NCBI RefSeq assembly: GCF_019263805.1 | Contig: NZ_CP079195.1 | Span: 3,831,001 to 3,895,000 of the forward strand | Length of the DNA: 64,000 bases | Reading direction: 5' to 3' | Source: Polaribacter sp. NJDZ03 | GTDB lineage: Bacteria; Bacteroidota; Bacteroidia; Flavobacteriales; Flavobacteriaceae | Shown here: one piece after another, positions 1 to 64,000 of the stretch | Position numbering within the stretch: position 1 is the stretch's first letter | How the letters are laid out: every line of letters starts with the position of its first letter | The notes under the pieces: generated by a model | Told to the model about the DNA's origin: nothing | What the model saw: the letters and a program-made list of their open reading frames with translations, nothing else | Databases searched by the model: none | Made by a program: the position numbers and the translations under genes

Positions 1-2383
1 GTCTCAGATTAATCCTGATGATATTGAGAATGTTTCAGTACTTAAAGGAGCTAATGCAGCTGCTCTTTATGGTAGTCAAGGGGCTAATGGTGTAATATTA
101 ATTACAACTAAAAGTGGAACTGTTGGTAAACTAAGTGGGAATATATCTTCTGGTATATTGTTTCAAAATGTGATAAACTTACCAGATATGCAATATAGGT
201 ATGGAGCTATAAATAATGAAGGTGATGAAAGTTGGTCTACACAACGTGAAAATTATAATCCTGATTTTATAGATGATTTTTTTGACAATGGTTATCAATT
301 AACTAATTCGCTAACTTTAAGTGGTGGTTCTGAGAAAAGTTTATCCTATTTATCTTATGCTAACACAACTTCTGCAGGTGTGACACCAGGAAATAAATAC
401 ATTCGGCATAATGTAACCTTCAAACAGACCAATAAATATTTAGATAATAAATTGAAGATTAGCTCTAGAGTGATGTTAAGTACTGAAAAAATAAGTAATA
501 AACCATCCTCAGGTTATTACTTTAATCCTTTAACGGGTTTATATTTATTTCCAAGAAATAAAGATTTTAGCCAGTTTGAAAATGATTATGAGGTTTATGA
601 TGAAGGTAGAAATCTTATGCTTCAGAATTGGTTTGTGGATAGTGATAAACAGCAAAATCCATATTGGATAATAAATAATAATAAAAGTGAAAATCATAAA
701 AAGAGGATAATTGCTAGTGTTGCTGCTGAGTATGATTTAAATGATAAGATGAAATTTCAAGTTCGCGCAAATTATGATTATGCTAGAAGCGAATGGGAAC
801 AGAAAATTAAGGCTGGAACAGCAGGAAGTTTAGCTCATGAAAATGGAAGATATCGATTTAATGACTTTACAAGTACAAAAATGTACACTGATGGTATATT
901 TAGCTATAATGATGAATTTGGGGATTTTGATATTGGGTTTATTTCTGGTGGTAGTTATGAGAAAAGTGAATTAGGTAAAGGTATCCAGGCAGATTCTGAT
1001 AATTATGGAATACAGTATGCAAACATTTTTAGCCTTCAGAATTTTTCTCAAAATGCTTTAATAGAGCAATCTGTAGATAGTCAAATGGAAAAACAAAGTC
1101 TCTTTGCTAATGTTCAACTCGGCTATAAGGATATGTTATTTTTAGATCTATCGGGTAGAAATGATTGGAGCTCTACATTAGCTTTTACTGAGAATAAATC
1201 ATATTTTTATCCTTCATTTGGTGCTACAGCGTTACTAAGTGAAATGTTTGATTTACCAGAATCTATTGTTTTTTCAAAAATTAGAGCTTCTTATTCTATA
1301 GTGTCTAACGAAGTGCCTGCTTTTTTTACACTTCCATTAAACGAAATAGATGGTAATGGTATAGTAATAAATACAAAAAAGCCTTTTGCTGAACTAAAAC
1401 CAGAGGACCAAAATAGTTTTGAAATTGGTACTGACTGGCGTTTTCTTAGCAGCCGCCTAGGTATAGATTTAACCTATTATAGAATTGATAATAAGAATCA
1501 ATTTCTTGAGTTAAGTGCACCTTCAGGTTCTGGATATAGTGTTTATTATGTTAATGCAGGTCATATAAGAAATTCTGGTTTTGAGGTTTCTCTAACAGGA
1601 TCACCAGTTAAGACTAATGATTTACGATGGGATACAACAGTAAATTTTTCTACTAACGAAAATAAAATATTAGAATTACATCCTGAACTACAAGGTAGAT
1701 ATGAAATCTCAAGAAGTGAAGGTTATGCACTTTACATTGTCGAAGGAGGTTCTTTTGGGGATATTTATACATATAAATTTGAAAAGGATGAGTATGGTAG
1801 AATTTTGATAAATGATAATGGTGCGCCACAACGAACTAGTGAGTATGAGAAAATTGGAAATTCACAACCAGATTTTCTTTTGGGGTGGAATAATAATATC
1901 AGCTATAAAAACTGGAACTTTAGTCTTTTAATCGATGGTAAATTTGGAGGAAAGGCAGTGAGTGCAACAGAGGCTTTACTTGATGCTTATGGTGTTTCTG
2001 AAAGAACAGCTGTAGCACGAGATAATGGACAAGTAAATATTAATGGAGTAGATTTAAGTGGTAACCCAGTGACTTCTGTAAACCCGGAAATCTATTATAA
2101 AGCTGTAGGGGGACGCGACGGGATTATGGAGAATTATGCTTATGATGCCACCAATATTAGATTAAAACAAGTCTCGTTATCTTATGATTTTGGTTTTAAA
2201 GAGACTTCTTTTTTTCGTGGAGCAAGTATTTCTTTTATAGCTAATAATTTATTTTTTATCTATAAAAAAGCGCCTTTTGACCCTGATCTAGCATTTAATA
2301 CAGGTAATAGTTTTCAGTCCTTTGATTTATTTAACCTTCCCTCTACTGCGTCTTACGGACTTAATTTAAATTTTAAATTTTAA
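1..2383 (+). CDS. SusC-like TonB-dependent outer-membrane receptor, 5' end outside window
   Basis: Outer-membrane TonB-dependent transporter of the SusC/RagA family, which imports oligosaccharides captured by its SusD lid. The reading frame is open from base 2, so the gene begins upstream of the window; about 794 codons are visible. The first residues show the end of the plug domain (VLKGANAAALYGSQGANGV and then ITTKSG), followed by a long beta-barrel with repeated aromatic strands and a C-terminal strand ending in LNLNFKF. The missing part would hold the signal peptide, carboxypeptidase-like domain and TonB box. SusD starts 12 bases downstream, the classic pair. Its cargo is inferred from the downstream enzymes to be N-glycan oligosaccharides. 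Confidence 0.93.
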   Translation, partial: SQINPDDIENVSVLKGANAAALYGSQGANGVILITTKSGTVGKLSGNISSGILFQNVINLPDMQYRYGAINNEGDESWSTQRENYNPDFIDDFFDNGYQLTNSLTLSGGSEKSLSYLSYANTTSAGVTPGNKYIRHNVTFKQTNKYLDNKLKISSRVMLSTEKISNKPSSGYYFNPLTGLYLFPRNKDFSQFENDYEVYDEGRNLMLQNWFVDSDKQQNPYWIINNNKSENHKKRIIASVAAEYDLNDKMKFQVRANYDYARSEWEQKIKAGTAGSLAHENGRYRFNDFTSTKMYTDGIFSYNDEFGDFDIGFISGGSYEKSELGKGIQADSDNYGIQYANIFSLQNFSQNALIEQSVDSQMEKQSLFANVQLGYKDMLFLDLSGRNDWSSTLAFTENKSYFYPSFGATALLSEMFDLPESIVFSKIRASYSIVSNEVPAFFTLPLNEIDGNGIVINTKKPFAELKPEDQNSFEIGTDWRFLSSRLGIDLTYYRIDNKNQFLELSAPSGSGYSVYYVNAGHIRNSGFEVSLTGSPVKTNDLRWDTTVNFSTNENKILELHPELQGRYEISRSEGYALYIVEGGSFGDIYTYKFEKDEYGRILINDNGAPQRTSEYEKIGNSQPDFLLGWNNNISYKNWNFSLLIDGKFGGKAVSATEALLDAYGVSERTAVARDNGQVNINGVDLSGNPVTSVNPEIYYKAVGGRDGIMENYAYDATNIRLKQVSLSYDFGFKETSFFRGASISFIANNLFFIYKKAPFDPDLAFNTGNSFQSFDLFNLPSTASYGLNLNFKF

Positions 2384-2394
2384 AATAAATTCTC

Positions 2395-4005
2395 ATGAAA
2401 TTAATTAATATAAAAATATTTATAATTTTCAGCATTGCATTAACTTCATTAAGTTGTACTAGTAATTTTGAAAATATTAATACTGACCCTTATGGAGTTT
2501 CGAATGAAACTTTAGAGCAAGACTATTATGATCTTGGAGCTTTTTTTCCTGGAATGATTAGAATGTTGGTTAATACAACAGATTTTAAATATCAAATAGC
2601 ACAAAACCTTACTACAGATTCTTGGGTTGGTTATTTAGCGCCTCCAACTCCATTTGCAGGAGGTGCTAATAATACAACTTATAAAATGGTGTGGAAAAAT
2701 GAAACCTGGAATAGTACTTATAGTGAAATAATGGCACCCTCCAAGCAAATTATAGAACGAGCACGTGAAAAAAATCAACCTCAATTTGAGGCTTGGGCAA
2801 AACTTATTCGTATTTACGGTATTCAGAAAGTAGCCTCACTACATGGACCTGTCATTTATTCTAATTATGGTGCAAGCAACACAGTATCTATATATGATAG
2901 TGAAGAAGTACTCTATAAAAAGTTTTTTGAAGATCTTGATGAAATTAATAAGGTTTTAATAGAATATATAGATTTTGAGGGATTTAAAAATTTTGATATT
3001 GCCTATAATGGTAATGTGTCTCAATGGCTAAAATTGTCGAATAGTCTTCGCTTGATGCTAGCTATGAGATTAAGTAATGTCGATCCCCAGCTAGCTCAAG
3101 AACAAGCTGAGAAAGCAACTTCGCATCAATTAGGTGTATTAGAAAGCAATGCAGATAATTTTCAAGTTCAGCTGGGGTCAGAGAGACATCCTCTTAATAC
3201 TATTGGTTATAGCTATAATGATACAAGAATGTCAGCAACCATGGAGTCTTTTTTAGTAGGGTTTAGGGATCAGCGAATTAGTAAGTTTTTTGCTCCAGTA
3301 ACAGGGGGGAATATGGAAGATTTAGTTGCGTCTCATCCAGAATACCCATATAAAGGTGTTAAAAATGGAGCAATATTAAATGCTAAAGAGAAAAGAGTTT
3401 CTTTTTCTAAGCCTGGAGTTTATTTCACCACAAATCCAGATTATATAGTTTTAAGTTATTCAAATATTAATTTTATGCTTGCTGAAGCTAGGTTAAGAGG
3501 TTGGGATGTTGGTGTTATGTCTGTAAAAGATTATTACGAAGAAGGTGTAAAAGCTTCTTTTCAACAATGGGGGGCAGAAGGTGTTGATGATTATTTATCA
3601 GATGACGTTAGTAAGCCTATTGATTATAAGGATCCTGCAGCAGATGTAGCAACAGAAAATGCTTTCGATGCACAAACAAATATTACAATTATGTGGGATG
3701 AAACATCTACTAACTCAATTAAATTGGAACGTATTATTACCCAAAAATGGATTGCTGGTTTTCCAAATTCTAATGAAGCATGGGTTGATTTTCGTAGAAC
3801 AGGTTTTCCGGCTATAGAACCTGTTTATAAAAATGATAGTGATTCAGGAGACGGAGTTGTTTTAGTGGGGGAGCATATAAAGCGTATGCGTTTTATAGAG
3901 GAGGAATATGCAGAAAACCCTAAAGGAATTGATGATGTCTTAGGGAAAATTAATGGACCAGATAAGATAAGTACTAGATTATGGTGGGATGTTAATGGTT
4001 TATAG
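2395..4005 (+). CDS. SusD/RagB-family glycan-binding lipoprotein
   Basis: Surface lipoprotein that binds oligosaccharide and closes over the partner SusC. The N-terminus is a lipoprotein signal with a lipobox ending LSC at residue 21, followed by the NINTDPYG start typical of the SusD-like_2 branch. The body is alpha-helical, and near the C-terminus comes the usual WIAGF...EAWVDFRRTGFP block and the terminal RLWWD. At 536 residues it has normal family length. The ATG lies 12 bases after the SusC stop, so the two are co-transcribed. A fragment resembling the C-terminus of a second SusD follows at 4142-4420. Confidence 0.93.
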   Translation: MKLINIKIFIIFSIALTSLSCTSNFENINTDPYGVSNETLEQDYYDLGAFFPGMIRMLVNTTDFKYQIAQNLTTDSWVGYLAPPTPFAGGANNTTYKMVWKNETWNSTYSEIMAPSKQIIERAREKNQPQFEAWAKLIRIYGIQKVASLHGPVIYSNYGASNTVSIYDSEEVLYKKFFEDLDEINKVLIEYIDFEGFKNFDIAYNGNVSQWLKLSNSLRLMLAMRLSNVDPQLAQEQAEKATSHQLGVLESNADNFQVQLGSERHPLNTIGYSYNDTRMSATMESFLVGFRDQRISKFFAPVTGGNMEDLVASHPEYPYKGVKNGAILNAKEKRVSFSKPGVYFTTNPDYIVLSYSNINFMLAEARLRGWDVGVMSVKDYYEEGVKASFQQWGAEGVDDYLSDDVSKPIDYKDPAADVATENAFDAQTNITIMWDETSTNSIKLERIITQKWIAGFPNSNEAWVDFRRTGFPAIEPVYKNDSDSGDGVVLVGEHIKRMRFIEEEYAENPKGIDDVLGKINGPDKISTRLWWDVNGL

Positions 4006-4141
4006 AAACTCATGTTTTAAAGTAATCTTATTTTCTGTTAGTATGTTCAAAATAGAGTTGCAAGTAGTTGTAACTTTATTTTATTTTTTAATAATATAAA
4101 TTCAGTTTTAATAGATCATTTCTAAACTAATAATCATAATT

Positions 4142-4420
4142 ATTGGGCAAACACCATTGTTGCCTTTAGAAACTTGGAGTGATCATAGAAGACTAGGTTT
4201 ACCATTTTTCGAGAATCCAGCAGTGGAAAAGCCTTTAACGGACATGCCACAATTAACAAATGGAAATTTTATGACCAATAGTATTGATTTTTATGGTCAA
4301 CGTTTAAAGTATCCTTCAAATTTTTCTAGTAATATTCCTGGAGGATACCAACAAGCAGTTGGTAAGTTAGGAGGACCAGATACTGTATTTACACCATTAT
4401 GGTGGGCACAGCAAAATTAA
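4142..4420 (+). pseudogene. C-terminal remnant of a second SusD-like gene
   Basis: About 90 codons with no ATG start (the only early start is TTG at 4157) encode LETWSDHRRLGLPFFENP and end with TPLWWAQQN. This corresponds to the last ~90 residues of SusD proteins: compare EAWVDFRRTGFP and RLWWDVNGL in the intact neighbour. No SusD N-terminus exists between 4006 and 4141, so I read this as the relic of a deleted paralogue, perhaps left by recombination between tandem SusCD pairs. It could be transcribed with the SusCD operon because the terminator lies after it. Translation as a functional protein is unlikely. Confidence 0.7.
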
Positions 4421-4466
4421 AATTTAAGGATGCCAAAAAGGTAATACTTGGTTTTTAGATGTAAAG

Positions 4467-4498
4467 AAAAAGGAGAGCTTAATAGCTCTCCCTTTTTT
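4467..4498. terminator. Bidirectional Rho-independent terminator
   Basis: A perfect 8-bp stem (GGAGAGCT at 4472-4479 paired with AGCTCTCC at 4484-4491) has a TAAT loop, six T after it on the plus strand, and five A before it that act as a T run for the minus strand. It separates the plus-strand SusCD unit from the convergent minus-strand regulator genes. Confidence 0.85.
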
Positions 4499-4552
4499 AT
4501 TGTTATTTATTTTGTAAATTTATTTGGTATTGTATGTTCTTGTTATAAAAAA

Positions 4553-5263
4553 TTAAATAGAAGATTTTAAGATTATATCCTTTACTTCATTTATGTAAGA
4601 TCTTCCTATAACATACCTCATTCCATCAATTTCAATACTATTACCTTCTACAGCATCAATTTTATTCATAGCAATAGTGTAGGATCTATGTATTCTAATA
4701 AAATTATTTTTAGGTAATAAATCTGTAAAGCTAGATAAGGTGCTGTGAATTAAAAACTTGCCGTTAGTGGTGTTGATTTTTAAGTAGTCCTTAAGACTTT
4801 CTATAACCAGTATTTCATCTAAGAAAATTTTTTTCATTTTTTTCTTATCAATTTTAATAAAAAGATATTGGCGTGTATTCTTAACAGGGTTTGTAGCGTT
4901 GTTAATGTCTAATCTACTATATACCTTATTTATGGCTTTCATAAATCTATGAAATTCATAAGGTTTTACTAGATAATCAATAACATCAAATTCGTAGGCA
5001 TCTATAGCAAACTCCGTATATGCACTAGTAATTATAATTAAAGGTGGGTTTTTTAGACTTTTAATAAAATTAAGTCCGTCTAAAACAGGCATGTTAATGT
5101 CAAGAAATATAAGATCAACTTTATTGTTTTTTATAAAATTTAAAGCATCAATTGCATTGTTAAAAGAGTTTACTAATTCTGCATCTTCAATTTGTTCTAA
5201 GTAATTTTTTACAACATTAACCGCTAAAGGTTCATCATCAATAATTAAGCATTTTATTTTCAT
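4553..5263 (-). CDS. LytTR-family response regulator
   Basis: Two-component response regulator that binds DNA through a LytTR domain. The receiver domain spans roughly residues 1-120: acidic pair D9/D10, phospho-acceptor D55 in FLDINMP, T79 in IITSAY and K100 in YLVKP. The LytTR domain spans ~135-236, with FIRIHRSYTIAMNKID and the IGRSY block. It is the second gene of a two-gene minus-strand operon, starting 45 bases after the kinase stop. Its place between SusCD and the glycosidase run suggests it controls this PUL, where flavobacteria more often use hybrid two-component or ECF/anti-sigma systems; that role is inference. Confidence 0.92.
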   Translation of the reverse strand: MKIKCLIIDDEPLAVNVVKNYLEQIEDAELVNSFNNAIDALNFIKNNKVDLIFLDINMPVLDGLNFIKSLKNPPLIIITSAYTEFAIDAYEFDVIDYLVKPYEFHRFMKAINKVYSRLDINNATNPVKNTRQYLFIKIDKKKMKKIFLDEILVIESLKDYLKINTTNGKFLIHSTLSSFTDLLPKNNFIRIHRSYTIAMNKIDAVEGNSIEIDGMRYVIGRSYINEVKDIILKSSI

Positions 5264-5308
5264 ACACCTTCACATTCATGAAAAGTTTTATAGAAAAAAT
5301 AAGTACAA

Positions 5309-6364
5309 TTAAGTTACTTTAATTTTTAGCTCTACAGTAAACTTATCATTAGTATTTATAGTTAGTTTATAGTCGTTTTTATTATAGCCTAAAGTTAACC
5401 TTTTTTTTACATTCTCTAAACCTATACCACTGGAATGTTCAAAAGTACTTTTATTTTCTGATACTGCAGGTAGTGGGTTGGTAATTGTAAAATAGAGGAA
5501 GTCTCCTTTTATAGTAAAATCGATATCAATTTTTTTAACACCTATATTTTTATTAACCCCATGTTTAAAAGCGTTTTCCACAAAAGTAAGTAGTAAAATA
5601 GGAGAAATTTCTTTGTCTTGAATATCTCCAGAAATAGACAAAGAAATTTGTAACAATTCATCATGCCTAATTTTTTCTAAATCTAAATAATTCTGAATGC
5701 ATTGTATTTCATTGATTAAAGATTGTCGATTAGATTTTGTTTCATAAAGTAAGTAGCGCATGAGCTCGGAAAGTCTTAAAATTATTTTGGATGTTTTTTC
5801 TGACTGTTCTAACGCAAGAGAATGAATATTGTTAAGTGTATTAAAAAAAAAGTGAGGAGATACTTGCGCTTTTAAAAACAATAATTCAGTTTCCAATTGT
5901 GTTTTTTCAAGATCTGCAACTAGTTTTTGCTTTTCTAAAAAATCGAAAGTAACCTTAATGGCTGTAATAAAAGTTATCACATATACTTCTCCTATCATCA
6001 TGTCTAAAACGTAATTTAATGACAGCGAATTAATAGGCTCAGGGCCTTCTGGCCAAACTTCATTACTTATTAAAAAATAAGTTAAATTAAATTTTGTGAC
6101 CACCATTAAAAATATTGCAATAAAAAATAGGGAAATGTATAACGTATATTTTCTTTTGAATAGAAATTTTGGCATCAAAAAAAGGATGTTAAAATAACAT
6201 AAAGAGATGTGAATTGGAAAACCTAATAAATTTGTTTTTAGAGAATACAAATAGTCATTAAAATAACTGCCCCAACGAAATGTATTGAAAAGAAAATAAA
6301 TAGACCAAAAAATAATGTGGTGCCAAAAAGATATTTTATAAAGGTGATTAGATTCAAAATTCAT
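5309..6364 (-). CDS. LytS-type sensor histidine kinase (His_kinase family)
   Basis: Membrane histidine kinase paired with the LytTR regulator. The N-terminal half carries four hydrophobic segments (about residues 13-28, 43-64, 76-99, 117-140) and no large periplasmic domain. A short coiled linker leads to the phospho-acceptor motif QVSPHFFFNTLNNI with H171. The ATPase domain includes the N-box around PILLLTFVENAFKHG (~255-270) and a G-box GIGLENVKKRL. The lack of an extracytoplasmic sensor domain suggests it senses through its membrane segments or a partner, unlike the two-component Y_Y_Y sensors of many PULs. It is divergent from the GH92 gene at 6619. Confidence 0.92.
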   Translation of the reverse strand: MNFESNHLYKISFWHHIIFWSIYFLFNTFRWGSYFNDYLYSLKTNLLGFPIHISLCYFNILFLMPKFLFKRKYTLYISLFFIAIFLMVVTKFNLTYFLISNEVWPEGPEPINSLSLNYVLDMMIGEVYVITFITAIKVTFDFLEKQKLVADLEKTQLETELLFLKAQVSPHFFFNTLNNIHSLALEQSEKTSKIILRLSELMRYLLYETKSNRQSLINEIQCIQNYLDLEKIRHDELLQISLSISGDIQDKEISPILLLTFVENAFKHGVNKNIGVKKIDIDFTIKGDFLYFTITNPLPAVSENKSTFEHSSGIGLENVKKRLTLGYNKNDYKLTINTNDKFTVELKIKVT

Positions 6365-6570
6365 TAATAAAAATCTTTTTTTTGATGTTTAGGAGAGTTG
6401 TTGTGCTGTCCGTCTAAAATTATTTTAATTGTGGTTAAATTTATGAATTTTTATAGAATAAATAGATTTTGTCTTTTTGATTTTAGAATTAAAATTATTA
6501 GTTGAGGATATTTATAAAATAATGATACTATTTATTCATAAAAAAGAAAACTCTTTTAAGTATTTTAGTT

Positions 6571-6604
6571 TTGATAAAAGTAAATATTGAGTTTTATAAT
6601 TTTG
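6571..6604 (+). promoter_or_regulatory. Possible Bacteroidota-type promoter for the glycosidase operon
   Basis: TAATTTTG at 6597-6604 fits the -7 consensus TAnnTTTG. A TTG at 6571-6573 could be the -33 element, but the 23-base spacing is longer than the usual 19-21. The GH92 ATG follows at 6619, giving a very short leader. The surrounding 6365-6618 intergenic stretch holds nothing else I can support. Confidence 0.35.
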
Positions 6605-6618
6605 TTTAATACATACAC

Positions 6619-8874
6619 ATGAAAAAAAAACACCTAATTATTCTTTGTTCTATTTTAATGGTAAGCTGCTCTAAAAATTCAGAAACCATAAATAATACTC
6701 AAGAAAAATCTTCAATAAGCTATGTAGATCCTTTTATAGGTACTGGAGGACATGGTCATACGTATCCTGGTGCAACTGTGCCTTTTGGTATGTTGCAGGT
6801 AAGTCCGGTAAACGGTATTAGTGAGTGGGATTGGTGTTCTGGTTATCATTATTCAGACGATGTTCTGGTGGGTTTTAGCCACTTAAGTTTAAGCGGAACA
6901 GGTATTGGAGATTTGGCTGATATTATTTTTATGCCGGTAAATAAAGAAGTAGATTTAACTATAAACCCACAGTCTAGAGATAGTATTTCTTATAAATCTT
7001 CTTACAGTCATAAAAATGAGAAAGCATCTCCTGGATATTATCAAGTTTTTTTAGAAGATCATGATGTTAATGTAGAGTTAACAACCTCTAAAAGAATAGC
7101 AAATCATAAATATTCATTTAAAAAAGGAGATAAAAATTCTGTTGTCATAGATTTAGGCTTTGCTATTAATTGGGACAGACCTTTAGAAACTTCTTTAAAT
7201 ATTGAAGACGAGTTCACTATAAGTGGAACTAGATTTAGTAAAGGTTGGGCTAACAATCAAAAAGTATTTTTTGTCGCTAAATTTTCGAAGCCAATTGTCA
7301 GTCATAAGTTGTATGCTGATGGTAATCTAACAGCTGAAGAATCAGCAAAAAGCAAAAAAACATCCACACAATTATTTTTTGATACAGATGATAAAAATGA
7401 ATTGCAAGTAAAAGTAGCACTTTCATCTGTGAGTATAGAAAATGCAAAAGATAATTTAGATACTTCTGATTTTAATTTTGAAGGCGTAAAAACTTCTGCA
7501 GAGAACTCTTGGGAGAAGGCATTGTCTAGTTTTAATGTAGAAACAAAAACAGACTCTTTAAAAACTATTTTTTATACCGCATTGTATCATGCACAGCTAG
7601 CTCCTGTTACGTTTAGTGATAAAAACGGACAGTTTAGATTGGAGAATGATAGTATTGTAACTGCAGAAAATTACACTGCATATTCTACTTTATCTCTTTG
7701 GGATACTTTTAGGGCAGAACACCCTTTATTAACCTTGATTGCTCCAGATAAAGCATCGGATATGATTAACTCTATGTTGGCATATTACGAACCTAAAAAA
7801 ATATTACCAGTTTGGACTTTGTACGGAAACGAAACAAATACAATGACGGGCTATCATTCCATACCTGTAATTGTAGATGCGTATAGAAAAGGTATTCGTG
7901 GTTTTGATGAGGAAAAAGCATACGAGGCAATGAAAATTACCATGCTGCAAGACGAACGTGGCTTAAATCATTATAAAAAATACGGATATATTCCTTATAA
8001 TCTAATAGATGAATCTGTAACCATTTCTTTAGAGTATGCTTATGATGATTGGTGTGTTGCAGAAATGGCAAAAATGTTAGGAAAGGAAGATGATTATCAA
8101 TTTTTCTTAAATCGATCTAAAGCATATCAACATTTATTTGACAAAGAAAGTGGTTTCATGCGTGGGAAATCTCAAGATGGAAAATCGTGGAACGAACCTT
8201 TCGATCCAAAACATTCTAACCACAGAGAGCAGACAGATTATACTGAAGGAAATGCTTGGCAACACAGTTGGTTTGTACCTCATGCAGTAGATAATTTAAT
8301 AGAAATTCATGGTGGTAATAAAGTTTTCACAAATCGTTTAGAGCAATTATTTACAGAAAGCTCAGAAATTACTGGCGATAATGTTTCTGCAGATATTACG
8401 GGGCTTATCGGTCAATATGCACATGGTAATGAACCGAGTCACCACATTGCGTATATGTTTAATCATGCAGCACAACCTTGGCGTACTCAGTTTTGGGCAC
8501 GTACTATTATGGATACGCAATATAATACAACACCAAACGGATTGAGTGGTAATGAAGATTGTGGGCAAATGAGTGCTTGGTATGTGTTGAGTTCTATGGG
8601 AATATACCCTATGAATCCGGCTTCTGGAGAATATGAAATTGGAACTCCAATTTTTGAAAAAGCAACAATGAATCTTCCTAATGGTAAAACATTTACTATT
8701 GAAGCAGAAAATATATCTGACAAAAATTTCTATATTCAATCGGCAACTTTTAATGGCGAAGTTTTTAATAAAACGGCTATTTCACACGATGCTATTTTAA
8801 AAGGAGGGAGCTTACATTTTGTAATGGGGGCTAAACCTAATAAAAATTGGGGAGTAATAGGTAACCAACAATAA
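6619..8874 (+). CDS. GH92 alpha-mannosidase, lipoprotein
   Basis: Exo-acting, calcium-dependent, inverting alpha-mannosidase of family GH92. The lipoprotein signal ends at MVSC (Cys16). The family hallmark N-terminus YVDPFIGTGGHGHTYPGAT lies near residue 34. The general-acid region is intact (HGNEPSHH, E605), as is the catalytic-base region SGNEDCGQMSAWY (E646/D647). At 751 residues the length is standard. It is the first gene of the plus-strand run, followed 25 bases later by the SSF transporter. The NEPSHH/GNEDCGQMS signature matches the classical alpha-1,2/alpha-1,3-mannosidase type. Linkage cannot be fixed from sequence. Confidence 0.95.
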   Translation: MKKKHLIILCSILMVSCSKNSETINNTQEKSSISYVDPFIGTGGHGHTYPGATVPFGMLQVSPVNGISEWDWCSGYHYSDDVLVGFSHLSLSGTGIGDLADIIFMPVNKEVDLTINPQSRDSISYKSSYSHKNEKASPGYYQVFLEDHDVNVELTTSKRIANHKYSFKKGDKNSVVIDLGFAINWDRPLETSLNIEDEFTISGTRFSKGWANNQKVFFVAKFSKPIVSHKLYADGNLTAEESAKSKKTSTQLFFDTDDKNELQVKVALSSVSIENAKDNLDTSDFNFEGVKTSAENSWEKALSSFNVETKTDSLKTIFYTALYHAQLAPVTFSDKNGQFRLENDSIVTAENYTAYSTLSLWDTFRAEHPLLTLIAPDKASDMINSMLAYYEPKKILPVWTLYGNETNTMTGYHSIPVIVDAYRKGIRGFDEEKAYEAMKITMLQDERGLNHYKKYGYIPYNLIDESVTISLEYAYDDWCVAEMAKMLGKEDDYQFFLNRSKAYQHLFDKESGFMRGKSQDGKSWNEPFDPKHSNHREQTDYTEGNAWQHSWFVPHAVDNLIEIHGGNKVFTNRLEQLFTESSEITGDNVSADITGLIGQYAHGNEPSHHIAYMFNHAAQPWRTQFWARTIMDTQYNTTPNGLSGNEDCGQMSAWYVLSSMGIYPMNPASGEYEIGTPIFEKATMNLPNGKTFTIEAENISDKNFYIQSATFNGEVFNKTAISHDAILKGGSLHFVMGAKPNKNWGVIGNQQ

Positions 8875-8899
8875 CTAATCAACTAATAATTACCCTCTA

Positions 8900-10777
8900 A
8901 TGAATATAATAGATATTTCAATTATAGCAATTTACATTATTCTAACACTGGCTGTTGGAATTTGGATTTCAAAAAGAGCTTCTAAAGGATTAGATTCTTA
9001 TTTTTTAGGAGGTAAATCTATAAAATGGTACTATTTAGGGTTAAGTAATGGCTCTGGGATGTTCGATATTTCTGGAACAGCCTTAATGGTAGGTTGGCTT
9101 TTTCTATACGGAACAAAGAGTTTTATGTTAATGTGGCTTTGGCCCATATGGAATCAGATTTTTATTATGATGTTCCTAGCCGTTTGGATTAGGCGCTCTA
9201 ATATTATGACGGGGTCTGAATGGATTTTAACACGTTTTGGCGATGATAAAGCAGGACGAGCATCTCATAAAATTGTAGCACTGTTTGCTGTGGTTGCTGC
9301 CATTGGTTTTATTGCCTACTTTTTTGAAGGTGTAGGTAAGTTTATGACCGTTATTTTACCTTGGGATATGACTTTTATAATAGGTGCTTCAGAAATTTTA
9401 ACTTCAGAGCAATCTTATGCACTCATTATAATTATTCTAACTACTATTTATACAATAAAAGGAGGAATGTTTTCTGTAGTGGCAACAGAGGTTTTACAAT
9501 ACGGAATAATGGTTATTGCAGGTGTTTTGGTTGCAGGCTATACTTTTATTGCTTTTAGTGATATAGAAATTACAAGTGTAATTACAGAAGAGTGGAAAAA
9601 CGTTTTCTTCGGATGGGAGTTAGATACACATTGGGATTCTAAGTATCAAAAATTTAATGATTTGGTAGATTCCGAAGGGTATAAAATGTTTGGAGCTTTA
9701 ATTGGTATGAGTCTTTTTAAAGGATTCTTCGCAAGTATTGCTGGTCCAACACCAAGTTTCGATATGCAACGTATTTTATCAACAAAAACAGTAAAAGAAG
9801 CTGCTTACATGAGTGGTTTTACAAATTTGGTATTGTTTATTCCTCGCTATTTATTAATTGGAGGTGTTGTAGTTATTGCGTTGGTAGTTTTAGCTCCTCA
9901 AATGGCTGCAAATCCCAATTTTGTAGGTGGAGATTTAGAAATTTTACTACCACAAGTAATTAATTTTCACGTTCCTGTAGGTATTAAAGGATTGCTTTTA
10001 GCAGGACTTTTAGCTGCCTTTATGTCTACCTTTTCCGCATTTGTAAACGCAGGACCTGCATATATTGTTAACGATATTTATAAAAAATATTTTAAACCAG
10101 AAGCAACGGATGATCACTATATTAAAGCGAGTCATTTGGCTTCTTTTGCAGTGGTAGGATTGGGTGTTTTTATGGGCTTTTTTGCAGATTCTATTAACTC
10201 ACTAACATTATGGATTACAAGCTCTTTATTTGGTGGGTATGTAGCAGCTAATTTTTTAAAATGGATTTGGTGGAGATTTAACGGTTGGGGATACTTTTGG
10301 GGAATGTTATCTGGTTTAATTATTGCCAGTTTGCAATTTCTATTAGATCAAAATAAAGCCCATTTTACAGAAGGCTCACTTTTATATGACTTGTCTAATG
10401 TTTCTGCTATTTACTTATTCCCAGTCATATTTGGTTTTTCATTACTTGGTTCATTTTTAGGAACCTTTTTAACGAAACCTACAGATATAAAGGTTTTAAA
10501 AGCATTCTATACAAATGTACATCCTTGGGGATTTTGGAAGCCGGTATTAAAAGAATTAAAGAAAGAGAATCATAAAATTGAGAAAAATTCTGAATTTTGG
10601 TCAGATATGTTAAACTGTGCAATAGGTATTGTTTGGCAATCTAGTATGATTGTATTGCCTATCTATTTTCTAATAAGAGATTACCCGAAAGCGTTTATTT
10701 CTTTAGGCGTATTTTTGGTGACTTCTATTATTTTGAAGTTTACATGGCTAGATAAAGTGAGAAAAATTCCGAATTAA
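8900..10777 (+). CDS. Sodium:solute symporter (SSF family)
   Basis: Inner-membrane Na+-coupled solute transporter, 625 residues, with about 13-14 hydrophobic helices. The N-terminal block ([21 protein letters not shown]) is characteristic of SSF proteins, as is the [20 protein letters not shown] segment around residue 370. It sits between a GH92 and a GH130 phosphorylase, so the likely cargo is mannose or the Man-GlcNAc disaccharide that GH130 would phosphorolyse in the cytoplasm. Cargo is inferred from neighbours only. Confidence 0.92.
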
Positions 10778-10812
10778 AAATAATAAGATTGACATTAAAT
10801 AATAAAGAAAAT

Positions 10813-11778
10813 ATGAAATCAATTCCTTGGCAAGATAAACCAGAAGGTTGCAATGATGTAGTTTGGAGATATTCGGAAAACCCTGTGATAAACAGGTATG
10901 ACATTCCATCTTCTAACAGTATTTTTAATAGTGCTGTTGTTCCTTTTAAAGATGGTTTTGCAGGTGTTTTTAGATGTGATAACAAAGCAGTACAAATGAA
11001 TATTTTTGCTGGTTTTAGTAAAAACGGAATTGATTGGGATATCAATCATGAGCCAATTGAAATGGAAGCAGGAAATACCGAAATGATAGAGTCTGATTAT
11101 AAATACGACCCACGTGTGGTATTTATTGAAGATAGATACTGGATTACTTGGTGTAATGGTTATAACGGACCAACAATTGGAATTGGGTATACCTTCGATT
11201 TTAAAGAATTTTTTCAATGTGAAAATGCTTTTTTACCTTTTAATAGAAACGGTGTTTTATTTCCGCAGAAAATAAATGGTAAATATGCAATGTTAAGTCG
11301 ACCAAGTGATAATGGACATACTCCGTTTGGTGATATTTACATTAGCTACAGCCCAGATATGAAATATTGGGGAGAACATCGTTGTGTAATGAAAGCAACA
11401 CCTTTTGAAGATAGTGCGTGGCAATGTACCAAAATTGGTGCAGGTCCAATTCCTATTTTAACAGACGAAGGTTGGTTAATGATTTATCACGGAGTAATAA
11501 ATACTTGCAATGGGTTCCGTTATGCAATGGGATCTGCACTTTTAGATGAAAATGAACCAGACAAAGTTAAATACAGAACGCAACCTTATTTATTAGGACC
11601 AGCAGAATCATATGAAACTACTGGTGATGTGCCTAATGTTGTATTTCCTTGTGCAGCGTTACACGATGTAGAAGAAGATAAATTAGCTATTTATTATGGT
11701 GCTGCAGATACAGTGGTAGCAATGGCTTTTGGTAAATTGAGTGAAGTTATTCAATATACAAAAGAGCATAGTTTATAA
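10813..11778 (+). CDS. GH130 beta-1,4-mannoside phosphorylase
   Basis: Cytoplasmic phosphorylase that splits beta-1,4-mannosides with inorganic phosphate to mannose-1-phosphate; close relatives act on Man-beta-1,4-GlcNAc from the N-glycan core. I chose the ATG at 10813 ([10 protein letters not shown]) over an upstream in-frame TTG at 10789, because it has an A-rich leader and matches family N-termini; this gives 321 residues. The general-acid Asp sits in YDPRV (D99). No signal peptide is present, consistent with intracellular phosphorolysis. It lies directly after the SSF transporter. The size and motif fit the GH130_2 type (mannosyl-GlcNAc phosphorylase) better than the mannosylglucose type, but this is a recall-based judgement. 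Confidence 0.9.
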
Positions 11779-11853
11779 ATAGGCATAGGCATCAGTCTGT
11801 GTTATGAATAATGAGTGGATAATTGGCTTTAGCCAAACTTAAGAATATTAAAA

Positions 11854-12927
11854 ATGAGTTTAAAATTAAAATATTTAGCACCTTTATTTTGTTTGATTTC
11901 GATGGCATCTTATGCCCAAGAAATAAAGACCATTATACCAGAAAACTATATTGCGTATCATAGTGCTGAAGCAATTGCTATTGATGGAAATGAAAATGAT
12001 GTTTCTTGGAGTAAAGTAAACTGGTCGGATCCTTTTATAGATATTCAAGGAATAAAAAAGCCAGCCTATAAAACCCAGATTAAAATGCTGTGGGACGATA
12101 CGTATTTTTACATTTTAGCAAAAATGGAAGAGCCGCACGTTTGGGCAGATATTACAGAGCATGATGCTATTATTTTTCATAATAACGATTTTGAAGTTTT
12201 TGTTGATCCAGATGGAGATACACATAATTATTATGAAATAGAAGTAAATGCAATCAATACCATTTGGGATTTATTTATTACAAAACCCTATAGAGAACAA
12301 AATAATGTTGTTTTAAATGATTGGACTGCAACCGGAATGAAAACTGCCATTACCATTGATGGTACTTTAAATAACCCAAATGATACAGACAAAGGGTGGA
12401 CTCTTGAAATGGCAATTCCTTGGAGTGTTTATAAGAAATCTTATTTTGAGAATAATGTTCCTAAAGATCAGTTTTGGCGTGTGAATTTTTCTAGAGTAAA
12501 TTGGGATTACCAAATTACAGATGGTAAATATGAACGTAAAAAAGATGCGAACGGTAAGCATCTTTCTGAATACAATTGGGTTTGGTCTCCACAAGGAGTC
12601 ATTAATATGCACGAACCAGAAAAGTGGGGCTATGTTTATTTTTCATCCAAAGAAGTTGGTGAAAAAGACACGTTTGAAGTTTCTAATGATGAAAAAATTA
12701 AATGGGAATTGTATAAATTATACCGCGCTCAAAAACAGTATTATGAAACAAATAAAACTTGGTCAACTTCTCTTAATAAAATAGCTTCCTCTGCAATAAT
12801 TGTAGATGGAAAAACAATAAAACCAACGCTTATTAATCATCGTTTTGGTTGGACTATTTTTGTAAAGAGTCCATTTTCCAATAAATTGATGACGATAAAA
12901 GAAGATGGTACTTTTGTGAAAAAATAA
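11854..12927 (+). CDS. Secreted CBM9-like carbohydrate-binding protein
   Basis: Predicted exported protein of 357 residues with a signal peptide cleaved near SYAQ. Residues ~35-260 resemble the CBM9-like/DOMON fold, with IAIDGNENDVSWSKVNW, the FEVFVDPDGDTHNYYEIEVN core and the GWTLEMAIPW strand. Such proteins bind sugar ends and are common in flavobacterial PULs without a proven enzymatic role. The last ~90 residues form a separate small region that I cannot assign. It ends 5 bases before the GH18 gene, indicating co-translation. Confidence 0.82.
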   Translation: MSLKLKYLAPLFCLISMASYAQEIKTIIPENYIAYHSAEAIAIDGNENDVSWSKVNWSDPFIDIQGIKKPAYKTQIKMLWDDTYFYILAKMEEPHVWADITEHDAIIFHNNDFEVFVDPDGDTHNYYEIEVNAINTIWDLFITKPYREQNNVVLNDWTATGMKTAITIDGTLNNPNDTDKGWTLEMAIPWSVYKKSYFENNVPKDQFWRVNFSRVNWDYQITDGKYERKKDANGKHLSEYNWVWSPQGVINMHEPEKWGYVYFSSKEVGEKDTFEVSNDEKIKWELYKLYRAQKQYYETNKTWSTSLNKIASSAIIVDGKTIKPTLINHRFGWTIFVKSPFSNKLMTIKEDGTFVKK

Positions 12928-12932
12928 ATAAG

Positions 12933-14069
12933 ATGAAGTTTATAAAATACATATTCCTTTTGCCGTTGTTTTTTGCATGTAATAAAACTGCAGAAAAACA
13001 AAATAGTGTACCGCAAGAAAAGCAAACTGAAAATTATAAAATAATTGGTTACGCAGCAGGTTATGAAGACTATGATTTCTCTAAAATTGATGCAACTAAA
13101 TTAACACACATCAATTTTGCATTTGCAAATATTGTAGATGGTAAAGCAAAATTTGAGTTAGAGACAGATAAAGCAAAAATTGCGACGTTGATATCCTTAA
13201 AAAAACAAAATCCAACTTTAAAAGTATTGTATTCTGTTGGCGGTTGGGTTTGGTCAGATCAATTTTCTACGATGGCAGCTTTTGATAACTCTCGAATAAA
13301 GTTTGCCGAAAGTTGTGTAAACTTATTAATAGAACATGGTTTTGATGGCGTAGATTTAGATTGGGAATATCCAGGTCAACGTGGACAAGACAATCCTTTT
13401 CGTCCTTCAGATAAAGATAATTTTACCTTGCTTTTGGCAGAAATTCGAAAAGCTTTAGATGTTGAAGGAAAGAAAAATAATACCCATTATTTGTTAACCA
13501 TTGCTACTGGATCTGATGACACTTACATAGAACAAACTGATTTGGGAGAAGCACATAAATACCTCGATTTTATAAATGTAATGTGTTACGATTTTTATCA
13601 AGGTTGGTATTATCAAACGGGGCATCATGCAAATTTATATCCTTCAGAAAGAGATGCATACAATGTAAATAGCGGAGTAGATGCTATGGAAAGACATTTG
13701 GAAGCGGGTGTGCCAGCAGATAAATTAGTGATGGGGATTCCTTTTTACGGAAGACAATGGAAAAAGGTGAGTTCTACAGATGATGGGTTAAATGAGCATT
13801 CTCAAGAAGGCGGTTATATTGTGTCTTACAAAGAACTTAAAGAAAAAATTGCTAAAGGAAAATATAAAGAAATGTACGATGAATCTGCAAAAGCGTCCTA
13901 TTTATGGAGTGAAAGCGATAGTACATTTGTTTCTTGGGAAACGTCTAAAGATATTCAATTAAAAACAGCATTTATAAAGGAAAATGGTTTTGGTGGAGCG
14001 ATGTTCTGGGAATATAGTTTAGACAAAGATCAAGAGTTATTAAACACACTTTTTAAAGGATTAAAATAA
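12933..14069 (+). CDS. GH18 glycoside hydrolase (chitinase/endo-beta-GlcNAcase type), lipoprotein
   Basis: Cleaves a beta-1,4 bond between GlcNAc residues by substrate-assisted catalysis. The lipobox ends FFAC (Cys16). The catalytic DxxDxDxE motif is FDGVDLDWEYP with E145. MCYDFYQGWYY and VMGIPFYGRQW mark the barrel and the chitinase-type insertion domain. At 378 residues it is a single-domain enzyme. The insertion-domain signature looks chitinase-like, yet the locus points to cleavage of the N-glycan chitobiose core, i.e. endo-beta-N-acetylglucosaminidase activity. The sequence alone does not decide between them. Confidence 0.9.
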   Translation: MKFIKYIFLLPLFFACNKTAEKQNSVPQEKQTENYKIIGYAAGYEDYDFSKIDATKLTHINFAFANIVDGKAKFELETDKAKIATLISLKKQNPTLKVLYSVGGWVWSDQFSTMAAFDNSRIKFAESCVNLLIEHGFDGVDLDWEYPGQRGQDNPFRPSDKDNFTLLLAEIRKALDVEGKKNNTHYLLTIATGSDDTYIEQTDLGEAHKYLDFINVMCYDFYQGWYYQTGHHANLYPSERDAYNVNSGVDAMERHLEAGVPADKLVMGIPFYGRQWKKVSSTDDGLNEHSQEGGYIVSYKELKEKIAKGKYKEMYDESAKASYLWSESDSTFVSWETSKDIQLKTAFIKENGFGGAMFWEYSLDKDQELLNTLFKGLK

Positions 14070-14094
14070 TTTTAACGTATAAAAACAGGTTTTT

Positions 14095-15213
14095 ATGAAG
14101 ACAAAATTTACATTATTTGTTTGGTCTATTTTTTTAATAGTAGGCTGTAATCAATTGCAACAAGAGAAAGAAGTGAAATCTTCTGATATTTCAGCAAAGA
14201 AAGTTGATGAATTTACTTTTGGTACTTGGATAACTTCTAATAAAGAAAAAACAAATGAGGCTTATAAGTCTGAATTTAAAAAATATAAAGCTGGCGGAAT
14301 TGATGAAATTTTAATTAATACAGGAACAGATCCTAAAGAATTAGAACGTTTAGTTCCTATAGCAAAGGAAGAAGGTTTAAATGTACATGCGTGGATTATG
14401 GCTGTAAATCGTCCAGGAGATACGGTTGCATTAAAGCATCCAGAATGGTATATGGTAAGTAGAGATGGTAAATCTTGCTTTGATACAAGACCGTATGTTG
14501 GGTATTATCAATGGCTGTGTCCTACAAGAACTGAATCTAGAAATCATATTTTAGGCTTGGTAGAAGGTTTGGCAAAAGTAGAAGGAATTGAAAGTGTACA
14601 TTTAGATTATATCCGTTTTCCAGATATTTTTTTACCTATTGGATTACTTCCTAAATACGACTTAGTACAAGATACAGAAATGGCCGAATACGATTTCTGT
14701 TATTGTGATGAATGCATCAATGCTTTTGAGAAAATTCACCATAAAAACCCAAGAGAAAGTAAAAATACAGCCATTGATATGGAGTGGAAAAACTTCAGAT
14801 TAAACGCTATAAAAGCGATTGTAGATGATGCATATAAACTTGTACACAAACACAATAAAAAATTAACAGCAGCTGTATTTCCGTATCCAGAAATGGCAGA
14901 CCACATGGTACGTCAGCGTTGGGATAAATGGAATATTGATGAGGTATACCCAATGATTTATCATGGTTTTTATAATGAAGAAATAGATTGGATTGGTTAT
15001 GCTACCAAACAGAGTGTTGCTGATGTAGAATCAGAAAATATTGCAGTTAATACGGGTATTTATATTCCACCATTCACATCATCAGCAGAACTAAAACAAG
15101 CAATTATTTTAGCAAAAGAAAATGGAGCAAAAGGGGTTACCTTTTTTGATGGTCCACAGTTAACCGATGAGTACTTAAAAGTTATTAAAGAAACCAAAGA
15201 TAGTTTTAAGTAG
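14095..15213 (+). CDS. GHL10-like putative glycoside hydrolase, lipoprotein
   Basis: Lipoprotein of 372 residues (lipobox ending IVGC, Cys18) resembling the GHL10/PF02638 family of TIM-barrel hydrolase-like proteins. The segments I rely on are GLNVHAWIMAVN, then SVHLDYIRFPD (the family's LDYIRFP block with its acidic residue), a Cys pair in FCYCDECINAF, IDEVYPMIYHGFY near residue 288, and a terminal GAKGVTFFDGPQL strand. The substrate is unknown. Its position between GH18 and a sugar MFS transporter in an N-glycan locus makes it a candidate for an uncharacterised glycosidase step. Confidence 0.72.
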   Translation: MKTKFTLFVWSIFLIVGCNQLQQEKEVKSSDISAKKVDEFTFGTWITSNKEKTNEAYKSEFKKYKAGGIDEILINTGTDPKELERLVPIAKEEGLNVHAWIMAVNRPGDTVALKHPEWYMVSRDGKSCFDTRPYVGYYQWLCPTRTESRNHILGLVEGLAKVEGIESVHLDYIRFPDIFLPIGLLPKYDLVQDTEMAEYDFCYCDECINAFEKIHHKNPRESKNTAIDMEWKNFRLNAIKAIVDDAYKLVHKHNKKLTAAVFPYPEMADHMVRQRWDKWNIDEVYPMIYHGFYNEEIDWIGYATKQSVADVESENIAVNTGIYIPPFTSSAELKQAIILAKENGAKGVTFFDGPQLTDEYLKVIKETKDSFK

Positions 15214-15259
15214 AAATTAGAAAATCATTGTACGTTTTAAATAGTAAAAAAATAAAATT

Positions 15260-16573
15260 ATGACGAATCAAAAATCCTATCGCTCAGCATTTATCTTATT
15301 AACGGTGTTATTTTTCCTATGGGGATTTATCACTGTACTCGTAGATAGTTTGATTCCTCGTTTACGAGAATTATTTACATTAACTTATTTTCAAGCAGGC
15401 TTGGTGCAGTTTGCATTTTTTGGTGCCTATTTTTTATTGTCTATTCCAGTAAGTTATATTTTATCTAAAATAGGATATAAAAAAGGAATTATTTTGGGGT
15501 TATCAACCATGGCTTTAGGGTGCTTATTGTTTTATCCAGCAGCTTCATATCGTGAGTTTGGTATTTTTATGTTGGCATATTTTATTTTGGCAGCAGGTAT
15601 GACTGTTTTACAAGTTGCAGCCAATCCTTTTGTAGCTGTATTAGGTTCTGAAGACGGAGCATCTAGTCGTTTAAATCTTTCTCAAGCATTTAACTCTTTA
15701 GGTACTGCAGTAGCACCTGCGGTTGGTGCTTTGTTTATTTTAAGTGATGTTATAAAAACCAAAGATCAAATTGCAGAATTAGAAGGAGCTGCAAAAGAAG
15801 CTTACTTAACTTCTGAAGCAGCAGCAGTGCAAACTCCTTTTTTAGGGTTGGCTGTTTTTATAGGAGTTATAGCAATTATTTTTCTGTTTGCAAAATTACC
15901 AAATATGATTTCAGAAACTTCTTCAGGAACATATCGAGAGGCTTTTAAAAACAAGAAATTAATGCAAGGAGTTTTAGGTCTCTTTTTTTATGTTGGGGCA
16001 GAAGTTGCTATTGGTAGTTACTTAGTAAACTATTTCTTAGACATGAATCTTGTATCGGTTATTAAAGAAAACGGATTTATGAGAACCATTGCAGAAGGCA
16101 TTTTAAACTCTGGATTGGCAGAAAGAGATGACAAAGCAGTTGTAGGTGTTTTTGTAACATTTTATTGGTCTGGTGCAATGATTGGTAGGTTTGCAGGTGC
16201 ATATCTTACCAGAATTATAAAACCAGGAAAAGTGTTGGCTATTTTTGCCACCATTTCTATTTCCTTAATTATTTTATCTGTGAGTACGGTTGGTTTGGTT
16301 AGTATGTGGAGTATTTTGGCAGTTGGTTTATTCAACTCTATTATGTTTCCAACCATTTTTACCCTAGCTATAGATGGTATAGGACACTTAAAACCAAAAG
16401 CATCAGGTTTATTATGTACTGCTATTGTTGGTGGGGCAATTATTCCTCCAATGTTTGGTTTCTTAACAGATTATATCGCATTTAAAAATGCATTATTGTT
16501 AATTATACTTTGTTATGCGTATATTGTTTGGTTTGGTTATAAAAATGGTAAAGCTCAAGTAGCGGTTGTATAG
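15260..16573 (+). CDS. FucP-like sugar:proton symporter (MFS)
   Basis: Twelve-helix major facilitator protein of 437 residues. The N-terminal block FFLWGFITVLVDSLIPRLR is the signature of the FucP/GlcP sugar-proton symporter group, and the VLQVAANPFVAVLG segment around residue 117 also belongs to this group. The cargo may be fucose (GH29 lies downstream), GlcNAc or mannose; group members differ and sequence does not choose. It is preceded by a GHL10-like gene and followed by a GH92, all on one strand. Confidence 0.9.
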   Translation: MTNQKSYRSAFILLTVLFFLWGFITVLVDSLIPRLRELFTLTYFQAGLVQFAFFGAYFLLSIPVSYILSKIGYKKGIILGLSTMALGCLLFYPAASYREFGIFMLAYFILAAGMTVLQVAANPFVAVLGSEDGASSRLNLSQAFNSLGTAVAPAVGALFILSDVIKTKDQIAELEGAAKEAYLTSEAAAVQTPFLGLAVFIGVIAIIFLFAKLPNMISETSSGTYREAFKNKKLMQGVLGLFFYVGAEVAIGSYLVNYFLDMNLVSVIKENGFMRTIAEGILNSGLAERDDKAVVGVFVTFYWSGAMIGRFAGAYLTRIIKPGKVLAIFATISISLIILSVSTVGLVSMWSILAVGLFNSIMFPTIFTLAIDGIGHLKPKASGLLCTAIVGGAIIPPMFGFLTDYIAFKNALLLIILCYAYIVWFGYKNGKAQVAVV

Positions 16574-16636
16574 TTCGTTTAACTGGTTAACAAGAAGTAT
16601 TTCTACTTAAAAATAAATATTTTAGAATAAAAGTGA

Positions 16637-18883
16637 ATGAATAAGATTTGTTTTATAGCGCTATTGTGTATTGTTCTTTTATCTCAATGTAAAGAGCCCC
16701 AAGATGTATTTGTTCAATCTAAATTGATAAGTTTTGTAAATCCATTTATAGGAACAGATGGACCAGGTAATACTTATCCAGGAGCAACGGTTCCTTTTGG
16801 TATGGTGCAGTTGAGTCCAGATATTGGTATTCCTGGATGGGATAGAATAGCAGGGTATTTTTATAAAGACTCTATAATTTCTGGTTTTTCTCACATGCAT
16901 TTAACAGGAACAGGTGCCGGAGATTTGTATGATATTTTAGTAATGCCAACCAACAGCAGATCCTCTAAACGGATAGAAGCTAATAACTTTAAGCCTTTTT
17001 CTAGTTTTAAACATGCCAAAGAAACTGCGTCTCCAGGATATTATTCGGTAGATTTATTAGATTATGGAATTAAAGCAGAATTAACCACTACAGAAAGAGC
17101 GGGTGTTCATAGGTATACTTTTCCAGAAGATAAAGCTACTCAGATTCATATAGATTTAGGTTATGCTTTAAATTGGGATAGCCCAACGGAAACTCATTTT
17201 AGGGTTGTTGATAATACTACTATAGAAGGATATCGAAAATCTACAGGTTGGGCAAAAGACCAGCGAGCATATTTTGTAATAAAAGTATCTAAACCATTTG
17301 AATCGTATCAATTATTTAAAAATGATACTTTAACAACATCGCCTGCTACCGCTAAAAATATAAGAATTAGTTTAAATTATGCTACTACAAAAGGGGAACA
17401 AGTAATTTTAAAAACCGGCGTATCAACGGCAGATATTAAAGGTGCTTATAAATCTTTAGAAGTAGAAGCTCCTCATTTTAATTTTGATGCTATTAAAGAT
17501 GAAGCTGAAACCAAATGGGAAAATGAACTTAGTAAAATAGTTATTACTACTAAAGATGAAACTCAAAAGCGAATTTTTTACACCATGCTGTATCAATCTA
17601 TGTTGGCACCTACTTTGTTAAGTGATCATAACGGAAACTACAAAGGTGCAAATGATAGCGTTATGAAAGCAGAAGGATTTAATAGGTATGATACCTTTTC
17701 ATTATGGGATACATATCGGGCTGCACATCCATTGTACACTGTTTTACACCCTAATCGGGTTTCAGATATGGTAAATTCACTTCTTGCTCATTATGAGGAA
17801 ACAGGGTTGCTGCCAGTTTGGTCTTTGCAAGGAAACGAAACGAATATGATGATTGGTTATCATGCAGTTCCTGTAATTGTAGATGCTTATTTTAAAGGTA
17901 TTAAAGGTTTTGATACCGCTTTGGCATATGAAGCATGTTTAAAAAGTGCCAAAGATAATTCTAGGCAAATTAATGAATACATGGCGTTGGGTTACGTACC
18001 TGTTGACGAGCAACATGAAAATTGGTCGGTTTCTAAAACATTAGAATACGCTTATGATGATTGGTGCATTGCTCAGTTTGCAAAAGCCATTGGAAAGATT
18101 GATGATTATGAAGTGTTTTTAAAAAGATCGGAGAATTGGCGTAATGTTTACGATTCTAAAAGTAGGTTTATGCGTCCAAAATTAAAGGACGGTTCGTTTA
18201 TTAAAAACTTTGTTCCTAAAGAATATTCACCTTATTTCTGTGAAAGTAATGCTTGGCAATATTTTTGGTCGGTTCAGCATAATATCGAAGGGTTAACAGA
18301 TATTATAGGTGGTAAAGATATTTTTGAAAAGAAATTAGATTCAATGTTTACGTTAGATCCGCTTCCAGAAGATAAATTACCCATTTTTAGTACCGGAATG
18401 ATTGGACAATATGCACATGGAAACGAACCAAGTCATCATGTAGCTTACTTATATAATTATATTGATAAACCATGGAAAACTCAAAAATTGGTGCGTCAGA
18501 TATTAGAAACACAATATAAAAATGAACCAGACGGACATTGCGGAAATGAAGATTGCGGACAAATGTCGTCTTGGTATATTTTCAGTGCTTTGGGTTTTTA
18601 CCCTACAAATCCAGCACAAAGCGTTTATGCTTTTGGTTCACCAATTGTAGATACTGCTTTAGTTCATTTAGAAAACGGGAATACATTTTCTATAGAGGTT
18701 CTAAACAATAGTTCAAACAATAAATACATACAGTCTATTTCATTAAATAACGAGTTAATAGAACGTAATTACATTACACATAAGGAAATTATGAACGGTG
18801 GCGAATTGATTTTTAGGATGGGAAGCACTCCTAATAAGAATACTAAAAACTCAATGGCTTTAACCTCAAAAATGTATCAATAA
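16637..18883 (+). CDS. GH92 alpha-mannosidase, lipoprotein
   Basis: Second GH92 of the locus, 748 residues. The lipoprotein signal ends LLSQC (Cys18). FVNPFIGTDGPGNTYPGAT is the family N-terminus. HGNEPSHH (E597) keeps the general acid, and HCGNEDCGQMSSWY keeps the base region. The motif set is close to that of the gene at 6619, so the two probably act on similar alpha-1,2/1,3-linked mannose with different branch preference. It is followed 11 bases later by the glycosylasparaginase gene. Confidence 0.95.
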   Translation: MNKICFIALLCIVLLSQCKEPQDVFVQSKLISFVNPFIGTDGPGNTYPGATVPFGMVQLSPDIGIPGWDRIAGYFYKDSIISGFSHMHLTGTGAGDLYDILVMPTNSRSSKRIEANNFKPFSSFKHAKETASPGYYSVDLLDYGIKAELTTTERAGVHRYTFPEDKATQIHIDLGYALNWDSPTETHFRVVDNTTIEGYRKSTGWAKDQRAYFVIKVSKPFESYQLFKNDTLTTSPATAKNIRISLNYATTKGEQVILKTGVSTADIKGAYKSLEVEAPHFNFDAIKDEAETKWENELSKIVITTKDETQKRIFYTMLYQSMLAPTLLSDHNGNYKGANDSVMKAEGFNRYDTFSLWDTYRAAHPLYTVLHPNRVSDMVNSLLAHYEETGLLPVWSLQGNETNMMIGYHAVPVIVDAYFKGIKGFDTALAYEACLKSAKDNSRQINEYMALGYVPVDEQHENWSVSKTLEYAYDDWCIAQFAKAIGKIDDYEVFLKRSENWRNVYDSKSRFMRPKLKDGSFIKNFVPKEYSPYFCESNAWQYFWSVQHNIEGLTDIIGGKDIFEKKLDSMFTLDPLPEDKLPIFSTGMIGQYAHGNEPSHHVAYLYNYIDKPWKTQKLVRQILETQYKNEPDGHCGNEDCGQMSSWYIFSALGFYPTNPAQSVYAFGSPIVDTALVHLENGNTFSIEVLNNSSNNKYIQSISLNNELIERNYITHKEIMNGGELIFRMGSTPNKNTKNSMALTSKMYQ

Positions 18884-18894
18884 AAAAACAACGC

Positions 18895-19914
18895 ATGTCA
18901 GATAGAAGAAATTTTATAAAAAAAGCAGCTTTAGGAACAGTAGGTATTGGTGCAATTTTAAGTTGCGATAAGTCTGTAGAGACCAAATCTGAAATTACGG
19001 GAAGCATGGAAATTAGTAAAGGATCTAAACCGATTATAATTTCTACATGGAATCATGGTTTGCCTGCAAATGAAGAAACTTGGAAACAATTAAAGGAGGG
19101 TAAACCTACGGTTGATGCTATTGTAGCAGGAATGAATATTCCAGAAGCAGACCCAAAAGTAAGAAGTGTAGGTTATGGCGGATTTCCGGATAGAGAAGGA
19201 AAGGTAACTTTAGATGCTTGTATTATGGATCATGACAGTAATTGTGGTTCGGTTTCCTTTTTACAAGGAATTAAGCACCCTATTTCAGTAGCTAAAAAAG
19301 TAATGCAAAATACACCGCATGTAATGCTTGTTGGAGAAGGTGCTTTTCAATTTGCATTGTCTGAAGGGTTTAAAGAAGAAAACCTACTAACAGCAGAAGC
19401 TGAAAAAGACTGGAAAAACTGGATAGAAGAATCCAAGTACAAACCAGTTATCAATATGGAAAATCACGATACCATTTCTATGTTGGTTGTAGATAAAGAC
19501 GGTAATATTTCTGGAGGTTGCACTACAAGTGGTGCTGCTTGGAAAATGCATGGTCGTGTTGGAGATTCACCAATAATAGGAGCAGGATTATTTTTAGACA
19601 ATGATATTGGAGCTGCTGCTGCAACAGGTTTAGGAGAAGCTGTTTTGCGTACCGCAGGAAGTGCAATGGTAGTTGAGTTAATGCGCCAAGGAAAATCTCC
19701 TTATGAAGCTTGTAAAGAAATTGTAGAACGCATTTATGCAAAACATAAAAACCATAAAGATATGGAGTATTTACAAGTTGGTTTTATAGCAGTAAATAAA
19801 AAAGGTGAACATGCAGGCTACAGTTTGCGATCTGGATTTAATTATGCGGTTGCAGATGAGAAAAGTGGTAATAGAATGGAAGATGCCGCATTTAAAATGT
19901 CTTGGGATGATTAA
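18895..19914 (+). CDS. N4-(beta-N-acetylglucosaminyl)-L-asparaginase (glycosylasparaginase)
   Basis: Ntn-hydrolase that cleaves the GlcNAc-Asn bond left after endoglycosidase and proteolysis, releasing aspartate and glucosaminylamine. The precursor cuts itself before a catalytic Thr: NHDTISML gives T193 after H191/D192. Further downstream GGCTTSGAAWKMHGRVGDSP is the conserved substrate pocket. The N-terminus has twin arginines (DRRNFIKKAALG) and a following LSC lipobox (Cys24), suggesting Tat export as a lipoprotein. Length 339 matches the Elizabethkingia (Flavobacterium) meningoseptica enzyme. It ties the locus to asparagine-linked glycans. Confidence 0.95.
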   Translation: MSDRRNFIKKAALGTVGIGAILSCDKSVETKSEITGSMEISKGSKPIIISTWNHGLPANEETWKQLKEGKPTVDAIVAGMNIPEADPKVRSVGYGGFPDREGKVTLDACIMDHDSNCGSVSFLQGIKHPISVAKKVMQNTPHVMLVGEGAFQFALSEGFKEENLLTAEAEKDWKNWIEESKYKPVINMENHDTISMLVVDKDGNISGGCTTSGAAWKMHGRVGDSPIIGAGLFLDNDIGAAAATGLGEAVLRTAGSAMVVELMRQGKSPYEACKEIVERIYAKHKNHKDMEYLQVGFIAVNKKGEHAGYSLRSGFNYAVADEKSGNRMEDAAFKMSWDD

Positions 19915-20021
19915 AAAAAAACTGAACAGTAAGAGATAATTATGTTTAGAAATGATCTTTTACATAAAATGAGTAATGTAAACTAACTTAATAAAAATTA
20001 ATAATATAAAAACCGGTTAGA

Positions 20022-22352
20022 ATGAATGTATTTAAAACGATGTTAGTTTTTGTTTTAATAGCCATAACAGCATCATGCCAAAAAAGTAAAGAAGCAAAAG
20101 TTTTCACAACAGAAGATATTACTGTTATTCCGAAACCGGTAGCATTAAATTTAGAACAAGGATCGTTTGAATTTACTGGCAAAACAACATTTGTAACCAC
20201 AGATGCTTCTCAAAAAGAAGTAACTAAAGTTTTAATTGATAAATTTAAGAATGCTGCAGGGTGGACGCTTAGTATCTCTGAAAAAGCTCCTGAAAATAAT
20301 TTTATTCAATTTACGGTAGATGAAAATCTAGAGAAGGAAGCATATAAGTTAGAAGTAAACTCTAGTCGAGTAATCATTAGTGCTAGCGGAAACGCAGGTT
20401 TTCTTTATGGAATAGAAACGCTTAGACAATTACTTCCTGTAAGTATTGAAAGTGAGAGCGTAGTTTCTAATGAACAATGGCAAATACCAAATCTTAGTAT
20501 TACAGACAATCCTCGTTATAAATACAGAGGGTTAATGTTAGATGTATCACGTCATTTTTTTGAAATTGATTATTTAAAAAAGACCATAGATCGTTTGGCA
20601 ATGCTTAAAATGAATGTACTTCATTTACATTTAGTAGACGACCAAGGTTGGAGAATCGAAATTAAAAAATATCCAAAATTAACAGAAGTTGGTGCTTGGA
20701 GAGTAGACCAAGAAGACAAACATTGGGATGGTAGAGATGAAACTTCACCAGATGAAAAAGGAACTTATGGTGGTTTTTACACGCAAGACCAATTAAAAGA
20801 TTTAGTAGCGTATGCAGCAACAAAAAATGTTGAAATTATTCCTGAGATAGAAATTCCTGCGCACGTATCTTCTGCAATTGCAGCATATCCAGGATTATCG
20901 TGTCATGAAAGACCAATTGGTGTTCCTTCTGGTGGTGTTTGGCCAATTACGGATATTTATTGTCCAGGAAAAGAGCATACATTCGAGTTTTTAGAGAATG
21001 TTTTAGTAGAGGTAATGGATATTTTTCCATCAAAATATATTCATGTTGGTGGTGATGAAGCAACAAAAACCAATTGGGAAAAATGTGCTGATTGTAAAAA
21101 AAGAATGCGTTCAGAAAAATTAGAAAATGTAGAAGAGTTACAGAGTTATTTTATCAAAAGAATGGAACGTTTGATAAACTCTAAGGGAAAACGTTTAATT
21201 GGTTGGGATGAAATTTTAGAAGGTGGTTTAGCACCAGAAGCAACTGTAATGAGTTGGAGAGGTGTTGCCGGCGGACTAGAAGCCGCAAAACAAGGACATG
21301 ATGTTATTATGACACCGGGTTCTCATTGTTATTTTGATCATTATCAAGGGCCACAAAACGAAGAGCCTTTGGCTTGGGGAGGTTATACTCCGTTAAGTAA
21401 AGTGTACACTTTTGATCCTATTGTAGAAGGAATGACAGAAACAGAAGCAAATCATGTTTTAGGCGGACAAGCAAACCTTTGGTCTGAACAAATTAAAACA
21501 GAATCTCACTCAGAATATATGATTTTTCCAAGATTGGCTGCATTGTCAGAAACACTTTGGTCAACAAAAGAATCTCGTAATTGGGAAGATTTTTCATTAA
21601 GAATGACTAGCATGTTTAAACGTTATGATGTAATCGATATTAATTATGCAAAAAGTGCATTTTTGGTGATGGAAGATGTAAAAATTAATATGGATACAGA
21701 GGAAGTTACTTTAGTGTTGAACAATGAATTTACAGATTCAGATATTCGTTATACATTAAATGAAGACAAACTATCAGAAAACGCTATAAGATATTCAACA
21801 CCTATAAAAATTGATAAAACAACAGAGGTTCATGCATCTTTATTCAAGGATGATAAACCAGTAGGCGTTGCATTTAATACCACTATTAAGTTTCATAAAG
21901 CTGTAGGGAAAAAAGTAACGTTTAAAGAAATTTATGATGATAGATACCAAGGAGAAGGAGAGTTTGGTTTGGTAAATACTTTGCGTGCAACAAAAAATTA
22001 TACAGACGGTCATTGGCAAGCATGGTTAAAGAAAGACATGGAAGCTGTGGTAGATTTGGGAGAGCAAACTTTAATAAAAGAAGTAATTGTAGGGACGCTA
22101 GAAAATCAAGGTCCTCAAATTTATTTTCCAACAGCGGTAACTGTTTTTGTTTCTAACGATGGTGAAAATTATACAGAAGTGGGGGTAGAAAAAAGAGCGT
22201 ATGCTAAAAACCCTTCGTTCGATTTAATGGATTTTAAAGTTTCTTTTGAAGCACAATCTGTACGATATGTAAAAGTGATTGCTAAAAATTTAGGAAAAAC
22301 GCCTAAAGGAGGAAACGCTTGGTTATTTGTTGATGAAATTATAATAAATTAA
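20022..22352 (+). CDS. GH20 beta-N-acetylhexosaminidase with C-terminal F5/8-type domain, lipoprotein
   Basis: Exo-acting hexosaminidase removing terminal GlcNAc/GalNAc. Lipobox ITASC (Cys19). Residues ~30-160 are the GH20b N-terminal domain. The catalytic barrel starts at YKYRGLMLDVSRHFF and carries the Asp-Glu pair in HVGGDEATKTNW (D345/E346). A chitobiase-type C-terminal sheet follows, and residues ~640-776 look like an F5/8-type (discoidin) sugar-binding domain. At 776 residues it matches the long Bacteroidota type. It ends 3 bases before the fucosidase, implying one mRNA. In N-glycan breakdown it would trim antennary or core GlcNAc. Confidence 0.94.
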   Translation: MNVFKTMLVFVLIAITASCQKSKEAKVFTTEDITVIPKPVALNLEQGSFEFTGKTTFVTTDASQKEVTKVLIDKFKNAAGWTLSISEKAPENNFIQFTVDENLEKEAYKLEVNSSRVIISASGNAGFLYGIETLRQLLPVSIESESVVSNEQWQIPNLSITDNPRYKYRGLMLDVSRHFFEIDYLKKTIDRLAMLKMNVLHLHLVDDQGWRIEIKKYPKLTEVGAWRVDQEDKHWDGRDETSPDEKGTYGGFYTQDQLKDLVAYAATKNVEIIPEIEIPAHVSSAIAAYPGLSCHERPIGVPSGGVWPITDIYCPGKEHTFEFLENVLVEVMDIFPSKYIHVGGDEATKTNWEKCADCKKRMRSEKLENVEELQSYFIKRMERLINSKGKRLIGWDEILEGGLAPEATVMSWRGVAGGLEAAKQGHDVIMTPGSHCYFDHYQGPQNEEPLAWGGYTPLSKVYTFDPIVEGMTETEANHVLGGQANLWSEQIKTESHSEYMIFPRLAALSETLWSTKESRNWEDFSLRMTSMFKRYDVIDINYAKSAFLVMEDVKINMDTEEVTLVLNNEFTDSDIRYTLNEDKLSENAIRYSTPIKIDKTTEVHASLFKDDKPVGVAFNTTIKFHKAVGKKVTFKEIYDDRYQGEGEFGLVNTLRATKNYTDGHWQAWLKKDMEAVVDLGEQTLIKEVIVGTLENQGPQIYFPTAVTVFVSNDGENYTEVGVEKRAYAKNPSFDLMDFKVSFEAQSVRYVKVIAKNLGKTPKGGNAWLFVDEIIIN

Positions 22353-22355
22353 AAT

Positions 22356-23705
22356 ATGAAGTATTTAAATATAACAATTGTTTTATTTTTCTTGTTTGCG
22401 AGTCAAGTTTCGGCACAAGAAAAACTGACTAAAGAACAGCGTTTAGAGTGGTTTCAAGATGCTAAATTAGGGGTGTTTATACATTGGGGATATTATGGTG
22501 TAAATGGTATTGGCGAGTCTTGGTCTATGTATCATAAACGTATTTCTTATGATGATTATATGGCACAAGGAAAAGGCTTTACAGCAGAAAATTACAACCC
22601 TAAAGCTTGGGCAAAATTATTTAAAAAAATAGGAGCTAGTTATGCTGTTTTAACAACAAAACATCATGATGGTGTAGCGTTGTGGAACACAAAACTTAGT
22701 CATTTAAATGTGATAGAAAAAACACCTGCAAAAAGAGATTTAGTGGCACCTTATGTAGACGCTTTAAGAAACGAAGGTTTAAAAGTAGGTCTGTATTATT
22801 CTTTAATAGATTGGTCGCATCCAGATTACGATGTGGTTTTTCCACGTCCTAATACCAGAAAAGACTATCCTCAGAAAAGGCAAAACCAGTTAACACCTTG
22901 GGAGCGATTTATAAGATTTAATACAGGGCAGTTAAAAGAGTTAAGTACCAAATTTAATCCAGATTTATATTGGTTTGATGGAGATTGGGAAAAATCTAGC
23001 GAACAATGGAGAGCAGAATCTTTAAAGGATTCATTATTAACATGGAACCCAAAAATTATTGTTAATTCTAGGCTAAAAACACATGGGGATTATAGTACGC
23101 CAGAACAAGGGATTCCTGTAGTAAGACCAGAAGGAGCATGGGAATTCTGTATGACAATGAATGATAATTGGGGGTATTTTCCTTCGGATACAAATTACAA
23201 ACCAATATCGCAAATTGTAAGAACTTTTGTAGAAGTTATAGGTTCTGGAGGAAACGTGTTATTAAATATTGGTCCAAAACCAGATGGTACTATTGCAGCA
23301 CCGCAATTAGAGCGTTTAGAGGCCTTAGGAACTTGGATTAAGAAACATGAAACAGCTGTTTTTAACTCAAAAGCAGGTTTGCCTTATGGCCATTTTTATG
23401 GACCAACACTTTTAAGTAAAGATGAAACTAAAATTTATTTAGCCATTTTTGATGCTCCTAAAAACTACATTTCATTAAAAGGAATTCAGAATAAAATAAA
23501 ATCTATTAAAGTTGTAGGTAGTGGGCAAGAACTTAGTTTCGAAAGAAACGGTGGTGCCGCTTGGAACAATATTCCTGGAATTTTAAGAATAGAAATTCCT
23601 AAAGAAAATAATTTGGATGCTTATACAACTATTTTAGAAGTTGAGTTAGAGGATGCTTTAAAACTGTATAGAGGACATGGAAATGCTGTAGAATTAAATA
23701 AATAA
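22356..23705 (+). CDS. GH29 alpha-L-fucosidase
   Basis: Retaining alpha-fucosidase of 449 residues with a signal peptide cleaved after SQVSA (residue 20). Family marks are RLEWFQDAKLGVFIHWGYY, the KHHDG motif (~103-106) and the nucleophile Asp in LYWFDGDWE (D208). The length is catalytic domain plus a small C-terminal beta domain, no CBM. Within this locus a core alpha-1,6- or alpha-1,3-fucose on N-glycans is the likely target; linkage cannot be read from sequence. It starts 4 bases after the GH20 stop. Confidence 0.94.
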   Translation: MKYLNITIVLFFLFASQVSAQEKLTKEQRLEWFQDAKLGVFIHWGYYGVNGIGESWSMYHKRISYDDYMAQGKGFTAENYNPKAWAKLFKKIGASYAVLTTKHHDGVALWNTKLSHLNVIEKTPAKRDLVAPYVDALRNEGLKVGLYYSLIDWSHPDYDVVFPRPNTRKDYPQKRQNQLTPWERFIRFNTGQLKELSTKFNPDLYWFDGDWEKSSEQWRAESLKDSLLTWNPKIIVNSRLKTHGDYSTPEQGIPVVRPEGAWEFCMTMNDNWGYFPSDTNYKPISQIVRTFVEVIGSGGNVLLNIGPKPDGTIAAPQLERLEALGTWIKKHETAVFNSKAGLPYGHFYGPTLLSKDETKIYLAIFDAPKNYISLKGIQNKIKSIKVVGSGQELSFERNGGAAWNNIPGILRIEIPKENNLDAYTTILEVELEDALKLYRGHGNAVELNK

Positions 23706-23845
23706 CAGCATTAATATGTATTGATGGAAGTGTTGAGAAGGAAAAAGAACTAAAGCAAACAATTAATGGTTTTTAAGTTTTTTCTCAATGTTTTCAAGAA
23801 CGTAGTTATTGTAGTTAAGAAAAATTAATAATTGAATTTATAAAG

Positions 23846-26173
23846 ATGATAAAACATATTTTAAAGAGTATATTAATTGCAAGTATTGGTTTATTTATGG
23901 CATGTGATTCGCCAACAAAGACCATAGATAAAAAAGAGAAAACGACTGCTCTTATTGATTATGTAAATCCATTGATGGGTACAGATTCCGATTTTAGTTT
24001 ATCAAACGGAAACACCTACCCAGCAATTGCAACACCTTGGGCAATGAATTTTTGGACACCACAAACTGCCAAAATGGGTGATGGTTGGGCTTATAAGTAC
24101 GACGATAAAACGATAAGAGGTATAAAACAAACCCATCAGCCTAGTCCATGGATTAATGATTATGCGGCCTTTTCTTTAATGGCAGTTACAGGTAATTTAA
24201 AATATAAAGAAGAAGAACGTGCTTCTTATTTTTCGCATAAAGCAGAAATAGTAAAACCAAATCATTATAGTGTATATCTTGCAGATTATGATGTTACTGC
24301 AGAAGTTTCACCTACAGAACGTGCTGCACATTTTAAATTTACATTTCCAAAAACAGATTCGGCTTTCATTATTTTAGATGCTTTTTATAAAGGATCGATG
24401 GTGAAAATCCTTCCGAAGGAAAGAAAAATTATTGGTTATTGTAGAAACAATAGTGGAGGCGTACCAGATAATTTTCATAATTATTTTGTGGCTGAATTTG
24501 ATAAAGATTTCGAATTAAACCACACTTGGGGAGATGGTTGGAAGCTAATAGAAAACTCAACAGACAATAAAGGAGAACACGTTGGAGCAATTATTGGTTT
24601 TAAAACAAAAAAGGGAGAAGAAGTAAATGTTAAAGTAGCATCCTCATTTATTAGTCATGAGCAAGCTGCATTAAATTTAAAAACAGAAATAGGGAACGAT
24701 TCATTTGAAAATACCAAAGAAAAAGCGGCTGCTGCTTGGGAAAAAGAATTGCAAAGAATTGTTATTGAAGATGATAATATTGACAATGTTAGAACTTTTT
24801 ACTCATGTTTATATCGTGTTTTATTATTTCCAAGAAAGTTTTACGAGTATGATGCTACAGGAAGCGTAATACACTATAGTCCTTATAACGGAGAGGTTTT
24901 ACCGGGTTATATGTTTACAGATAATGGTTTCTGGGATACGTTTAGAGCTGTTTTTCCATTTTTTAATATGATGTATCCTGAGTTAAATACACAAATTATG
25001 GAAGGGCTAGCAAATACCTATAAAGAATCTGGTTGGTTGCCAGAGTGGGCAAGTCCTGGGCATAGAGATTGTATGATTGGCTCTAATTCCGCTACTATTA
25101 TTGCTGACGCATTTCTAAAAGGAAACATGCAAGAAAAAGATGTAAGCGTACTTTTAGAAGCTGTTTTAAAGAATGCAAATGAAGTAGAAGGACGTCCAGT
25201 AAATTCTGTTGGTAGAGAAGGAGCAAATTACTACAATAAATTAGGCTACGTACCTTATGATGTTGGGATTAATGAAAATGCAGCAAGAACATTAGAATAT
25301 GCATTTGCAGATTTTACCATTGCAGAAATGGCGAAAAAACTAAATAAAGATGGGGTAGCCGCCCATTTTTATAAGAAATCTTACAATTATAAAAACTTAT
25401 TTGATTCCTCTACTAACTTAATGCGAGGAAAAAATGAAGACGGTACTTTTCAATCTCCTTTTAATCCTTTAAAATGGGGAGACGCTTTTACCGAAGGAAA
25501 TAGTTTACATTATACCTGGTCTGTTTTTCATGATACCCAAGGTTTGATTGACCTCATGGGAGGAAAAGAAATTTTTGAAGCTAAATTAGATGAGGTTTTT
25601 GAAATGCCACCAAATTTTGATGCTTCTTATTATGGTTTTAGAATTCATGAAATTCTTGAAATGCAAATTGCCAACATGGGAAATTATGCACACGGAAACC
25701 AACCGATTCAACACATGATCTATTTGTATAATTATGCAAATACATCCTATAAAGCACAAGAAAAATTACGTGAGGTTTTAACCAAGTTATATTCTGCAAC
25801 CCCAGATGGATATTGTGGGGATGAAGATAATGGACAAACATCTGCGTGGTACGTATTTAGTTCTTTAGGTTTTTACCCAGTAACACCTGCTGTTAATGAA
25901 TATGTAATTGGAAGTCCATTATTTAAAAAAGCAACGCTGACTTTAGAAAACGGAAAAACCTTTGTTATTTCAGCAAGCAATAACTCAGAAAAGAATGTGT
26001 ATATAGAATCTGCTTCGTTAAATGGAAAACCATGGAATAATAGTTTTTTATACTCAGATGCTGTTCAAGATGGTGGTTCTTTAGAATTTAATATGGATGC
26101 TGTACCAAATAAAGCGTGGGCAAGTAAACCTGAAAATACGCCATATTCATTAAGTAAAAAACTTAAAAAATAA
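23846..26173 (+). CDS. GH92 enzyme with Gln at the general-acid position (possible mannose-1-phosphate hydrolase), lipoprotein
   Basis: Third GH92, 775 residues, lipobox LFMAC (Cys20). The N-terminus YVNPLMGTDSDFSLSNGNTY is divergent. The block that reads GNEPSHH in its paralogues reads HGNQPIQHM here, so the general-acid Glu is Gln619. The base region is GDEDNGQTSAWY and keeps acidic residues. From family knowledge, the same Glu-to-Gln change marks GH92 members that uncap Man-alpha-1-phospho-6-Man, where the phosphate leaving group needs no proton. I therefore infer a phosphomannan-uncapping role. A loss of activity or another leaving group are alternatives. It precedes the fourth GH92 by 9 bases. 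Confidence 0.93.
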   Translation: MIKHILKSILIASIGLFMACDSPTKTIDKKEKTTALIDYVNPLMGTDSDFSLSNGNTYPAIATPWAMNFWTPQTAKMGDGWAYKYDDKTIRGIKQTHQPSPWINDYAAFSLMAVTGNLKYKEEERASYFSHKAEIVKPNHYSVYLADYDVTAEVSPTERAAHFKFTFPKTDSAFIILDAFYKGSMVKILPKERKIIGYCRNNSGGVPDNFHNYFVAEFDKDFELNHTWGDGWKLIENSTDNKGEHVGAIIGFKTKKGEEVNVKVASSFISHEQAALNLKTEIGNDSFENTKEKAAAAWEKELQRIVIEDDNIDNVRTFYSCLYRVLLFPRKFYEYDATGSVIHYSPYNGEVLPGYMFTDNGFWDTFRAVFPFFNMMYPELNTQIMEGLANTYKESGWLPEWASPGHRDCMIGSNSATIIADAFLKGNMQEKDVSVLLEAVLKNANEVEGRPVNSVGREGANYYNKLGYVPYDVGINENAARTLEYAFADFTIAEMAKKLNKDGVAAHFYKKSYNYKNLFDSSTNLMRGKNEDGTFQSPFNPLKWGDAFTEGNSLHYTWSVFHDTQGLIDLMGGKEIFEAKLDEVFEMPPNFDASYYGFRIHEILEMQIANMGNYAHGNQPIQHMIYLYNYANTSYKAQEKLREVLTKLYSATPDGYCGDEDNGQTSAWYVFSSLGFYPVTPAVNEYVIGSPLFKKATLTLENGKTFVISASNNSEKNVYIESASLNGKPWNNSFLYSDAVQDGGSLEFNMDAVPNKAWASKPENTPYSLSKKLKK

Positions 26174-26182
26174 TATTCAATT

Positions 26183-28414
26183 ATGAATAAAGATACTTGT
26201 TTGTTAATTTTTATGATATCGTTTTTAACGTGTATTAATGCACAAGAACCTATCGATTATGTGAACCCATTTATTGGAACATCTAATTTTGGAGCAACAA
26301 ATCCTGGTGCAATTGCACCAAGAGGAATGGCAAGTGTATCGCCTTTTAATGTTGCTGGTCCTAAAAATTTACCTTTAGAAAAAGATAGCCAATGGTTGTC
26401 TACTCCTTATGTAAATGAGAATACATTTTTAACAGGATTTTCTCATGTAAATTTAAGTGGCGTTGGATGTCCAGATTTGGGTGTTATTTTAGCGATGCCT
26501 ACAACAGGAGAACTGGAAACAGATCATTTAAAATACGGAACGACTTATACAAATGAGGTTGCAAAACCTGGTTATTACAGTGTTCAACTTTCAAAATATG
26601 ATGTAAAAACCGAACTTACTGCAACCACCAGAGTTGGCGTAAGTAAATATTCATTTCCAAAAGGAAAATCGAACATCTTAATCAATTTAGGCTTGGGTTT
26701 AACCAACGAAGAAGGCGCTATGGTTAAAGTAGTATCGCCAACCGAAATAGAAGGCATGCGTAATGTGGGTTCATTTTGTTATTACAAACCAGAAGAATCA
26801 TATCCTGTTTATTTTGTTGCAAAATTTAGTAAACCAGCTGATGAATTTGGAGTTTGGAAAAAAACTAGAAAAAACGAAGGTGTAGAAGGACAATGGATGG
26901 GATATAATGGCAAAAAACGCTTTTATAAAAACTATAGAAAAGAGGTTATTGGCGATAGTATTGGAACTTATTTTACTTATAATTTTGAAAAACCAACGCA
27001 AGTAGAGGTTAAGATTGGTGTTTCTTACGTTAGTATAGAAAATGCCAGAGAAAATTTAGAAAAGGAAACGCAACATTTATCATTTGATGCTATCTATAAA
27101 AATACTGCTTCACAATGGAATCAATTATTATCTAAAGTTGAAGTAGAAGGCGGAACAAAAGATGATAAAACTATTTTTTATACAGCGTTGTACCACACAT
27201 TAATTCACCCGAATACGTTAAATGATGTGAATGGCGAATATCCAACAATGGGAAAACGCAAAACTGCAAAAACTGACGGAACACGATTTACCGTATTTTC
27301 TTTTTGGGATACCTATAGAAACCTTCATTCTTTAATGTCTTTGATCTATCCAAAACAACAATCGGATATGGTTAAAAGTATGTTGAATATTTATGATGAA
27401 AGCGGATGGTTACCTAAATGGGAACTGAATGCAACCGAAACAACCACAATGGTTGGTGATCCTGCAGGAATTATTCTAGCAGATACGTATTTAAGAGGCA
27501 TACAAGATTTTGATATTGAAAAAGCGTATGAAGCCATGCGAAAAAGCGCTACACAACTAGAAAACAACTCGTTAAGACCAGGAATTAAAGATTATATAAA
27601 GAACGGATATTTATCAACAAAAACAACCAATAGCGGTTCTGTTTCAACAACACAAGAATATAACATCAGTGATTTTGCAATCGCACAATTGGCAAATAAA
27701 TTAGGGAAGAAAAAAGATTATAAATTATTTTCTAATCGTGCTGTTTCCTATAGAAGTTTCTTTGACAAGGAATTTAATTTATTGCGTCCAAAAAATGATG
27801 ATGGTTCATGGCATTCGCCTTTTAATCCTAATCAAGGTGCTAATTTCGAAAAAAATGTCGGATTTATAGAAGGGAATTCATGGCAATATACTTTTATGGT
27901 TGCACATGATACAAAAGCCCTAATGAAGTTAATGGGAGGTAAAAAAGAATACGTTGCTAAATTAGATGAAGTTTTTGAGAAAAAACAATTTGATATGGCG
28001 AATGAACCAGATATTGCTTACCCCTATTTATACAACTATGCAAAAGGATATGAATGGAAAACACAACAACGTGTTACCAATTTAATTCATACATATTTTA
28101 CAAATAAACCGGCAGGTTTGCCTGGAAACGATGATACTGGAACCATGTCTGCTTGGTTAATTTATAGCATGATGGGAATATATCCAGTTTCTCCTGCAGA
28201 TCCTATGTACACAATTACAGCACCGACATTTGATAAAATTACCATTCATTTAGACACAAGATATTATAAGAACAAAAAAATTATAATTGAAAGAGTTGGT
28301 AATAAAGAAGCTGTTATAAAAGGAATAGAACTTAACGGAAAAAATTATAAGAGTTATTTTATTTCAAATGATGAATTTGTTAATGGTCAAAATTTAAAAA
28401 TTATTCAAAAATAA
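26183..28414 (+). CDS. GH92 alpha-mannosidase, divergent type
   Basis: Fourth GH92, 743 residues, exported (FLTCINAQ, either a signal peptidase I site or a lipobox at Cys17). YVNPFIGTSNFGATNPGAIA is the family N-terminus. The general-acid block is ANEPDIAYPYLYNY (E608) and the base block PGNDDTGTMSAW, both catalytically complete but unlike the NEPSHH/CGQMS version of the other members. This places it in a separate GH92 subgroup with likely different linkage preference. It is followed 11 bases later by GH47. Confidence 0.94.
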   Translation: MNKDTCLLIFMISFLTCINAQEPIDYVNPFIGTSNFGATNPGAIAPRGMASVSPFNVAGPKNLPLEKDSQWLSTPYVNENTFLTGFSHVNLSGVGCPDLGVILAMPTTGELETDHLKYGTTYTNEVAKPGYYSVQLSKYDVKTELTATTRVGVSKYSFPKGKSNILINLGLGLTNEEGAMVKVVSPTEIEGMRNVGSFCYYKPEESYPVYFVAKFSKPADEFGVWKKTRKNEGVEGQWMGYNGKKRFYKNYRKEVIGDSIGTYFTYNFEKPTQVEVKIGVSYVSIENARENLEKETQHLSFDAIYKNTASQWNQLLSKVEVEGGTKDDKTIFYTALYHTLIHPNTLNDVNGEYPTMGKRKTAKTDGTRFTVFSFWDTYRNLHSLMSLIYPKQQSDMVKSMLNIYDESGWLPKWELNATETTTMVGDPAGIILADTYLRGIQDFDIEKAYEAMRKSATQLENNSLRPGIKDYIKNGYLSTKTTNSGSVSTTQEYNISDFAIAQLANKLGKKKDYKLFSNRAVSYRSFFDKEFNLLRPKNDDGSWHSPFNPNQGANFEKNVGFIEGNSWQYTFMVAHDTKALMKLMGGKKEYVAKLDEVFEKKQFDMANEPDIAYPYLYNYAKGYEWKTQQRVTNLIHTYFTNKPAGLPGNDDTGTMSAWLIYSMMGIYPVSPADPMYTITAPTFDKITIHLDTRYYKNKKIIIERVGNKEAVIKGIELNGKNYKSYFISNDEFVNGQNLKIIQK

Positions 28415-28425
28415 ACTAAGTAAAA

Positions 28426-29859
28426 ATGATTAAAATCAATAAACTAATAGTTATCTGTTTTAGTGTATTCATGTTGCTTTCTTGTAAGCAAGAAGATAAA
28501 ACAAAAACCAAACAGAAAGTAAAGGATAAAGAAATTTCAATGCTCCAAGATGAAGTTAAAAAAGAAACATTACGCTCTTGGAATGCTTATAAAAAATATG
28601 CTTGGGGTCATGATGTTTTATTACCTTTATCTAAATCACACAAAGATTGGTATGAAGGTTCTTTGGGAATTTCTCCAATAGACGCTTATAGCACCTTAAA
28701 AGTAATGGGCTTAGAAAAAGAAGCTAAAGAAATTGAAGACTATGCGCTCGCAATGGATTGGGATAAAGATTTATATGTTCAAACTTTTGAGGTAAACATA
28801 AGAATTTTAGGTGGTTTATTATCAATGTATCATTACACAAAAAACGAAGCTATTTTAGCTAAAACTAAAGATTTTGGTGATAGAATTTTACCAGCATTTA
28901 ATACTCCTACAGGAATTCCTGCTCATTCAGTTAATTTAAAAACAGGCAAGTTAGCAGGTAATTTAGGAGAAGGAAAAGGTGATGTGGTTAACGTTGCACA
29001 AGCAGCCACTTATTTATTTGAGTTTGGTATTTTAAGTTATTATACAAAGGATCCTAAATACTATCAAGCTGCTAAAAAAGCAACAAAAGCTGTCTTTAAT
29101 CGCAAATCAAAAATAGGTTTGCCTGGTGAGCAAATAAACATAAATACAGGTGAATGGGTTGGTACAAAATGGCACCATCTGCAGGCTGGAGTTGATGCTT
29201 ATTATGAATATATGTATAAAAGTTGGATGATTTTTCCTGATCCTGAAATTAAAGAAATCTGGGACTTTAGTAAATCTAAAATTGATGAATATTTGTTAGA
29301 TGAATACGAGGGACATACATTCTACACTATTGTTGATATGGAAACAGGTAAAGTATTAAAACGCTCTGTATCTTTATACGATGCTTTTTTCCCTGCTATA
29401 CAAGCAATTTCTGGAGATATTTCTGCCGCAGAAAAAAATCAAAAAACTTGGGATTGGTTGTGGGATAAAAATGGACTTCTACCAACTAGATATAAATATG
29501 ATGAGGATAGAATTGAATATGCAGAATCAGAAATAAACCCAGAAATAATTGAGTCAGCATATTACCTTCATGAAATAACAGGTAAGGAAGAGTATTTGAA
29601 TATGATTAAGAAGTATTGGAAAGATATAAATAAGTATTGTAGAAATGATGTAGCCTACAATTCAATCAAAGATGTTAGAACAAAAGAGCCAAAAGATTAT
29701 TTAGCTACTTATGTTTTTGCAGAAACATTCAAATACTTTTATATAGCTTTTTCTCAAGGTGAATTTAATTTTAATGAGCACGTATTTAATACAGAAGCTC
29801 ATACCTTTAAAAAATCTGATTTTAATCAAGAAGATGCAAAAGAAAGACTGGGCTATTGA
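28426..29859 (+). CDS. GH47 alpha-1,2-mannosidase, lipoprotein
   Basis: Class I, calcium-dependent inverting alpha-1,2-mannosidase; this family is best known from ER/Golgi N-glycan processing and is uncommon in bacteria. Lipobox MLLSC (Cys20). GH47 marks in order are SWNAYKKYAWGHDVLLPLS, GISPIDAYSTLKVMGL, VNIRILGGLLSMYH, and the C-terminal ETFKYFY...FNTEAHTF, where the TEAH Thr coordinates calcium in known structures. Length 477 is the catalytic barrel only. It would remove the alpha-1,2 mannoses of high-mannose N-glycans and complement the GH92 set. Confidence 0.92.
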   Translation: MIKINKLIVICFSVFMLLSCKQEDKTKTKQKVKDKEISMLQDEVKKETLRSWNAYKKYAWGHDVLLPLSKSHKDWYEGSLGISPIDAYSTLKVMGLEKEAKEIEDYALAMDWDKDLYVQTFEVNIRILGGLLSMYHYTKNEAILAKTKDFGDRILPAFNTPTGIPAHSVNLKTGKLAGNLGEGKGDVVNVAQAATYLFEFGILSYYTKDPKYYQAAKKATKAVFNRKSKIGLPGEQININTGEWVGTKWHHLQAGVDAYYEYMYKSWMIFPDPEIKEIWDFSKSKIDEYLLDEYEGHTFYTIVDMETGKVLKRSVSLYDAFFPAIQAISGDISAAEKNQKTWDWLWDKNGLLPTRYKYDEDRIEYAESEINPEIIESAYYLHEITGKEEYLNMIKKYWKDINKYCRNDVAYNSIKDVRTKEPKDYLATYVFAETFKYFYIAFSQGEFNFNEHVFNTEAHTFKKSDFNQEDAKERLGY

Positions 29860-30202
29860 TTTTAGAATCGTAAATTACTAGAATACAAAATATTAACTTA
29901 ATATAAATTAAGTTATTGGTATAAAAATTAATTCTAATTTTCCTTTTTATTTTGCTTAAAAGGAATAGTATAAGTAGAATCAAGCTGTGCCATTTTTAGG
30001 CATCAATCTATCAACTTTAAAGGTAAAAAAGTTAGAGGTAAAGAAGTAACAAGTTTACAAGGTAGTCGCTTTAATCTATAAAAAGGGAATCGTTCTAAAG
30101 TTTAAAAAAGTAACCGATGCTACCAGTAAACTAACGTTTCGCTCTAATGTAGGTCGTTCGGCTAAATAAGGCCAATCGTAAATTAAAATTTATTAAATAA
30201 AG
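29860..30202 (+). other. Intergenic stretch with a decayed coding remnant
   Basis: No intact gene. From about 30050 to the stop at 30167-30169 a short frame reads YKKGIVLKFKKVTDATSKLT then FRSNVGRSAK, and just upstream another frame reads KVRGKEVTSLQGSRFNL, as expected for a frameshifted C-terminal end of a lost protein. I cannot name its family. It breaks the otherwise tight operon and could be scar tissue of a deleted PUL gene between GH47 and GH97. Confidence 0.4.
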
Positions 30203-32230
30203 ATGAAGATTAAAAAAACTTATATAGCATTCTTGTTAATTTTTTCATTTGTAAGCTGCTCTAGTGAAAAGGTTTTAAAAATTGAATCACCAAATAACAA
30301 AATTGGGGTATCAATACAGACGACCAGTGGTATATCTTACATGGTTAATTTTAAAGATTCTGTAATTATAAATTCCTCAAAATTAGGGTACGAATTTAAA
30401 AATGCAAATCCTTTATCTAAAAACTTTATAGTAACAGATTATAGCATTACACAATCCAACACCAAATGGACTACAGCTTGGGGAGAAAAAAGTGTAATAG
30501 AAGATAATTACAATCAACTATTAATTTGCTTACAAGAAAAAGATGGATTCAAAAGAAAACTGAATCTTTATTTTAAAGTTTACAACGACGGTATTGGGTT
30601 TCGCTATGAAATTCCTAAACAAAAAAATGTAGACAGTCTTCTAATTACACAAGAATTAACGGAATTTAATTTCGTGAAAAACCATAGTGGTTGGTATATT
30701 CCAGCAAATTTTGAATCATACGAAACACTCTATAAAAATGCATCTTTAAATGAAATTGAGTCAGCAAATACACCAATAACATTAGAAACGGAAGCTGGTA
30801 ATTTTATAAGTATTCATGAAGCGAATTTAACAAATTATGCAGGCATGACTTTAAAGAAAAATAAAGCGGCCTCATTTTCTTTTAAAAGTGATTTGGCACC
30901 GTGGCCAGATGGTGTTAAAGTAAAAGCAAAAACACCAATGGTTTCTCCTTGGCGTACCATTCAAATAACAGACAATGCAAAAGATTTAGTGGAGTCTAAT
31001 TTAATTTTGAATTTAAATGAACCAAATAAAATTGAAGATGTGTCTTGGGTTGAACCCATGAAGTATATTGGAATTTGGTGGGGAATGCACTTAGGAACAC
31101 AAACTTGGACTTTAGGTGAAAGACATGGAGCAACAACCGAAGAAACAAAGAAATACATCGATTTTGCAGACAAACATAAAATTAAAGGTGTTTTAGTTGA
31201 AGGCTGGAACACAGGTTGGGAAAATTGGGGAAAGAAGGATGCTTTCGATTTTGTAACACCTTACGACGATTTTAATTTGAAAGAAGTTACAAACTATGCA
31301 ACTGAAAAAAACATTTCATTTATTGGTCATGTTGAAACTGGTGGGGCTGCACAATCTTTTGAAAATAAATTAGAACCTATTTTTTCAATGTATCAACAAT
31401 TGGGGGTTAAAGCTGTAAAAACGGGTTACGCAGGAGGCATTCAAACAAAAGGTCAATTTCATCATGGGCAGTTTATGGTAAATCATTATAGAGAGGTTGT
31501 TAAAACTGCTACTAAATATAAAATTATGATTGATGCTCATGAGCCGATTAAACCCACAGGAATAAGAAGAACCTATCCAAATATGATGACTCGTGAAGGT
31601 GCAAGAGGTATGGAATGGAATGCTTGGAGTTCAGGGAATCCACCAGAACATTATACAATTTTGCCTTTTACAAGAGGTTTAGCAGGACCAATAGATTATA
31701 CACCTGGTGTATTTGATATTTTATATAAAAACGCTAAAAACAGAGTGAAATGGAATGATTTAGATGATGGAACTTCCAGAGTAAATACAACATTAGCAAA
31801 GCAATTAGCTTTATTTGTTGTGTTGTATAGCCCAATGCAAATGGCATCTGATTTGATAGAGAATTATGAAAATCAACCTGCTTTTAAATTTATTGAAGAT
31901 GTTGCTACAGATTGGGAGTCTTCAAAAATGATTAATGGAAAAATAGGAGATTACATAACCATTGTTAGAAAAGATAAAAATAGTGATGATTGGTTTTTAG
32001 GAAGCATTACAGATGAGAGCCAAAGAGAATTAGATATAGAGTTAAGTTTTCTTGAAGAGAATAAAACGTACATCGCTCAAATCTATGCCGATGGTATGAA
32101 TGCCGATTGGAAAACCAATCCGACAGAAATTGATATTCTAAAAAAAGAAGTGACTTCAAAAACCAATCTAACTATAAAATTAGCTGGTGGTGGTGGACAA
32201 GCTATCCGATTTTCACCAATAAATAAATAA
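30203..32230 (+). CDS. GH97 glycoside hydrolase, SusB-like inverting type, lipoprotein
   Basis: Family GH97 alpha-glycosidase, 675 residues, lipobox FVSC (Cys19). The N-terminal beta-sandwich is followed by the barrel starting YIGIWWGMHLG. The central VKAVKTGYAGG, IMIDAHEPIKPTGIRRTYPN and GARGMEWNAW blocks follow the SusB (inverting alpha-glucosidase) pattern, which uses glutamates as base, and not the retaining alpha-galactosidase pattern with a nucleophile Asp. The substrate could be glucose caps on immature high-mannose N-glycans or unrelated alpha-glucans. It is followed 5 bases later by the broken phosphatase-family gene. Confidence 0.9.
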   Translation: MKIKKTYIAFLLIFSFVSCSSEKVLKIESPNNKIGVSIQTTSGISYMVNFKDSVIINSSKLGYEFKNANPLSKNFIVTDYSITQSNTKWTTAWGEKSVIEDNYNQLLICLQEKDGFKRKLNLYFKVYNDGIGFRYEIPKQKNVDSLLITQELTEFNFVKNHSGWYIPANFESYETLYKNASLNEIESANTPITLETEAGNFISIHEANLTNYAGMTLKKNKAASFSFKSDLAPWPDGVKVKAKTPMVSPWRTIQITDNAKDLVESNLILNLNEPNKIEDVSWVEPMKYIGIWWGMHLGTQTWTLGERHGATTEETKKYIDFADKHKIKGVLVEGWNTGWENWGKKDAFDFVTPYDDFNLKEVTNYATEKNISFIGHVETGGAAQSFENKLEPIFSMYQQLGVKAVKTGYAGGIQTKGQFHHGQFMVNHYREVVKTATKYKIMIDAHEPIKPTGIRRTYPNMMTREGARGMEWNAWSSGNPPEHYTILPFTRGLAGPIDYTPGVFDILYKNAKNRVKWNDLDDGTSRVNTTLAKQLALFVVLYSPMQMASDLIENYENQPAFKFIEDVATDWESSKMINGKIGDYITIVRKDKNSDDWFLGSITDESQRELDIELSFLEENKTYIAQIYADGMNADWKTNPTEIDILKKEVTSKTNLTIKLAGGGGQAIRFSPINK

Positions 32231-32235
32231 ATAAT

Positions 32236-33077
32236 ATGAAAAAAACGGTTATTTTACTTTTAGTCTGTTTTTTATTTTCTTGTACTTCGGAAAAAGAAGC
32301 CTATAAAATAATGACCTATAATATTAGGTATGATAACCCGAACGATGGTGTAAACAGATGGTCCAATAGAAAAGATTTTTTAAGTAATCAAATAGTGTAT
32401 AATAGTCCAGACGTTTTTGGTATACAAGAAGGCTTGGAGCATCAAGTACAGTATTTAGATAGTATTTGGTAGGTTATTCTTATGTAGGAGTTGGACGAGA
32501 TGATGGTAAAACCAAAGGTGAGTACAGTGCTATTTTTTATCAGAAAGAAAAATTTAATGTCCTAAATAAAGGTACATTTTGGTTGTCTGAAACACCAAAT
32601 AAAATTTCGGTTGGTTGGGATGCTTCTATGGAGCGAATTTGTACGTTCGCTCTTTTAATTAATAAGTCTAATAATGATCAGTTTTGGGTTTTTAATACGC
32701 ATTTTGATCATATTGGTAACATAGCGAGAGTAAAAAGTGCTAAATTAATCATTGATAAAATAGCCGAATTTAACACAGATAATTTACCTGTTCTTGTAAT
32801 GGGAGATTTTAACTTGAAACCAGAAACAGCACCCATTCAATTATTATCCAATGCCTTTAATGATGCTAAGATAGCAAGTGAATCACAACCTTTTGGGCCT
32901 ATCGGAACCTTTAATGCTTTTGATTTTAACAAACCAGTTGTAGATAGAATAGATTATATTTTTACAAGTAAAGAACAGGTTAAAGTATTAGAATATGCAA
33001 CTTTAAGTGATTCTAAAGATGGTAAATTTCCGTCAGATCACCTACCTGTTGTTATTAAGTATACATTACATAAATAA
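32236..33077 (+). pseudogene. Endonuclease/exonuclease/phosphatase-family lipoprotein, frameshifted
   Basis: Two overlapping frames form one protein. Codons 1-78 (32236-32472) give a lipobox FLFSC, the family start YKIMTYNIRYDNPNDG and the EGLEHQ metal-binding block. The frame from 32466 continues with YSYVGVGRDDGKTKGEYSAI, MGDFNLKP and SDHLPV to 33077. Adding one T to the TTT run at 32465-32467 would join them as DSILVGYSYVG. It may be a true inactivating mutation or a homopolymer sequencing error. Intact members are metal-dependent phosphodiesterases/phosphatases; in this PUL a sugar-phosphate substrate is plausible but unproven. Confidence 0.85.
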
Positions 33078-33094
33078 TAATTAATTAGAATAAA

Positions 33095-34276
33095 ATGAAG
33101 TTTAAAAATAGTATAACAATCGGTTTATTAGTGCTTTGTGTTAATTTGTTTGCGCAAGAAAATATTACTAAAATTAATGTATTTAATAAACAAGTTTTAA
33201 ATTTTGGTGGCGAAAAAGGTACAGACTCAGAGGCAGTAAGCTTAATGAGCGGAAGATTGGTGTATAAAAAAGTAAGCATTCCAGAGTTTAAAAAAGGAAC
33301 AGACGTAAAAATAAAAATAACTGTACGCTCAAATGGTGATCGTTGGGATAAATCTGGTTCTTGTTTTGTAGTAAGTGATCCAAAAAAACTATCTATACTT
33401 TCTGTTACAGAAAAAAAGAATGATTTTCCAAAAGATTCTTATATCGATGGTAAATATGCCGGTTTTGTAAAAGGAACAAATTACAATCCTGTTGTAGAAC
33501 TAATGCGATTTATGACTCCTTTTGGAGTAGGGTATTACAGCGATAATAAAGTAAAATATAGAAGACCAGTATACATACCAAGTTGGGAAAAACAAGTAGT
33601 TTGGGAAAATGACATTACAGATTTAGAGAGTTTAGTAACAGGTACATTTTACGTTGGTGTTTGGATTGATACTTGGACAGCAGAAGGATATGAATTTGAC
33701 TTAGAACTAACGTACTCTAATAGAAAACAGCAAAAAGTATCTGTATTGCCTTTGGTGAATACAATACCTTATGTAGGCGGACAGCAAATACCAGACAATT
33801 TCGCTCATAATAATTTAGAGCAGTCTATACATTTAAAAAAGAATGCAAAAAATGTAAAATTACATTATATTACAACAGGTCATGGAGGGCATAGTGGTGG
33901 TGATGAATTTATCAAAATTAAGAATAGTGTGTTTTTTAACAACAAATTGGTTTTAGATACCATTCCTTGGAGAGATGATTGTGCTTCATTTAGAAGATTT
34001 AACCCTACTTCTGGCGTTTGGATTAGAAAAGATTCTGCATCTTATATAGATTCTAAAACTCATTCTTATCAAGTTAAAGAAATTGAAGAACGTATTGCTT
34101 CATCAGATTTATCTAGATCTAATTGGTGTCCAGGCTCTTTTGTAAAGCCTATGGTTGTTAATTTAGGAGATTTAAAAGCGGGAGATCACACATTAAAAAT
34201 AAAAATTGCTGCTACACCAGTAGACGGAGATAAATTAAATCATTGGTTAGTTTCTGCATATTTAACATACGAATAA
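33095..34276 (+). CDS. PNGase F-like peptide-N4-(N-acetyl-beta-glucosaminyl)asparagine amidase
   Basis: Secreted amidase that releases whole N-glycans from Asn side chains. Signal peptide ending LFAQ (~residue 20). The two jelly-roll domains align by eye with Elizabethkingia PNGase F: GDRWDKSG (W84-D85 = catalytic W59-D60), MRFMTPFGVG, DITDLESLVTG, then WIDTWTAEGYEF, GGDEFIKIKNSVFFNN (E271 = E206) and SNWCPGSFVKP. The position of PNGase F E118 is Asp here (D192). Length 393 exceeds the 314-residue mature reference, partly through an insertion around residues 94-130. It is the last gene of the run and is followed by a terminator. Confidence 0.9.
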   Translation: MKFKNSITIGLLVLCVNLFAQENITKINVFNKQVLNFGGEKGTDSEAVSLMSGRLVYKKVSIPEFKKGTDVKIKITVRSNGDRWDKSGSCFVVSDPKKLSILSVTEKKNDFPKDSYIDGKYAGFVKGTNYNPVVELMRFMTPFGVGYYSDNKVKYRRPVYIPSWEKQVVWENDITDLESLVTGTFYVGVWIDTWTAEGYEFDLELTYSNRKQQKVSVLPLVNTIPYVGGQQIPDNFAHNNLEQSIHLKKNAKNVKLHYITTGHGGHSGGDEFIKIKNSVFFNNKLVLDTIPWRDDCASFRRFNPTSGVWIRKDSASYIDSKTHSYQVKEIEERIASSDLSRSNWCPGSFVKPMVVNLGDLKAGDHTLKIKIAATPVDGDKLNHWLVSAYLTYE

Positions 34277-34306
34277 AGTAGTATTTTAAAAGTTGTCATT
34301 TTTTAG

Positions 34307-34350
34307 AATCAGTTAGTTATCATTTTATATTGATAATTAGCTGATTTTCT
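34307..34350 (+). terminator. Rho-independent terminator ending the N-glycan operon
   Basis: A 16-bp stem (34307-34322 with 34331-34346, two G-U pairs) has an 8-base loop and is followed by TTCTTATTTG. It lies 30 bases after the PNGase-like stop codon. Confidence 0.7.
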
Positions 34351-35134
34351 TATTTGTATGCTTTTTTAGCTCATACATCGTAACTTGTTCTTTATGGCAG
34401 TTGCATTGTTCTTTGTTTAAATGATATAAAAAATTAACAAAACTGACTTAATAGCCAAAAAGGAGTCTCAAAACCTTTGTTTCGTTTATTCTCATTAGGT
34501 TTGAAGAAAATGAAAGGCTTTCAATAAAAAAAACGTATAAATTGTAAAGAGAATGAATTGCTTGTATTAAATAGATTGAGATAAGTTAGAGGTTGCAAAT
34601 TTAACGTGAAGACATTGTATAAACTGTGATTACTTAATGGTATATACAAAAGAGCTTGCAGATGATGCGATTTTAAAAATGGTGAGGAATAATAATTATA
34701 GATCAATCTAATGTAAATTATCAAAAAAAGTAAAAAGTTGCTATTTCTGAATTTATTATAAAAAAAACAGGGTGACTATTTTATTTAGATAGCTGTGGAG
34801 TAGGGCTTCTAACCAACAGAAGAAAAGCCAAAGACTAATTTGGTTTCAATAAATAAAAGCGTAGTTTTTCAAAATTATATTTGATCTTTTTTTACTGTTG
34901 ATTTTAATGAATGTAAATGTAGCTATCTGGTTATGAGTTTATTTGGTTTTTAAAATAGTAAGTAAGCATTTTTAGGCTATTTTATGCTAATTATAGTTTT
35001 ACATAATTATGGGAAACCGTAATCAAATACCAATGGAATTTACTACTTTTAATTTTCCGAAAAAGAAAACTAAATAGTTTCTTAAATACGTCATGTTTTG
35101 GCGTATCTGTATTTTAAATTGCGCAAAAAAACAA
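34351..35134. other. AT-rich non-coding stretch
   Basis: About 780 bases with no gene I can support on either strand. Short open stretches exist but have neither family motifs nor plausible starts. It separates the N-glycan PUL from the restriction-modification remnant and may mark the boundary of an insertion. Confidence 0.55.
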
Positions 35135-35485
35135 ATGACATACTTCGAAAATCATCAAAAAGCATTCAATAAATTAAAAGAAAAAAAATCTGACATTGAA
35201 GAAAGAGAATTCTATCATTTAATTGAAGAAATAAAGTTTGATACGGATTACTTATATCAACAAGCAGAAAAACATCCGAAGTACAATTTTGTTTCCACAG
35301 AAGAAGTACCTGCTTCTATGGAATTAGATAAACTAGAAAAACTAATTAAAAAAATAGAAAAGTTTGTAAAAAATTCTCAAGAATTTGATCCAGAAGAAGA
35401 GTTAGATCGTATGTTTCCAGATCGCCATGATGATGATTTTGATGAAGATTCTATGAGCTACGACAGTGTTTTTGGAGGTGATTAA
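35135..35485 (+). CDS. Small acidic protein upstream of hsdM, unknown function
   Basis: A 116-residue protein from ATG 35135 (MTYFENHQKAFNKLKEKKSD); an upstream in-frame ATG at 35093 adds 14 residues that look non-native. It is helical and charged, with a Lys/Glu-rich middle, and ends in a very acidic tail (PDRHDDDFDEDSMSYDSVFG). No signal peptide or membrane segment. It lies 64 bases before hsdM on the same strand and may belong to that unit. I do not recognise a family; the acidic tail might mimic DNA or bind a partner, which is speculation. Confidence 0.6.
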   Translation: MTYFENHQKAFNKLKEKKSDIEEREFYHLIEEIKFDTDYLYQQAEKHPKYNFVSTEEVPASMELDKLEKLIKKIEKFVKNSQEFDPEEELDRMFPDRHDDDFDEDSMSYDSVFGGD

Positions 35486-35549
35486 CAAAATTTCCTTTCA
35501 AGTACAAAACTAACAATACGGCTATTCCGCAATAGCATAAAAAATAGAA

Positions 35550-35942
35550 ATGAACCAAACCAATATAAAACAATTAGAAACCGAACTTTGGGACGCAGCC
35601 GATGATCTTAGAGCAAACTCTAAATTAACAGCAGGCGAATACAAAGACCCATTATTAGGTTTAGTACTCTTACGTTTTGCACAAAACAGATACGAAGATG
35701 CTAAGGTTGAAGTGCAAAACAGCTTACCAATAAATCCGCGTACAGGAAAAAAACGAGCAGCCAATAAAGACGATTTTGCAGGACAAGGCGCTATGTTTAT
35801 TCCCGAAAAAGCAAAGTATGATTACTTAGCAGGTTTGCCTGAAGGCGAAAACATAGCCGAAGCCATTAACAATGCTATGAAGCTTATTGAAGCCGAATAT
35901 CCAGATTTAGCGGGTATTTTGCCAAAAAGCTACCAAGAGTTT
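35550..35942 (+). pseudogene. hsdM: hsdM 5' fragment (type I DNA methyltransferase, N-terminal domain)
   Basis: The first 131 codons of a type I restriction-modification methyltransferase. The start is LETELWDAADDLRANSKLTA followed by YKDPLLGLVLLRF, the HsdM N-terminal helical domain. The native frame stops being HsdM at KSYQEF where the IS element begins (35943); the last 11 codons to 35978 are read from IS sequence. The SAM-binding motif region is missing. The other part of the gene resumes at 37374. Confidence 0.9.
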
Positions 35943-35962
35943 GGATCAAGTCCAAAAGTTGT
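35943..35962 (+). repeat. Left terminal inverted repeat of the ISAon1-like element
   Basis: GGATCAAGTCCAAAAGTTGT; it pairs with the complement of the right end with 17 of 20 positions identical. Confidence 0.85.
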
Positions 35963-35974
35963 GGGATTTAGAAA

Positions 35975-36967
35975 TTAGGCATAAATATTTGAGAGTCTAA
36001 AAAGGAAAAATTTGATGTTTCTAACACCTCTAAATTGTGCTCTAAATGCTTTTATTTTAGCATTAAACGATTCTGCAGAAGCATTTGTACTTCTATTGTC
36101 AAAATAGTTGAGTATATTCTGATAATGTATAGACATTGTTCTAGCAATGGTATTAAAGCTTTTAAACTTCGCTTGTCTTACATTTTCATCCCATTTAGCA
36201 AGTCTAGTTAAGGCAACGGTTTTATCTTTTGTTTGATTGTAAATCCAGGATAAGTTTTGACATAAATTGTATGCCTTTTCTATATCTGGATAAGTTTTAA
36301 AAAGTATTTCAGCTCTTTCTTGTTGGGAGTTAGTCCATTTGTTACTAGATTTATACAATAGGTATCTACTTCTAGCTAATAATTGTTTTAGAGTATCTCC
36401 ATTTGGTAGTAGTTTAGGAACATATTTTAAGGAGTTGTTTCTAGCATTTTCTATGGCGTCGTTATCTTTATCTATTGCTTCCCAACGATGTTTAATTCTA
36501 ATTTCTTGCAAAGCATCTAAAGCTAATTTTTGCACATGAAATCGATCTATAACTAGTACTGCTTTTGGAAATGATTTTTTAACGATTAACCCCATGTTTG
36601 CTGCCATGTCTAAGGTTACTTCTTTTACTTTTTTTCGTTGTTTTAAAGAGATTTTATTAAGGATTCTAATAACATCTTCTGCTTTAGTGCCTTTAATCAT
36701 GGCCAGTAAAGCACCTTTTTTTCCATTCGCATTTTTATTAGTCACGATAGTATATAAATCTCCATTAGAAAATGCTGTTTCATCTATGGAAAGATAGCTT
36801 CCAGTATTTTCAGGAAAAAGCAACCATTGTTCAGCATGTGGTTTTTGGTTCCATTGCTTAAAATCACTTAAATAATCTTTGTATTGTCTCTGTAAGTTTC
36901 TAGGGCTTACTCCGTAAAAGGTTGCTACAACAGATGTACTTGTAGCATTATTACAGACTGATTTGTT
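35975..36967 (-). CDS. ISL3-type DDE transposase of the ISAon1-like element (OrfB)
   Basis: Transposase catalytic part. The frame is open from 36967 and overlaps the end of OrfA by 17 bases in the +1 frame; the first usable start inside it is a TTG at 36823. Reading the extended frame gives VVATFYGVSPRNLQRQYKDY, then HAEQWLLFPEN, YLSIDETAFSNGDLYTI (first catalytic Asp region), VIDRFHVQKLALDALQEIR (second) and SAESFNAKIKAFR near the end, where the catalytic Glu lies. This suggests expression as an OrfA-OrfB fusion by frameshifting at the overlap, or from an internal start. Confidence 0.85.
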   Translation of the reverse strand, partial: NKSVCNNATSTSVVATFYGVSPRNLQRQYKDYLSDFKQWNQKPHAEQWLLFPENTGSYLSIDETAFSNGDLYTIVTNKNANGKKGALLAMIKGTKAEDVIRILNKISLKQRKKVKEVTLDMAANMGLIVKKSFPKAVLVIDRFHVQKLALDALQEIRIKHRWEAIDKDNDAIENARNNSLKYVPKLLPNGDTLKQLLARSRYLLYKSSNKWTNSQQERAEILFKTYPDIEKAYNLCQNLSWIYNQTKDKTVALTRLAKWDENVRQAKFKSFNTIARTMSIHYQNILNYFDNRSTNASAESFNAKIKAFRAQFRGVRNIKFFLFRLSNIYA

Positions 36968-37301
36968 TTAAAAAAGCAGCAAATTCACTAGTAATTCTAG
37001 TGCCTTTTGCTACTAACTGCCAATCTCTTATCACTAATTTTTTAGAATTATCATCAATCCAACGCCTTCTAATAACATGTAGAAAAACGTTTTTACCTCG
37101 AATAGGAAAATCTTGAATAGTGGCTTCTGGAAAAAATCCTTTAGAGCTTAATTTAAGTGTTTTAAATTCTTCAGGAATTGTGTTTAACTCAGTGAAATAG
37201 AAATGGAGTTCTTCATTTTTAACTTCGTGTTTGGTAAGTTTAAAATAGTTAACAAGTATTTCTGGTAGTAATAATTTAATAAGCTCAATTGAAGTATCCA
37301 A
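36951..37301 (-). CDS. ISAon1-like transposase N-terminal-region protein (OrfA)
   Basis: A 116-residue protein, the usual first frame of this element type. It begins MDTSIELIKLLLPEIL and contains FFPEATIQDFPIRGKNVFLH and RRRWID, a likely DNA-binding region. Its last codons (FLKQISL) overlap the open frame of OrfB. An A-rich run (AAAACAAA) lies at the overlap. Confidence 0.82.
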   Translation of the reverse strand: MDTSIELIKLLLPEILVNYFKLTKHEVKNEELHFYFTELNTIPEEFKTLKLSSKGFFPEATIQDFPIRGKNVFLHVIRRRWIDDNSKKLVIRDWQLVAKGTRITSEFAAFLKQISL

Positions 37302-37348
37302 AATAGAAGTAATTTAAAAGTCAAAGTTCTTCCTTTTTATTTTACTCC

Positions 37349-37368
37349 ACAACTTTTTGTGTTGATCC
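37349..37368 (-). repeat. Right terminal inverted repeat of the ISAon1-like element
   Basis: Read inward on the minus strand it is GGATCAACACAAAAAGTTGT, matching the left end and fixing the element boundary. Confidence 0.85.
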
Positions 37369-38373
37369 AAGAGGGTTCTGGTGGTATGTTTGTGCAAACC
37401 GCTCATTTTATAAAAGACCATGAAAACAAAAGCGTTAACGAGGCGATTACCGTTTATGGTACAGAATTAAAAAGCAACAATACCCGTTTGGCAAAAATGA
37501 ACCTTGCCATACATGGTATAGAAGGCAAAATTATAGAAGCCAATAGTTTTTATAACAATCCGCATCACTTAACTGGAAAGTGCGATTTTGTCATGGCAAA
37601 TCCGCCTTTTAATGTCGATAAAATTGATGCGAAAAATAAGTTTCTAGCAGACGACGAACGTTTACCTTTTGGCGCACCACTTACAGGAAAAGGCACCATT
37701 AGCAATGGTAACTATTTGTGGATGCAGTATTTTCATAGTTATTTAAATGAAACAGGAAGAGCAGGTTTTGTTATGGCAAGTTCTGCAACCGATGCAGGAA
37801 ATGCCGAAAAACTAATCCGCCAAAAACTAATTGAGTCTGGTGATGTTGAATGTATTGTAGCTATAAGCAACAATTTCTTTTACACACGAAGTTTACCTTG
37901 TCATGTTTGGTTTTTTAACAAAGGAAAAAAAGCAGAAAACAAAGACAAAGTTTTAATGATAGATGCGCGTAACACCTTTAAAAAAGTAAGCACAACTATT
38001 AACGAGTTTAGCGACGACCAATTAGAAGGTTTAACTGCTATTATGGATGCTTTTCGCACCAACGAACCGTCATTGCAAAAAGAACCGTCATTGCGAGGCA
38101 CGAAGCAATCTCATGATGCAAATAACTGGCTAACCCAACATTTCCCAAAAGGGAAAATACCAAGACATAGAAAGCTTATGTAAAATAGCTTCTCTAGAAG
38201 AAATTGCAGCACAAGATTACAGCCTTACTCCAGGACGTTACGTTGGTGTTAAGATTGATATTGATATGGATTTTGACTACAAAGGCAGAATGCAAGAAAT
38301 ACATACCGAATTAGCACAACTAAACACCGAAGCCAATAGTTTAATGGATCAAATTCAATCGGTGAAGTTATGA
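37369..38373 (+). pseudogene. hsdM: hsdM 3' fragment (methyltransferase domain), frameshifted near its end
   Basis: The frame resumes at GSGGMFVQTAHFIKDHEN, the tail of the SAM-binding DPACGSGG motif, and carries the catalytic FVMANPPFN (motif IV) block. Compared with intact HsdM proteins, roughly 85-95 codons between KSYQEF and GSGG are gone (estimate). Native sequence also breaks at ~38150: one extra G in AAAAGGGAAAA ends the frame at 38183, while the next frame restores KYQDIESLCKIASLEEIAAQ, then DYSLTPGRYVGV, to the true stop at 38371-38373. The stop overlaps the hsdS ATG (ATGA). Insert-like repeats lie at 38064-38111. Confidence 0.9.
38064..38111 (+). repeat. Short repeat inserted in hsdM (GTCATTGCGAGG type)
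   Basis: GAACCGTCATTGC occurs twice 18 bases apart (38064-38076 and 38082-38094), and the second copy continues GAGGCACGAAGCAATCT. The GTCATTGCGAGG...CGAAGCAATCT string is a dispersed repeat I know from many flavobacterial genomes; translated it gives SLRGTKQSH, seen here inside HsdM. Confidence 0.7.
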
Positions 38374-39617
38374 TGGAAGGTTGGAAACAAATTAAGTTAG
38401 GAGATGTTTGTAATATTAATAATAAAAATATTAATAAGAATTTTAGTTTTGAAGACATTACGTATTTAGATATTTCATCTGTTGGTTCTGGAAATGTAGA
38501 TTTTAGTAATAATATTTCTAAAAATGATGCACCATCAAGAGCTAAAAGAATACCAATTAAAAATGATTCAATTATTGCAACTGTAAGACCTGGAAATAAA
38601 ACTTATTGTTATTTAAATGATTTTCCAGAGAACACAGTAGTTTCAACAGGATTTGCAATATTATCTCCGATTGAAGAAAAGATAGATTCAAGATATTTAT
38701 ATTATATAGTTTCTGAAGATTCTTTTACATCATATTTAGTTTCTGTTGAAAAAGGAGCAAATTATCCAGCTGTAAGTGCAAATGATATTGCTGATGCAAA
38801 AGTTACTATTCCACCAATAAAAACCCAACGCAAAATAGTAGCCATTTTATCGGCTTATGATGATTTAATAGAAAACAACCTTAAACGCATCAAATTATTA
38901 GAAGAACAAGCACAACAAACCTATGAAGAGTGGTTTGTACGTTTTAAATTTCCTGGTTATGAGAATGTGGAGATTGATGTGGTTAGTGGTTTGCCTTTTG
39001 GGTGGGAGATTTCAACTTTAGGAGAGTTTGCAAAAACTTCTTCAGGCGGAACACCAAGTAGAAAAAAGGAATCAGAGTATTATGAAAATGGGACAATTCC
39101 TTGGGTAAGAACAGGTGAGCTTAAAAATTTTATCTTGATAGATTCTGAACAGAAGATCACAAAATTAGGTTTGTCAAAATCATCTGCTAAATTATTTCCG
39201 AAGAAAACAGTTTTATTAGCTATGTATGGAAATACTATTGGAGAAACTACATTCTTAACTTTTGAAGCTTCTACTAATCAAGCTTGCTGTGGTTTTTTAG
39301 TAAAAGATGATATTTATAAATCATACTTTCTACATCAATTTCTGTTAAATCAAAAGGAATATATTTTGAATTTCAGAATGGGAGCTGCTCAAGAAAATAT
39401 TAGTCAAGGGATAATTCAAGGTATTAAATTCAAAAAACCATCAAAGGATATTTTACTAGAGTTTGAAAAACAAATTTCACCAAAATATGATTTAATTGAA
39501 ATTCTATACAACCAAAACCAACACTTAAAAGAAGCGCGAGATATTTTGTTACCACGTTTAATGAGTGGTTTGGTGGATCCTTCGTCAAGCTCAGGACAAG
39601 TTGTGGAGAGTTTGTAA
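38370..39617 (+). CDS. hsdS: Type I restriction-modification specificity subunit HsdS
   Basis: DNA-recognition subunit of a type I system, 415 residues. Two target-recognition domains are visible, each with the usual start: WKQIKLGDVCNINNK at residue ~5, and GWEISTLGEFAKTSSGGTP in the second half. They are separated by a conserved helix (PIKTQRKIVAILSAYDDLIE, LLEEQAQQTYEEWFVRF), and a second spacer helix ends ARDILLPRLMSGLV. The start overlaps the hsdM stop (ATGATGG, translational coupling). The last residues DPSSSSGQVVESL come from an inserted repeat. With hsdM broken it is probably orphaned. Confidence 0.92.
   Translation: MMEGWKQIKLGDVCNINNKNINKNFSFEDITYLDISSVGSGNVDFSNNISKNDAPSRAKRIPIKNDSIIATVRPGNKTYCYLNDFPENTVVSTGFAILSPIEEKIDSRYLYYIVSEDSFTSYLVSVEKGANYPAVSANDIADAKVTIPPIKTQRKIVAILSAYDDLIENNLKRIKLLEEQAQQTYEEWFVRFKFPGYENVEIDVVSGLPFGWEISTLGEFAKTSSGGTPSRKKESEYYENGTIPWVRTGELKNFILIDSEQKITKLGLSKSSAKLFPKKTVLLAMYGNTIGETTFLTFEASTNQACCGFLVKDDIYKSYFLHQFLLNQKEYILNFRMGAAQENISQGIIQGIKFKKPSKDILLEFEKQISPKYDLIEILYNQNQHLKEARDILLPRLMSGLVDPSSSSGQVVESL
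39581..39600 (+). repeat. Short repeat forming the hsdS 3' end (TTCGTCAAGCTCAGGA type)
   Basis: TTCGTCAAGCTCAGGACAAG resembles the TTCGACAAGCTCAGGA dispersed repeat of flavobacterial genomes. It replaces the native end of hsdS, adding a non-conserved tail after PRLMSGLV. Confidence 0.6.
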
Positions 39618-39642
39618 AAAAAATAAAAGAAAAAAGAAAAAA

Positions 39643-40470
39643 ATGAAAGAAATTAAAACAGAATTTGATGCGAAACTAAACTATGGTTTAGAGAAAAAGA
39701 TAGTCCTGAAAGGATTGATTATAGAATCACGTGGAGGAACAAAAGGATCTGATAATTATAGAAACCCAGAACACAGTCTATTATTAGCTTATGTTCTAAA
39801 AAAAATACAGAATGCTAAAGTTTCAGATTTAGAAATTTATGTTGCTTCTAATTCTTCAAACTATACAACGACAAGTGAACGCAAAATTTTAATTGATGGT
39901 GATTTCAAAATAGATCTAAGTAAATTAATAAGTTTCGAAGATTTCTTAAAGGATATAAAAAAGTCTATAAAGCAATCAGGACAAAGTAAATCTTCTACAG
40001 GAGGAAATAGTACTAAAAAGTTATTATTCTATTCTAAGGATTTCGATTTAGAAAAACTATTTAAAAACTCTCTTGATGTTTTAATAGATACTGAATTAAA
40101 TGAAGAAGATCTAGAATACACTTATCAAAAAGTAAAAAAGCGTTTAGGTCAATCAAAGTTTAGAAAAGAACTTTTAAAGGCTTACGATAATACTTGTGCC
40201 GTAACTGGATGTGAAGTTTTAGAAATTTTAGAAGCAGCTCATATTCAACCTTATTCTGGAGCACATACAAGTACAGTAACAAACGGCATTTTATTACGAT
40301 CAGATATTCACGACTTATTTGATTCTTGTAATTACGAAAAAAGTTTAATTCATATTTCTGCTGACTTTAAGATTGAAGTTCATTCTTCTTTAAAAGAATC
40401 GGAATATTGGAAGTATAATGGTAAGGAAATACAATTGCCAAAAGATAAAAGTGATTATCCTGAATTTTAA
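39643..40470 (+). CDS. HNH-endonuclease-domain protein
   Basis: 275 residues from ATG 39643; a longer frame from 39565 only adds translated repeat and a poly-Lys stretch, so I reject that start. The N-terminal ~150 residues are of unknown type. From ~170 the C-terminus is an HNH_2-like nuclease: KFRKELLKAYDNTCAVTGCE, EILEAAHIQPYSG and NGILLRSDIHDLFD, with the expected His, Asn and His residues. It sits where an additional restriction component might be expected; whether it restricts DNA with HsdS is unknown. No hsdR is present in the window. Confidence 0.82.
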   Translation: MKEIKTEFDAKLNYGLEKKIVLKGLIIESRGGTKGSDNYRNPEHSLLLAYVLKKIQNAKVSDLEIYVASNSSNYTTTSERKILIDGDFKIDLSKLISFEDFLKDIKKSIKQSGQSKSSTGGNSTKKLLFYSKDFDLEKLFKNSLDVLIDTELNEEDLEYTYQKVKKRLGQSKFRKELLKAYDNTCAVTGCEVLEILEAAHIQPYSGAHTSTVTNGILLRSDIHDLFDSCNYEKSLIHISADFKIEVHSSLKESEYWKYNGKEIQLPKDKSDYPEF

Positions 40471-40527
40471 TAGTTGATATGAATTTCTAATATTATCTAT
40501 TAATAATTTGGTTCGTAAGTACTTTTA

Positions 40528-40587
40528 ATGAGTGGTGTTATAGATAAGGATAGTTTGGAGATTAGTGATGAATGTTTAAATAATTTA
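40528..40587 (+). pseudogene. Possible hsdS C-terminal remnant
   Basis: A short frame reads LLMSGVIDKDSLEISDECLN, beginning like the PRLMSG end of HsdS, and runs into the left end of the IS1595 element. It may be the original end of hsdS or of a second hsdS, displaced by the HNH gene. Only about 20 codons, so this is tentative. Confidence 0.35.
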
Positions 40588-41547
40588 ATTGAGTTATACG
40601 TTTAGCTTCTGTTTTATTTGATTTTGATAAACTGGTTTGGCAACTACCATTCTTTCAATTGTTTTATGAAATATACTTTTCTGAAATTGAGATCTATTAA
40701 TTCTAAAACAAAATTCATCAAAATAAGCTTGAATATGCCATTTACTTACATGAGTTGGTATTGCTCTAAGCCAAGACTTAACTTGCATAATCATGACATG
40801 TAATTGTTTAAAGTTAGCACCATTATTACTATAGATTTGCTCAATGTTATAAACTTCTTTCAAAGGTTCATATCCTCTCCATTTATCTGTTATTATTTTA
40901 GCAGATTTACTTATGTGTTCTTCAAAAATTGGTGTTAATGATTTTGCAGAATAGTCGTTTATAGATTTAATGTAAACTCTTTTCACCTTATTGTTATCTG
41001 TTAATTCTACTGCAATTACGGCTTTTTTCTTTTTTGTATCGTAACTCCTACCTTGTTTTCCTTCTTCTTTTCCTCCAACAGTAAACTCATCAACATGAAT
41101 TAAGGTTTCTAGAGGATATTTTTGACTACTTTTCATTGCTTTACGAACTTTTTGCATAAAATACCATGCAGTTCCTTGACGAATACTAAAGCGTTTACCC
41201 ATTTGAATACTTGAAGTACTTTTACTATTTGTGCTCATTTCAAAAGCAACACAAAACGCTTTTTGCAATCCAAATTTAACTTTATGAAAAAGTGTATTTG
41301 CAGTAGCACTTTCTACATGATGGCAAGCATAACAGTGATAATTATATCCAGCTTTTTCACAACCTTTTGTATGTCCACATTTACTACATTTAAAACCATC
41401 CTGCCATTTTATTTTTGATAAATAAGCTTTACAGGCTTCATCATTTGGTAGTTCTTTTATAAAGTTTAGTATATCTTGACCTTCAAAATTATCCATATAT
41501 CAATGTTTTAAAGCTATAAGATACGGAAACTAAATGACTAACTCAAT
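40588..41547 (-). mobile_element. IS1595-family insertion sequence
   Basis: A roughly 960-bp element bounded by terminal inverted repeats: left ATTGAGTTATACGTTTAGCT (40588-40607) and right, read on the minus strand, ATTGAGTTAGTCATTTAGTT (41547-41528). It has one transposase gene filling the interior. I see no clear 8-bp target duplication, so the exact ends may be a few bases off. Confidence 0.75.
40594..41496 (-). CDS. IS1595-family transposase (ISXO2-like)
   Basis: 300 residues. The N-terminal zinc ribbon has two Cys pairs (CSKCGHTKGC and YHCYACHH), followed by a helix-turn-helix stretch around SSIQMGKRFSIRQGTAW, and the ISXO2-like catalytic domain: IHVDEFTVGG (Asp), IITDKWRGY (Asp) and the C-terminal FRINRSQF block where IS1595 members carry a Asn/Glu-type residue. 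Complete and in frame, so the element may still be active. Confidence 0.92.
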   Translation of the reverse strand: MDNFEGQDILNFIKELPNDEACKAYLSKIKWQDGFKCSKCGHTKGCEKAGYNYHCYACHHVESATANTLFHKVKFGLQKAFCVAFEMSTNSKSTSSIQMGKRFSIRQGTAWYFMQKVRKAMKSSQKYPLETLIHVDEFTVGGKEEGKQGRSYDTKKKKAVIAVELTDNNKVKRVYIKSINDYSAKSLTPIFEEHISKSAKIITDKWRGYEPLKEVYNIEQIYSNNGANFKQLHVMIMQVKSWLRAIPTHVSKWHIQAYFDEFCFRINRSQFQKSIFHKTIERMVVAKPVYQNQIKQKLNV

Positions 41548-41568
41548 AATCTTATATGTAAGATTTTT

Positions 41569-42366
41569 TTAAACCAATTTATCAAAAAAAAGTAATGTTT
41601 TTTCTAAATGCTCTATCCAATAAGACCATTCGTGTCCGCCTTTAAATTCTTCAAAATTATGGGGGATATTTTCCTTTATAAGTTCTTTATGAAGTAATTT
41701 ATTAGCTTCAAATAAAGAATCATTAACACCACAATCAAAACGAATAGGAGGTAAGCTTGTTTTATTTTTCTTTAAAATATCTATTAAATTTGACGTTTTA
41801 CTTTCCTTTAGATATTCGTCTAAAGAATCATCTGTAAACAGTTGCATTTGTTCTAGTTTTGTAATAGAACTATGTCCAGAAATTGCTTTAAATTTTTCAG
41901 GAAATCTTCCGCCTAAAGATAAAGCACCATAACCGCCCATAGACAAACCACCTATGCAAGTAGAAGTTGAGTTTTTTGCTTCAGGAATATTTTCTTTTAT
42001 TGCAGTAATCACATCATTTACAATCCAATTATCAAATTGTTTTTGATGATGAGAAAAATATGCAGAACCATCTCCCCAAAGTCCATCAGAAGGCATTGCA
42101 ATAATCGCAGGTTTAATCGTGTTATTTTTAATTAGTTTTTCTGTAGTTACATGCGCACCACCTTTCATTGCCCAAATCCAAGCACTTCCATAAACACCAT
42201 GTAATAAGATGTAAATAGGAAGGTTATCAAAATTATCAACTTCTGGAACATATAGGCAAATGTCTCCTCTTCCTTTTAAATTAGGCGTTTTTACGGTTAA
42301 GAATCTTAATCCTTGAGATTCAAAGTTTAAATCTGAAAGTTCTACGGTTTTAAAGCTACTTTTCAT
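41569..42366 (-). CDS. Esterase D-type alpha/beta hydrolase
   Basis: Serine hydrolase of the esterase D / S-formylglutathione hydrolase superfamily (PF00756). Start chosen at the second Met (42366, MKSSFKTVEL), since the upstream ATG at 42378 overlaps the ADH stop; length 265. Nucleophile motif GLSMGGYGAL, an oxyanion stretch YILLHGVYGSAWIW, and His in GGHEWSYW; the acid is likely the Asp in FDCGVNDS. No signal peptide. Last gene of the P450 operon. Because the demethylase releases formaldehyde, a thiol-ester (formyl) hydrolase role is attractive, but a sugar-ester role cannot be excluded. Confidence 0.85.
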   Translation of the reverse strand: MKSSFKTVELSDLNFESQGLRFLTVKTPNLKGRGDICLYVPEVDNFDNLPIYILLHGVYGSAWIWAMKGGAHVTTEKLIKNNTIKPAIIAMPSDGLWGDGSAYFSHHQKQFDNWIVNDVITAIKENIPEAKNSTSTCIGGLSMGGYGALSLGGRFPEKFKAISGHSSITKLEQMQLFTDDSLDEYLKESKTSNLIDILKKNKTSLPPIRFDCGVNDSLFEANKLLHKELIKENIPHNFEEFKGGHEWSYWIEHLEKTLLFFDKLV

Positions 42367-42367
42367 A

Positions 42368-43480
42368 TTAAAATACAATTACACCTTTTGCATTTTTACC
42401 CGCTAACATATCATCAAAAGCCTGTTGTAATTCTTCTAAAGGATATGTTCTGGTAATCATTTCGTCTAATAATAAATCGCCTTTATCATATAAATTCACC
42501 AATTTCGGAAAATCTATTTGTGGTCTACATTTCCCGTATAATGGATTGATGTAAATTTTATCCCATTCAAAAAGGTTCATGTCAATATTAATCGTTTCTT
42601 CAATTCCACTAACTTGAACAGCGGTTCCAGCATTTCTGATCATCGCTAAAGGAGCAGCGCCTAAAGCAGGAATAGCAGTACACTCAAAAGCAAAATCAGC
42701 ACCTCTTCCTTCTGTTAACTTCTTTACTTCTTCTGATGCTTTCATCAATCCAATATCATTTTTATTTGCTAGAATAGTATGGGTTGCTCCAAATTGTTTT
42801 GCCATTTCTAAACGTTCAGCATTAATATCAATGGCAATTATTTTTGCTGCTCCAGATATTCTAGCACCTTGAATTACGTTTAAACCAACACCTCCAGTTC
42901 CTAAAATTACGGCAGAACTTCCGGCAGTAACTTTCGCTGTATTTACAGCAGAACCGTAACCTGTCATTACTCCACAACTAATTATACTTGCTGAAGGCAT
43001 TGGCATTTCGCTTTCTAATTTTACACAAGCAGATTCTTTTACCAAAGCATATTCTGCCAACGTACCAATATTAAAAGAACGTTCTATAGGTTGATTATTC
43101 CACTTAGAGCCTTCTAAATGTGCATGACCAGGAGTATAACCATTTCCACCAGCAGTTACAGGTGAATTATTTTCACAAATATGCTGGTTGCCTTCTTGAC
43201 ATTGAAAACATTTCATACAAGGTGTTGCCCAGTTTAAAATAACTTTGTCACCTATTTTAAAATCGGTAATATCGGCGCCAATTTTTTCTATAATTCCTGC
43301 ACCTTCATGACCTAAAATAATTGGTTTTCCCCAGTTTAAAGAATCGTGATCTGTGTGACATAAACCAGCAGCTTTTATTTTTACAATAATCTCATCCCCT
43401 TTTGGGTCTGAGATTGTTATCGTGTCAATAATAAAAGAACCATCCCCTTTTGCAATTGCAGATTTAGATTGTATACTCAT
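42368..43480 (-). CDS. Zinc-dependent alcohol dehydrogenase (class III-like)
   Basis: Medium-chain NAD(P)-dependent dehydrogenase, 370 residues. Catalytic zinc ligands are in GLCHTDH (C41) and LGHEGAG (H58/E59). The structural-zinc cysteines C88, C91, C94, C102 are all present (PCMKCFQCQEGNQHIC). The Rossmann motif is GTGGVGLNVIQGA. Its size and zinc sites resemble thiol-dependent formaldehyde dehydrogenases. It overlaps or abuts the esterase gene, and starts 11 bases after the reductase stop. Marine Bacteroidota P450 sugar-demethylase clusters carry such ADHs; the true substrate may be formaldehyde or another algal alcohol/aldehyde. Confidence 0.9.
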   Translation of the reverse strand: MSIQSKSAIAKGDGSFIIDTITISDPKGDEIIVKIKAAGLCHTDHDSLNWGKPIILGHEGAGIIEKIGADITDFKIGDKVILNWATPCMKCFQCQEGNQHICENNSPVTAGGNGYTPGHAHLEGSKWNNQPIERSFNIGTLAEYALVKESACVKLESEMPMPSASIISCGVMTGYGSAVNTAKVTAGSSAVILGTGGVGLNVIQGARISGAAKIIAIDINAERLEMAKQFGATHTILANKNDIGLMKASEEVKKLTEGRGADFAFECTAIPALGAAPLAMIRNAGTAVQVSGIEETINIDMNLFEWDKIYINPLYGKCRPQIDFPKLVNLYDKGDLLLDEMITRTYPLEELQQAFDDMLAGKNAKGVIVF

Positions 43481-43491
43481 AAATTTATTTT

Positions 43492-44736
43492 TTATAAAAA
43501 TGTTGTAGGTTTCATTGGTATTGAAACATCAACCAACTTCGTTTTATTAATTTTTTGTTTCCCTTTGATAAATCTTGTACCTAAAACAAAGGCTTTTCCA
43601 TTGTTTATTGCATCTACAGCTAATAATGCATCATCTTTAAAATACCAAACAGAAAAACTAGTGTTTTCCGTTTCTTCTTTTCTAACAATCACATCATTAT
43701 ACCCATTTGATAAACCAACCATTTGTAGTTTTACATCATATTGATCTGACCAAAACCAGGGAATCGTGTCATAAACAAGTTGTTTATCGCAAATTGATGC
43801 CGCTGCAACTTTACTTTGATCTACCGCATTTTGAACAGATTCTAAACGTAGATATCTTTTGTAGTGTGGGTTGTAATGAAAAGTACAATCACCAATAGCA
43901 TAAATATTCTCGTCATTTGTTTGTGAGAATTCATTGACTTTAATTCCTTGTTCAATTTCTAAACCAGCAGTATCAGCAAGTTCAGTATTTACTCTAATAC
44001 CAACACCGACAATGACAATGTCTGCTTCAAAAGAAGTTTCATTATCACAAAAAATAGTATTCAGACCGTTCTCAGTTTTTATAAAAGAGACATTGTTATT
44101 TGTAAGAATTTGAACATCATTTTGTTGATGTAATTCCATAAAATAATCTGACATAACTGGAGCGGTAACTCTAGCTAAAATACGTTCTTCTCTCTCTAAA
44201 ACTGTTACTGATGCACCTGTCTTTTTTAATGACGCTGCAGTTTCAAGACCAATATAACCTCCACCAATAATGATTACTCGCTTTTTTTCTGATGAATCAA
44301 TAGCTTTTTTTATTTCTATTGCATCATTAGCTGTTCTCATAGGAAATAAATTGGCGGCAGAATCTATTCCAGAAATTGGTGGAATAAATGGTCTTGCACC
44401 TGTTGCTATTACTAATTTATCATATTTTTGAGTTCCTTTATTTTCAATAGAAATTGTTCTGTTATTTCTATTAATTGAAGAAACTTTTACCCCTAATTTT
44501 AAAGTGATGTTGTCTTTTTTATAGCTTTCAAGCGGTTTTAAAAGGTTGCTATTTAAATCTCCATCGATGATGTAAGATTTTGATAATGGAGGTCTGTGAT
44601 ATGGAATATTTGGATCTGAATCAAATAATATAACTTCTCCTTGCCAACCTTCTTTTCTTAAATTGAAAGCAAAATTAACACCTGCATGACTTGCTCCAAT
44701 AACTACACAAACTTGATTCGCTGTATCTAACATCAA
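43492..44736 (-). CDS. FAD-dependent ferredoxin reductase
   Basis: Pyridine-nucleotide-dependent flavoprotein of the putidaredoxin-reductase type, 414 residues, feeding electrons to the 2Fe-2S ferredoxin encoded 3 bases upstream. FAD-binding motif VVIGASHAGVNFAFNLRKEG at the N-terminus, NAD(P)H Rossmann motif VIIIGGGYIGLETAASLKK near residue 150, and the second FAD motif ENIYAIGDC near 270. Third gene of the five-gene P450 operon. Confidence 0.93.
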   Translation of the reverse strand: MMLDTANQVCVVIGASHAGVNFAFNLRKEGWQGEVILFDSDPNIPYHRPPLSKSYIIDGDLNSNLLKPLESYKKDNITLKLGVKVSSINRNNRTISIENKGTQKYDKLVIATGARPFIPPISGIDSAANLFPMRTANDAIEIKKAIDSSEKKRVIIIGGGYIGLETAASLKKTGASVTVLEREERILARVTAPVMSDYFMELHQQNDVQILTNNNVSFIKTENGLNTIFCDNETSFEADIVIVGVGIRVNTELADTAGLEIEQGIKVNEFSQTNDENIYAIGDCTFHYNPHYKRYLRLESVQNAVDQSKVAAASICDKQLVYDTIPWFWSDQYDVKLQMVGLSNGYNDVIVRKEETENTSFSVWYFKDDALLAVDAINNGKAFVLGTRFIKGKQKINKTKLVDVSIPMKPTTFL

Positions 44737-44739
44737 AAT

Positions 44740-45048
44740 TTATTTTGCAACTTTAAAAACAACTCCATCTAAATCTTCACTTACTTGAAGCTGACAAGAA
44801 AGACGACTGTATTCGTTTGTTAAATCATCAAATTCTAACATATCATTTTCTAGTTCTTCTGCTTGCCCTGTTTTTGCTACAAATTCTGGTTCAACATGTA
44901 CATGACATGTAGCGCAGGAGCAAACACCACCACAATCTCCATCTATTCCTTTTATGTTATTATTTACTGCTAATTCCATTACTGAACCAGAAGTACCTTC
45001 AACAGTTATTGATTCGTTGTCTGCTGTTATAAATGTTATTTTTGCCAT
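44740..45048 (-). CDS. 2Fe-2S ferredoxin, adrenodoxin/putidaredoxin type
   Basis: Electron carrier between reductase and P450, 102 residues. The cluster ligands are C39, C45, C48 and C85, with spacing C-x5-C-x2-C-x36-C (DCGGVCSCATC and RLSCQL) that is diagnostic for the P450 redox partner class. An additional Cys43 lies inside the loop. Gene gaps of 3 and 6 bases to reductase and P450 show one operon. Confidence 0.95.
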   Translation of the reverse strand: MAKITFITADNESITVEGTSGSVMELAVNNNIKGIDGDCGGVCSCATCHVHVEPEFVAKTGQAEELENDMLEFDDLTNEYSRLSCQLQVSEDLDGVVFKVAK

Positions 45049-45054
45049 TTTATA

Positions 45055-46212
45055 CTATTTTTTAAATTGTACGTTCAATGAATCGAAACCTACTTTTCTA
45101 TTAAATTCTCCTAAATTTTCTATATTTTCTTTTGAATCTAGAATTGCTATTGAAGTTACTTTTTGTGATAATTTCGCCAATAGTATTCTTAAAATTTGAC
45201 GAGCATGCGTTGCTCCTAAACAGTTATGAGTTCCAAAACCAAAACTAACATGTGGGTTTACTTTTCGGTCTAAAACGACTTCATTTGGGGTTTCAAAAAC
45301 GTTTTCATCTCTGTTGGCAGATGCCCAATTTAAAGAAATTCTTGTATCTGCCTTAATAGCATGTTCACAGACGTGAGTATCTTTAGTTGCTACTCTTCCC
45401 ATTTGAGTTAATGGAGAGAAATAACGAACCAATTCTTCAACGGCATTGTTAATCATTTCTGGTTTTTCTTTTAAAACCGCCAAAGCTTTTGGATTCCCTG
45501 CAAAGTAAGCTATAGAGTTTGTAACTGCATTAATCACAGTATCTCTACCACCTGCAAAAGTTAAAATCAATACGCCTTTTACTTCTTCTTTTGTCATTTT
45601 TTCACCATCAACTTCAGAATTTAAAAGCACAGAATACAAACTCTCACTTGGTGTTTCTATAGCCAAATCTATTTGTTTATCAATATAATCATATAAAATA
45701 TTTGCTTTGTCTGCATCTAAATCAGAATCATCACTTCTAAATACGTGTGTTCCCCATGAAATCCATAAATTGGCTTCAGAATACGGTATGTTTAATAGTA
45801 ATGTTAAAGCTCTAGATTGTAGTTTTAAAGCAAAATCGGCAACAACTTCAACTTCATTACTTTTTAAAGATTCATCAATAATCTCTTCAATAATGGTTGT
45901 TATTTTTGATGAATATTCTTCGTTTAAAGGTCTTTTAAACCAAGGATCTAAAATGTCTCTAAACGATTTATGTTGCGGTGGATCTACTTCAAAAGGAATT
46001 TGCCTAGTGTCTCTAATTTTTACTTCAGACGGAATTACAATTCGTCCAACTTCATCTCCACCAGATTGAAAAGCTTGCCATTGATGCGCACATTTACGTA
46101 CTTCTTTATGACGCAAAACCATCGTTACAGGATCATCTTGGTCATTCATTTTACCAACACCTTCTTTTTGTCTTGCATCTTTAAACGCATCTGGAAATTC
46201 GCTTGCTTTCAT
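45055..46212 (-). CDS. Cytochrome P450 monooxygenase, putative sugar O-demethylase
   Basis: Soluble bacterial P450 of 385 residues. Heme ligand motif FGFGTHNCLG (C331), I-helix FAGGRDT (~219-225), ExxR in EELVRYF (E260/R263). First gene of an operon with its own ferredoxin and reductase. This exact trio, next to ADH genes, is what marine flavobacteria (Zobellia, Formosa) use to demethylate 6-O-methyl-D-galactose from porphyran, releasing formaldehyde. No agarase/porphyranase is in this window, so the methylated sugar may be different; see findings. Divergent from the AraC gene. Confidence 0.92.
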   Translation of the reverse strand: MKASEFPDAFKDARQKEGVGKMNDQDDPVTMVLRHKEVRKCAHQWQAFQSGGDEVGRIVIPSEVKIRDTRQIPFEVDPPQHKSFRDILDPWFKRPLNEEYSSKITTIIEEIIDESLKSNEVEVVADFALKLQSRALTLLLNIPYSEANLWISWGTHVFRSDDSDLDADKANILYDYIDKQIDLAIETPSESLYSVLLNSEVDGEKMTKEEVKGVLILTFAGGRDTVINAVTNSIAYFAGNPKALAVLKEKPEMINNAVEELVRYFSPLTQMGRVATKDTHVCEHAIKADTRISLNWASANRDENVFETPNEVVLDRKVNPHVSFGFGTHNCLGATHARQILRILLAKLSQKVTSIAILDSKENIENLGEFNRKVGFDSLNVQFKK

Positions 46213-46222
46213 ATTATTTAAA

Positions 46223-46243
46223 TTGACATTTTAGAGTTGTCAA
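46223..46243. promoter_or_regulatory. Inverted repeat upstream of the P450 operon
   Basis: TTGACAT (46223-46229) and TTGTCAA (46237-46243) form a 6-bp inverted repeat in the P450-AraC intergenic region, 11 bases before the P450 start. It could be an operator, but arms are short and AraC proteins usually bind direct repeats. Confidence 0.3.
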
Positions 46244-46303
46244 AGATTATCTATTTATGAAATGAAAGATTCCCTTATTTATGCAATAAAGTACCTTATT
46301 ATG

Positions 46304-46333
46304 TTGTGTGTTTTTGTTTATTGCATATATTTG
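46304..46333 (+). promoter_or_regulatory. Bacteroidota-type promoter of the AraC gene
   Basis: TTG at 46304-46306, 19 bases, then TATATTTG at 46326-46333, a full match to TTG-N19-TAnnTTTG. The AraC ATG follows at 46351. Confidence 0.5.
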
Positions 46334-46350
46334 AGATGTAATAGAGACTT

Positions 46351-47187
46351 ATGCAGCCGAAATTTGAAAAAGTAGCTTTAAATAATCAGAAATCTATTAT
46401 TGCGTTTAGGTATTCTGGAGATCGGTTTTATGCACCTTGGCATTTTCATCCTCAGCATGAGCTTACGTTTATAGAAAAGAGTAGTGGAACCAAATTTATT
46501 GGCGATTATGTTGGTCCGTTTGAGGAAGGTGAGTTGGTTTTAGTAAGAACAAATGTGCCGCATTGTTGGAAAAATAATTCGATAATCAATACTGGTTGCT
46601 CTTCAATTGTTATTCAATGGAATACGGGTATTTATGCTAAAGTACCGGAAATGGAAAGTGTTTTTAAAATGCTAAAAGCGGCATCGAAAGGTATTTTGTT
46701 TACAAAAGAAAATGCTTCTGAAGTGTTTACTTTACTAAAAGAATTATTGACTTTAGAAGGAACGGAATTGTATTTAAAATTTCAAAATATATTGGTATTA
46801 CTATCTAGGTTTGAATATAGAGAACTCTCAGAAAAAAGTTTTATAGATGATTTGCCTTCAGAATATAGTTCTCGCATTCGAAAAGTACACGATTATGTAG
46901 AAAGCCATTATCATAAAAAAATACAATTAAAAGAATTAGCAGATTTAGTAAATATGTCTGAACAGTCTTTTTCTCGTTTTTTTAATAAAATAATGGGAAG
47001 GCCTTTTTTTACTTTTTTAAATCAATATAAGATAAATATGGCAAAAAGAATGTTAATGGACACCGATTGGTCTGTAAGAGAAATTTGTTTTGCTTGTGGC
47101 TATGAGTCTGTTCCTTTTTTTCATAGACAATTTAAGAAGTTTACAAATAATACACCTTCTTTTTATAAAAGAAAACAGAGTAAATGA
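46351..47187 (+). CDS. AraC-family transcriptional regulator
   Basis: 278 residues. The N-terminal cupin-like sensor includes WHFHPQHELTFI and NVPHCWKN. The C-terminus has the two AraC helix-turn-helix motifs: IQLKELADLVNMSEQSFSRF and WSVREICFACGYESVPFFHR, then the FKKFTNNTPSFYKR tail. Transcribed divergently from the P450 operon, so it is the probable regulator of that operon; the inducer would be a sugar or methyl-sugar sensed by the cupin. Confidence 0.92.
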   Translation: MQPKFEKVALNNQKSIIAFRYSGDRFYAPWHFHPQHELTFIEKSSGTKFIGDYVGPFEEGELVLVRTNVPHCWKNNSIINTGCSSIVIQWNTGIYAKVPEMESVFKMLKAASKGILFTKENASEVFTLLKELLTLEGTELYLKFQNILVLLSRFEYRELSEKSFIDDLPSEYSSRIRKVHDYVESHYHKKIQLKELADLVNMSEQSFSRFFNKIMGRPFFTFLNQYKINMAKRMLMDTDWSVREICFACGYESVPFFHRQFKKFTNNTPSFYKRKQSK

Positions 47188-47188
47188 T

Positions 47189-47218
47189 AAAGCCTCTAAG
47201 AATAATCTTAAAGGCTTT
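47189..47218. terminator. Terminator between convergent AraC and SGBP genes
   Basis: A 13-bp stem with one mismatch (AAAGCCTCTAAGA at 47189-47201 with TCTTAAAGGCTTT at 47206-47218) and a 4-base loop. A/T runs on both sides suit termination of both converging transcripts. Confidence 0.75.
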
Positions 47219-47252
47219 ATTTGTAGTTAAATAACTATACTTAATTATAAAA

Positions 47253-48827
47253 TTAAGGTCTTATGGTAACCTCTGCAATCGTTAAATTATCGATGTAAAA
47301 CTTAACGTTATTTGGGTTTTTATTATTCCACCCTCTAATTATTGTTTCATAATCACCATCTGCACCGAAATTAATAAATGCTTTTTGATACACCCATGTA
47401 CCAGTAGGCATATCATCAGATAAAATAGCTACGGCAGGAGCATTCCAATCGTAATCTCCAGTACTTTTCCAATAGATTCTAACATCTGGAGCAAAACCAG
47501 TAGAATTACCATTGTCTAATAAATAAACCCAAGCCCCAATTTCGTAAGTTTTACCAGCTTTAAAACTAACTTTTTTTTGTGCTCCATTGCTTACATGTTG
47601 TACCCAAGTAAAGCCATCTGCACTTGCAGGTAGTTCTACATAAGCACTAGAGTTACCGTCTTGTGCTTGTGTTGTATTAATATTCCAAATACCAGCAGAG
47701 CCCCATGCTAATGGCCAATTTACATCTGTAGAGTTTTCAAAACTATAATCAAAATTAGAACCTTTTAAAATATTAGTTAAATTAAATTCAAGAGGTTTAT
47801 CTTTAAAAACAGTTGCATTTACTTGATCTGTGGTTCTTAAAGTTCCTGGTGTATAAGAAACTTTTACAGTATCATTATTATAGATAACTTCATTTAAAGT
47901 AATAGTAATAATATTGTTTTCTCCTGCTTTAATTTCTGTTGATACTATAGAAGTAGGTATTGTAGTACCTCCATTTTCTAAAGAAATTACAAATGTAGAA
48001 ACATCAAAAGAATCTGGATCCATATCTCTACTAAATTCTAAGTCAATTTTTCCTTCATTTGCTTTAACAGCATCTAACGATACCGGTTCTGTAGAAGGTA
48101 TTACTTTAATTAAATCTTTTAGAAATATAGTATCACCACCAAAAGGTCTTAATCTAGAGGCAATAAATTTTAAATCATAGTTCCCTAAAGATTTATATTG
48201 TATATCTACTTCAGTATTTGTACCACCAAATGTTGTTGGATCAACTCCACTAGTACCAAAAGTCCAATTAAAAACTTCTGGAGCACCAATTGTAGTATAA
48301 GAAAATCTTACTTTTTTACTTGCAGTAACTTCATTTAATGCAGCATCAGATATTGAAATTGGCGCACCTAAAGATCCATCATCATTTAAGTAATTACCAG
48401 TAATTTGTGCTTTAACAGCTGCTAAAACAGTTACTACAATTGTAGTGTCTAATTCTTTTAAACCACTAGGCATTGAGCTGTCTTCGTTACGATAAACATC
48501 TCCTTTAAAAACTTGGTGTAAAGTTACATTATGCACTCCAACTTCATTAAAGAAACCTTTTACAGTATTTTCTCCAGAAGTATTTTTGTCTGAACCAAAG
48601 ATGCTTGATACGTTTTCTGGAAAGGTCCAGGTACGTGAAGCAACTCCACTAGAAATATCACCAAAATCTATATGACCACCAATATTTATGTTGTTTTCAA
48701 CATTTGCTTCTGAAGTAACAATAACCCTATGATTTGCTTCTGGTAAATTTAACATTTGTTCATCATCGCATGCATAAAAGGCAAGAAGCGAAATGCATAA
48801 TATCTTATATATATTTAAATTTCTCAT
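47253..48827 (-). CDS. PKD/Ig-type surface glycan-binding lipoprotein (SusE/F position)
   Basis: 524 residues, lipobox FYAC (Cys20). Modules from N to C: PKD-like domains around residues 35-130 and 135-245 (FGDISSGVASRTWTFPENV; FNWTFGTSGVDPTTFGG), a bacterial Ig-like domain at ~250-345 (IDLEFSRDMDPDSFDVSTF), and a C-terminal carbohydrate-binding beta-sandwich at ~355-524 of CBM4/9 type (YSFENSTDVNWPLAW, KTYEIGAWVYLLDNG, FYIDNLTIAEV). Third gene of the SusC-SusD operon, 2 bases after SusD. In known flavobacterial laminarin loci a PKD-type protein holds this place, hinting at beta-glucan. Confidence 0.85.
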   Translation of the reverse strand: MRNLNIYKILCISLLAFYACDDEQMLNLPEANHRVIVTSEANVENNINIGGHIDFGDISSGVASRTWTFPENVSSIFGSDKNTSGENTVKGFFNEVGVHNVTLHQVFKGDVYRNEDSSMPSGLKELDTTIVVTVLAAVKAQITGNYLNDDGSLGAPISISDAALNEVTASKKVRFSYTTIGAPEVFNWTFGTSGVDPTTFGGTNTEVDIQYKSLGNYDLKFIASRLRPFGGDTIFLKDLIKVIPSTEPVSLDAVKANEGKIDLEFSRDMDPDSFDVSTFVISLENGGTTIPTSIVSTEIKAGENNIITITLNEVIYNNDTVKVSYTPGTLRTTDQVNATVFKDKPLEFNLTNILKGSNFDYSFENSTDVNWPLAWGSAGIWNINTTQAQDGNSSAYVELPASADGFTWVQHVSNGAQKKVSFKAGKTYEIGAWVYLLDNGNSTGFAPDVRIYWKSTGDYDWNAPAVAILSDDMPTGTWVYQKAFINFGADGDYETIIRGWNNKNPNNVKFYIDNLTIAEVTIRP

Positions 48828-48829
48828 AA

Positions 48830-50548
48830 TTAGTTATTTATATTCGGATTAGTCTGTAATTCTTGTATAGGAATAGGGAAATAGTTATGATTTTCCGCAT
48901 TGTAGTTAGTAGCACTTAACGCAAAATCGGGTCTAATTCTACCAGGTATGTATAATGGAGCAGTATCAAATGAAAGGTCAGTGTTTTCCAGTCTCCAAAC
49001 TTCGTCTGCTCTTAACTCTGTAAATACTTCTTTTACAATACCCCATCTTACTAAATCTTTCCATCTATGACCTTCAAAACACAATTCTACTGCGCGTTCT
49101 ACGCGTTGTAGGTGAGTTAATACTGTTTGTGCATTGGCTTGTACCATTGGGTGTGCTCCATGTACTTGCTTACTAACATGTAATTGTGGGAATTTACCGC
49201 CATTATCGTCCATGTATTTTTGAAGTGTTATTACTCCAGCTCTAGCTCTAACCATATCTATATACTCTATGGCTGTTGCATAATCATCACTTGCTCCAAG
49301 TACAGCTTCTGCATACATTAATAAAACGTCTGCATATCTAATATGTCTAAAATTAATACCAGATCTGCGGTTAGCAGGTTCTGATGGTAAATGATACCAA
49401 TTAGAGTGTTTTTTTACATAAGCACTTTGTCCAAATCCAAAACCTTTTACATCAGCAAAATCCAAACCATAATATTTTCCTTCCATAAATCTAACTGCAA
49501 TCGTAGCATTCATTCTTGTAGATTCTATGTTCCCATTATTGATAGAATTATTTGGGTCCACTTCATCATAAACCAACATTTCTTGTAAGTTATAAGAAGC
49601 TAATAAAGTATTAAAACCTCCATATTGTATTGATCCAACTTCTGATGCAATTGAAGAAGATTCAGCACTAGTTTGCCAAGGAGTATCATCAACAGCACCT
49701 CCATTTACACCAGGAGCTAAGTCGAAAGAATAATTTACTTCAAAAATAGATTCTGAATTAAATTCATTTTCATGCTGAAAGTTGTCTGAAATATCTTTGG
49801 TTAAACTATATACTTTAGAATCTATAACTTGTTTAAATAAACCAGCAGCTGTTGGCCACTCTTTATTGTATAAATGTACCTTTCCTAACAGTGATGTTGC
49901 AGCACCCCAAGTTGCTCTTCCCATATCGTTACTTTCCCATGATTGTGGTAAATTATTCATTGCAAATTCTAAATCTGGAAGTATTATTGCGGCATTAATT
50001 TCTGCAATAGTAGAAAAAGGTTTAGAAAGTTCTTCTTTAGTTTCTGCTACTTTATCGTGAATTACACCTCCACCATAAGTATGTGCTAATTGAAAGTAAA
50101 AGAAGGCTCTTAAAAATTTTGCTTGCGCTTCAATTTCTGCTTTTGAGTTACCTGTAAAAAGACTAGCATCTGCATCTTGTATATTTTGAATAACTTGATT
50201 TGCTCTAAAGATACCTACATAAAGTTCGTTCCATTTATCCGTTACATGATAAATACCATCGTTATAGGTTAAGTTTCTAAAAAGATTTGGTCTGTACCAA
50301 GATTCTGTACCACCAATATCTCCCATAACCATTTCGTATATTAGTTCTCCTCCACTAATGCTTTGAAACTGTAATGCACCATAAACAGTGGTTAATGCAC
50401 TGTTGTATTGTCTTTCAGATTTCCAGAAAGTATCTGTAGTAATTGCATTTGGATTAACTTCTGTTAAAAAACTATCTTCATCACATGCTACGAAGAATAA
50501 CGAGCATACAAGAGCAAATAGTAATGTATTATTTTTTATTAATTTCAT
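48830..50548 (-). CDS. SusD/RagB-family glycan-binding lipoprotein
   Basis: 572 residues. Lipobox FFVAC (Cys22) followed by DEDSFLTEVNPNAITTDTFW, a classical SusD start. The TPR-type helical body has FLRAFFYFQLAHTYGGG, and the C-terminus HRWKDLVRWG and NYFPIPIQELQTNPNINN is typical of the SusD_RagB branch, unlike the SusD-like_2 member at 2395. Twelve bases downstream of SusC. Confidence 0.95.
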   Translation of the reverse strand: MKLIKNNTLLFALVCSLFFVACDEDSFLTEVNPNAITTDTFWKSERQYNSALTTVYGALQFQSISGGELIYEMVMGDIGGTESWYRPNLFRNLTYNDGIYHVTDKWNELYVGIFRANQVIQNIQDADASLFTGNSKAEIEAQAKFLRAFFYFQLAHTYGGGVIHDKVAETKEELSKPFSTIAEINAAIILPDLEFAMNNLPQSWESNDMGRATWGAATSLLGKVHLYNKEWPTAAGLFKQVIDSKVYSLTKDISDNFQHENEFNSESIFEVNYSFDLAPGVNGGAVDDTPWQTSAESSSIASEVGSIQYGGFNTLLASYNLQEMLVYDEVDPNNSINNGNIESTRMNATIAVRFMEGKYYGLDFADVKGFGFGQSAYVKKHSNWYHLPSEPANRRSGINFRHIRYADVLLMYAEAVLGASDDYATAIEYIDMVRARAGVITLQKYMDDNGGKFPQLHVSKQVHGAHPMVQANAQTVLTHLQRVERAVELCFEGHRWKDLVRWGIVKEVFTELRADEVWRLENTDLSFDTAPLYIPGRIRPDFALSATNYNAENHNYFPIPIQELQTNPNINN

Positions 50549-50560
50549 GATTTTTATTTT

Positions 50561-53500
50561 TTAAAAGCTTAATTGAAGACCTAACATGAATTGACGAGTA
50601 ACTGGGTAGTTCCCTCTATCTACACCTCTTGTAAAGATTCCATCTCCACCAACTTCTGGGTCATACCCTGAGTAATTTGTAAACGTAAATGGATTCGTTG
50701 AAGTTAAATACACTCTAGCTTTATCAATACCAATATCTTCTATACCAGGAATAGTGTATCCAAGTGTTAAAGTTCTAATTCTTAAATACGTTCCGTCTTC
50801 TAAGAAATAATTAGAAGCAGCTCTTACATTATTATGAAATGCACTTCGTCTAAAAGTTGGAACATCTGATGTTGGATTTTGTGGAGACCACATGTTATAT
50901 AAATCTGTATGTCTTCCTTGAGTATAGGCGTACAATTTAGACCCATTATATACTTCTGCGCCATGAGAATAAAAAGCTTGTACAAAGAAATCGAAACCTT
51001 TATAATCTAAGTTTAACCCTAAACCGGCTTCAAACTCAGCTTGTCCAGAACCAGAGTAAACACGGTCATTATCGTTAACAGCACCATCGTTATTAGTATC
51101 TTTATACATCATATCTCCTAATTGAGGCGTACCTGTAGCTGATACGTCAAGCAAATTATAGGCATCTAATTGTTCTTGTGTTTTTATAACACCATCGTTT
51201 TGCAATAAAAAGAATGAGCCTGCTTCATAGCCTTTCGCTAAAAAAGTAGTGTAATCTATATTTTCGCCTAAAGAGGTTGTAGGTCTACCATTGGCATAAC
51301 CTCTATCTATACCGTTTAAATCGGTTACTTCATTTATATTTTTAGTAAAAGTACCTGAAATACTATATTTTAAGTCATCTCCAATTCGATCTTTGTAACT
51401 TAAAGAAAGTTCTAGTCCTTTATTAACCATGTCACCAGCGTTAATTTGCTTAACATCATAAACTCCTGAAGCTCGTGTATGGTAAGTACCAGAAGATGCA
51501 GGAAGGCGCTCTTGTAAAAGCATATCTTTTTTGTCATTTTGATATACATCTGCAGTAATGTTTAGTTTATTACTAAACATAGATAAATCTACACCAATAT
51601 TTTTAGAAATAGTAGTTTCCCATTTAATATTAGGATCTACATAACGACGCTGAATAGAACCAAAATTTAATTCTTCATTAGGACCAAACGGATAATTTAT
51701 ACCAGATTCAATAATTGCTGTAAACTGATAAGGTGCAATACCTTGGTTACCAACTTCTGCCCAACTTCCTCTTAATTTAAGATTGCTAATTGCATCTACG
51801 TTAAACCAATTTTCTTCACTAACATTCCAACCAGCAGAAAATCCGAAGAAATTACCATATCTATTATTTTCCGAAAATTTTGAAGACGCATCTCGTCTAT
51901 AACTAGCAGATAATAAATATTTTTCATCATAATTGTATTGAGCTCTTACTAATTTTCCAGCCAAAGTACTTGTTTGATTGTTACTAGTAGGCTTTATTCC
52001 TTCTGCACCAGAACCTAAAGTTTGAAGGCTGTTACTAGCATCTTTACTATATATGACACCAACTCCCAAATTTCTCTGTTTAAATCTTTCGTAAGAAATT
52101 ACACCTAATAAATTAAGATTGTGTTTTCCGAAGTTTGTAGAATAATTAAGAATGTTTTCAATAGATTCTCTTTTAGAAAATATATAATCCTCATTTAGCA
52201 AGGCTTGTTCAGTTGAAGCAGTTGCATTAAGTGTTCCATCTCTAGCGTATGCTAAATATTGAGGACGGAAGAATTTTCTATAATAGTTATATTCATTTGA
52301 ACCTAAATTTAGTTTGTACTTTAAACCTTTTGCAATTTCATACTCTAAATTAAGTGCAATATTGCTAGACTTTGTTTCTCTTTCGTCTATATTTTCTAAT
52401 TGACGAGATAGGTAACCGTAAAATATTTCATTCTCCACATCTAGTGTAACACTATTTTCTCCAATGGATGGAATATCACTTAAAGGTCTGCTCCAAGGAG
52501 ATTGACCAATACTATATTCGTAAAGAGCATAAGGTTCTTGTGTTCTATTTTCAATAGTATAACCAAGAGTTGCAAAGGCTTTAAATTTACCCTTGGTAAA
52601 TTGCCCAGTTAATCTATTAGCTAACCTATTAAAACCAGAATTAATTAGAACACCATCTTGTTTAAAGTAATTGGTATTAAAGTTTAAGGTTAAGTTCTCT
52701 ACACCACCAGAAATATTTAAACTAACATTTTGAATAACAGCATTATCATTTTGAACGTCTTCTACAAAATTCGTATCAAAATCTAAAGCATTTGCGTTAA
52801 TAAAAAAAGTTTGTGGTTGAGATCCTAACTGTTCTGTAGCTATCTCTAAACTATACAGTTGTTGAGCTGTATTCATTAAAGGGGTTCCAGAAGTAATGCT
52901 TTGGATACCTGTATAGGTTGAGAGGTCAATTTTCATTTTACCTGCTTTTCCTTTTTTTGTAGTAATTAAAATAACTCCGTTAGAAGCTCTTGTACCATAA
53001 ATTGAAGCAGCAGCTCCATCTTTTAAAATATCTAAAGATTCAATTTGATCTGGAGAAATGTTTGGGTTCCCTTCATAAGGAATACCATCTACAACATATA
53101 ATGGTCCAGCTGCACCAGAGGAAACAGATCCTAAACCTCTAATTTGTACGTTTGCAGCTTCTCCTGGTCTACCACTTGATGCTTGTATGTTTACACCTGC
53201 TACCTTACCTTGTATTGCTGCACCTAAGTCGGCTACTGGAGATCTACTAATTTCTTCAGCCCCAACGTTAACAACAGCTCCTGTAACTTCTTTCTTCTTT
53301 TGAGTACCATAACCCACAACAACAATCTCATCTAACAAAGAAGCGTCAGAAAGTAATGTTACATTAATAGTGGTTTTACCAGTTTTAATTATTACTTCTT
53401 TTGTTTTGTACCCTAAATAACTAAAAACTAAAATGTCTCCCAACTTAGCTTTTAATTCATAAGTTCCATCCATTTCAGTACTTTGTCCATTGCTAGACCC

Positions 53501-53656
53501 TTTTACAATTACACTAGCTCCAGGTAAAGAATCTCCATCTGCACTTACTGTTCCTTTTATAGTAACATTTTGTGCTTGGATAAAACCAAAACTAAGCAGA
53601 AGTAATGCTGTTAATAGCATTTTTCTGTAATTGCATTTTTGCAAATTTAATTTCAT
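50561..53656 (-). CDS. SusC-like TonB-dependent outer-membrane receptor
   Basis: 1031 residues from ATG 53656 (MKLNLQKCNYRKMLLTALLL); 20 additional upstream codons are possible but lack a signal-like start. Signal peptide, then a carboxypeptidase-like regulatory domain (VSADGDSLPGASVIVKGSSN), TonB-box region and plug (VVGYGTQKKKEVTGAV; GLGSVSSGAAGPLYVVDGIP), followed by the barrel ending RQFMLGLQLSF. Forms an importer with the SusD encoded downstream. The 963-base control region ahead carries ACTTGACA boxes. Confidence 0.95.
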   Translation of the reverse strand: MKLNLQKCNYRKMLLTALLLLSFGFIQAQNVTIKGTVSADGDSLPGASVIVKGSSNGQSTEMDGTYELKAKLGDILVFSYLGYKTKEVIIKTGKTTINVTLLSDASLLDEIVVVGYGTQKKKEVTGAVVNVGAEEISRSPVADLGAAIQGKVAGVNIQASSGRPGEAANVQIRGLGSVSSGAAGPLYVVDGIPYEGNPNISPDQIESLDILKDGAAASIYGTRASNGVILITTKKGKAGKMKIDLSTYTGIQSITSGTPLMNTAQQLYSLEIATEQLGSQPQTFFINANALDFDTNFVEDVQNDNAVIQNVSLNISGGVENLTLNFNTNYFKQDGVLINSGFNRLANRLTGQFTKGKFKAFATLGYTIENRTQEPYALYEYSIGQSPWSRPLSDIPSIGENSVTLDVENEIFYGYLSRQLENIDERETKSSNIALNLEYEIAKGLKYKLNLGSNEYNYYRKFFRPQYLAYARDGTLNATASTEQALLNEDYIFSKRESIENILNYSTNFGKHNLNLLGVISYERFKQRNLGVGVIYSKDASNSLQTLGSGAEGIKPTSNNQTSTLAGKLVRAQYNYDEKYLLSASYRRDASSKFSENNRYGNFFGFSAGWNVSEENWFNVDAISNLKLRGSWAEVGNQGIAPYQFTAIIESGINYPFGPNEELNFGSIQRRYVDPNIKWETTISKNIGVDLSMFSNKLNITADVYQNDKKDMLLQERLPASSGTYHTRASGVYDVKQINAGDMVNKGLELSLSYKDRIGDDLKYSISGTFTKNINEVTDLNGIDRGYANGRPTTSLGENIDYTTFLAKGYEAGSFFLLQNDGVIKTQEQLDAYNLLDVSATGTPQLGDMMYKDTNNDGAVNDNDRVYSGSGQAEFEAGLGLNLDYKGFDFFVQAFYSHGAEVYNGSKLYAYTQGRHTDLYNMWSPQNPTSDVPTFRRSAFHNNVRAASNYFLEDGTYLRIRTLTLGYTIPGIEDIGIDKARVYLTSTNPFTFTNYSGYDPEVGGDGIFTRGVDRGNYPVTRQFMLGLQLSF

Positions 53657-53724
53657 TTTTTTATCGATTTTTGAATTATCATACCCAAATATTGTGTTTT
53701 TCTTACAAAACACCAATTTAAGGT

Positions 53725-53745
53725 ACTTGACAAAAACTGAACAGG
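53725..53745 (+). promoter_or_regulatory. ACTTGACA-type box, direct repeat at 11-bp period
   Basis: ACTTGACA at 53725 followed by ACTGAACA at 53736, one helical turn apart, about 70 bases upstream of the SusC start. The same two half-site versions recur at 63744-63759. Confidence 0.45.
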
Positions 53746-53980
53746 TTAAATTTTTAATTTTTTGTTAAAATTAACAGTTCCTTAAGAGTCTTTTTTTTAT
53801 TTTTTGTTAAAATTATTTTAAGGACTTGTTTTTCTTATTTTTTGTTTAGATTAAGTAATAATTATATTTTTAAAAACAGGTCTTTGTGTTGTTATTTGTT
53901 TGTTTTGTAGTGATTTATGTTTTTTTTAATCCTTTTTTATAAAGATGTTTTTTTTGATAAAATAAGTGTGTTCAATTATG

Positions 53981-53998
53981 AACTTGACATGTCAAGTT
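53981..53998. promoter_or_regulatory. 18-bp perfect palindrome, candidate operator
   Basis: AACTTGACATGTCAAGTT is a perfect palindrome made of two ACTTGACA half-sites, 325 bases upstream of the SusC start in an otherwise featureless AT-rich region. Confidence 0.5.
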
Positions 53999-54619
53999 GT
54001 AATTTTCTAATGGAACAGCTATTAAAAGGAGATTTATTTTTAGTCACTGTTTTGTCAGAAACGATACTTAAAAAAGTTAAATAAGAATAGAATAAAGGTA
54101 ATTTAGTTGTTTGATTTGGGTGCTTTTTTATCTTTTTACCTTAAAAACAAATTTAAAAGTTGAATTATAAATATCATTTTTTTATGATTTTAAGTTATAG
54201 TAAGATAAAATTCTGTTCTTATTTTAATTTAAAATAGGTCTAAATATAATTTTATTTATAATAGATAAAGTTTCAATTTATTTTTAAGTTTAATGGCAAT
54301 TTAAAAACTACGTTATTTAATTTTTTATAGTATAACGTTCTCTTTTATTAAAATAAAAAAGGTGTAAAGCATAGAGAATCTTTTATGTTATAAAATTTTA
54401 TCATTTTTTATATTAAAAAGATCAGGTTATAATAATTGTTAAAAGTGTGTCTCTAAATACGTTTTACTTTAAAAAGGATAAAAAAATCTATAAAGAGTTT
54501 TTTTTTTGAGTAAAAGAAACTTTTTTTTTAGAATTGTTTAGTTTATGTCAAGACGATAAGTTACCAATAAAAAGAGTAATACTGTAATTTTAGAGCTTAT
54601 TAACTAAAATACATTTAAC

Positions 54620-55348
54620 ATGAAAAAAATTACTTTATTATTACTTTTTATGAGTTCGCTAGCATTTTCTCAAAGAGTAGAACCTACCTTTAGTTGGGCA
54701 AACAAAGCAGATTATCAAGTTAACGGAGAAGAAGCAGTAACGTTTTCGCCTGGACAAGAAATTAATTTTTCTATAACGCATACGCTTGGGGCCACAAATG
54801 GCGTTGATGATACACAAAGTTTTGTCCTTTTTGGAGTTCAAGATGAAGCTGTAGCTAATTTAGATCATATAGATGGTGTATGGGCTAATAAAAGTATAGG
54901 TGATCCAGATCCTTCTTATTTTGTATACGCTATGACAGGTACTTATACAATTCCTGCAGATGCAACGTTAAGTTCTGCTAATGCAGATTTAACTTACAGA
55001 GTATTGTCTTATTTAGCATATACACCAGATGGAGGTACTGTTATTTATGGAGGTGATGGCGCAAGTGATACTCCATTAGTTTATATAAGGAGTGCCGCAG
55101 AAATAACAGCTTTGTCTACAACAGATTTTACAAAAGAAACAGCTTTAATAATGTATCCTAATCCTGTAAAAAACACAATATTTTTAAAAGGACAAAATTT
55201 GCCTGAAACATATAAAATTACAAATACTCTTGGAAAAATTGTTAAACAAGGAAATTTTGAAGGAAGTATTGATGCTTCAGCTTTAAGTACAGGAATGTAC
55301 TTTTTAGTTTATGATAATAAAACTTACACAAAGTTCTTGAAAAAATAA
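54620..55348 (+). CDS. Small secreted protein with T9SS C-terminal sorting signal, unknown function
   Basis: 242 residues. Signal peptide ending LAFSQ, a ~150-residue beta-rich domain (VEPTFSWANKADYQVNGEEA, VTFSPGQEINFSITHTLGA) that I do not recognise, and a C-terminal type A sorting domain (IMYPNPVKNTIFLKGQNLP, ALSTGMYFLVYDNK, ending TKFLKK). The sorting domain means export by the type IX system to the surface. Divergent from SusC, so it probably belongs to the same regulon; a sugar-binding role is possible. Confidence 0.85.
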   Translation: MKKITLLLLFMSSLAFSQRVEPTFSWANKADYQVNGEEAVTFSPGQEINFSITHTLGATNGVDDTQSFVLFGVQDEAVANLDHIDGVWANKSIGDPDPSYFVYAMTGTYTIPADATLSSANADLTYRVLSYLAYTPDGGTVIYGGDGASDTPLVYIRSAAEITALSTTDFTKETALIMYPNPVKNTIFLKGQNLPETYKITNTLGKIVKQGNFEGSIDASALSTGMYFLVYDNKTYTKFLKK

Positions 55349-55371
55349 GAGCTCTTAAAATTAATCTTTTT

Positions 55372-55408
55372 AATCAATTGAATTTAAGATTAAATTCAAT
55401 TGATTTTT
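55372..55408 (+). terminator. Rho-independent terminator/attenuator before GH3
   Basis: A perfect 16-bp inverted repeat (55372-55387 with 55390-55405, AATCAATTGAATTTAA and its complement) with a run of five T at its end. It lies 24 bases after the T9SS gene and 16 bases before the GH3 ATG, so it may limit read-through into GH3. Confidence 0.7.
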
Positions 55409-55423
55409 ATTTACAATAAATTT

Positions 55424-57634
55424 ATGAAAAATAGAACACTACTTACTTTAATTTCTTTTTTCTTCCTTTTTTCTTGTTCTAAAAAAGAAGTAAAGAAAGA
55501 TTTTATAGAAGATTTAATTTCAAAAATGACACTTCAAGAAAAAGCAGGACAGTTAAATTTAATTCCAACAACAGGTTTTAATAAAACTGATTCAGTTCAC
55601 CTTTGGATTAAAAAAGGATTGGTTGGTCATGTACAAAAATCGATAGGAGTTAAAAATAATTATGAACTGCAAAAAATTGCAGTAGAAAACTCAAGATTGG
55701 GTATTCCGTTGCTGTTTCAAGAAGATATAATTCATGGTTATAAAACCATAGCACCAGTTCCTTTAGCAGAAGCATCTAGTTGGGATTTGGCAGCAATTAG
55801 AAAATCGGCAGCGATTGCAGCAAGAGAAGCATCATCCGCAGGAATCCATTTAACATTTGCGCCAATGGTAGATATTGCAAGAGATCCTAGATGGGGAAGA
55901 ATTTTAGAAGGAGCAGGAGAAGATGTTTATTTAGGAAGTTTAATTGCTGCAGCTAGAGTAAAAGGATTTCAAGAATCTAATAAAGAAAATAGCAATATTC
56001 TAGCAACCGTAAAACATTTTGTTGGTTATGGAGCTTCTTTAGCTGGTAGAGATTATAATATTTTAGATTTTTCAGAAAGAGAGTTAAGAGAGACCCATTT
56101 ACCTCCTTTTAAAGCAGCAATTGATGCTGGTGTATCTAGTGTAATGACCGCATATTCTGCTTATGATGGAGTGCCTTTAGTAGCAAATAATTTTTTATTG
56201 AAAGATGTTTTAAGAGATGAACTAAAATTTAAAGGTTTAGTAATGACAGATTGGGAAACGGTTGGTAATTTAGTGAAAACAGGAATTGCGAAAAATGATA
56301 CCATTGCTACAAAAATGTCTTTATTAGCAGGGAATGATATCGATATGTCTACTAAAAAATATGTGAATTTACTTCCAGAAATGGTGAGAAAAGGAATTAT
56401 TTCTGAAGCTGTTTTAAATAATTCGGTAAGAAACGTATTGTTGTTAAAACAAAAAGCGGGTCTTTTTAAAGATCCTTATGCGTATTTTAATGAAGAACGA
56501 GAAGCTAAAGAACTTTTATCCGAAGAAAACATACAAGCAACAAAAGAGATGGCTGTAAAAAGTATGGTGCTTTTAAAAAATAAGAATAACCTTTTACCAC
56601 TTTTAAAGAAGAAACAAAGAATTGCAATTATTGGTCCTTTTGCAAAAGCACAAAAAGATTTATTAGGTTGGTGGTCTAGTCAAGGTAACCCAAATGATGT
56701 TGTTTCTATTTTTGCTGGAATTAAAAAGAGAGTTCCACAAACCTCAACTATTTCTTATGCTCAAGGTTGTATTGTAGAAGATTTTGAAATAAAAGGAGTA
56801 GAAATGATTGCTGACGCTGTAAGAGCTGCTAATAATGCGGATGTTATAGTATTAGCCTTAGGAGAAAAAGAATGGATGAGTGGAGAAGGAGGAGGTACAG
56901 CATCTTTGCTTTTACCAGGAGCGCAACAACAATTATTAGATGCAGTTGCAAAAACAGGAAAACCAATTATTACCTTAATTGTTTCTGGAAGACCTTATGT
57001 TTTAACAGATGTTGTAAAAAAATCTACCGCTGTTTTACAAGTTTGGATGCCAGGAACTACAGGTGGTACAGCAGTTGCTGAAATTTTGTTTGGAGATTAT
57101 AATCCTTCAGGGAAATTAACGGTTACTTTTCCTTTTCATCAGGGGCAAGTTCCTATTTATTATAATTATAAGAAAACCAGTCATTCTTTTAATGCAGGAC
57201 CTAAGAATAATAGATATACAACAACTCATAGAGATATTACTTCTGATCCATTATTCCCTTTTGGTTTTGGATTAAGTTACAATAGTTATTCTTACAAAAA
57301 TTTAAAGCTTGATAAAACTACAATGAATAAAAATGATAGTATAAAAGTTTCTGTTGATGTTACTAATAAAGGAAAATACAACGGAAGAGAAATTGTACAA
57401 TTATATATTCATGATAAAGTTTGTTCGGTAACAAGACCAGTAAAAGAATTAAAAGACTTCTTAAGTTTAGAACTTAAACCAAATGAAACGAAAACGGCTA
57501 CTTTTTATATTACCTCAGATAAATTAAGGTTTATAGGTCTTGATTATAAAACAACAATTGAAGAAGGAGCGTTTGAAGTTTTTGTTGGTAAGAATTCTTC
57601 TGATACTTCTAAACTAGACTTTTGGTTAGAATAA
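55424..57634 (+). CDS. GH3 beta-glucosidase (BglX-like), lipoprotein
   Basis: 736 residues from ATG 55424 (MKNRTLLTLISFFFLFSC, lipobox Cys18); an upstream TTG at 55400 would spoil the signal. Three domains: barrel with VDIARDPRWGRILEGAGEDV and the nucleophile Asp in GLVMTDWETV (D276), the alpha/beta sandwich with IAIIGPFAKAQKDLLGWW, and a C-terminal fibronectin-III-like domain (VDVTNKGKYNGREIVQLYIH). It hydrolyses terminal beta-glucose, consistent with breakdown of beta-glucan oligosaccharides imported by the adjacent SusCD; beta-xylosidase activity is an alternative. Confidence 0.93.
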   Translation: MKNRTLLTLISFFFLFSCSKKEVKKDFIEDLISKMTLQEKAGQLNLIPTTGFNKTDSVHLWIKKGLVGHVQKSIGVKNNYELQKIAVENSRLGIPLLFQEDIIHGYKTIAPVPLAEASSWDLAAIRKSAAIAAREASSAGIHLTFAPMVDIARDPRWGRILEGAGEDVYLGSLIAAARVKGFQESNKENSNILATVKHFVGYGASLAGRDYNILDFSERELRETHLPPFKAAIDAGVSSVMTAYSAYDGVPLVANNFLLKDVLRDELKFKGLVMTDWETVGNLVKTGIAKNDTIATKMSLLAGNDIDMSTKKYVNLLPEMVRKGIISEAVLNNSVRNVLLLKQKAGLFKDPYAYFNEEREAKELLSEENIQATKEMAVKSMVLLKNKNNLLPLLKKKQRIAIIGPFAKAQKDLLGWWSSQGNPNDVVSIFAGIKKRVPQTSTISYAQGCIVEDFEIKGVEMIADAVRAANNADVIVLALGEKEWMSGEGGGTASLLLPGAQQQLLDAVAKTGKPIITLIVSGRPYVLTDVVKKSTAVLQVWMPGTTGGTAVAEILFGDYNPSGKLTVTFPFHQGQVPIYYNYKKTSHSFNAGPKNNRYTTTHRDITSDPLFPFGFGLSYNSYSYKNLKLDKTTMNKNDSIKVSVDVTNKGKYNGREIVQLYIHDKVCSVTRPVKELKDFLSLELKPNETKTATFYITSDKLRFIGLDYKTTIEEGAFEVFVGKNSSDTSKLDFWLE

Positions 57635-57655
57635 AGATTTAAATTATGTAAAGGT

Positions 57656-57691
57656 AAAAAGTCTCAACTTATAGAATAAGTTGAGACTTTT
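57656..57691. terminator. Bidirectional Rho-independent terminator after GH3
   Basis: A perfect 12-bp stem (GTCTCAACTTAT at 57661-57672 with ATAAGTTGAGAC at 57676-57687), a 3-base loop, flanked by AAAAA and TTTT. Confidence 0.85.
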
Positions 57692-57704
57692 AAATTTAGC
57701 ATCC

Positions 57705-57815
57705 TTAATACATTAAAACCCAGTTTCTAGCGCTTCCATACTTGCAGCTTGCTTGTATAAGAACATCTTCTTTATCACCACCATTATCTTCCATGTCAGC
57801 AATACTAGTTTGTAA
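57705..57815 (-). pseudogene. Possible C-terminal coding remnant
   Basis: A 36-codon minus-strand frame with no start, reading IADMEDNGGDKEDVLIQASC then KYGSARNWVLMY and a stop. It looks like the end of a lost protein; I cannot assign a family. The rest of 57692-57939 holds nothing I can support. Confidence 0.3.
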
Positions 57816-57939
57816 TTATAGAGACATTCCTATTAAGAAGAATAATCCCCGAAAAAGTAATTTGTTTTTAATTTTGTTGTTTTAGTTAATAATTGAGTTA
57901 TTTTTTTTCATAGCAATTATTAAACAGAATTGTATCTAT

Positions 57940-60900
57940 TTATTTTTTTATAAATTTTCCTGTTTTGTTATTGTTTTTTAAGTAGTAGATTCCAGGAGCA
58001 AGATTATTAATATCAATTCTACCAGAATTGTCTGATTTTAATTTTAAAACTTCTCTTCCTTGAATATCAATTATTTTAAAAAAAGTATTACTTAAATCAG
58101 GATTCACAAATAAATGGGTGTTTGCAGGGTTTGGATATAAAAGCAAGCCATTTTTGTTAATATCAATAACATTTAAAGAGCCTTCTACAATATTTATATT
58201 AAGTGCTTGCAGGGTTATATGTTTGTCTCCATCACTTGAGTAAAAAGTTATCCATAACCAATAGAAATCTCCACTTGGTAAATCTGCAGTTGGTATTGCG
58301 TTTTCTAAAGAAATAGTTGCTGTAGAGGTTCCTGATTCAGTATCTAATGCAGAAGCATCTACTACTAAATAATCATTTTGAGGAACCCAACCAGCATTTA
58401 GGTGTCTTAACCAATATTTAATTCCACCATATTCTTTAGCAATAACTTTATGGCCAGAGCCTGCATGGTAATTTGTGGTTATCACTAAATCACCTCCAGT
58501 ACTAAATGCAGTTGTTGTGTATTTGGATGCATCATCAAAAGTTAAAGAAGCAGTTACGCTTTCTGTAACTGTAATTATTGATGTATCGGTTTTGGCTCCA
58601 TCTGTTGTAGTTGCTGTTATTGTAACAGTACCACTTGCAACACCGGTAACCTGTCCGTTTGAATTAACAGTTGCAATAACATCGTTAGAACTAGACCAAG
58701 TTATTGTTAAATCGTCTGCATTTGCTGGAGTAATTTCTGATGTAAGTGTTATTTTTTGTCCACCAACTATATCCGCAGTTTCTGGAGTTATTGTTATAGA
58801 TGCAATATTAATTCCATACCAAGCAACTACATTTATAGTAGCAGAACCAGAAATGGTATTTGCAGGAATAGAAGTTGCCGTAATTGTAACTGTACCTTCC
58901 AGTACTCCTGTTACATTACCTTCATTATCTACAGTTGCAATTGTTTCATCACTAGAAGACCAAGTAACATCTTGACTTGCATTTACTGGTAAGAAAGCTA
59001 ATGATAAACCTTCATCTTCACCAACTCTTACTTCTAATGGGTTAGGTGTTATTGTAATATCTGTTGGATCTACAGTATTAGTATCTATTATTTTATTAAC
59101 GCCTTCATCAAGAATGGTTAACATTTCACCATCTCTCCATCTTACTTCTACTTTAACAATATGATTTTCTTGTCCTAAGCCAAAATGCGCAATGTTTAAT
59201 AAACTTTGTGAATGTGCTTCACCAGCAGAACCAACTCTTCTTTTAAAAACTTTGTTATCTGTTGTTACCGTAATTTCTGCACCTAATGGATCTACATTAG
59301 AATTTGGAGCATAACCAACATTTACAGTTACATAATTGTTGCTATTAGACATATTATTTTTATACATATGCCAAAGACCATATTCATCATCACCATTTAG
59401 AATGTCTAACTTTCCATCTTGATTATAATCAAAAGCTTGCCCCATATCTCCATGACTAGAAGCACCTCTGTTATTTGCAGTATGAGAAGTTGTAATTTCA
59501 AATTTACCTTGTCCTGTATTTAGTAACATGTAATCTGAAACTCTATTTGTTAAATACCCAAACCGATACACATATAAGTCTTCAAAACTATCATTATTAA
59601 AATCTCCTTTAGTTACACCCCAATGATTTCCTCCCTTAGGGATATTCCAAGCATCAGAAACATTGGTATAAGTCTGATTGTTATTCATTAATAGTACATC
59701 TTGGTAGTTTCTGTTGTTTGGTATCCAACCAGTTGGTGTAAATTCTGTTACATCATCAATTCTAGCATGAATAGACCAAAATATATCTGCATTACGAACA
59801 AATTCCATTTTCCAAACACCATTTCCTGTATGACCAATGTAGAAACCGTTTTCCGTTCTTGCAGTTGGCCAACCATCTGCAGCAGCTTGTGTTATTTCTA
59901 AAGTAGTTGTTTTATCCGCTATGGTGTTTTCTTGCTTTGCGCTTCCTAGAAACACAGGATAACCGTCCGCATAAGCATTTCTCGTTACAAATTCGAAACC
60001 AGAAAGTGTAATTGAGTTGTCTGCTTTTACTTCAAAAGGTAAAGTTCCTTGGCTACCAGATACTCTCATATCTAACCTTTTTATTTGTGGTAAAAAGTCG
60101 GTAGCATTATTATCTGCAATTCCAAAATAGCCTTGCCCTTTCGCTAAATATAAATCTAAATCTCCATCATTATCTATGTCAATATCTGTCATAGATGTAA
60201 TAGAATAACTACCAACTAAATCGGCTGGTAACCATGCTGTAGAAACATCCGTGAATGTGAAATCTCCATTTCCTTTCCAAATTGATAGTGGAGAGAAAAT
60301 TACAATATCATCTATATGATCATTATCTAAATCTGTCAATAAAATTCTTTCTCCATTTGCATCTTCAACACCTGCAACGTTTATAGTTTCAAAAGTTCCA
60401 TCGCCTTTGTTTCTATAGAAAATGTGTTGTTCCCCATTATCCCCATTTATTCCTTCAGCATTTATAAGTACTAAATCTAAGTCTCCATCAGAATCTAAAT
60501 CTGCCCATCTAGGAGAACGACCTCTTGCTCCTTTTGTAATTCCTACAGCTGCATCACTTCTTTCTAAAGTACCATTATTGTTTTTGTAGAACACAGGAGG
60601 GGTAGGAGCGGATCCATTTCCACCACCTAAGGTGATCAGTAAGTCTAAGTCTCCATCATTATCGTAGTCTGCAGCTGCAGAACCATGTAAATCCATTAAT
60701 GTCCAAAGAGATAAATCTGTAGCGTTTTTTGTAAATGTTCCGTCACCATCATTCCAATACAATTTACTTGGTGAATCATTATGGTTATTTAAGATTAAAT
60801 CATAATCACCATCATTATCCATATCTGCAATTGTTGGACCTGCGTATTTTAAACTTGGTTCATCTATAATTCCTGCAGCAGCAGTTTCATCTGAATATTC

Positions 60901-61821
60901 AGGAATTACTACATTAGAAACATCTGTTAAACTAAAACTATCTATTATTAAATCACTTCCTGTAGCTGCTAACTTTAATTCTGTTGCACCTGTTACAGAA
61001 AATTTTACAATACTATTTAAAGAAAAAGTGCCAGATCCTGAAACATCTATATTATCAGCAATAATTTTACCATCTGCATATAAAGAGAAATTTGCATAAC
61101 TAGTAGCTGAGGTTAATTGAACGTCTAATCTTTTATATAAGCTACCAGAAACTATATAATTTGTTGTGATAGGAGTTAATGTTTGCAAAGTTGCAGGAAC
61201 TGTTAAAATATCTGCAACAACAGGAGTTACTGTTGATGTTGGAGTCATTGCTATTTCATCTACAAAATAAACATCGTCAGCACCAACTGTACCTTCGTTA
61301 AAATGAATTCTTATATTAGATATCCATCCTCCAGCATTATTTATTACTGCGTCTGTATCATTACCAGAGAAATCAAACTCTACTTCTGTCCAAGTATTTA
61401 ATGTTGTTGAAAAACTTTTAGTAATTTCAAAATGATTTACATTTCCATTTCCTAAATGTAAAGTGATATCAAAATCTGTTTGATTTTGAGAATATACCAT
61501 GAATTTAAAAAACTTATTTGCAGATAAAGCAAACCCTGTTTTTGTGGTATTTCCATTAAAAGCAAGCTGTAATGAGTTGTTTTTATTTGAACTAGCAGTT
61601 TCTGTATACTTAACAGAGTTCATTGTTGTATTAATGCCAGTGTTTTTAGGATTAACGACTAAAGAAATTAAAGGTACGTTTGGGTCTGTAAGCCATTCTG
61701 CTGCAGCGTCACAATCTGGTTTAGGATTATTAATATCATCAGTTTCAAAATCTGAAATTGATGTTTGTGCGATTAGACTTGATGTAAATGCAATAATAAT
61801 TATAAGTAGTAATTTTTTCAT
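57940..61821 (-). CDS. Giant FG-GAP/ASPIC-UnbV protein with BIG2 domains and T9SS sorting signal
   Basis: 1293 residues from ATG 61821 (MKKLLLIIIIAFTSSLIAQ, signal peptide). N-terminal ~200 residues resemble a carbohydrate-binding sandwich (SDFETDD; WTEVEFDFSGND). Then FG-GAP/VCBS repeats with Ca-binding loops: DMDNDGDYDLIL, DYDNDGDLDLLI, DLDSDGDLDLVL, DIDNDGDLDLYL, DYNQDGKLDILN. An ASPIC/UnbV domain follows (GYAPNSNVDPLGAEITVTTD), two BIG2 Ig-like domains (VTWSSSDETIATVDNEGNVT; ITWSSSNDVIATVNSNGQVT), another beta domain and a type A sorting domain ending KTGKFIKK. A cell-surface or secreted glycan-binding/adhesive protein; no hydrolase motif seen. Confidence 0.9.
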   Translation of the reverse strand: MKKLLLIIIIAFTSSLIAQTSISDFETDDINNPKPDCDAAAEWLTDPNVPLISLVVNPKNTGINTTMNSVKYTETASSNKNNSLQLAFNGNTTKTGFALSANKFFKFMVYSQNQTDFDITLHLGNGNVNHFEITKSFSTTLNTWTEVEFDFSGNDTDAVINNAGGWISNIRIHFNEGTVGADDVYFVDEIAMTPTSTVTPVVADILTVPATLQTLTPITTNYIVSGSLYKRLDVQLTSATSYANFSLYADGKIIADNIDVSGSGTFSLNSIVKFSVTGATELKLAATGSDLIIDSFSLTDVSNVVIPEYSDETAAAGIIDEPSLKYAGPTIADMDNDGDYDLILNNHNDSPSKLYWNDGDGTFTKNATDLSLWTLMDLHGSAAADYDNDGDLDLLITLGGGNGSAPTPPVFYKNNNGTLERSDAAVGITKGARGRSPRWADLDSDGDLDLVLINAEGINGDNGEQHIFYRNKGDGTFETINVAGVEDANGERILLTDLDNDHIDDIVIFSPLSIWKGNGDFTFTDVSTAWLPADLVGSYSITSMTDIDIDNDGDLDLYLAKGQGYFGIADNNATDFLPQIKRLDMRVSGSQGTLPFEVKADNSITLSGFEFVTRNAYADGYPVFLGSAKQENTIADKTTTLEITQAAADGWPTARTENGFYIGHTGNGVWKMEFVRNADIFWSIHARIDDVTEFTPTGWIPNNRNYQDVLLMNNNQTYTNVSDAWNIPKGGNHWGVTKGDFNNDSFEDLYVYRFGYLTNRVSDYMLLNTGQGKFEITTSHTANNRGASSHGDMGQAFDYNQDGKLDILNGDDEYGLWHMYKNNMSNSNNYVTVNVGYAPNSNVDPLGAEITVTTDNKVFKRRVGSAGEAHSQSLLNIAHFGLGQENHIVKVEVRWRDGEMLTILDEGVNKIIDTNTVDPTDITITPNPLEVRVGEDEGLSLAFLPVNASQDVTWSSSDETIATVDNEGNVTGVLEGTVTITATSIPANTISGSATINVVAWYGINIASITITPETADIVGGQKITLTSEITPANADDLTITWSSSNDVIATVNSNGQVTGVASGTVTITATTTDGAKTDTSIITVTESVTASLTFDDASKYTTTAFSTGGDLVITTNYHAGSGHKVIAKEYGGIKYWLRHLNAGWVPQNDYLVVDASALDTESGTSTATISLENAIPTADLPSGDFYWLWITFYSSDGDKHITLQALNINIVEGSLNVIDINKNGLLLYPNPANTHLFVNPDLSNTFFKIIDIQGREVLKLKSDNSGRIDINNLAPGIYYLKNNNKTGKFIKK

Positions 61822-61853
61822 AAAAAGTATTTTGATGCGGCAAAATACTTTTT
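61822..61853 (-). promoter_or_regulatory. Perfect inverted repeat directly before the giant-protein start codon
   Basis: AAAAAGTATTTTG (61822-61834) and CAAAATACTTTTT (61841-61853) form a 13-bp perfect repeat with a 6-base spacer, ending next to the ATG (complement at 61819-61821). In the mRNA it would fold over the ribosome-binding region, so it could be a translational switch or an operator. Confidence 0.5.
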
Positions 61854-61920
61854 TAGAGAAATATACTTGCGGCTGTGAACTCGTCAATAACTAAGTATAT
61901 TGTAAATTAAGTGAATAATC

Positions 61921-61943
61921 AACTTGACAAAAACTTGACAATT
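61921..61943 (+). promoter_or_regulatory. ACTTGACA-type box, tandem direct repeat at 11-bp period
   Basis: Two ACTTGACAA copies starting at 61922 and 61933, exactly 11 bases apart, in the divergent control region between the giant T9SS gene and the LuxR-type regulator. Confidence 0.5.
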
Positions 61944-62009
61944 AGAATGAAAAACATTAAAAACACTAGGTTTTAGGCTCTTTATTTTTAAAAATTAAAA
62001 AGTCAGTAA

Positions 62010-62040
62010 TAACTTATTGTTTTTTTAAAACAATAAGTTA
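62010..62040. repeat. 14-bp perfect inverted repeat upstream of the LuxR-type regulator
   Basis: TAACTTATTGTTTT (62010-62023) and AAAACAATAAGTTA (62027-62040) with a 3-base spacer, 60 bases before the regulator ATG. It lacks a following T run on the plus strand; more likely an operator or cruciform than a terminator. Confidence 0.55.
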
Positions 62041-62099
62041 CCTTTAGCTTGATAAAAGTATTTTTTGACTAAACCTTTTTTACATTTTACATTGATTTT

Positions 62100-63725
62100 A
62101 TGAATTTAAAACCTCTTTTTCTTCTATTAATTAGTATTGTTGTTTTATTAAAACCTATTGATTTTTATGCGCAAGAGGAATCAAAAATAGCTAAGAAAAT
62201 ATATAATAAAGCATTTAGTTTAAAGAATTCTAATCCAGATAGTTCTGTTGTTTTGTTCGAGAAAAGTTACTCGCTTTATTTACAATCTAAAGATACCTTA
62301 AATGCTATACAAGCATTATTTCAAGAAGGTTTTGTTTTTGAAACGAGTGCTAAATATGCCAAGTCATATGATGTACTTTGGAAAGCATTATTGTTAATGG
62401 ATAATATTGAAAATAATGGAGTAAAATCTGTTATTTATCATCGGTTAGGAAGGGTTTATAGTTATTATAAAAGAGAAGATAAAGCAATTGAGTTTTTAAC
62501 AAAGGCATTAGGGTTACAGAAAAAAATGTTAGATTCTCGTGGTCTTAAAAACAAAGCAAGGTTAGTTTCATATTATTATTCTATTGCAGCTACCTACAGA
62601 GAGTTGAATAAGCCAGATTTAGCAAAAAAATATTTAGACTCAAGTTATCTCTATTATAGAGCAAAAGAATCTTTGACACCAAAATCTTATTTAGATTTTG
62701 AAAAAGCAATTCTGCTTACTAAAGAGCACAAAGAAAAAGAAGCTCTTAAGATAATGGAAGACATCTACCCTTGGTTTAATACGAATACACCATCTTATAT
62801 GGTGCTTGTTTACAAGTATTGGGGAGATGCTTATAAGGGTTTAGGTGACGTTGATAAGAGCGAAAAATACTATTTAAAAGCATTAAAGGTTTCAGAAGAA
62901 TATAAAAGTCATATAGATTTTACACCTTTAGTATATGAGAAATTATCCGACGTATTTTTATTAAAAAATAATTATCAAAAAGCTTTTAAAAACTTAAAAA
63001 AAGCTAAAGAGCTAGATCGTATTTTTTTTGATAGTAGAAGTAAGGAAAATCAGTCTTTATTAGAAATAAAAGATGATTACAGGTTAGAGAAAGAAAGACA
63101 AGAAAAAATAATTAAAGAACAGTATCTTAAGCATTTAGAGCAAGAGGATCAAATCATTAAGCTGCAAAGAATTATTCTTATCGGTTCTTTAATATTCTTA
63201 CTTGTATTAGGTTTCTTCTTTTTTAAACATTTAAGAGCAAAACATCATGCAGAAAAAGAATTAATAAGAAAAACAAAAGAATTAGAAATAGAAAAAACCA
63301 AAGAACTATTGTCTCTAAAAAACAAAGAACTAGCTACTTCTGCATTACAATTGATAGAGAAAGATGAGTTCTTAAAAGAATTGAAAACAAGAGTTAGAGA
63401 AGGTGGCGATAAAGTAAAAATTCATGAAATAAATAAAGTTTTAAGGTCTGTCTCTGTCAATAATAATAAAAACTGGGATGATTTTAAGATGCGTTTTATA
63501 GATGTAAATAAAGAATTCTATGATGTTATTTTTGCTAAATTCCCTAAATTAAGTCAAGGAGATCAAAAAATTTGCGCTTTAATTAAATTAAACTTTTCTA
63601 GTAAAGATATGGCAAGATTACTTGGTATTTCTGTAGAATCAGTGCATACAGTAAGACATAGAATACGTAAAAAAATGAGCCTAGAAAGAAATGTTAATTT
63701 AGAAGAATACATTAATTCTCTATAG
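62100..63725 (+). CDS. TPR-transmembrane-LuxR-type transcriptional regulator
   Basis: 541 residues. Signal-like N-terminus ending FYAQ; tetratricopeptide-type repeats from ~30 to 320 (YHRLGRVYSYYKREDKAIEF; YWGDAYKGLGDVDKSEKYYL); a single transmembrane helix at ~358-378 (IILIGSLIFLLVLGFFFF); a coiled coil; and a C-terminal LuxR-like helix-turn-helix (LSQGDQKICALIKLNFSSKD, MARLLGISVESVHTVRHRIR). TPRs would lie outside and HTH inside the inner membrane. Its position next to SusCD/GH3/T9SS genes sharing ACTTGACA boxes makes it the likely regulator of region 4; ligand unknown. Confidence 0.88.
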   Translation: MNLKPLFLLLISIVVLLKPIDFYAQEESKIAKKIYNKAFSLKNSNPDSSVVLFEKSYSLYLQSKDTLNAIQALFQEGFVFETSAKYAKSYDVLWKALLLMDNIENNGVKSVIYHRLGRVYSYYKREDKAIEFLTKALGLQKKMLDSRGLKNKARLVSYYYSIAATYRELNKPDLAKKYLDSSYLYYRAKESLTPKSYLDFEKAILLTKEHKEKEALKIMEDIYPWFNTNTPSYMVLVYKYWGDAYKGLGDVDKSEKYYLKALKVSEEYKSHIDFTPLVYEKLSDVFLLKNNYQKAFKNLKKAKELDRIFFDSRSKENQSLLEIKDDYRLEKERQEKIIKEQYLKHLEQEDQIIKLQRIILIGSLIFLLVLGFFFFKHLRAKHHAEKELIRKTKELEIEKTKELLSLKNKELATSALQLIEKDEFLKELKTRVREGGDKVKIHEINKVLRSVSVNNNKNWDDFKMRFIDVNKEFYDVIFAKFPKLSQGDQKICALIKLNFSSKDMARLLGISVESVHTVRHRIRKKMSLERNVNLEEYINSL

Positions 63726-63743
63726 AATATAGGCTTTTACCAA

Positions 63744-63787
63744 ACTGAACAACTTGACAATTACATTTAGTAAAGTTTTTGTCAAGT
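63744..63787 (+). promoter_or_regulatory. ACTTGACA-type boxes upstream of the last gene
   Basis: ACTGAACA at 63744 and ACTTGACA at 63752 on the plus strand, and TTGTCAAGT (the complement orientation) at 63779-63787. They lie between the regulator stop and the start of the gene at 63932, as in the other control regions of this locus. Confidence 0.45.
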
Positions 63788-63931
63788 CTCTTTTCATTTA
63801 TTTCCAAACTGTTTCATATACTTTTAACCTAAGAATAATTTTCTTGGGTTGAATTCGTATTTGTAAAAACCAAATTCATTTTAAAGAAGATTATTCTCTT
63901 AACAAAAGATAATAATTTAAAATTCAATAAG

Positions 63932-64000
63932 ATGAAAGCAACACAATATGAAGGTAATAAAACCTTTAGTGTTATAGACAAGGAAATCGCAGCTCCAGAA
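63932..64000 (+). CDS. Alcohol dehydrogenase-like gene, start only
   Basis: 23 codons before the window ends, MKATQYEGNKTFSVIDKEIA. This resembles the N-terminus of zinc-dependent medium-chain dehydrogenases (MKAxxYEGNKxF), used in sugar or polyol oxidation, but no catalytic residues are inside the window. The ATG is preceded by an AAT-rich leader. Confidence 0.45.
   Translation, partial: MKATQYEGNKTFSVIDKEIAAPE

What the first reader, a model, noticed from the sequence alone, without database searches (positions are those of the whole stretch)
6619..34276. Near-complete single-operon N-glycan degradation pathway
One strand carries glycan-release enzymes (PNGase F-like, GH18, glycosylasparaginase), trimming enzymes (four GH92, GH47, GH20, GH29, GH97), a core-disaccharide phosphorylase (GH130) and two sugar transporters, next to SusCD. 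This covers most bonds of a fucosylated high-mannose N-glycan including GlcNAc-Asn. Co-location of PNGase, glycosylasparaginase and the eukaryote-like GH47 in one PUL is unusual to my knowledge. Gene identities are from visible motifs; the pathway is inference.
Basis: partly seen in the sequence, partly recalled or inferred. Interest (0 to 1): 0.75.

Follow-up and report, generated by a model that had tools for sequence, protein, structure and literature searches.

The report
Bacterial gene cluster that eats N-glycans
A bacterium related to Tenacibaculum carries, in one stretch of DNA, genes that look like nearly all the enzymes needed to strip and eat the sugar trees (N-glycans) on other organisms' proteins; related bacteria carry similar clusters, which often also hold an enzyme of unknown job that may be a new kind of N-glycan cutter.

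Summary
At 6619-34276 (+) lie four GH92, SSF and MFS transporters, GH130, GH18, glycosylasparaginase (AGA), GH20, GH29, GH47, GH97 and a PNGase F-family protein. Best reading: an N-glycan utilisation locus with periplasmic de-glycosylation and cytoplasmic phosphorolysis of the Man-GlcNAc core. It is not peculiar to this genome: the same gene order, with losses, recurs in other Flavobacteriaceae, and PNGase and AGA lie within 30 kb in 10 of 16 own-family PNGase genomes tested. GH47 is the unusual part, absent from the same operon in G479; PNGase+AGA+GH47 together also occurs in a Fulvivirga MAG. The conserved SusCD partner lies outside the window; the pair inside is nearest to one beside GH47 in Draconibacterium. 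New here: GHL10 orthologues sit within 10 kb of GH130, same strand, at 35 of 47 places, its paralogues at 0 of 22, and three loci keep GHL10 with no recognised endo-glycosidase. GHL10 is a candidate new chitobiose-core cleaving enzyme; this is untested.

The parts
2..4005 (+). SusC (5' end outside window) and SusD (PF12741); an extra pair, not the conserved partner of the locus; nearest pair among loci held is beside GH92-GH47-GH92 in Draconibacterium L084 (48/48%, next best 34/29%)
   Evidence: the conserved pair is L004:3204-8259; terminator-like hairpin at 4472-4491
4553..5263 (-). LytTR response regulator, divergent from the operon
   Evidence: at the same place in G479, G494, G109 and G547, G773, G281, G640, G645, G662
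5309..6364 (-). LytS-type histidine kinase (PF06580)
   Evidence: conserved with the LytTR gene
6619..8874 (+). GH92 (a), lipoprotein-like; lacks the alpha-1,2 residue set of BT3990
8900..10777 (+). SSF sodium:solute symporter, proposed importer of the Man-GlcNAc core
   Evidence: next to GH130 in 11 of 13 regions read, not in G399 or G520
10789..11778 (+). GH130 mannoside phosphorylase, no export signal seen; closest to Uhgb_MP (4udg, 505 bits); Asp107 at the place of its catalytic Asp104
11854..12927 (+). CBM9-like exported protein, next after GH130 in 11 of 13 regions read; proposed periplasmic glycan-binding protein
12933..14069 (+). GH18 lipoprotein with DxxDxDxE (FDGVDLDWE); chitinase-type
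14095..15213 (+). GHL10/DUF4015 lipoprotein (PF02638, the family of Cwp19; DigH by recall); candidate chitobiose-core hydrolase
15260..16573 (+). MFS transporter (FucP/GluP/NagP type), proposed importer of released GlcNAc, mannose or fucose
16637..18883 (+). GH92 (b), closest solved relative 6f8z (BT3130, described as alpha-1,3)
18895..19914 (+). Glycosylasparaginase (AGA); twin-Arg and lipobox-like start; mature beta chain would begin at Thr193
20022..22352 (+). GH20 beta-N-acetylhexosaminidase
22356..23705 (+). GH29 alpha-L-fucosidase
23846..26173 (+). GH92 (c), 61% identical to BT3990 with its Trp88 and His584-Glu585: predicted alpha-1,2-mannosidase
26183..28414 (+). GH92 (d), shortest of the four in the loop that holds His584-Glu585 in BT3990; linkage not predicted
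28426..29859 (+). GH47 alpha-mannosidase, lipoprotein-like; E122, D257, E373 and T456 invariant
30203..32230 (+). GH97, closest to alpha-glucosidase 5hq4
32236..33077 (+). Endonuclease/exonuclease/phosphatase-family gene, split over two frames here
33095..34276 (+). PNGase F-family amidase, about 390 aa type, closest to 4qhb and 3ks7; type I-like signal
34305..34348 (+). terminator-like hairpin after PNGase (weak evidence)

Best explanation
A polysaccharide-utilisation-type locus for N-glycoproteins. Proposed course (inferred from homology and conservation, no assay): GH47 and some GH92, lipoproteins that may face outward, trim mannose; SusCD imports glycopeptides; in the periplasm PNGase cuts whole glycans off peptides, while GH18 and/or GHL10 cut the GlcNAc-GlcNAc bond, leaving GlcNAc-Asn for AGA; GH29 removes core fucose first; GH92c (alpha-1,2), GH92a, b and d (other linkages) and perhaps GH97 (alpha-glucose caps) trim down to Man-beta-1,4-GlcNAc; the SSF symporter imports it and GH130 splits it with phosphate into mannose-1-phosphate and GlcNAc; the MFS transporter takes up released monosaccharide. 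GH20 clears GlcNAc. The HK/LytTR pair is the likely local regulator. The locus is a shared Flavobacteriaceae system; GH47, perhaps with the SusCD pair inside the window, looks like an addition in this genome.
For: Gene identities by profile and solved relatives. AGA matches the Elizabethkingia enzyme over residues 41-334, the solved beta chain starting at Thr193. GH130 is closest to Uhgb_MP, which acts on the N-glycan core (PMC8950772, passages). GH92c carries the alpha-1,2 residues. PNGase has a type I-like signal, as predicted for two Bacteroides PNGases argued to be periplasmic (PMC9522356, passages). Gene order conserved in G479, G494, G547 and, with losses, G773, G645, G662, G640, G281. 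G479 has the operon at 87-100% without GH47. The inner SusCD is nearest to a pair beside GH47.
Against: No expression or enzyme data. GH18 looks like a chitinase, and GH20 is also a chitin enzyme. Localisation rests on reading signal motifs by eye; GH92d is ambiguous and the script's pattern was loose. GH97 and the EEP gene have no defined role here. No GH38 or GH125 alpha-mannosidase was found among the 40 of 48 ORFs scanned, so the alpha-1,6 step must fall to a GH92. The 343 bp before GH97 could hold a second promoter. GH47 absence in relatives could also be parallel loss.
Confidence: 0.82

Rival explanations
1. The locus serves mixed fungal or algal cell-wall breakdown: chitin (GH18, GH20, GHL10) and alpha-mannan (GH92, GH47), with PNGase and AGA as helpers.
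For: GH18 is closest to chitinases; GH92 enzymes also act in yeast mannan use (PMC10167667, passages).
Against: No GH76 endo-mannanase among the 40 of 48 window ORFs scanned (the rest of the genome was not searched for it). GH130 is nearest the N-glycan-core type. GH130 and AGA recur together in many genomes, with PNGase in part of them.
Confidence: 0.1
2. GHL10 has nothing to do with the chitobiose core: GH130 takes Man-GlcNAc2 directly and GHL10 removes another decoration or acts on the cell wall.
For: Uhgb_MP is described as a mannosyl-chitobiose phosphorylase. GHL10 member Cwp19 and, by recall of its family, DigH act on peptidoglycan. One GHL10 locus without GH18, G773, has a DUF4838 gene, a domain that by recall marks the GH163 endo-glycosidases, so there GHL10 is not needed for the cut. 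G138 and G109 loci do without GHL10.
Against: Linkage of this GHL10 clade, and not its paralogues, to GH130 and AGA (35 and 29 of 47 against 0 and 0 of 22); G645 and G662 have PNGase and AGA but no recognised endo-glycosidase among the operon ORFs, and G281 has AGA with neither GH18 nor PNGase.
Confidence: 0.52
3. GH47 is an insertion of little use to the pathway, since GH92c already cuts alpha-1,2-mannose.
For: Absent from the same operon in G479 and G494 and apparently redundant with GH92c.
Against: E122, D257, E373 and T456 intact; GH92d-GH47 adjacency recurs in Maribacter L021 and L023 and in Alteromonas L029, 3 of 76 GH47 loci, so the pair is kept together in some lineages.
Confidence: 0.2

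Closest known systems
High-mannose N-glycan PUL of Bacteroides thetaiotaomicron (gene numbers BT3983-BT3994 recalled; PMC7021837 and PMC11180146 seen only as search listings with the start of the abstract)
   Same: SusCD, GH18, GH92 and N-glycan substrate
   Different: There a surface endo-beta-N-acetylglucosaminidase starts the process; here PNGase, AGA, GH47, GH29, GH20, GH130 with a symporter and GHL10 sit in the same locus
Plant N-glycan enzymes of Bacteroides massiliensis (PMC9522356, passages)
   Same: PNGase with predicted type I signal next to a GH92; other CAZymes for the antennae
   Different: Set found by genome association; the words asparaginase and GH47 do not occur in the text
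PNGaseRz operon of Runella zeae (PMC12381499, passages)
   Same: PNGase, fucosidases, mannosidase, GH18 and an asparaginase together
   Different: GH47, GH130 and GHL10 not named in the passages seen; PNGaseRz selects core alpha-1,3-fucose and has an accessory module
Gpd complex, PUL5 of Capnocytophaga canimorsus (PMC3128124, passages)
   Same: N-glycan foraging with SusCD and a surface endo-glycosidase carrying a chitinase motif (FDGFDIDWE)
   Different: Five genes; the words PNGase and GH92 do not occur in the text
Cwp19 and DigH (GHL10; PMC5765458, PMC6016235, PMC12288456, passages; DigH's place in GHL10 recalled)
   Same: TIM-barrel domain; best fold match of the GHL10 model is Cwp19 (E 2.3e-11, TM-score 0.54); W-x4-R and D-Y of Cwp19's proposed active site fit by spacing
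   Different: Those act on peptidoglycan; this clade lies in N-glycan loci

Membership tests
Polysaccharide utilisation locus (PUL) for N-glycans | SusC/SusD pair with linked CAZymes and a regulator | tested here: met
   conserved SusCD just outside the window
Polysaccharide utilisation locus (PUL) for N-glycans | co-induction by the glycan | not testable with these tools
   needs RNA data
PNGase F superfamily | N- and C-terminal N-glycanase domains | tested here: met
   match over residues 47-393 to 4qhb and 3ks7
PNGase F superfamily | amidase activity on N-glycopeptides | not testable with these tools
   no assay
Glycosylasparaginase | Asparaginase_2 fold with autocleavage Thr, closest to AGA rather than isoaspartyl peptidase | tested here: met
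   413 bits to Elizabethkingia-type AGA (3ljq) against 118 to isoaspartyl peptidase; beta chain starts at query 193; organism of 3ljq recalled
GH47 | family profile and catalytic carboxylates plus Ca-binding Thr | tested here: met
   roles of the residues recalled
GH18 endo-beta-N-acetylglucosaminidase acting on N-glycans | DxxDxDxE motif | tested here: met
   FDGVDLDWE; shared by chitinases, so not decisive
GH18 endo-beta-N-acetylglucosaminidase acting on N-glycans | closer to known N-glycan endo-glycosidases than to chitinases | tested here: inconclusive
   the 60 shown of 142 PDB hits are mostly chitinases; ChiD 151 against Endo H 19 bits, both below cut-off; no phylogeny was made
GH130 N-glycan-core phosphorylase (Uhgb_MP type) | closest to Uhgb_MP, catalytic Asp present | tested here: met
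GHL10 | PF02638 match and TIM-barrel model | tested here: met
   (40.7 bits, cut-off 27.9); model mean pLDDT only 66.6, fold match to Cwp19; no sequence match in the PDB below E 0.17
GHL10 as chitobiose-core hydrolase | cleavage of GlcNAc-GlcNAc in an N-glycan core | not testable with these tools
   no assay

The most novel reading that the evidence does not exclude
The GHL10 clade in these loci is a previously unrecognised family of N-glycan core enzymes that cleaves the GlcNAc-beta-1,4-GlcNAc bond (an endo-glycosidase or chitobiase), supplying GlcNAc-Asn to AGA and Man-GlcNAc to the SSF symporter and GH130. It can stand in for GH18: it is present where no recognised endo-glycosidase was found in the region read (G645, G662, G281).
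Probability: 0.31. Interest if true: 0.66.

Novelty: new variant of a known kind. Interest (0 to 1): 0.45.

Why it matters
If right, Flavobacteriaceae of many genera share a compact locus that takes N-glycoproteins apart down to asparagine (or aspartate), GlcNAc and mannose-1-phosphate, which would matter for how protein-bound sugar is recycled. The conserved set names two uncharacterised proteins (GHL10 and the CBM9-like protein) that can be tested directly. A review lists GH18, GH85 and PNGases as the families that release N-glycans (PMC10154615, passages), to which GH163 must be added by recall; a GHL10 enzyme of that kind would add a family and a glycobiology tool.

Tried and rejected
Promoter scans gave nothing above shuffles (78 found, 81 expected; 62 found, 86 expected; Bacteroidota-type pattern 4 found, 2.8 expected). 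The GHL10 profile found no solved relative by sequence (best E 0.17). The CBM9-like model (mean pLDDT 73) finds CBM9 modules first; its C-terminal part stays unexplained. Exact contig-length coincidence between GHL10 and CBM9 hits (16 shared lengths, 0-2 when lengths were shifted) is supportive but crude. Horizontal transfer: SSF, GH130 and MFS are 90-91% identical to G138 while GyrB is 78.6%, but the other shared genes are 67-84%, and PNGase of 80% or more is in 4 of 97 genomes of the genus, own included; suggestive, no tree was made.
Full report
WHAT IS THERE. The window is G000:C1:3831001-3895000 of a one-contig 4.08 Mb genome. Order on the + strand: GH92a, SSF, GH130, CBM9-like, GH18, GHL10, MFS, GH92b, AGA, GH20, GH29, GH92c, GH92d, GH47, GH97, EEP (broken), PNGase.

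ENZYME DETAIL. PNGase: match over residues 47-393 to 4qhb and 3ks7 (398 and 390 bits), weaker to 7zgn and PNGF-II (236 and 219) and to PNGase F itself (24). AGA: 413 bits to the best glycosylasparaginase chain; the solved beta chain aligns from Thr193. GH130: 505 bits to Uhgb_MP, Asp107 at the place of its catalytic Asp104. GH47: E122, D257, E373 and T456 align with the human ER mannosidase motifs and are invariant in an alignment of 16 sequences, own included (catalytic roles recalled). GH92c has Trp and His-Glu at the positions that make BT3990 alpha-1,2-specific; GH92a, b and d do not. GH97 is nearest an alpha-glucosidase. GH18 is chitinase-type.

LOCALISATION (read by eye; the script pattern was loose and also hit PNGase and CBM9). 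Lipobox-like starts: GH92a-c, GH18, GHL10, AGA (with twin Arg), GH20, GH47, GH97. Type I-like: PNGase, GH29, CBM9-like. Ambiguous: GH92d. None: GH130. This fits import of glycopeptides and de-glycosylation in the periplasm, as suggested for two Bacteroides PNGases (PMC9522356, passages).

HOW COMMON. In 395 genomes of the order, PNGase_N matched 71 (69 over cut-off) and GH47 matched 3 strongly and 3 weakly; only G000 has both strong. Of the 71 PNGase genomes I gave 60 to an AGA search (11 with weak PNGase hits left out); reading the coordinates by eye, PNGase and AGA lie within 30 kb in 10 of 60: G000, G138, G276, G385, G002, G231, G358, G143, G362, G216, all in the own family (10 of its 16; 0 of 44 elsewhere). 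A named-genome scan with GH47 gave 76 loci. In their held flanks (up to 10 kb, many cut by contig ends) PNGase lies in 3 of 76 (L021, L023, L025) and AGA in 1 (L059, other strand). I gave 50 of the 76 to whole-genome AGA and PNGase searches; 49 were held. GH47 and PNGase lie within 30 kb in 4 of 49 (L020, L021, L023, L025; L020 assumes contig C2 is its contig), and all three genes together in 1 of 49, Fulvivirga PL25a_bin.63 (G399: GH47, PNGase and AGA on one strand within about 20 kb).

CONSERVED LOCUS. G479 has the operon at 87-100% identity in the same order with one extra GH29-like gene (30%) and no GH47; G494 has it without AGA and GH47; G547 has it in order without GH47, GH97 and EEP; G773, G645, G662, G640 and G281 have forms with more losses. 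G520 has only GH20, GH29 and PNGase of it in the region read. G645 has the shortest full form seen: GH92a, SSF, GH130, CBM9-like, GHL10, AGA, GH20, GH92d, PNGase. The HK/LytTR pair stands divergent from GH92a in 9 of the 12 Flavobacteriaceae relatives read (not seen in G138 and G520; the G276 contig ends inside GH92a). The SusCD upstream of the window is 98/96% identical to that of G479, 82/85% to G494, 59/59% to G109. The pair inside the window matches in those regions at 35% or less, apart from short pieces (46% over about 60 residues in G479, 39% in G520). Among all loci held, its best match is the pair of Draconibacterium L084 (48/48%; next 34/29%), where GH92, GH47 and GH92 follow directly. 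GH92d stands directly before GH47 here and in 3 of 76 GH47 loci (L021, L023, L029). So GH47 looks like an addition, perhaps with its own importer, and GH92d is 87% to G479 where most neighbours are 94-100%; parallel loss of GH47 in the relatives is not excluded.

GHL10. Of 299 family genomes, 68 have a match at E 1e-40. Places with at least 50% identity: 47 in 46 genomes. GH130 lies within 10 kb on the same strand at 35 of 47; AGA (59% or more; lower hits left out) at 29 of 47; the 22 places below 50% identity give 0 and 0, though 5 of those 22 genomes have GH130 elsewhere. In 22 of the 35 the gap is about 1.1-1.4 kb, the size of one CBM9 gene. Against: of the 46 genomes 8 have no GH130 hit and 3 have it elsewhere or 29 kb off, and a second GHL10 place in G276 is unlinked. 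PNGase lies within 30 kb of GHL10 in 16 of 46 genomes. By tblastn with the window's GH18, in the regions read: GHL10 without GH18 in G773, G281, G645, G662; both in the window, G479, G494, G547, G640; GH18 without GHL10 in G138; GH18 diverged to 43% with GHL10 in G276, to 31% without in G109. A check of unassigned ORFs showed that the G773 locus holds a DUF4838 protein (by recall the GH163 endo-glycosidase domain) and G281 a GH2 beta-galactosidase; the operon ORFs of at least 150 aa in G645 and G662 are all accounted for without an endo-glycosidase. The fold model (pLDDT 66.6) matches Cwp19 best, at a modest TM-score of 0.54; Cwp19 is a GHL10 enzyme reported to cut peptidoglycan strands (PMC6016235, passages), and DigH, a relative by recall, degrades denuded peptidoglycan glycans (PMC12288456, passages). 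Residues W45, W140, R145, D171, Y172 fit by spacing the active-site residues proposed for Cwp19 and are invariant in 26 sequences; I did not see a residue-level structural alignment.

WHY GHL10 MAY CUT THE CHITOBIOSE CORE. AGA acts on GlcNAc-Asn (recalled), which arises when something cuts GlcNAc-GlcNAc. G281 has AGA, no PNGase in the genome and no GH18 in the region read; G645 and G662 have AGA and PNGase but no recognised endo-glycosidase in the operon. The counter-case is real: Uhgb_MP is described as acting on mannosyl-chitobiose, so no cut is needed before uptake; AGA may take longer glycan-Asn (recalled); and an endo-glycosidase may lie elsewhere in those genomes, which I did not search.

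IN PRINT. Literature searches: (listings and starts of abstracts); passages of ten papers. No paper held at least two of GHL10, N-glycan, UPF0748 and YngK. None of the passages I read describes GH47 with PNGase and AGA; that is a limit of what I saw, not proof of absence.

Noticed in passing
4553-6364 (-): A LytTR/LytS two-component pair stands divergent from this locus here and in 9 relatives; as a PUL regulator it would differ from the hybrid two-component, SusR and sigma/anti-sigma types I recall.
   Followed up: partly
32236-33077: EEP-family lipoprotein gene in two overlapping frames here, one frame in G479, G494 and G773; beside GH97 in all four.
   Followed up: partly
35550-40470: Type I restriction-modification genes; the HsdM N-terminal and methylase parts are separated by an ISL3 transposase on the other strand; an IS1595 transposase follows at 40594-41496.
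   Followed up: no
41569-47187: P450, 2Fe-2S ferredoxin (44740-45048), ferredoxin reductase-like, Zn alcohol dehydrogenase, esterase and a divergent AraC regulator next to SusCD; recalls the sugar O-demethylation clusters of agar or porphyran users (recalled, not tested).
   Followed up: partly
L004:284-1312: Phage-type integrase upstream of the conserved SusCD.
   Followed up: no
L061:10001-17168: Two GH47 copies about 5 kb apart in a Bacteroidales MAG.
   Followed up: no
L125:4187-6418: DUF4838 protein with an F5/8 type C domain inside the related locus of G773.
   Followed up: no
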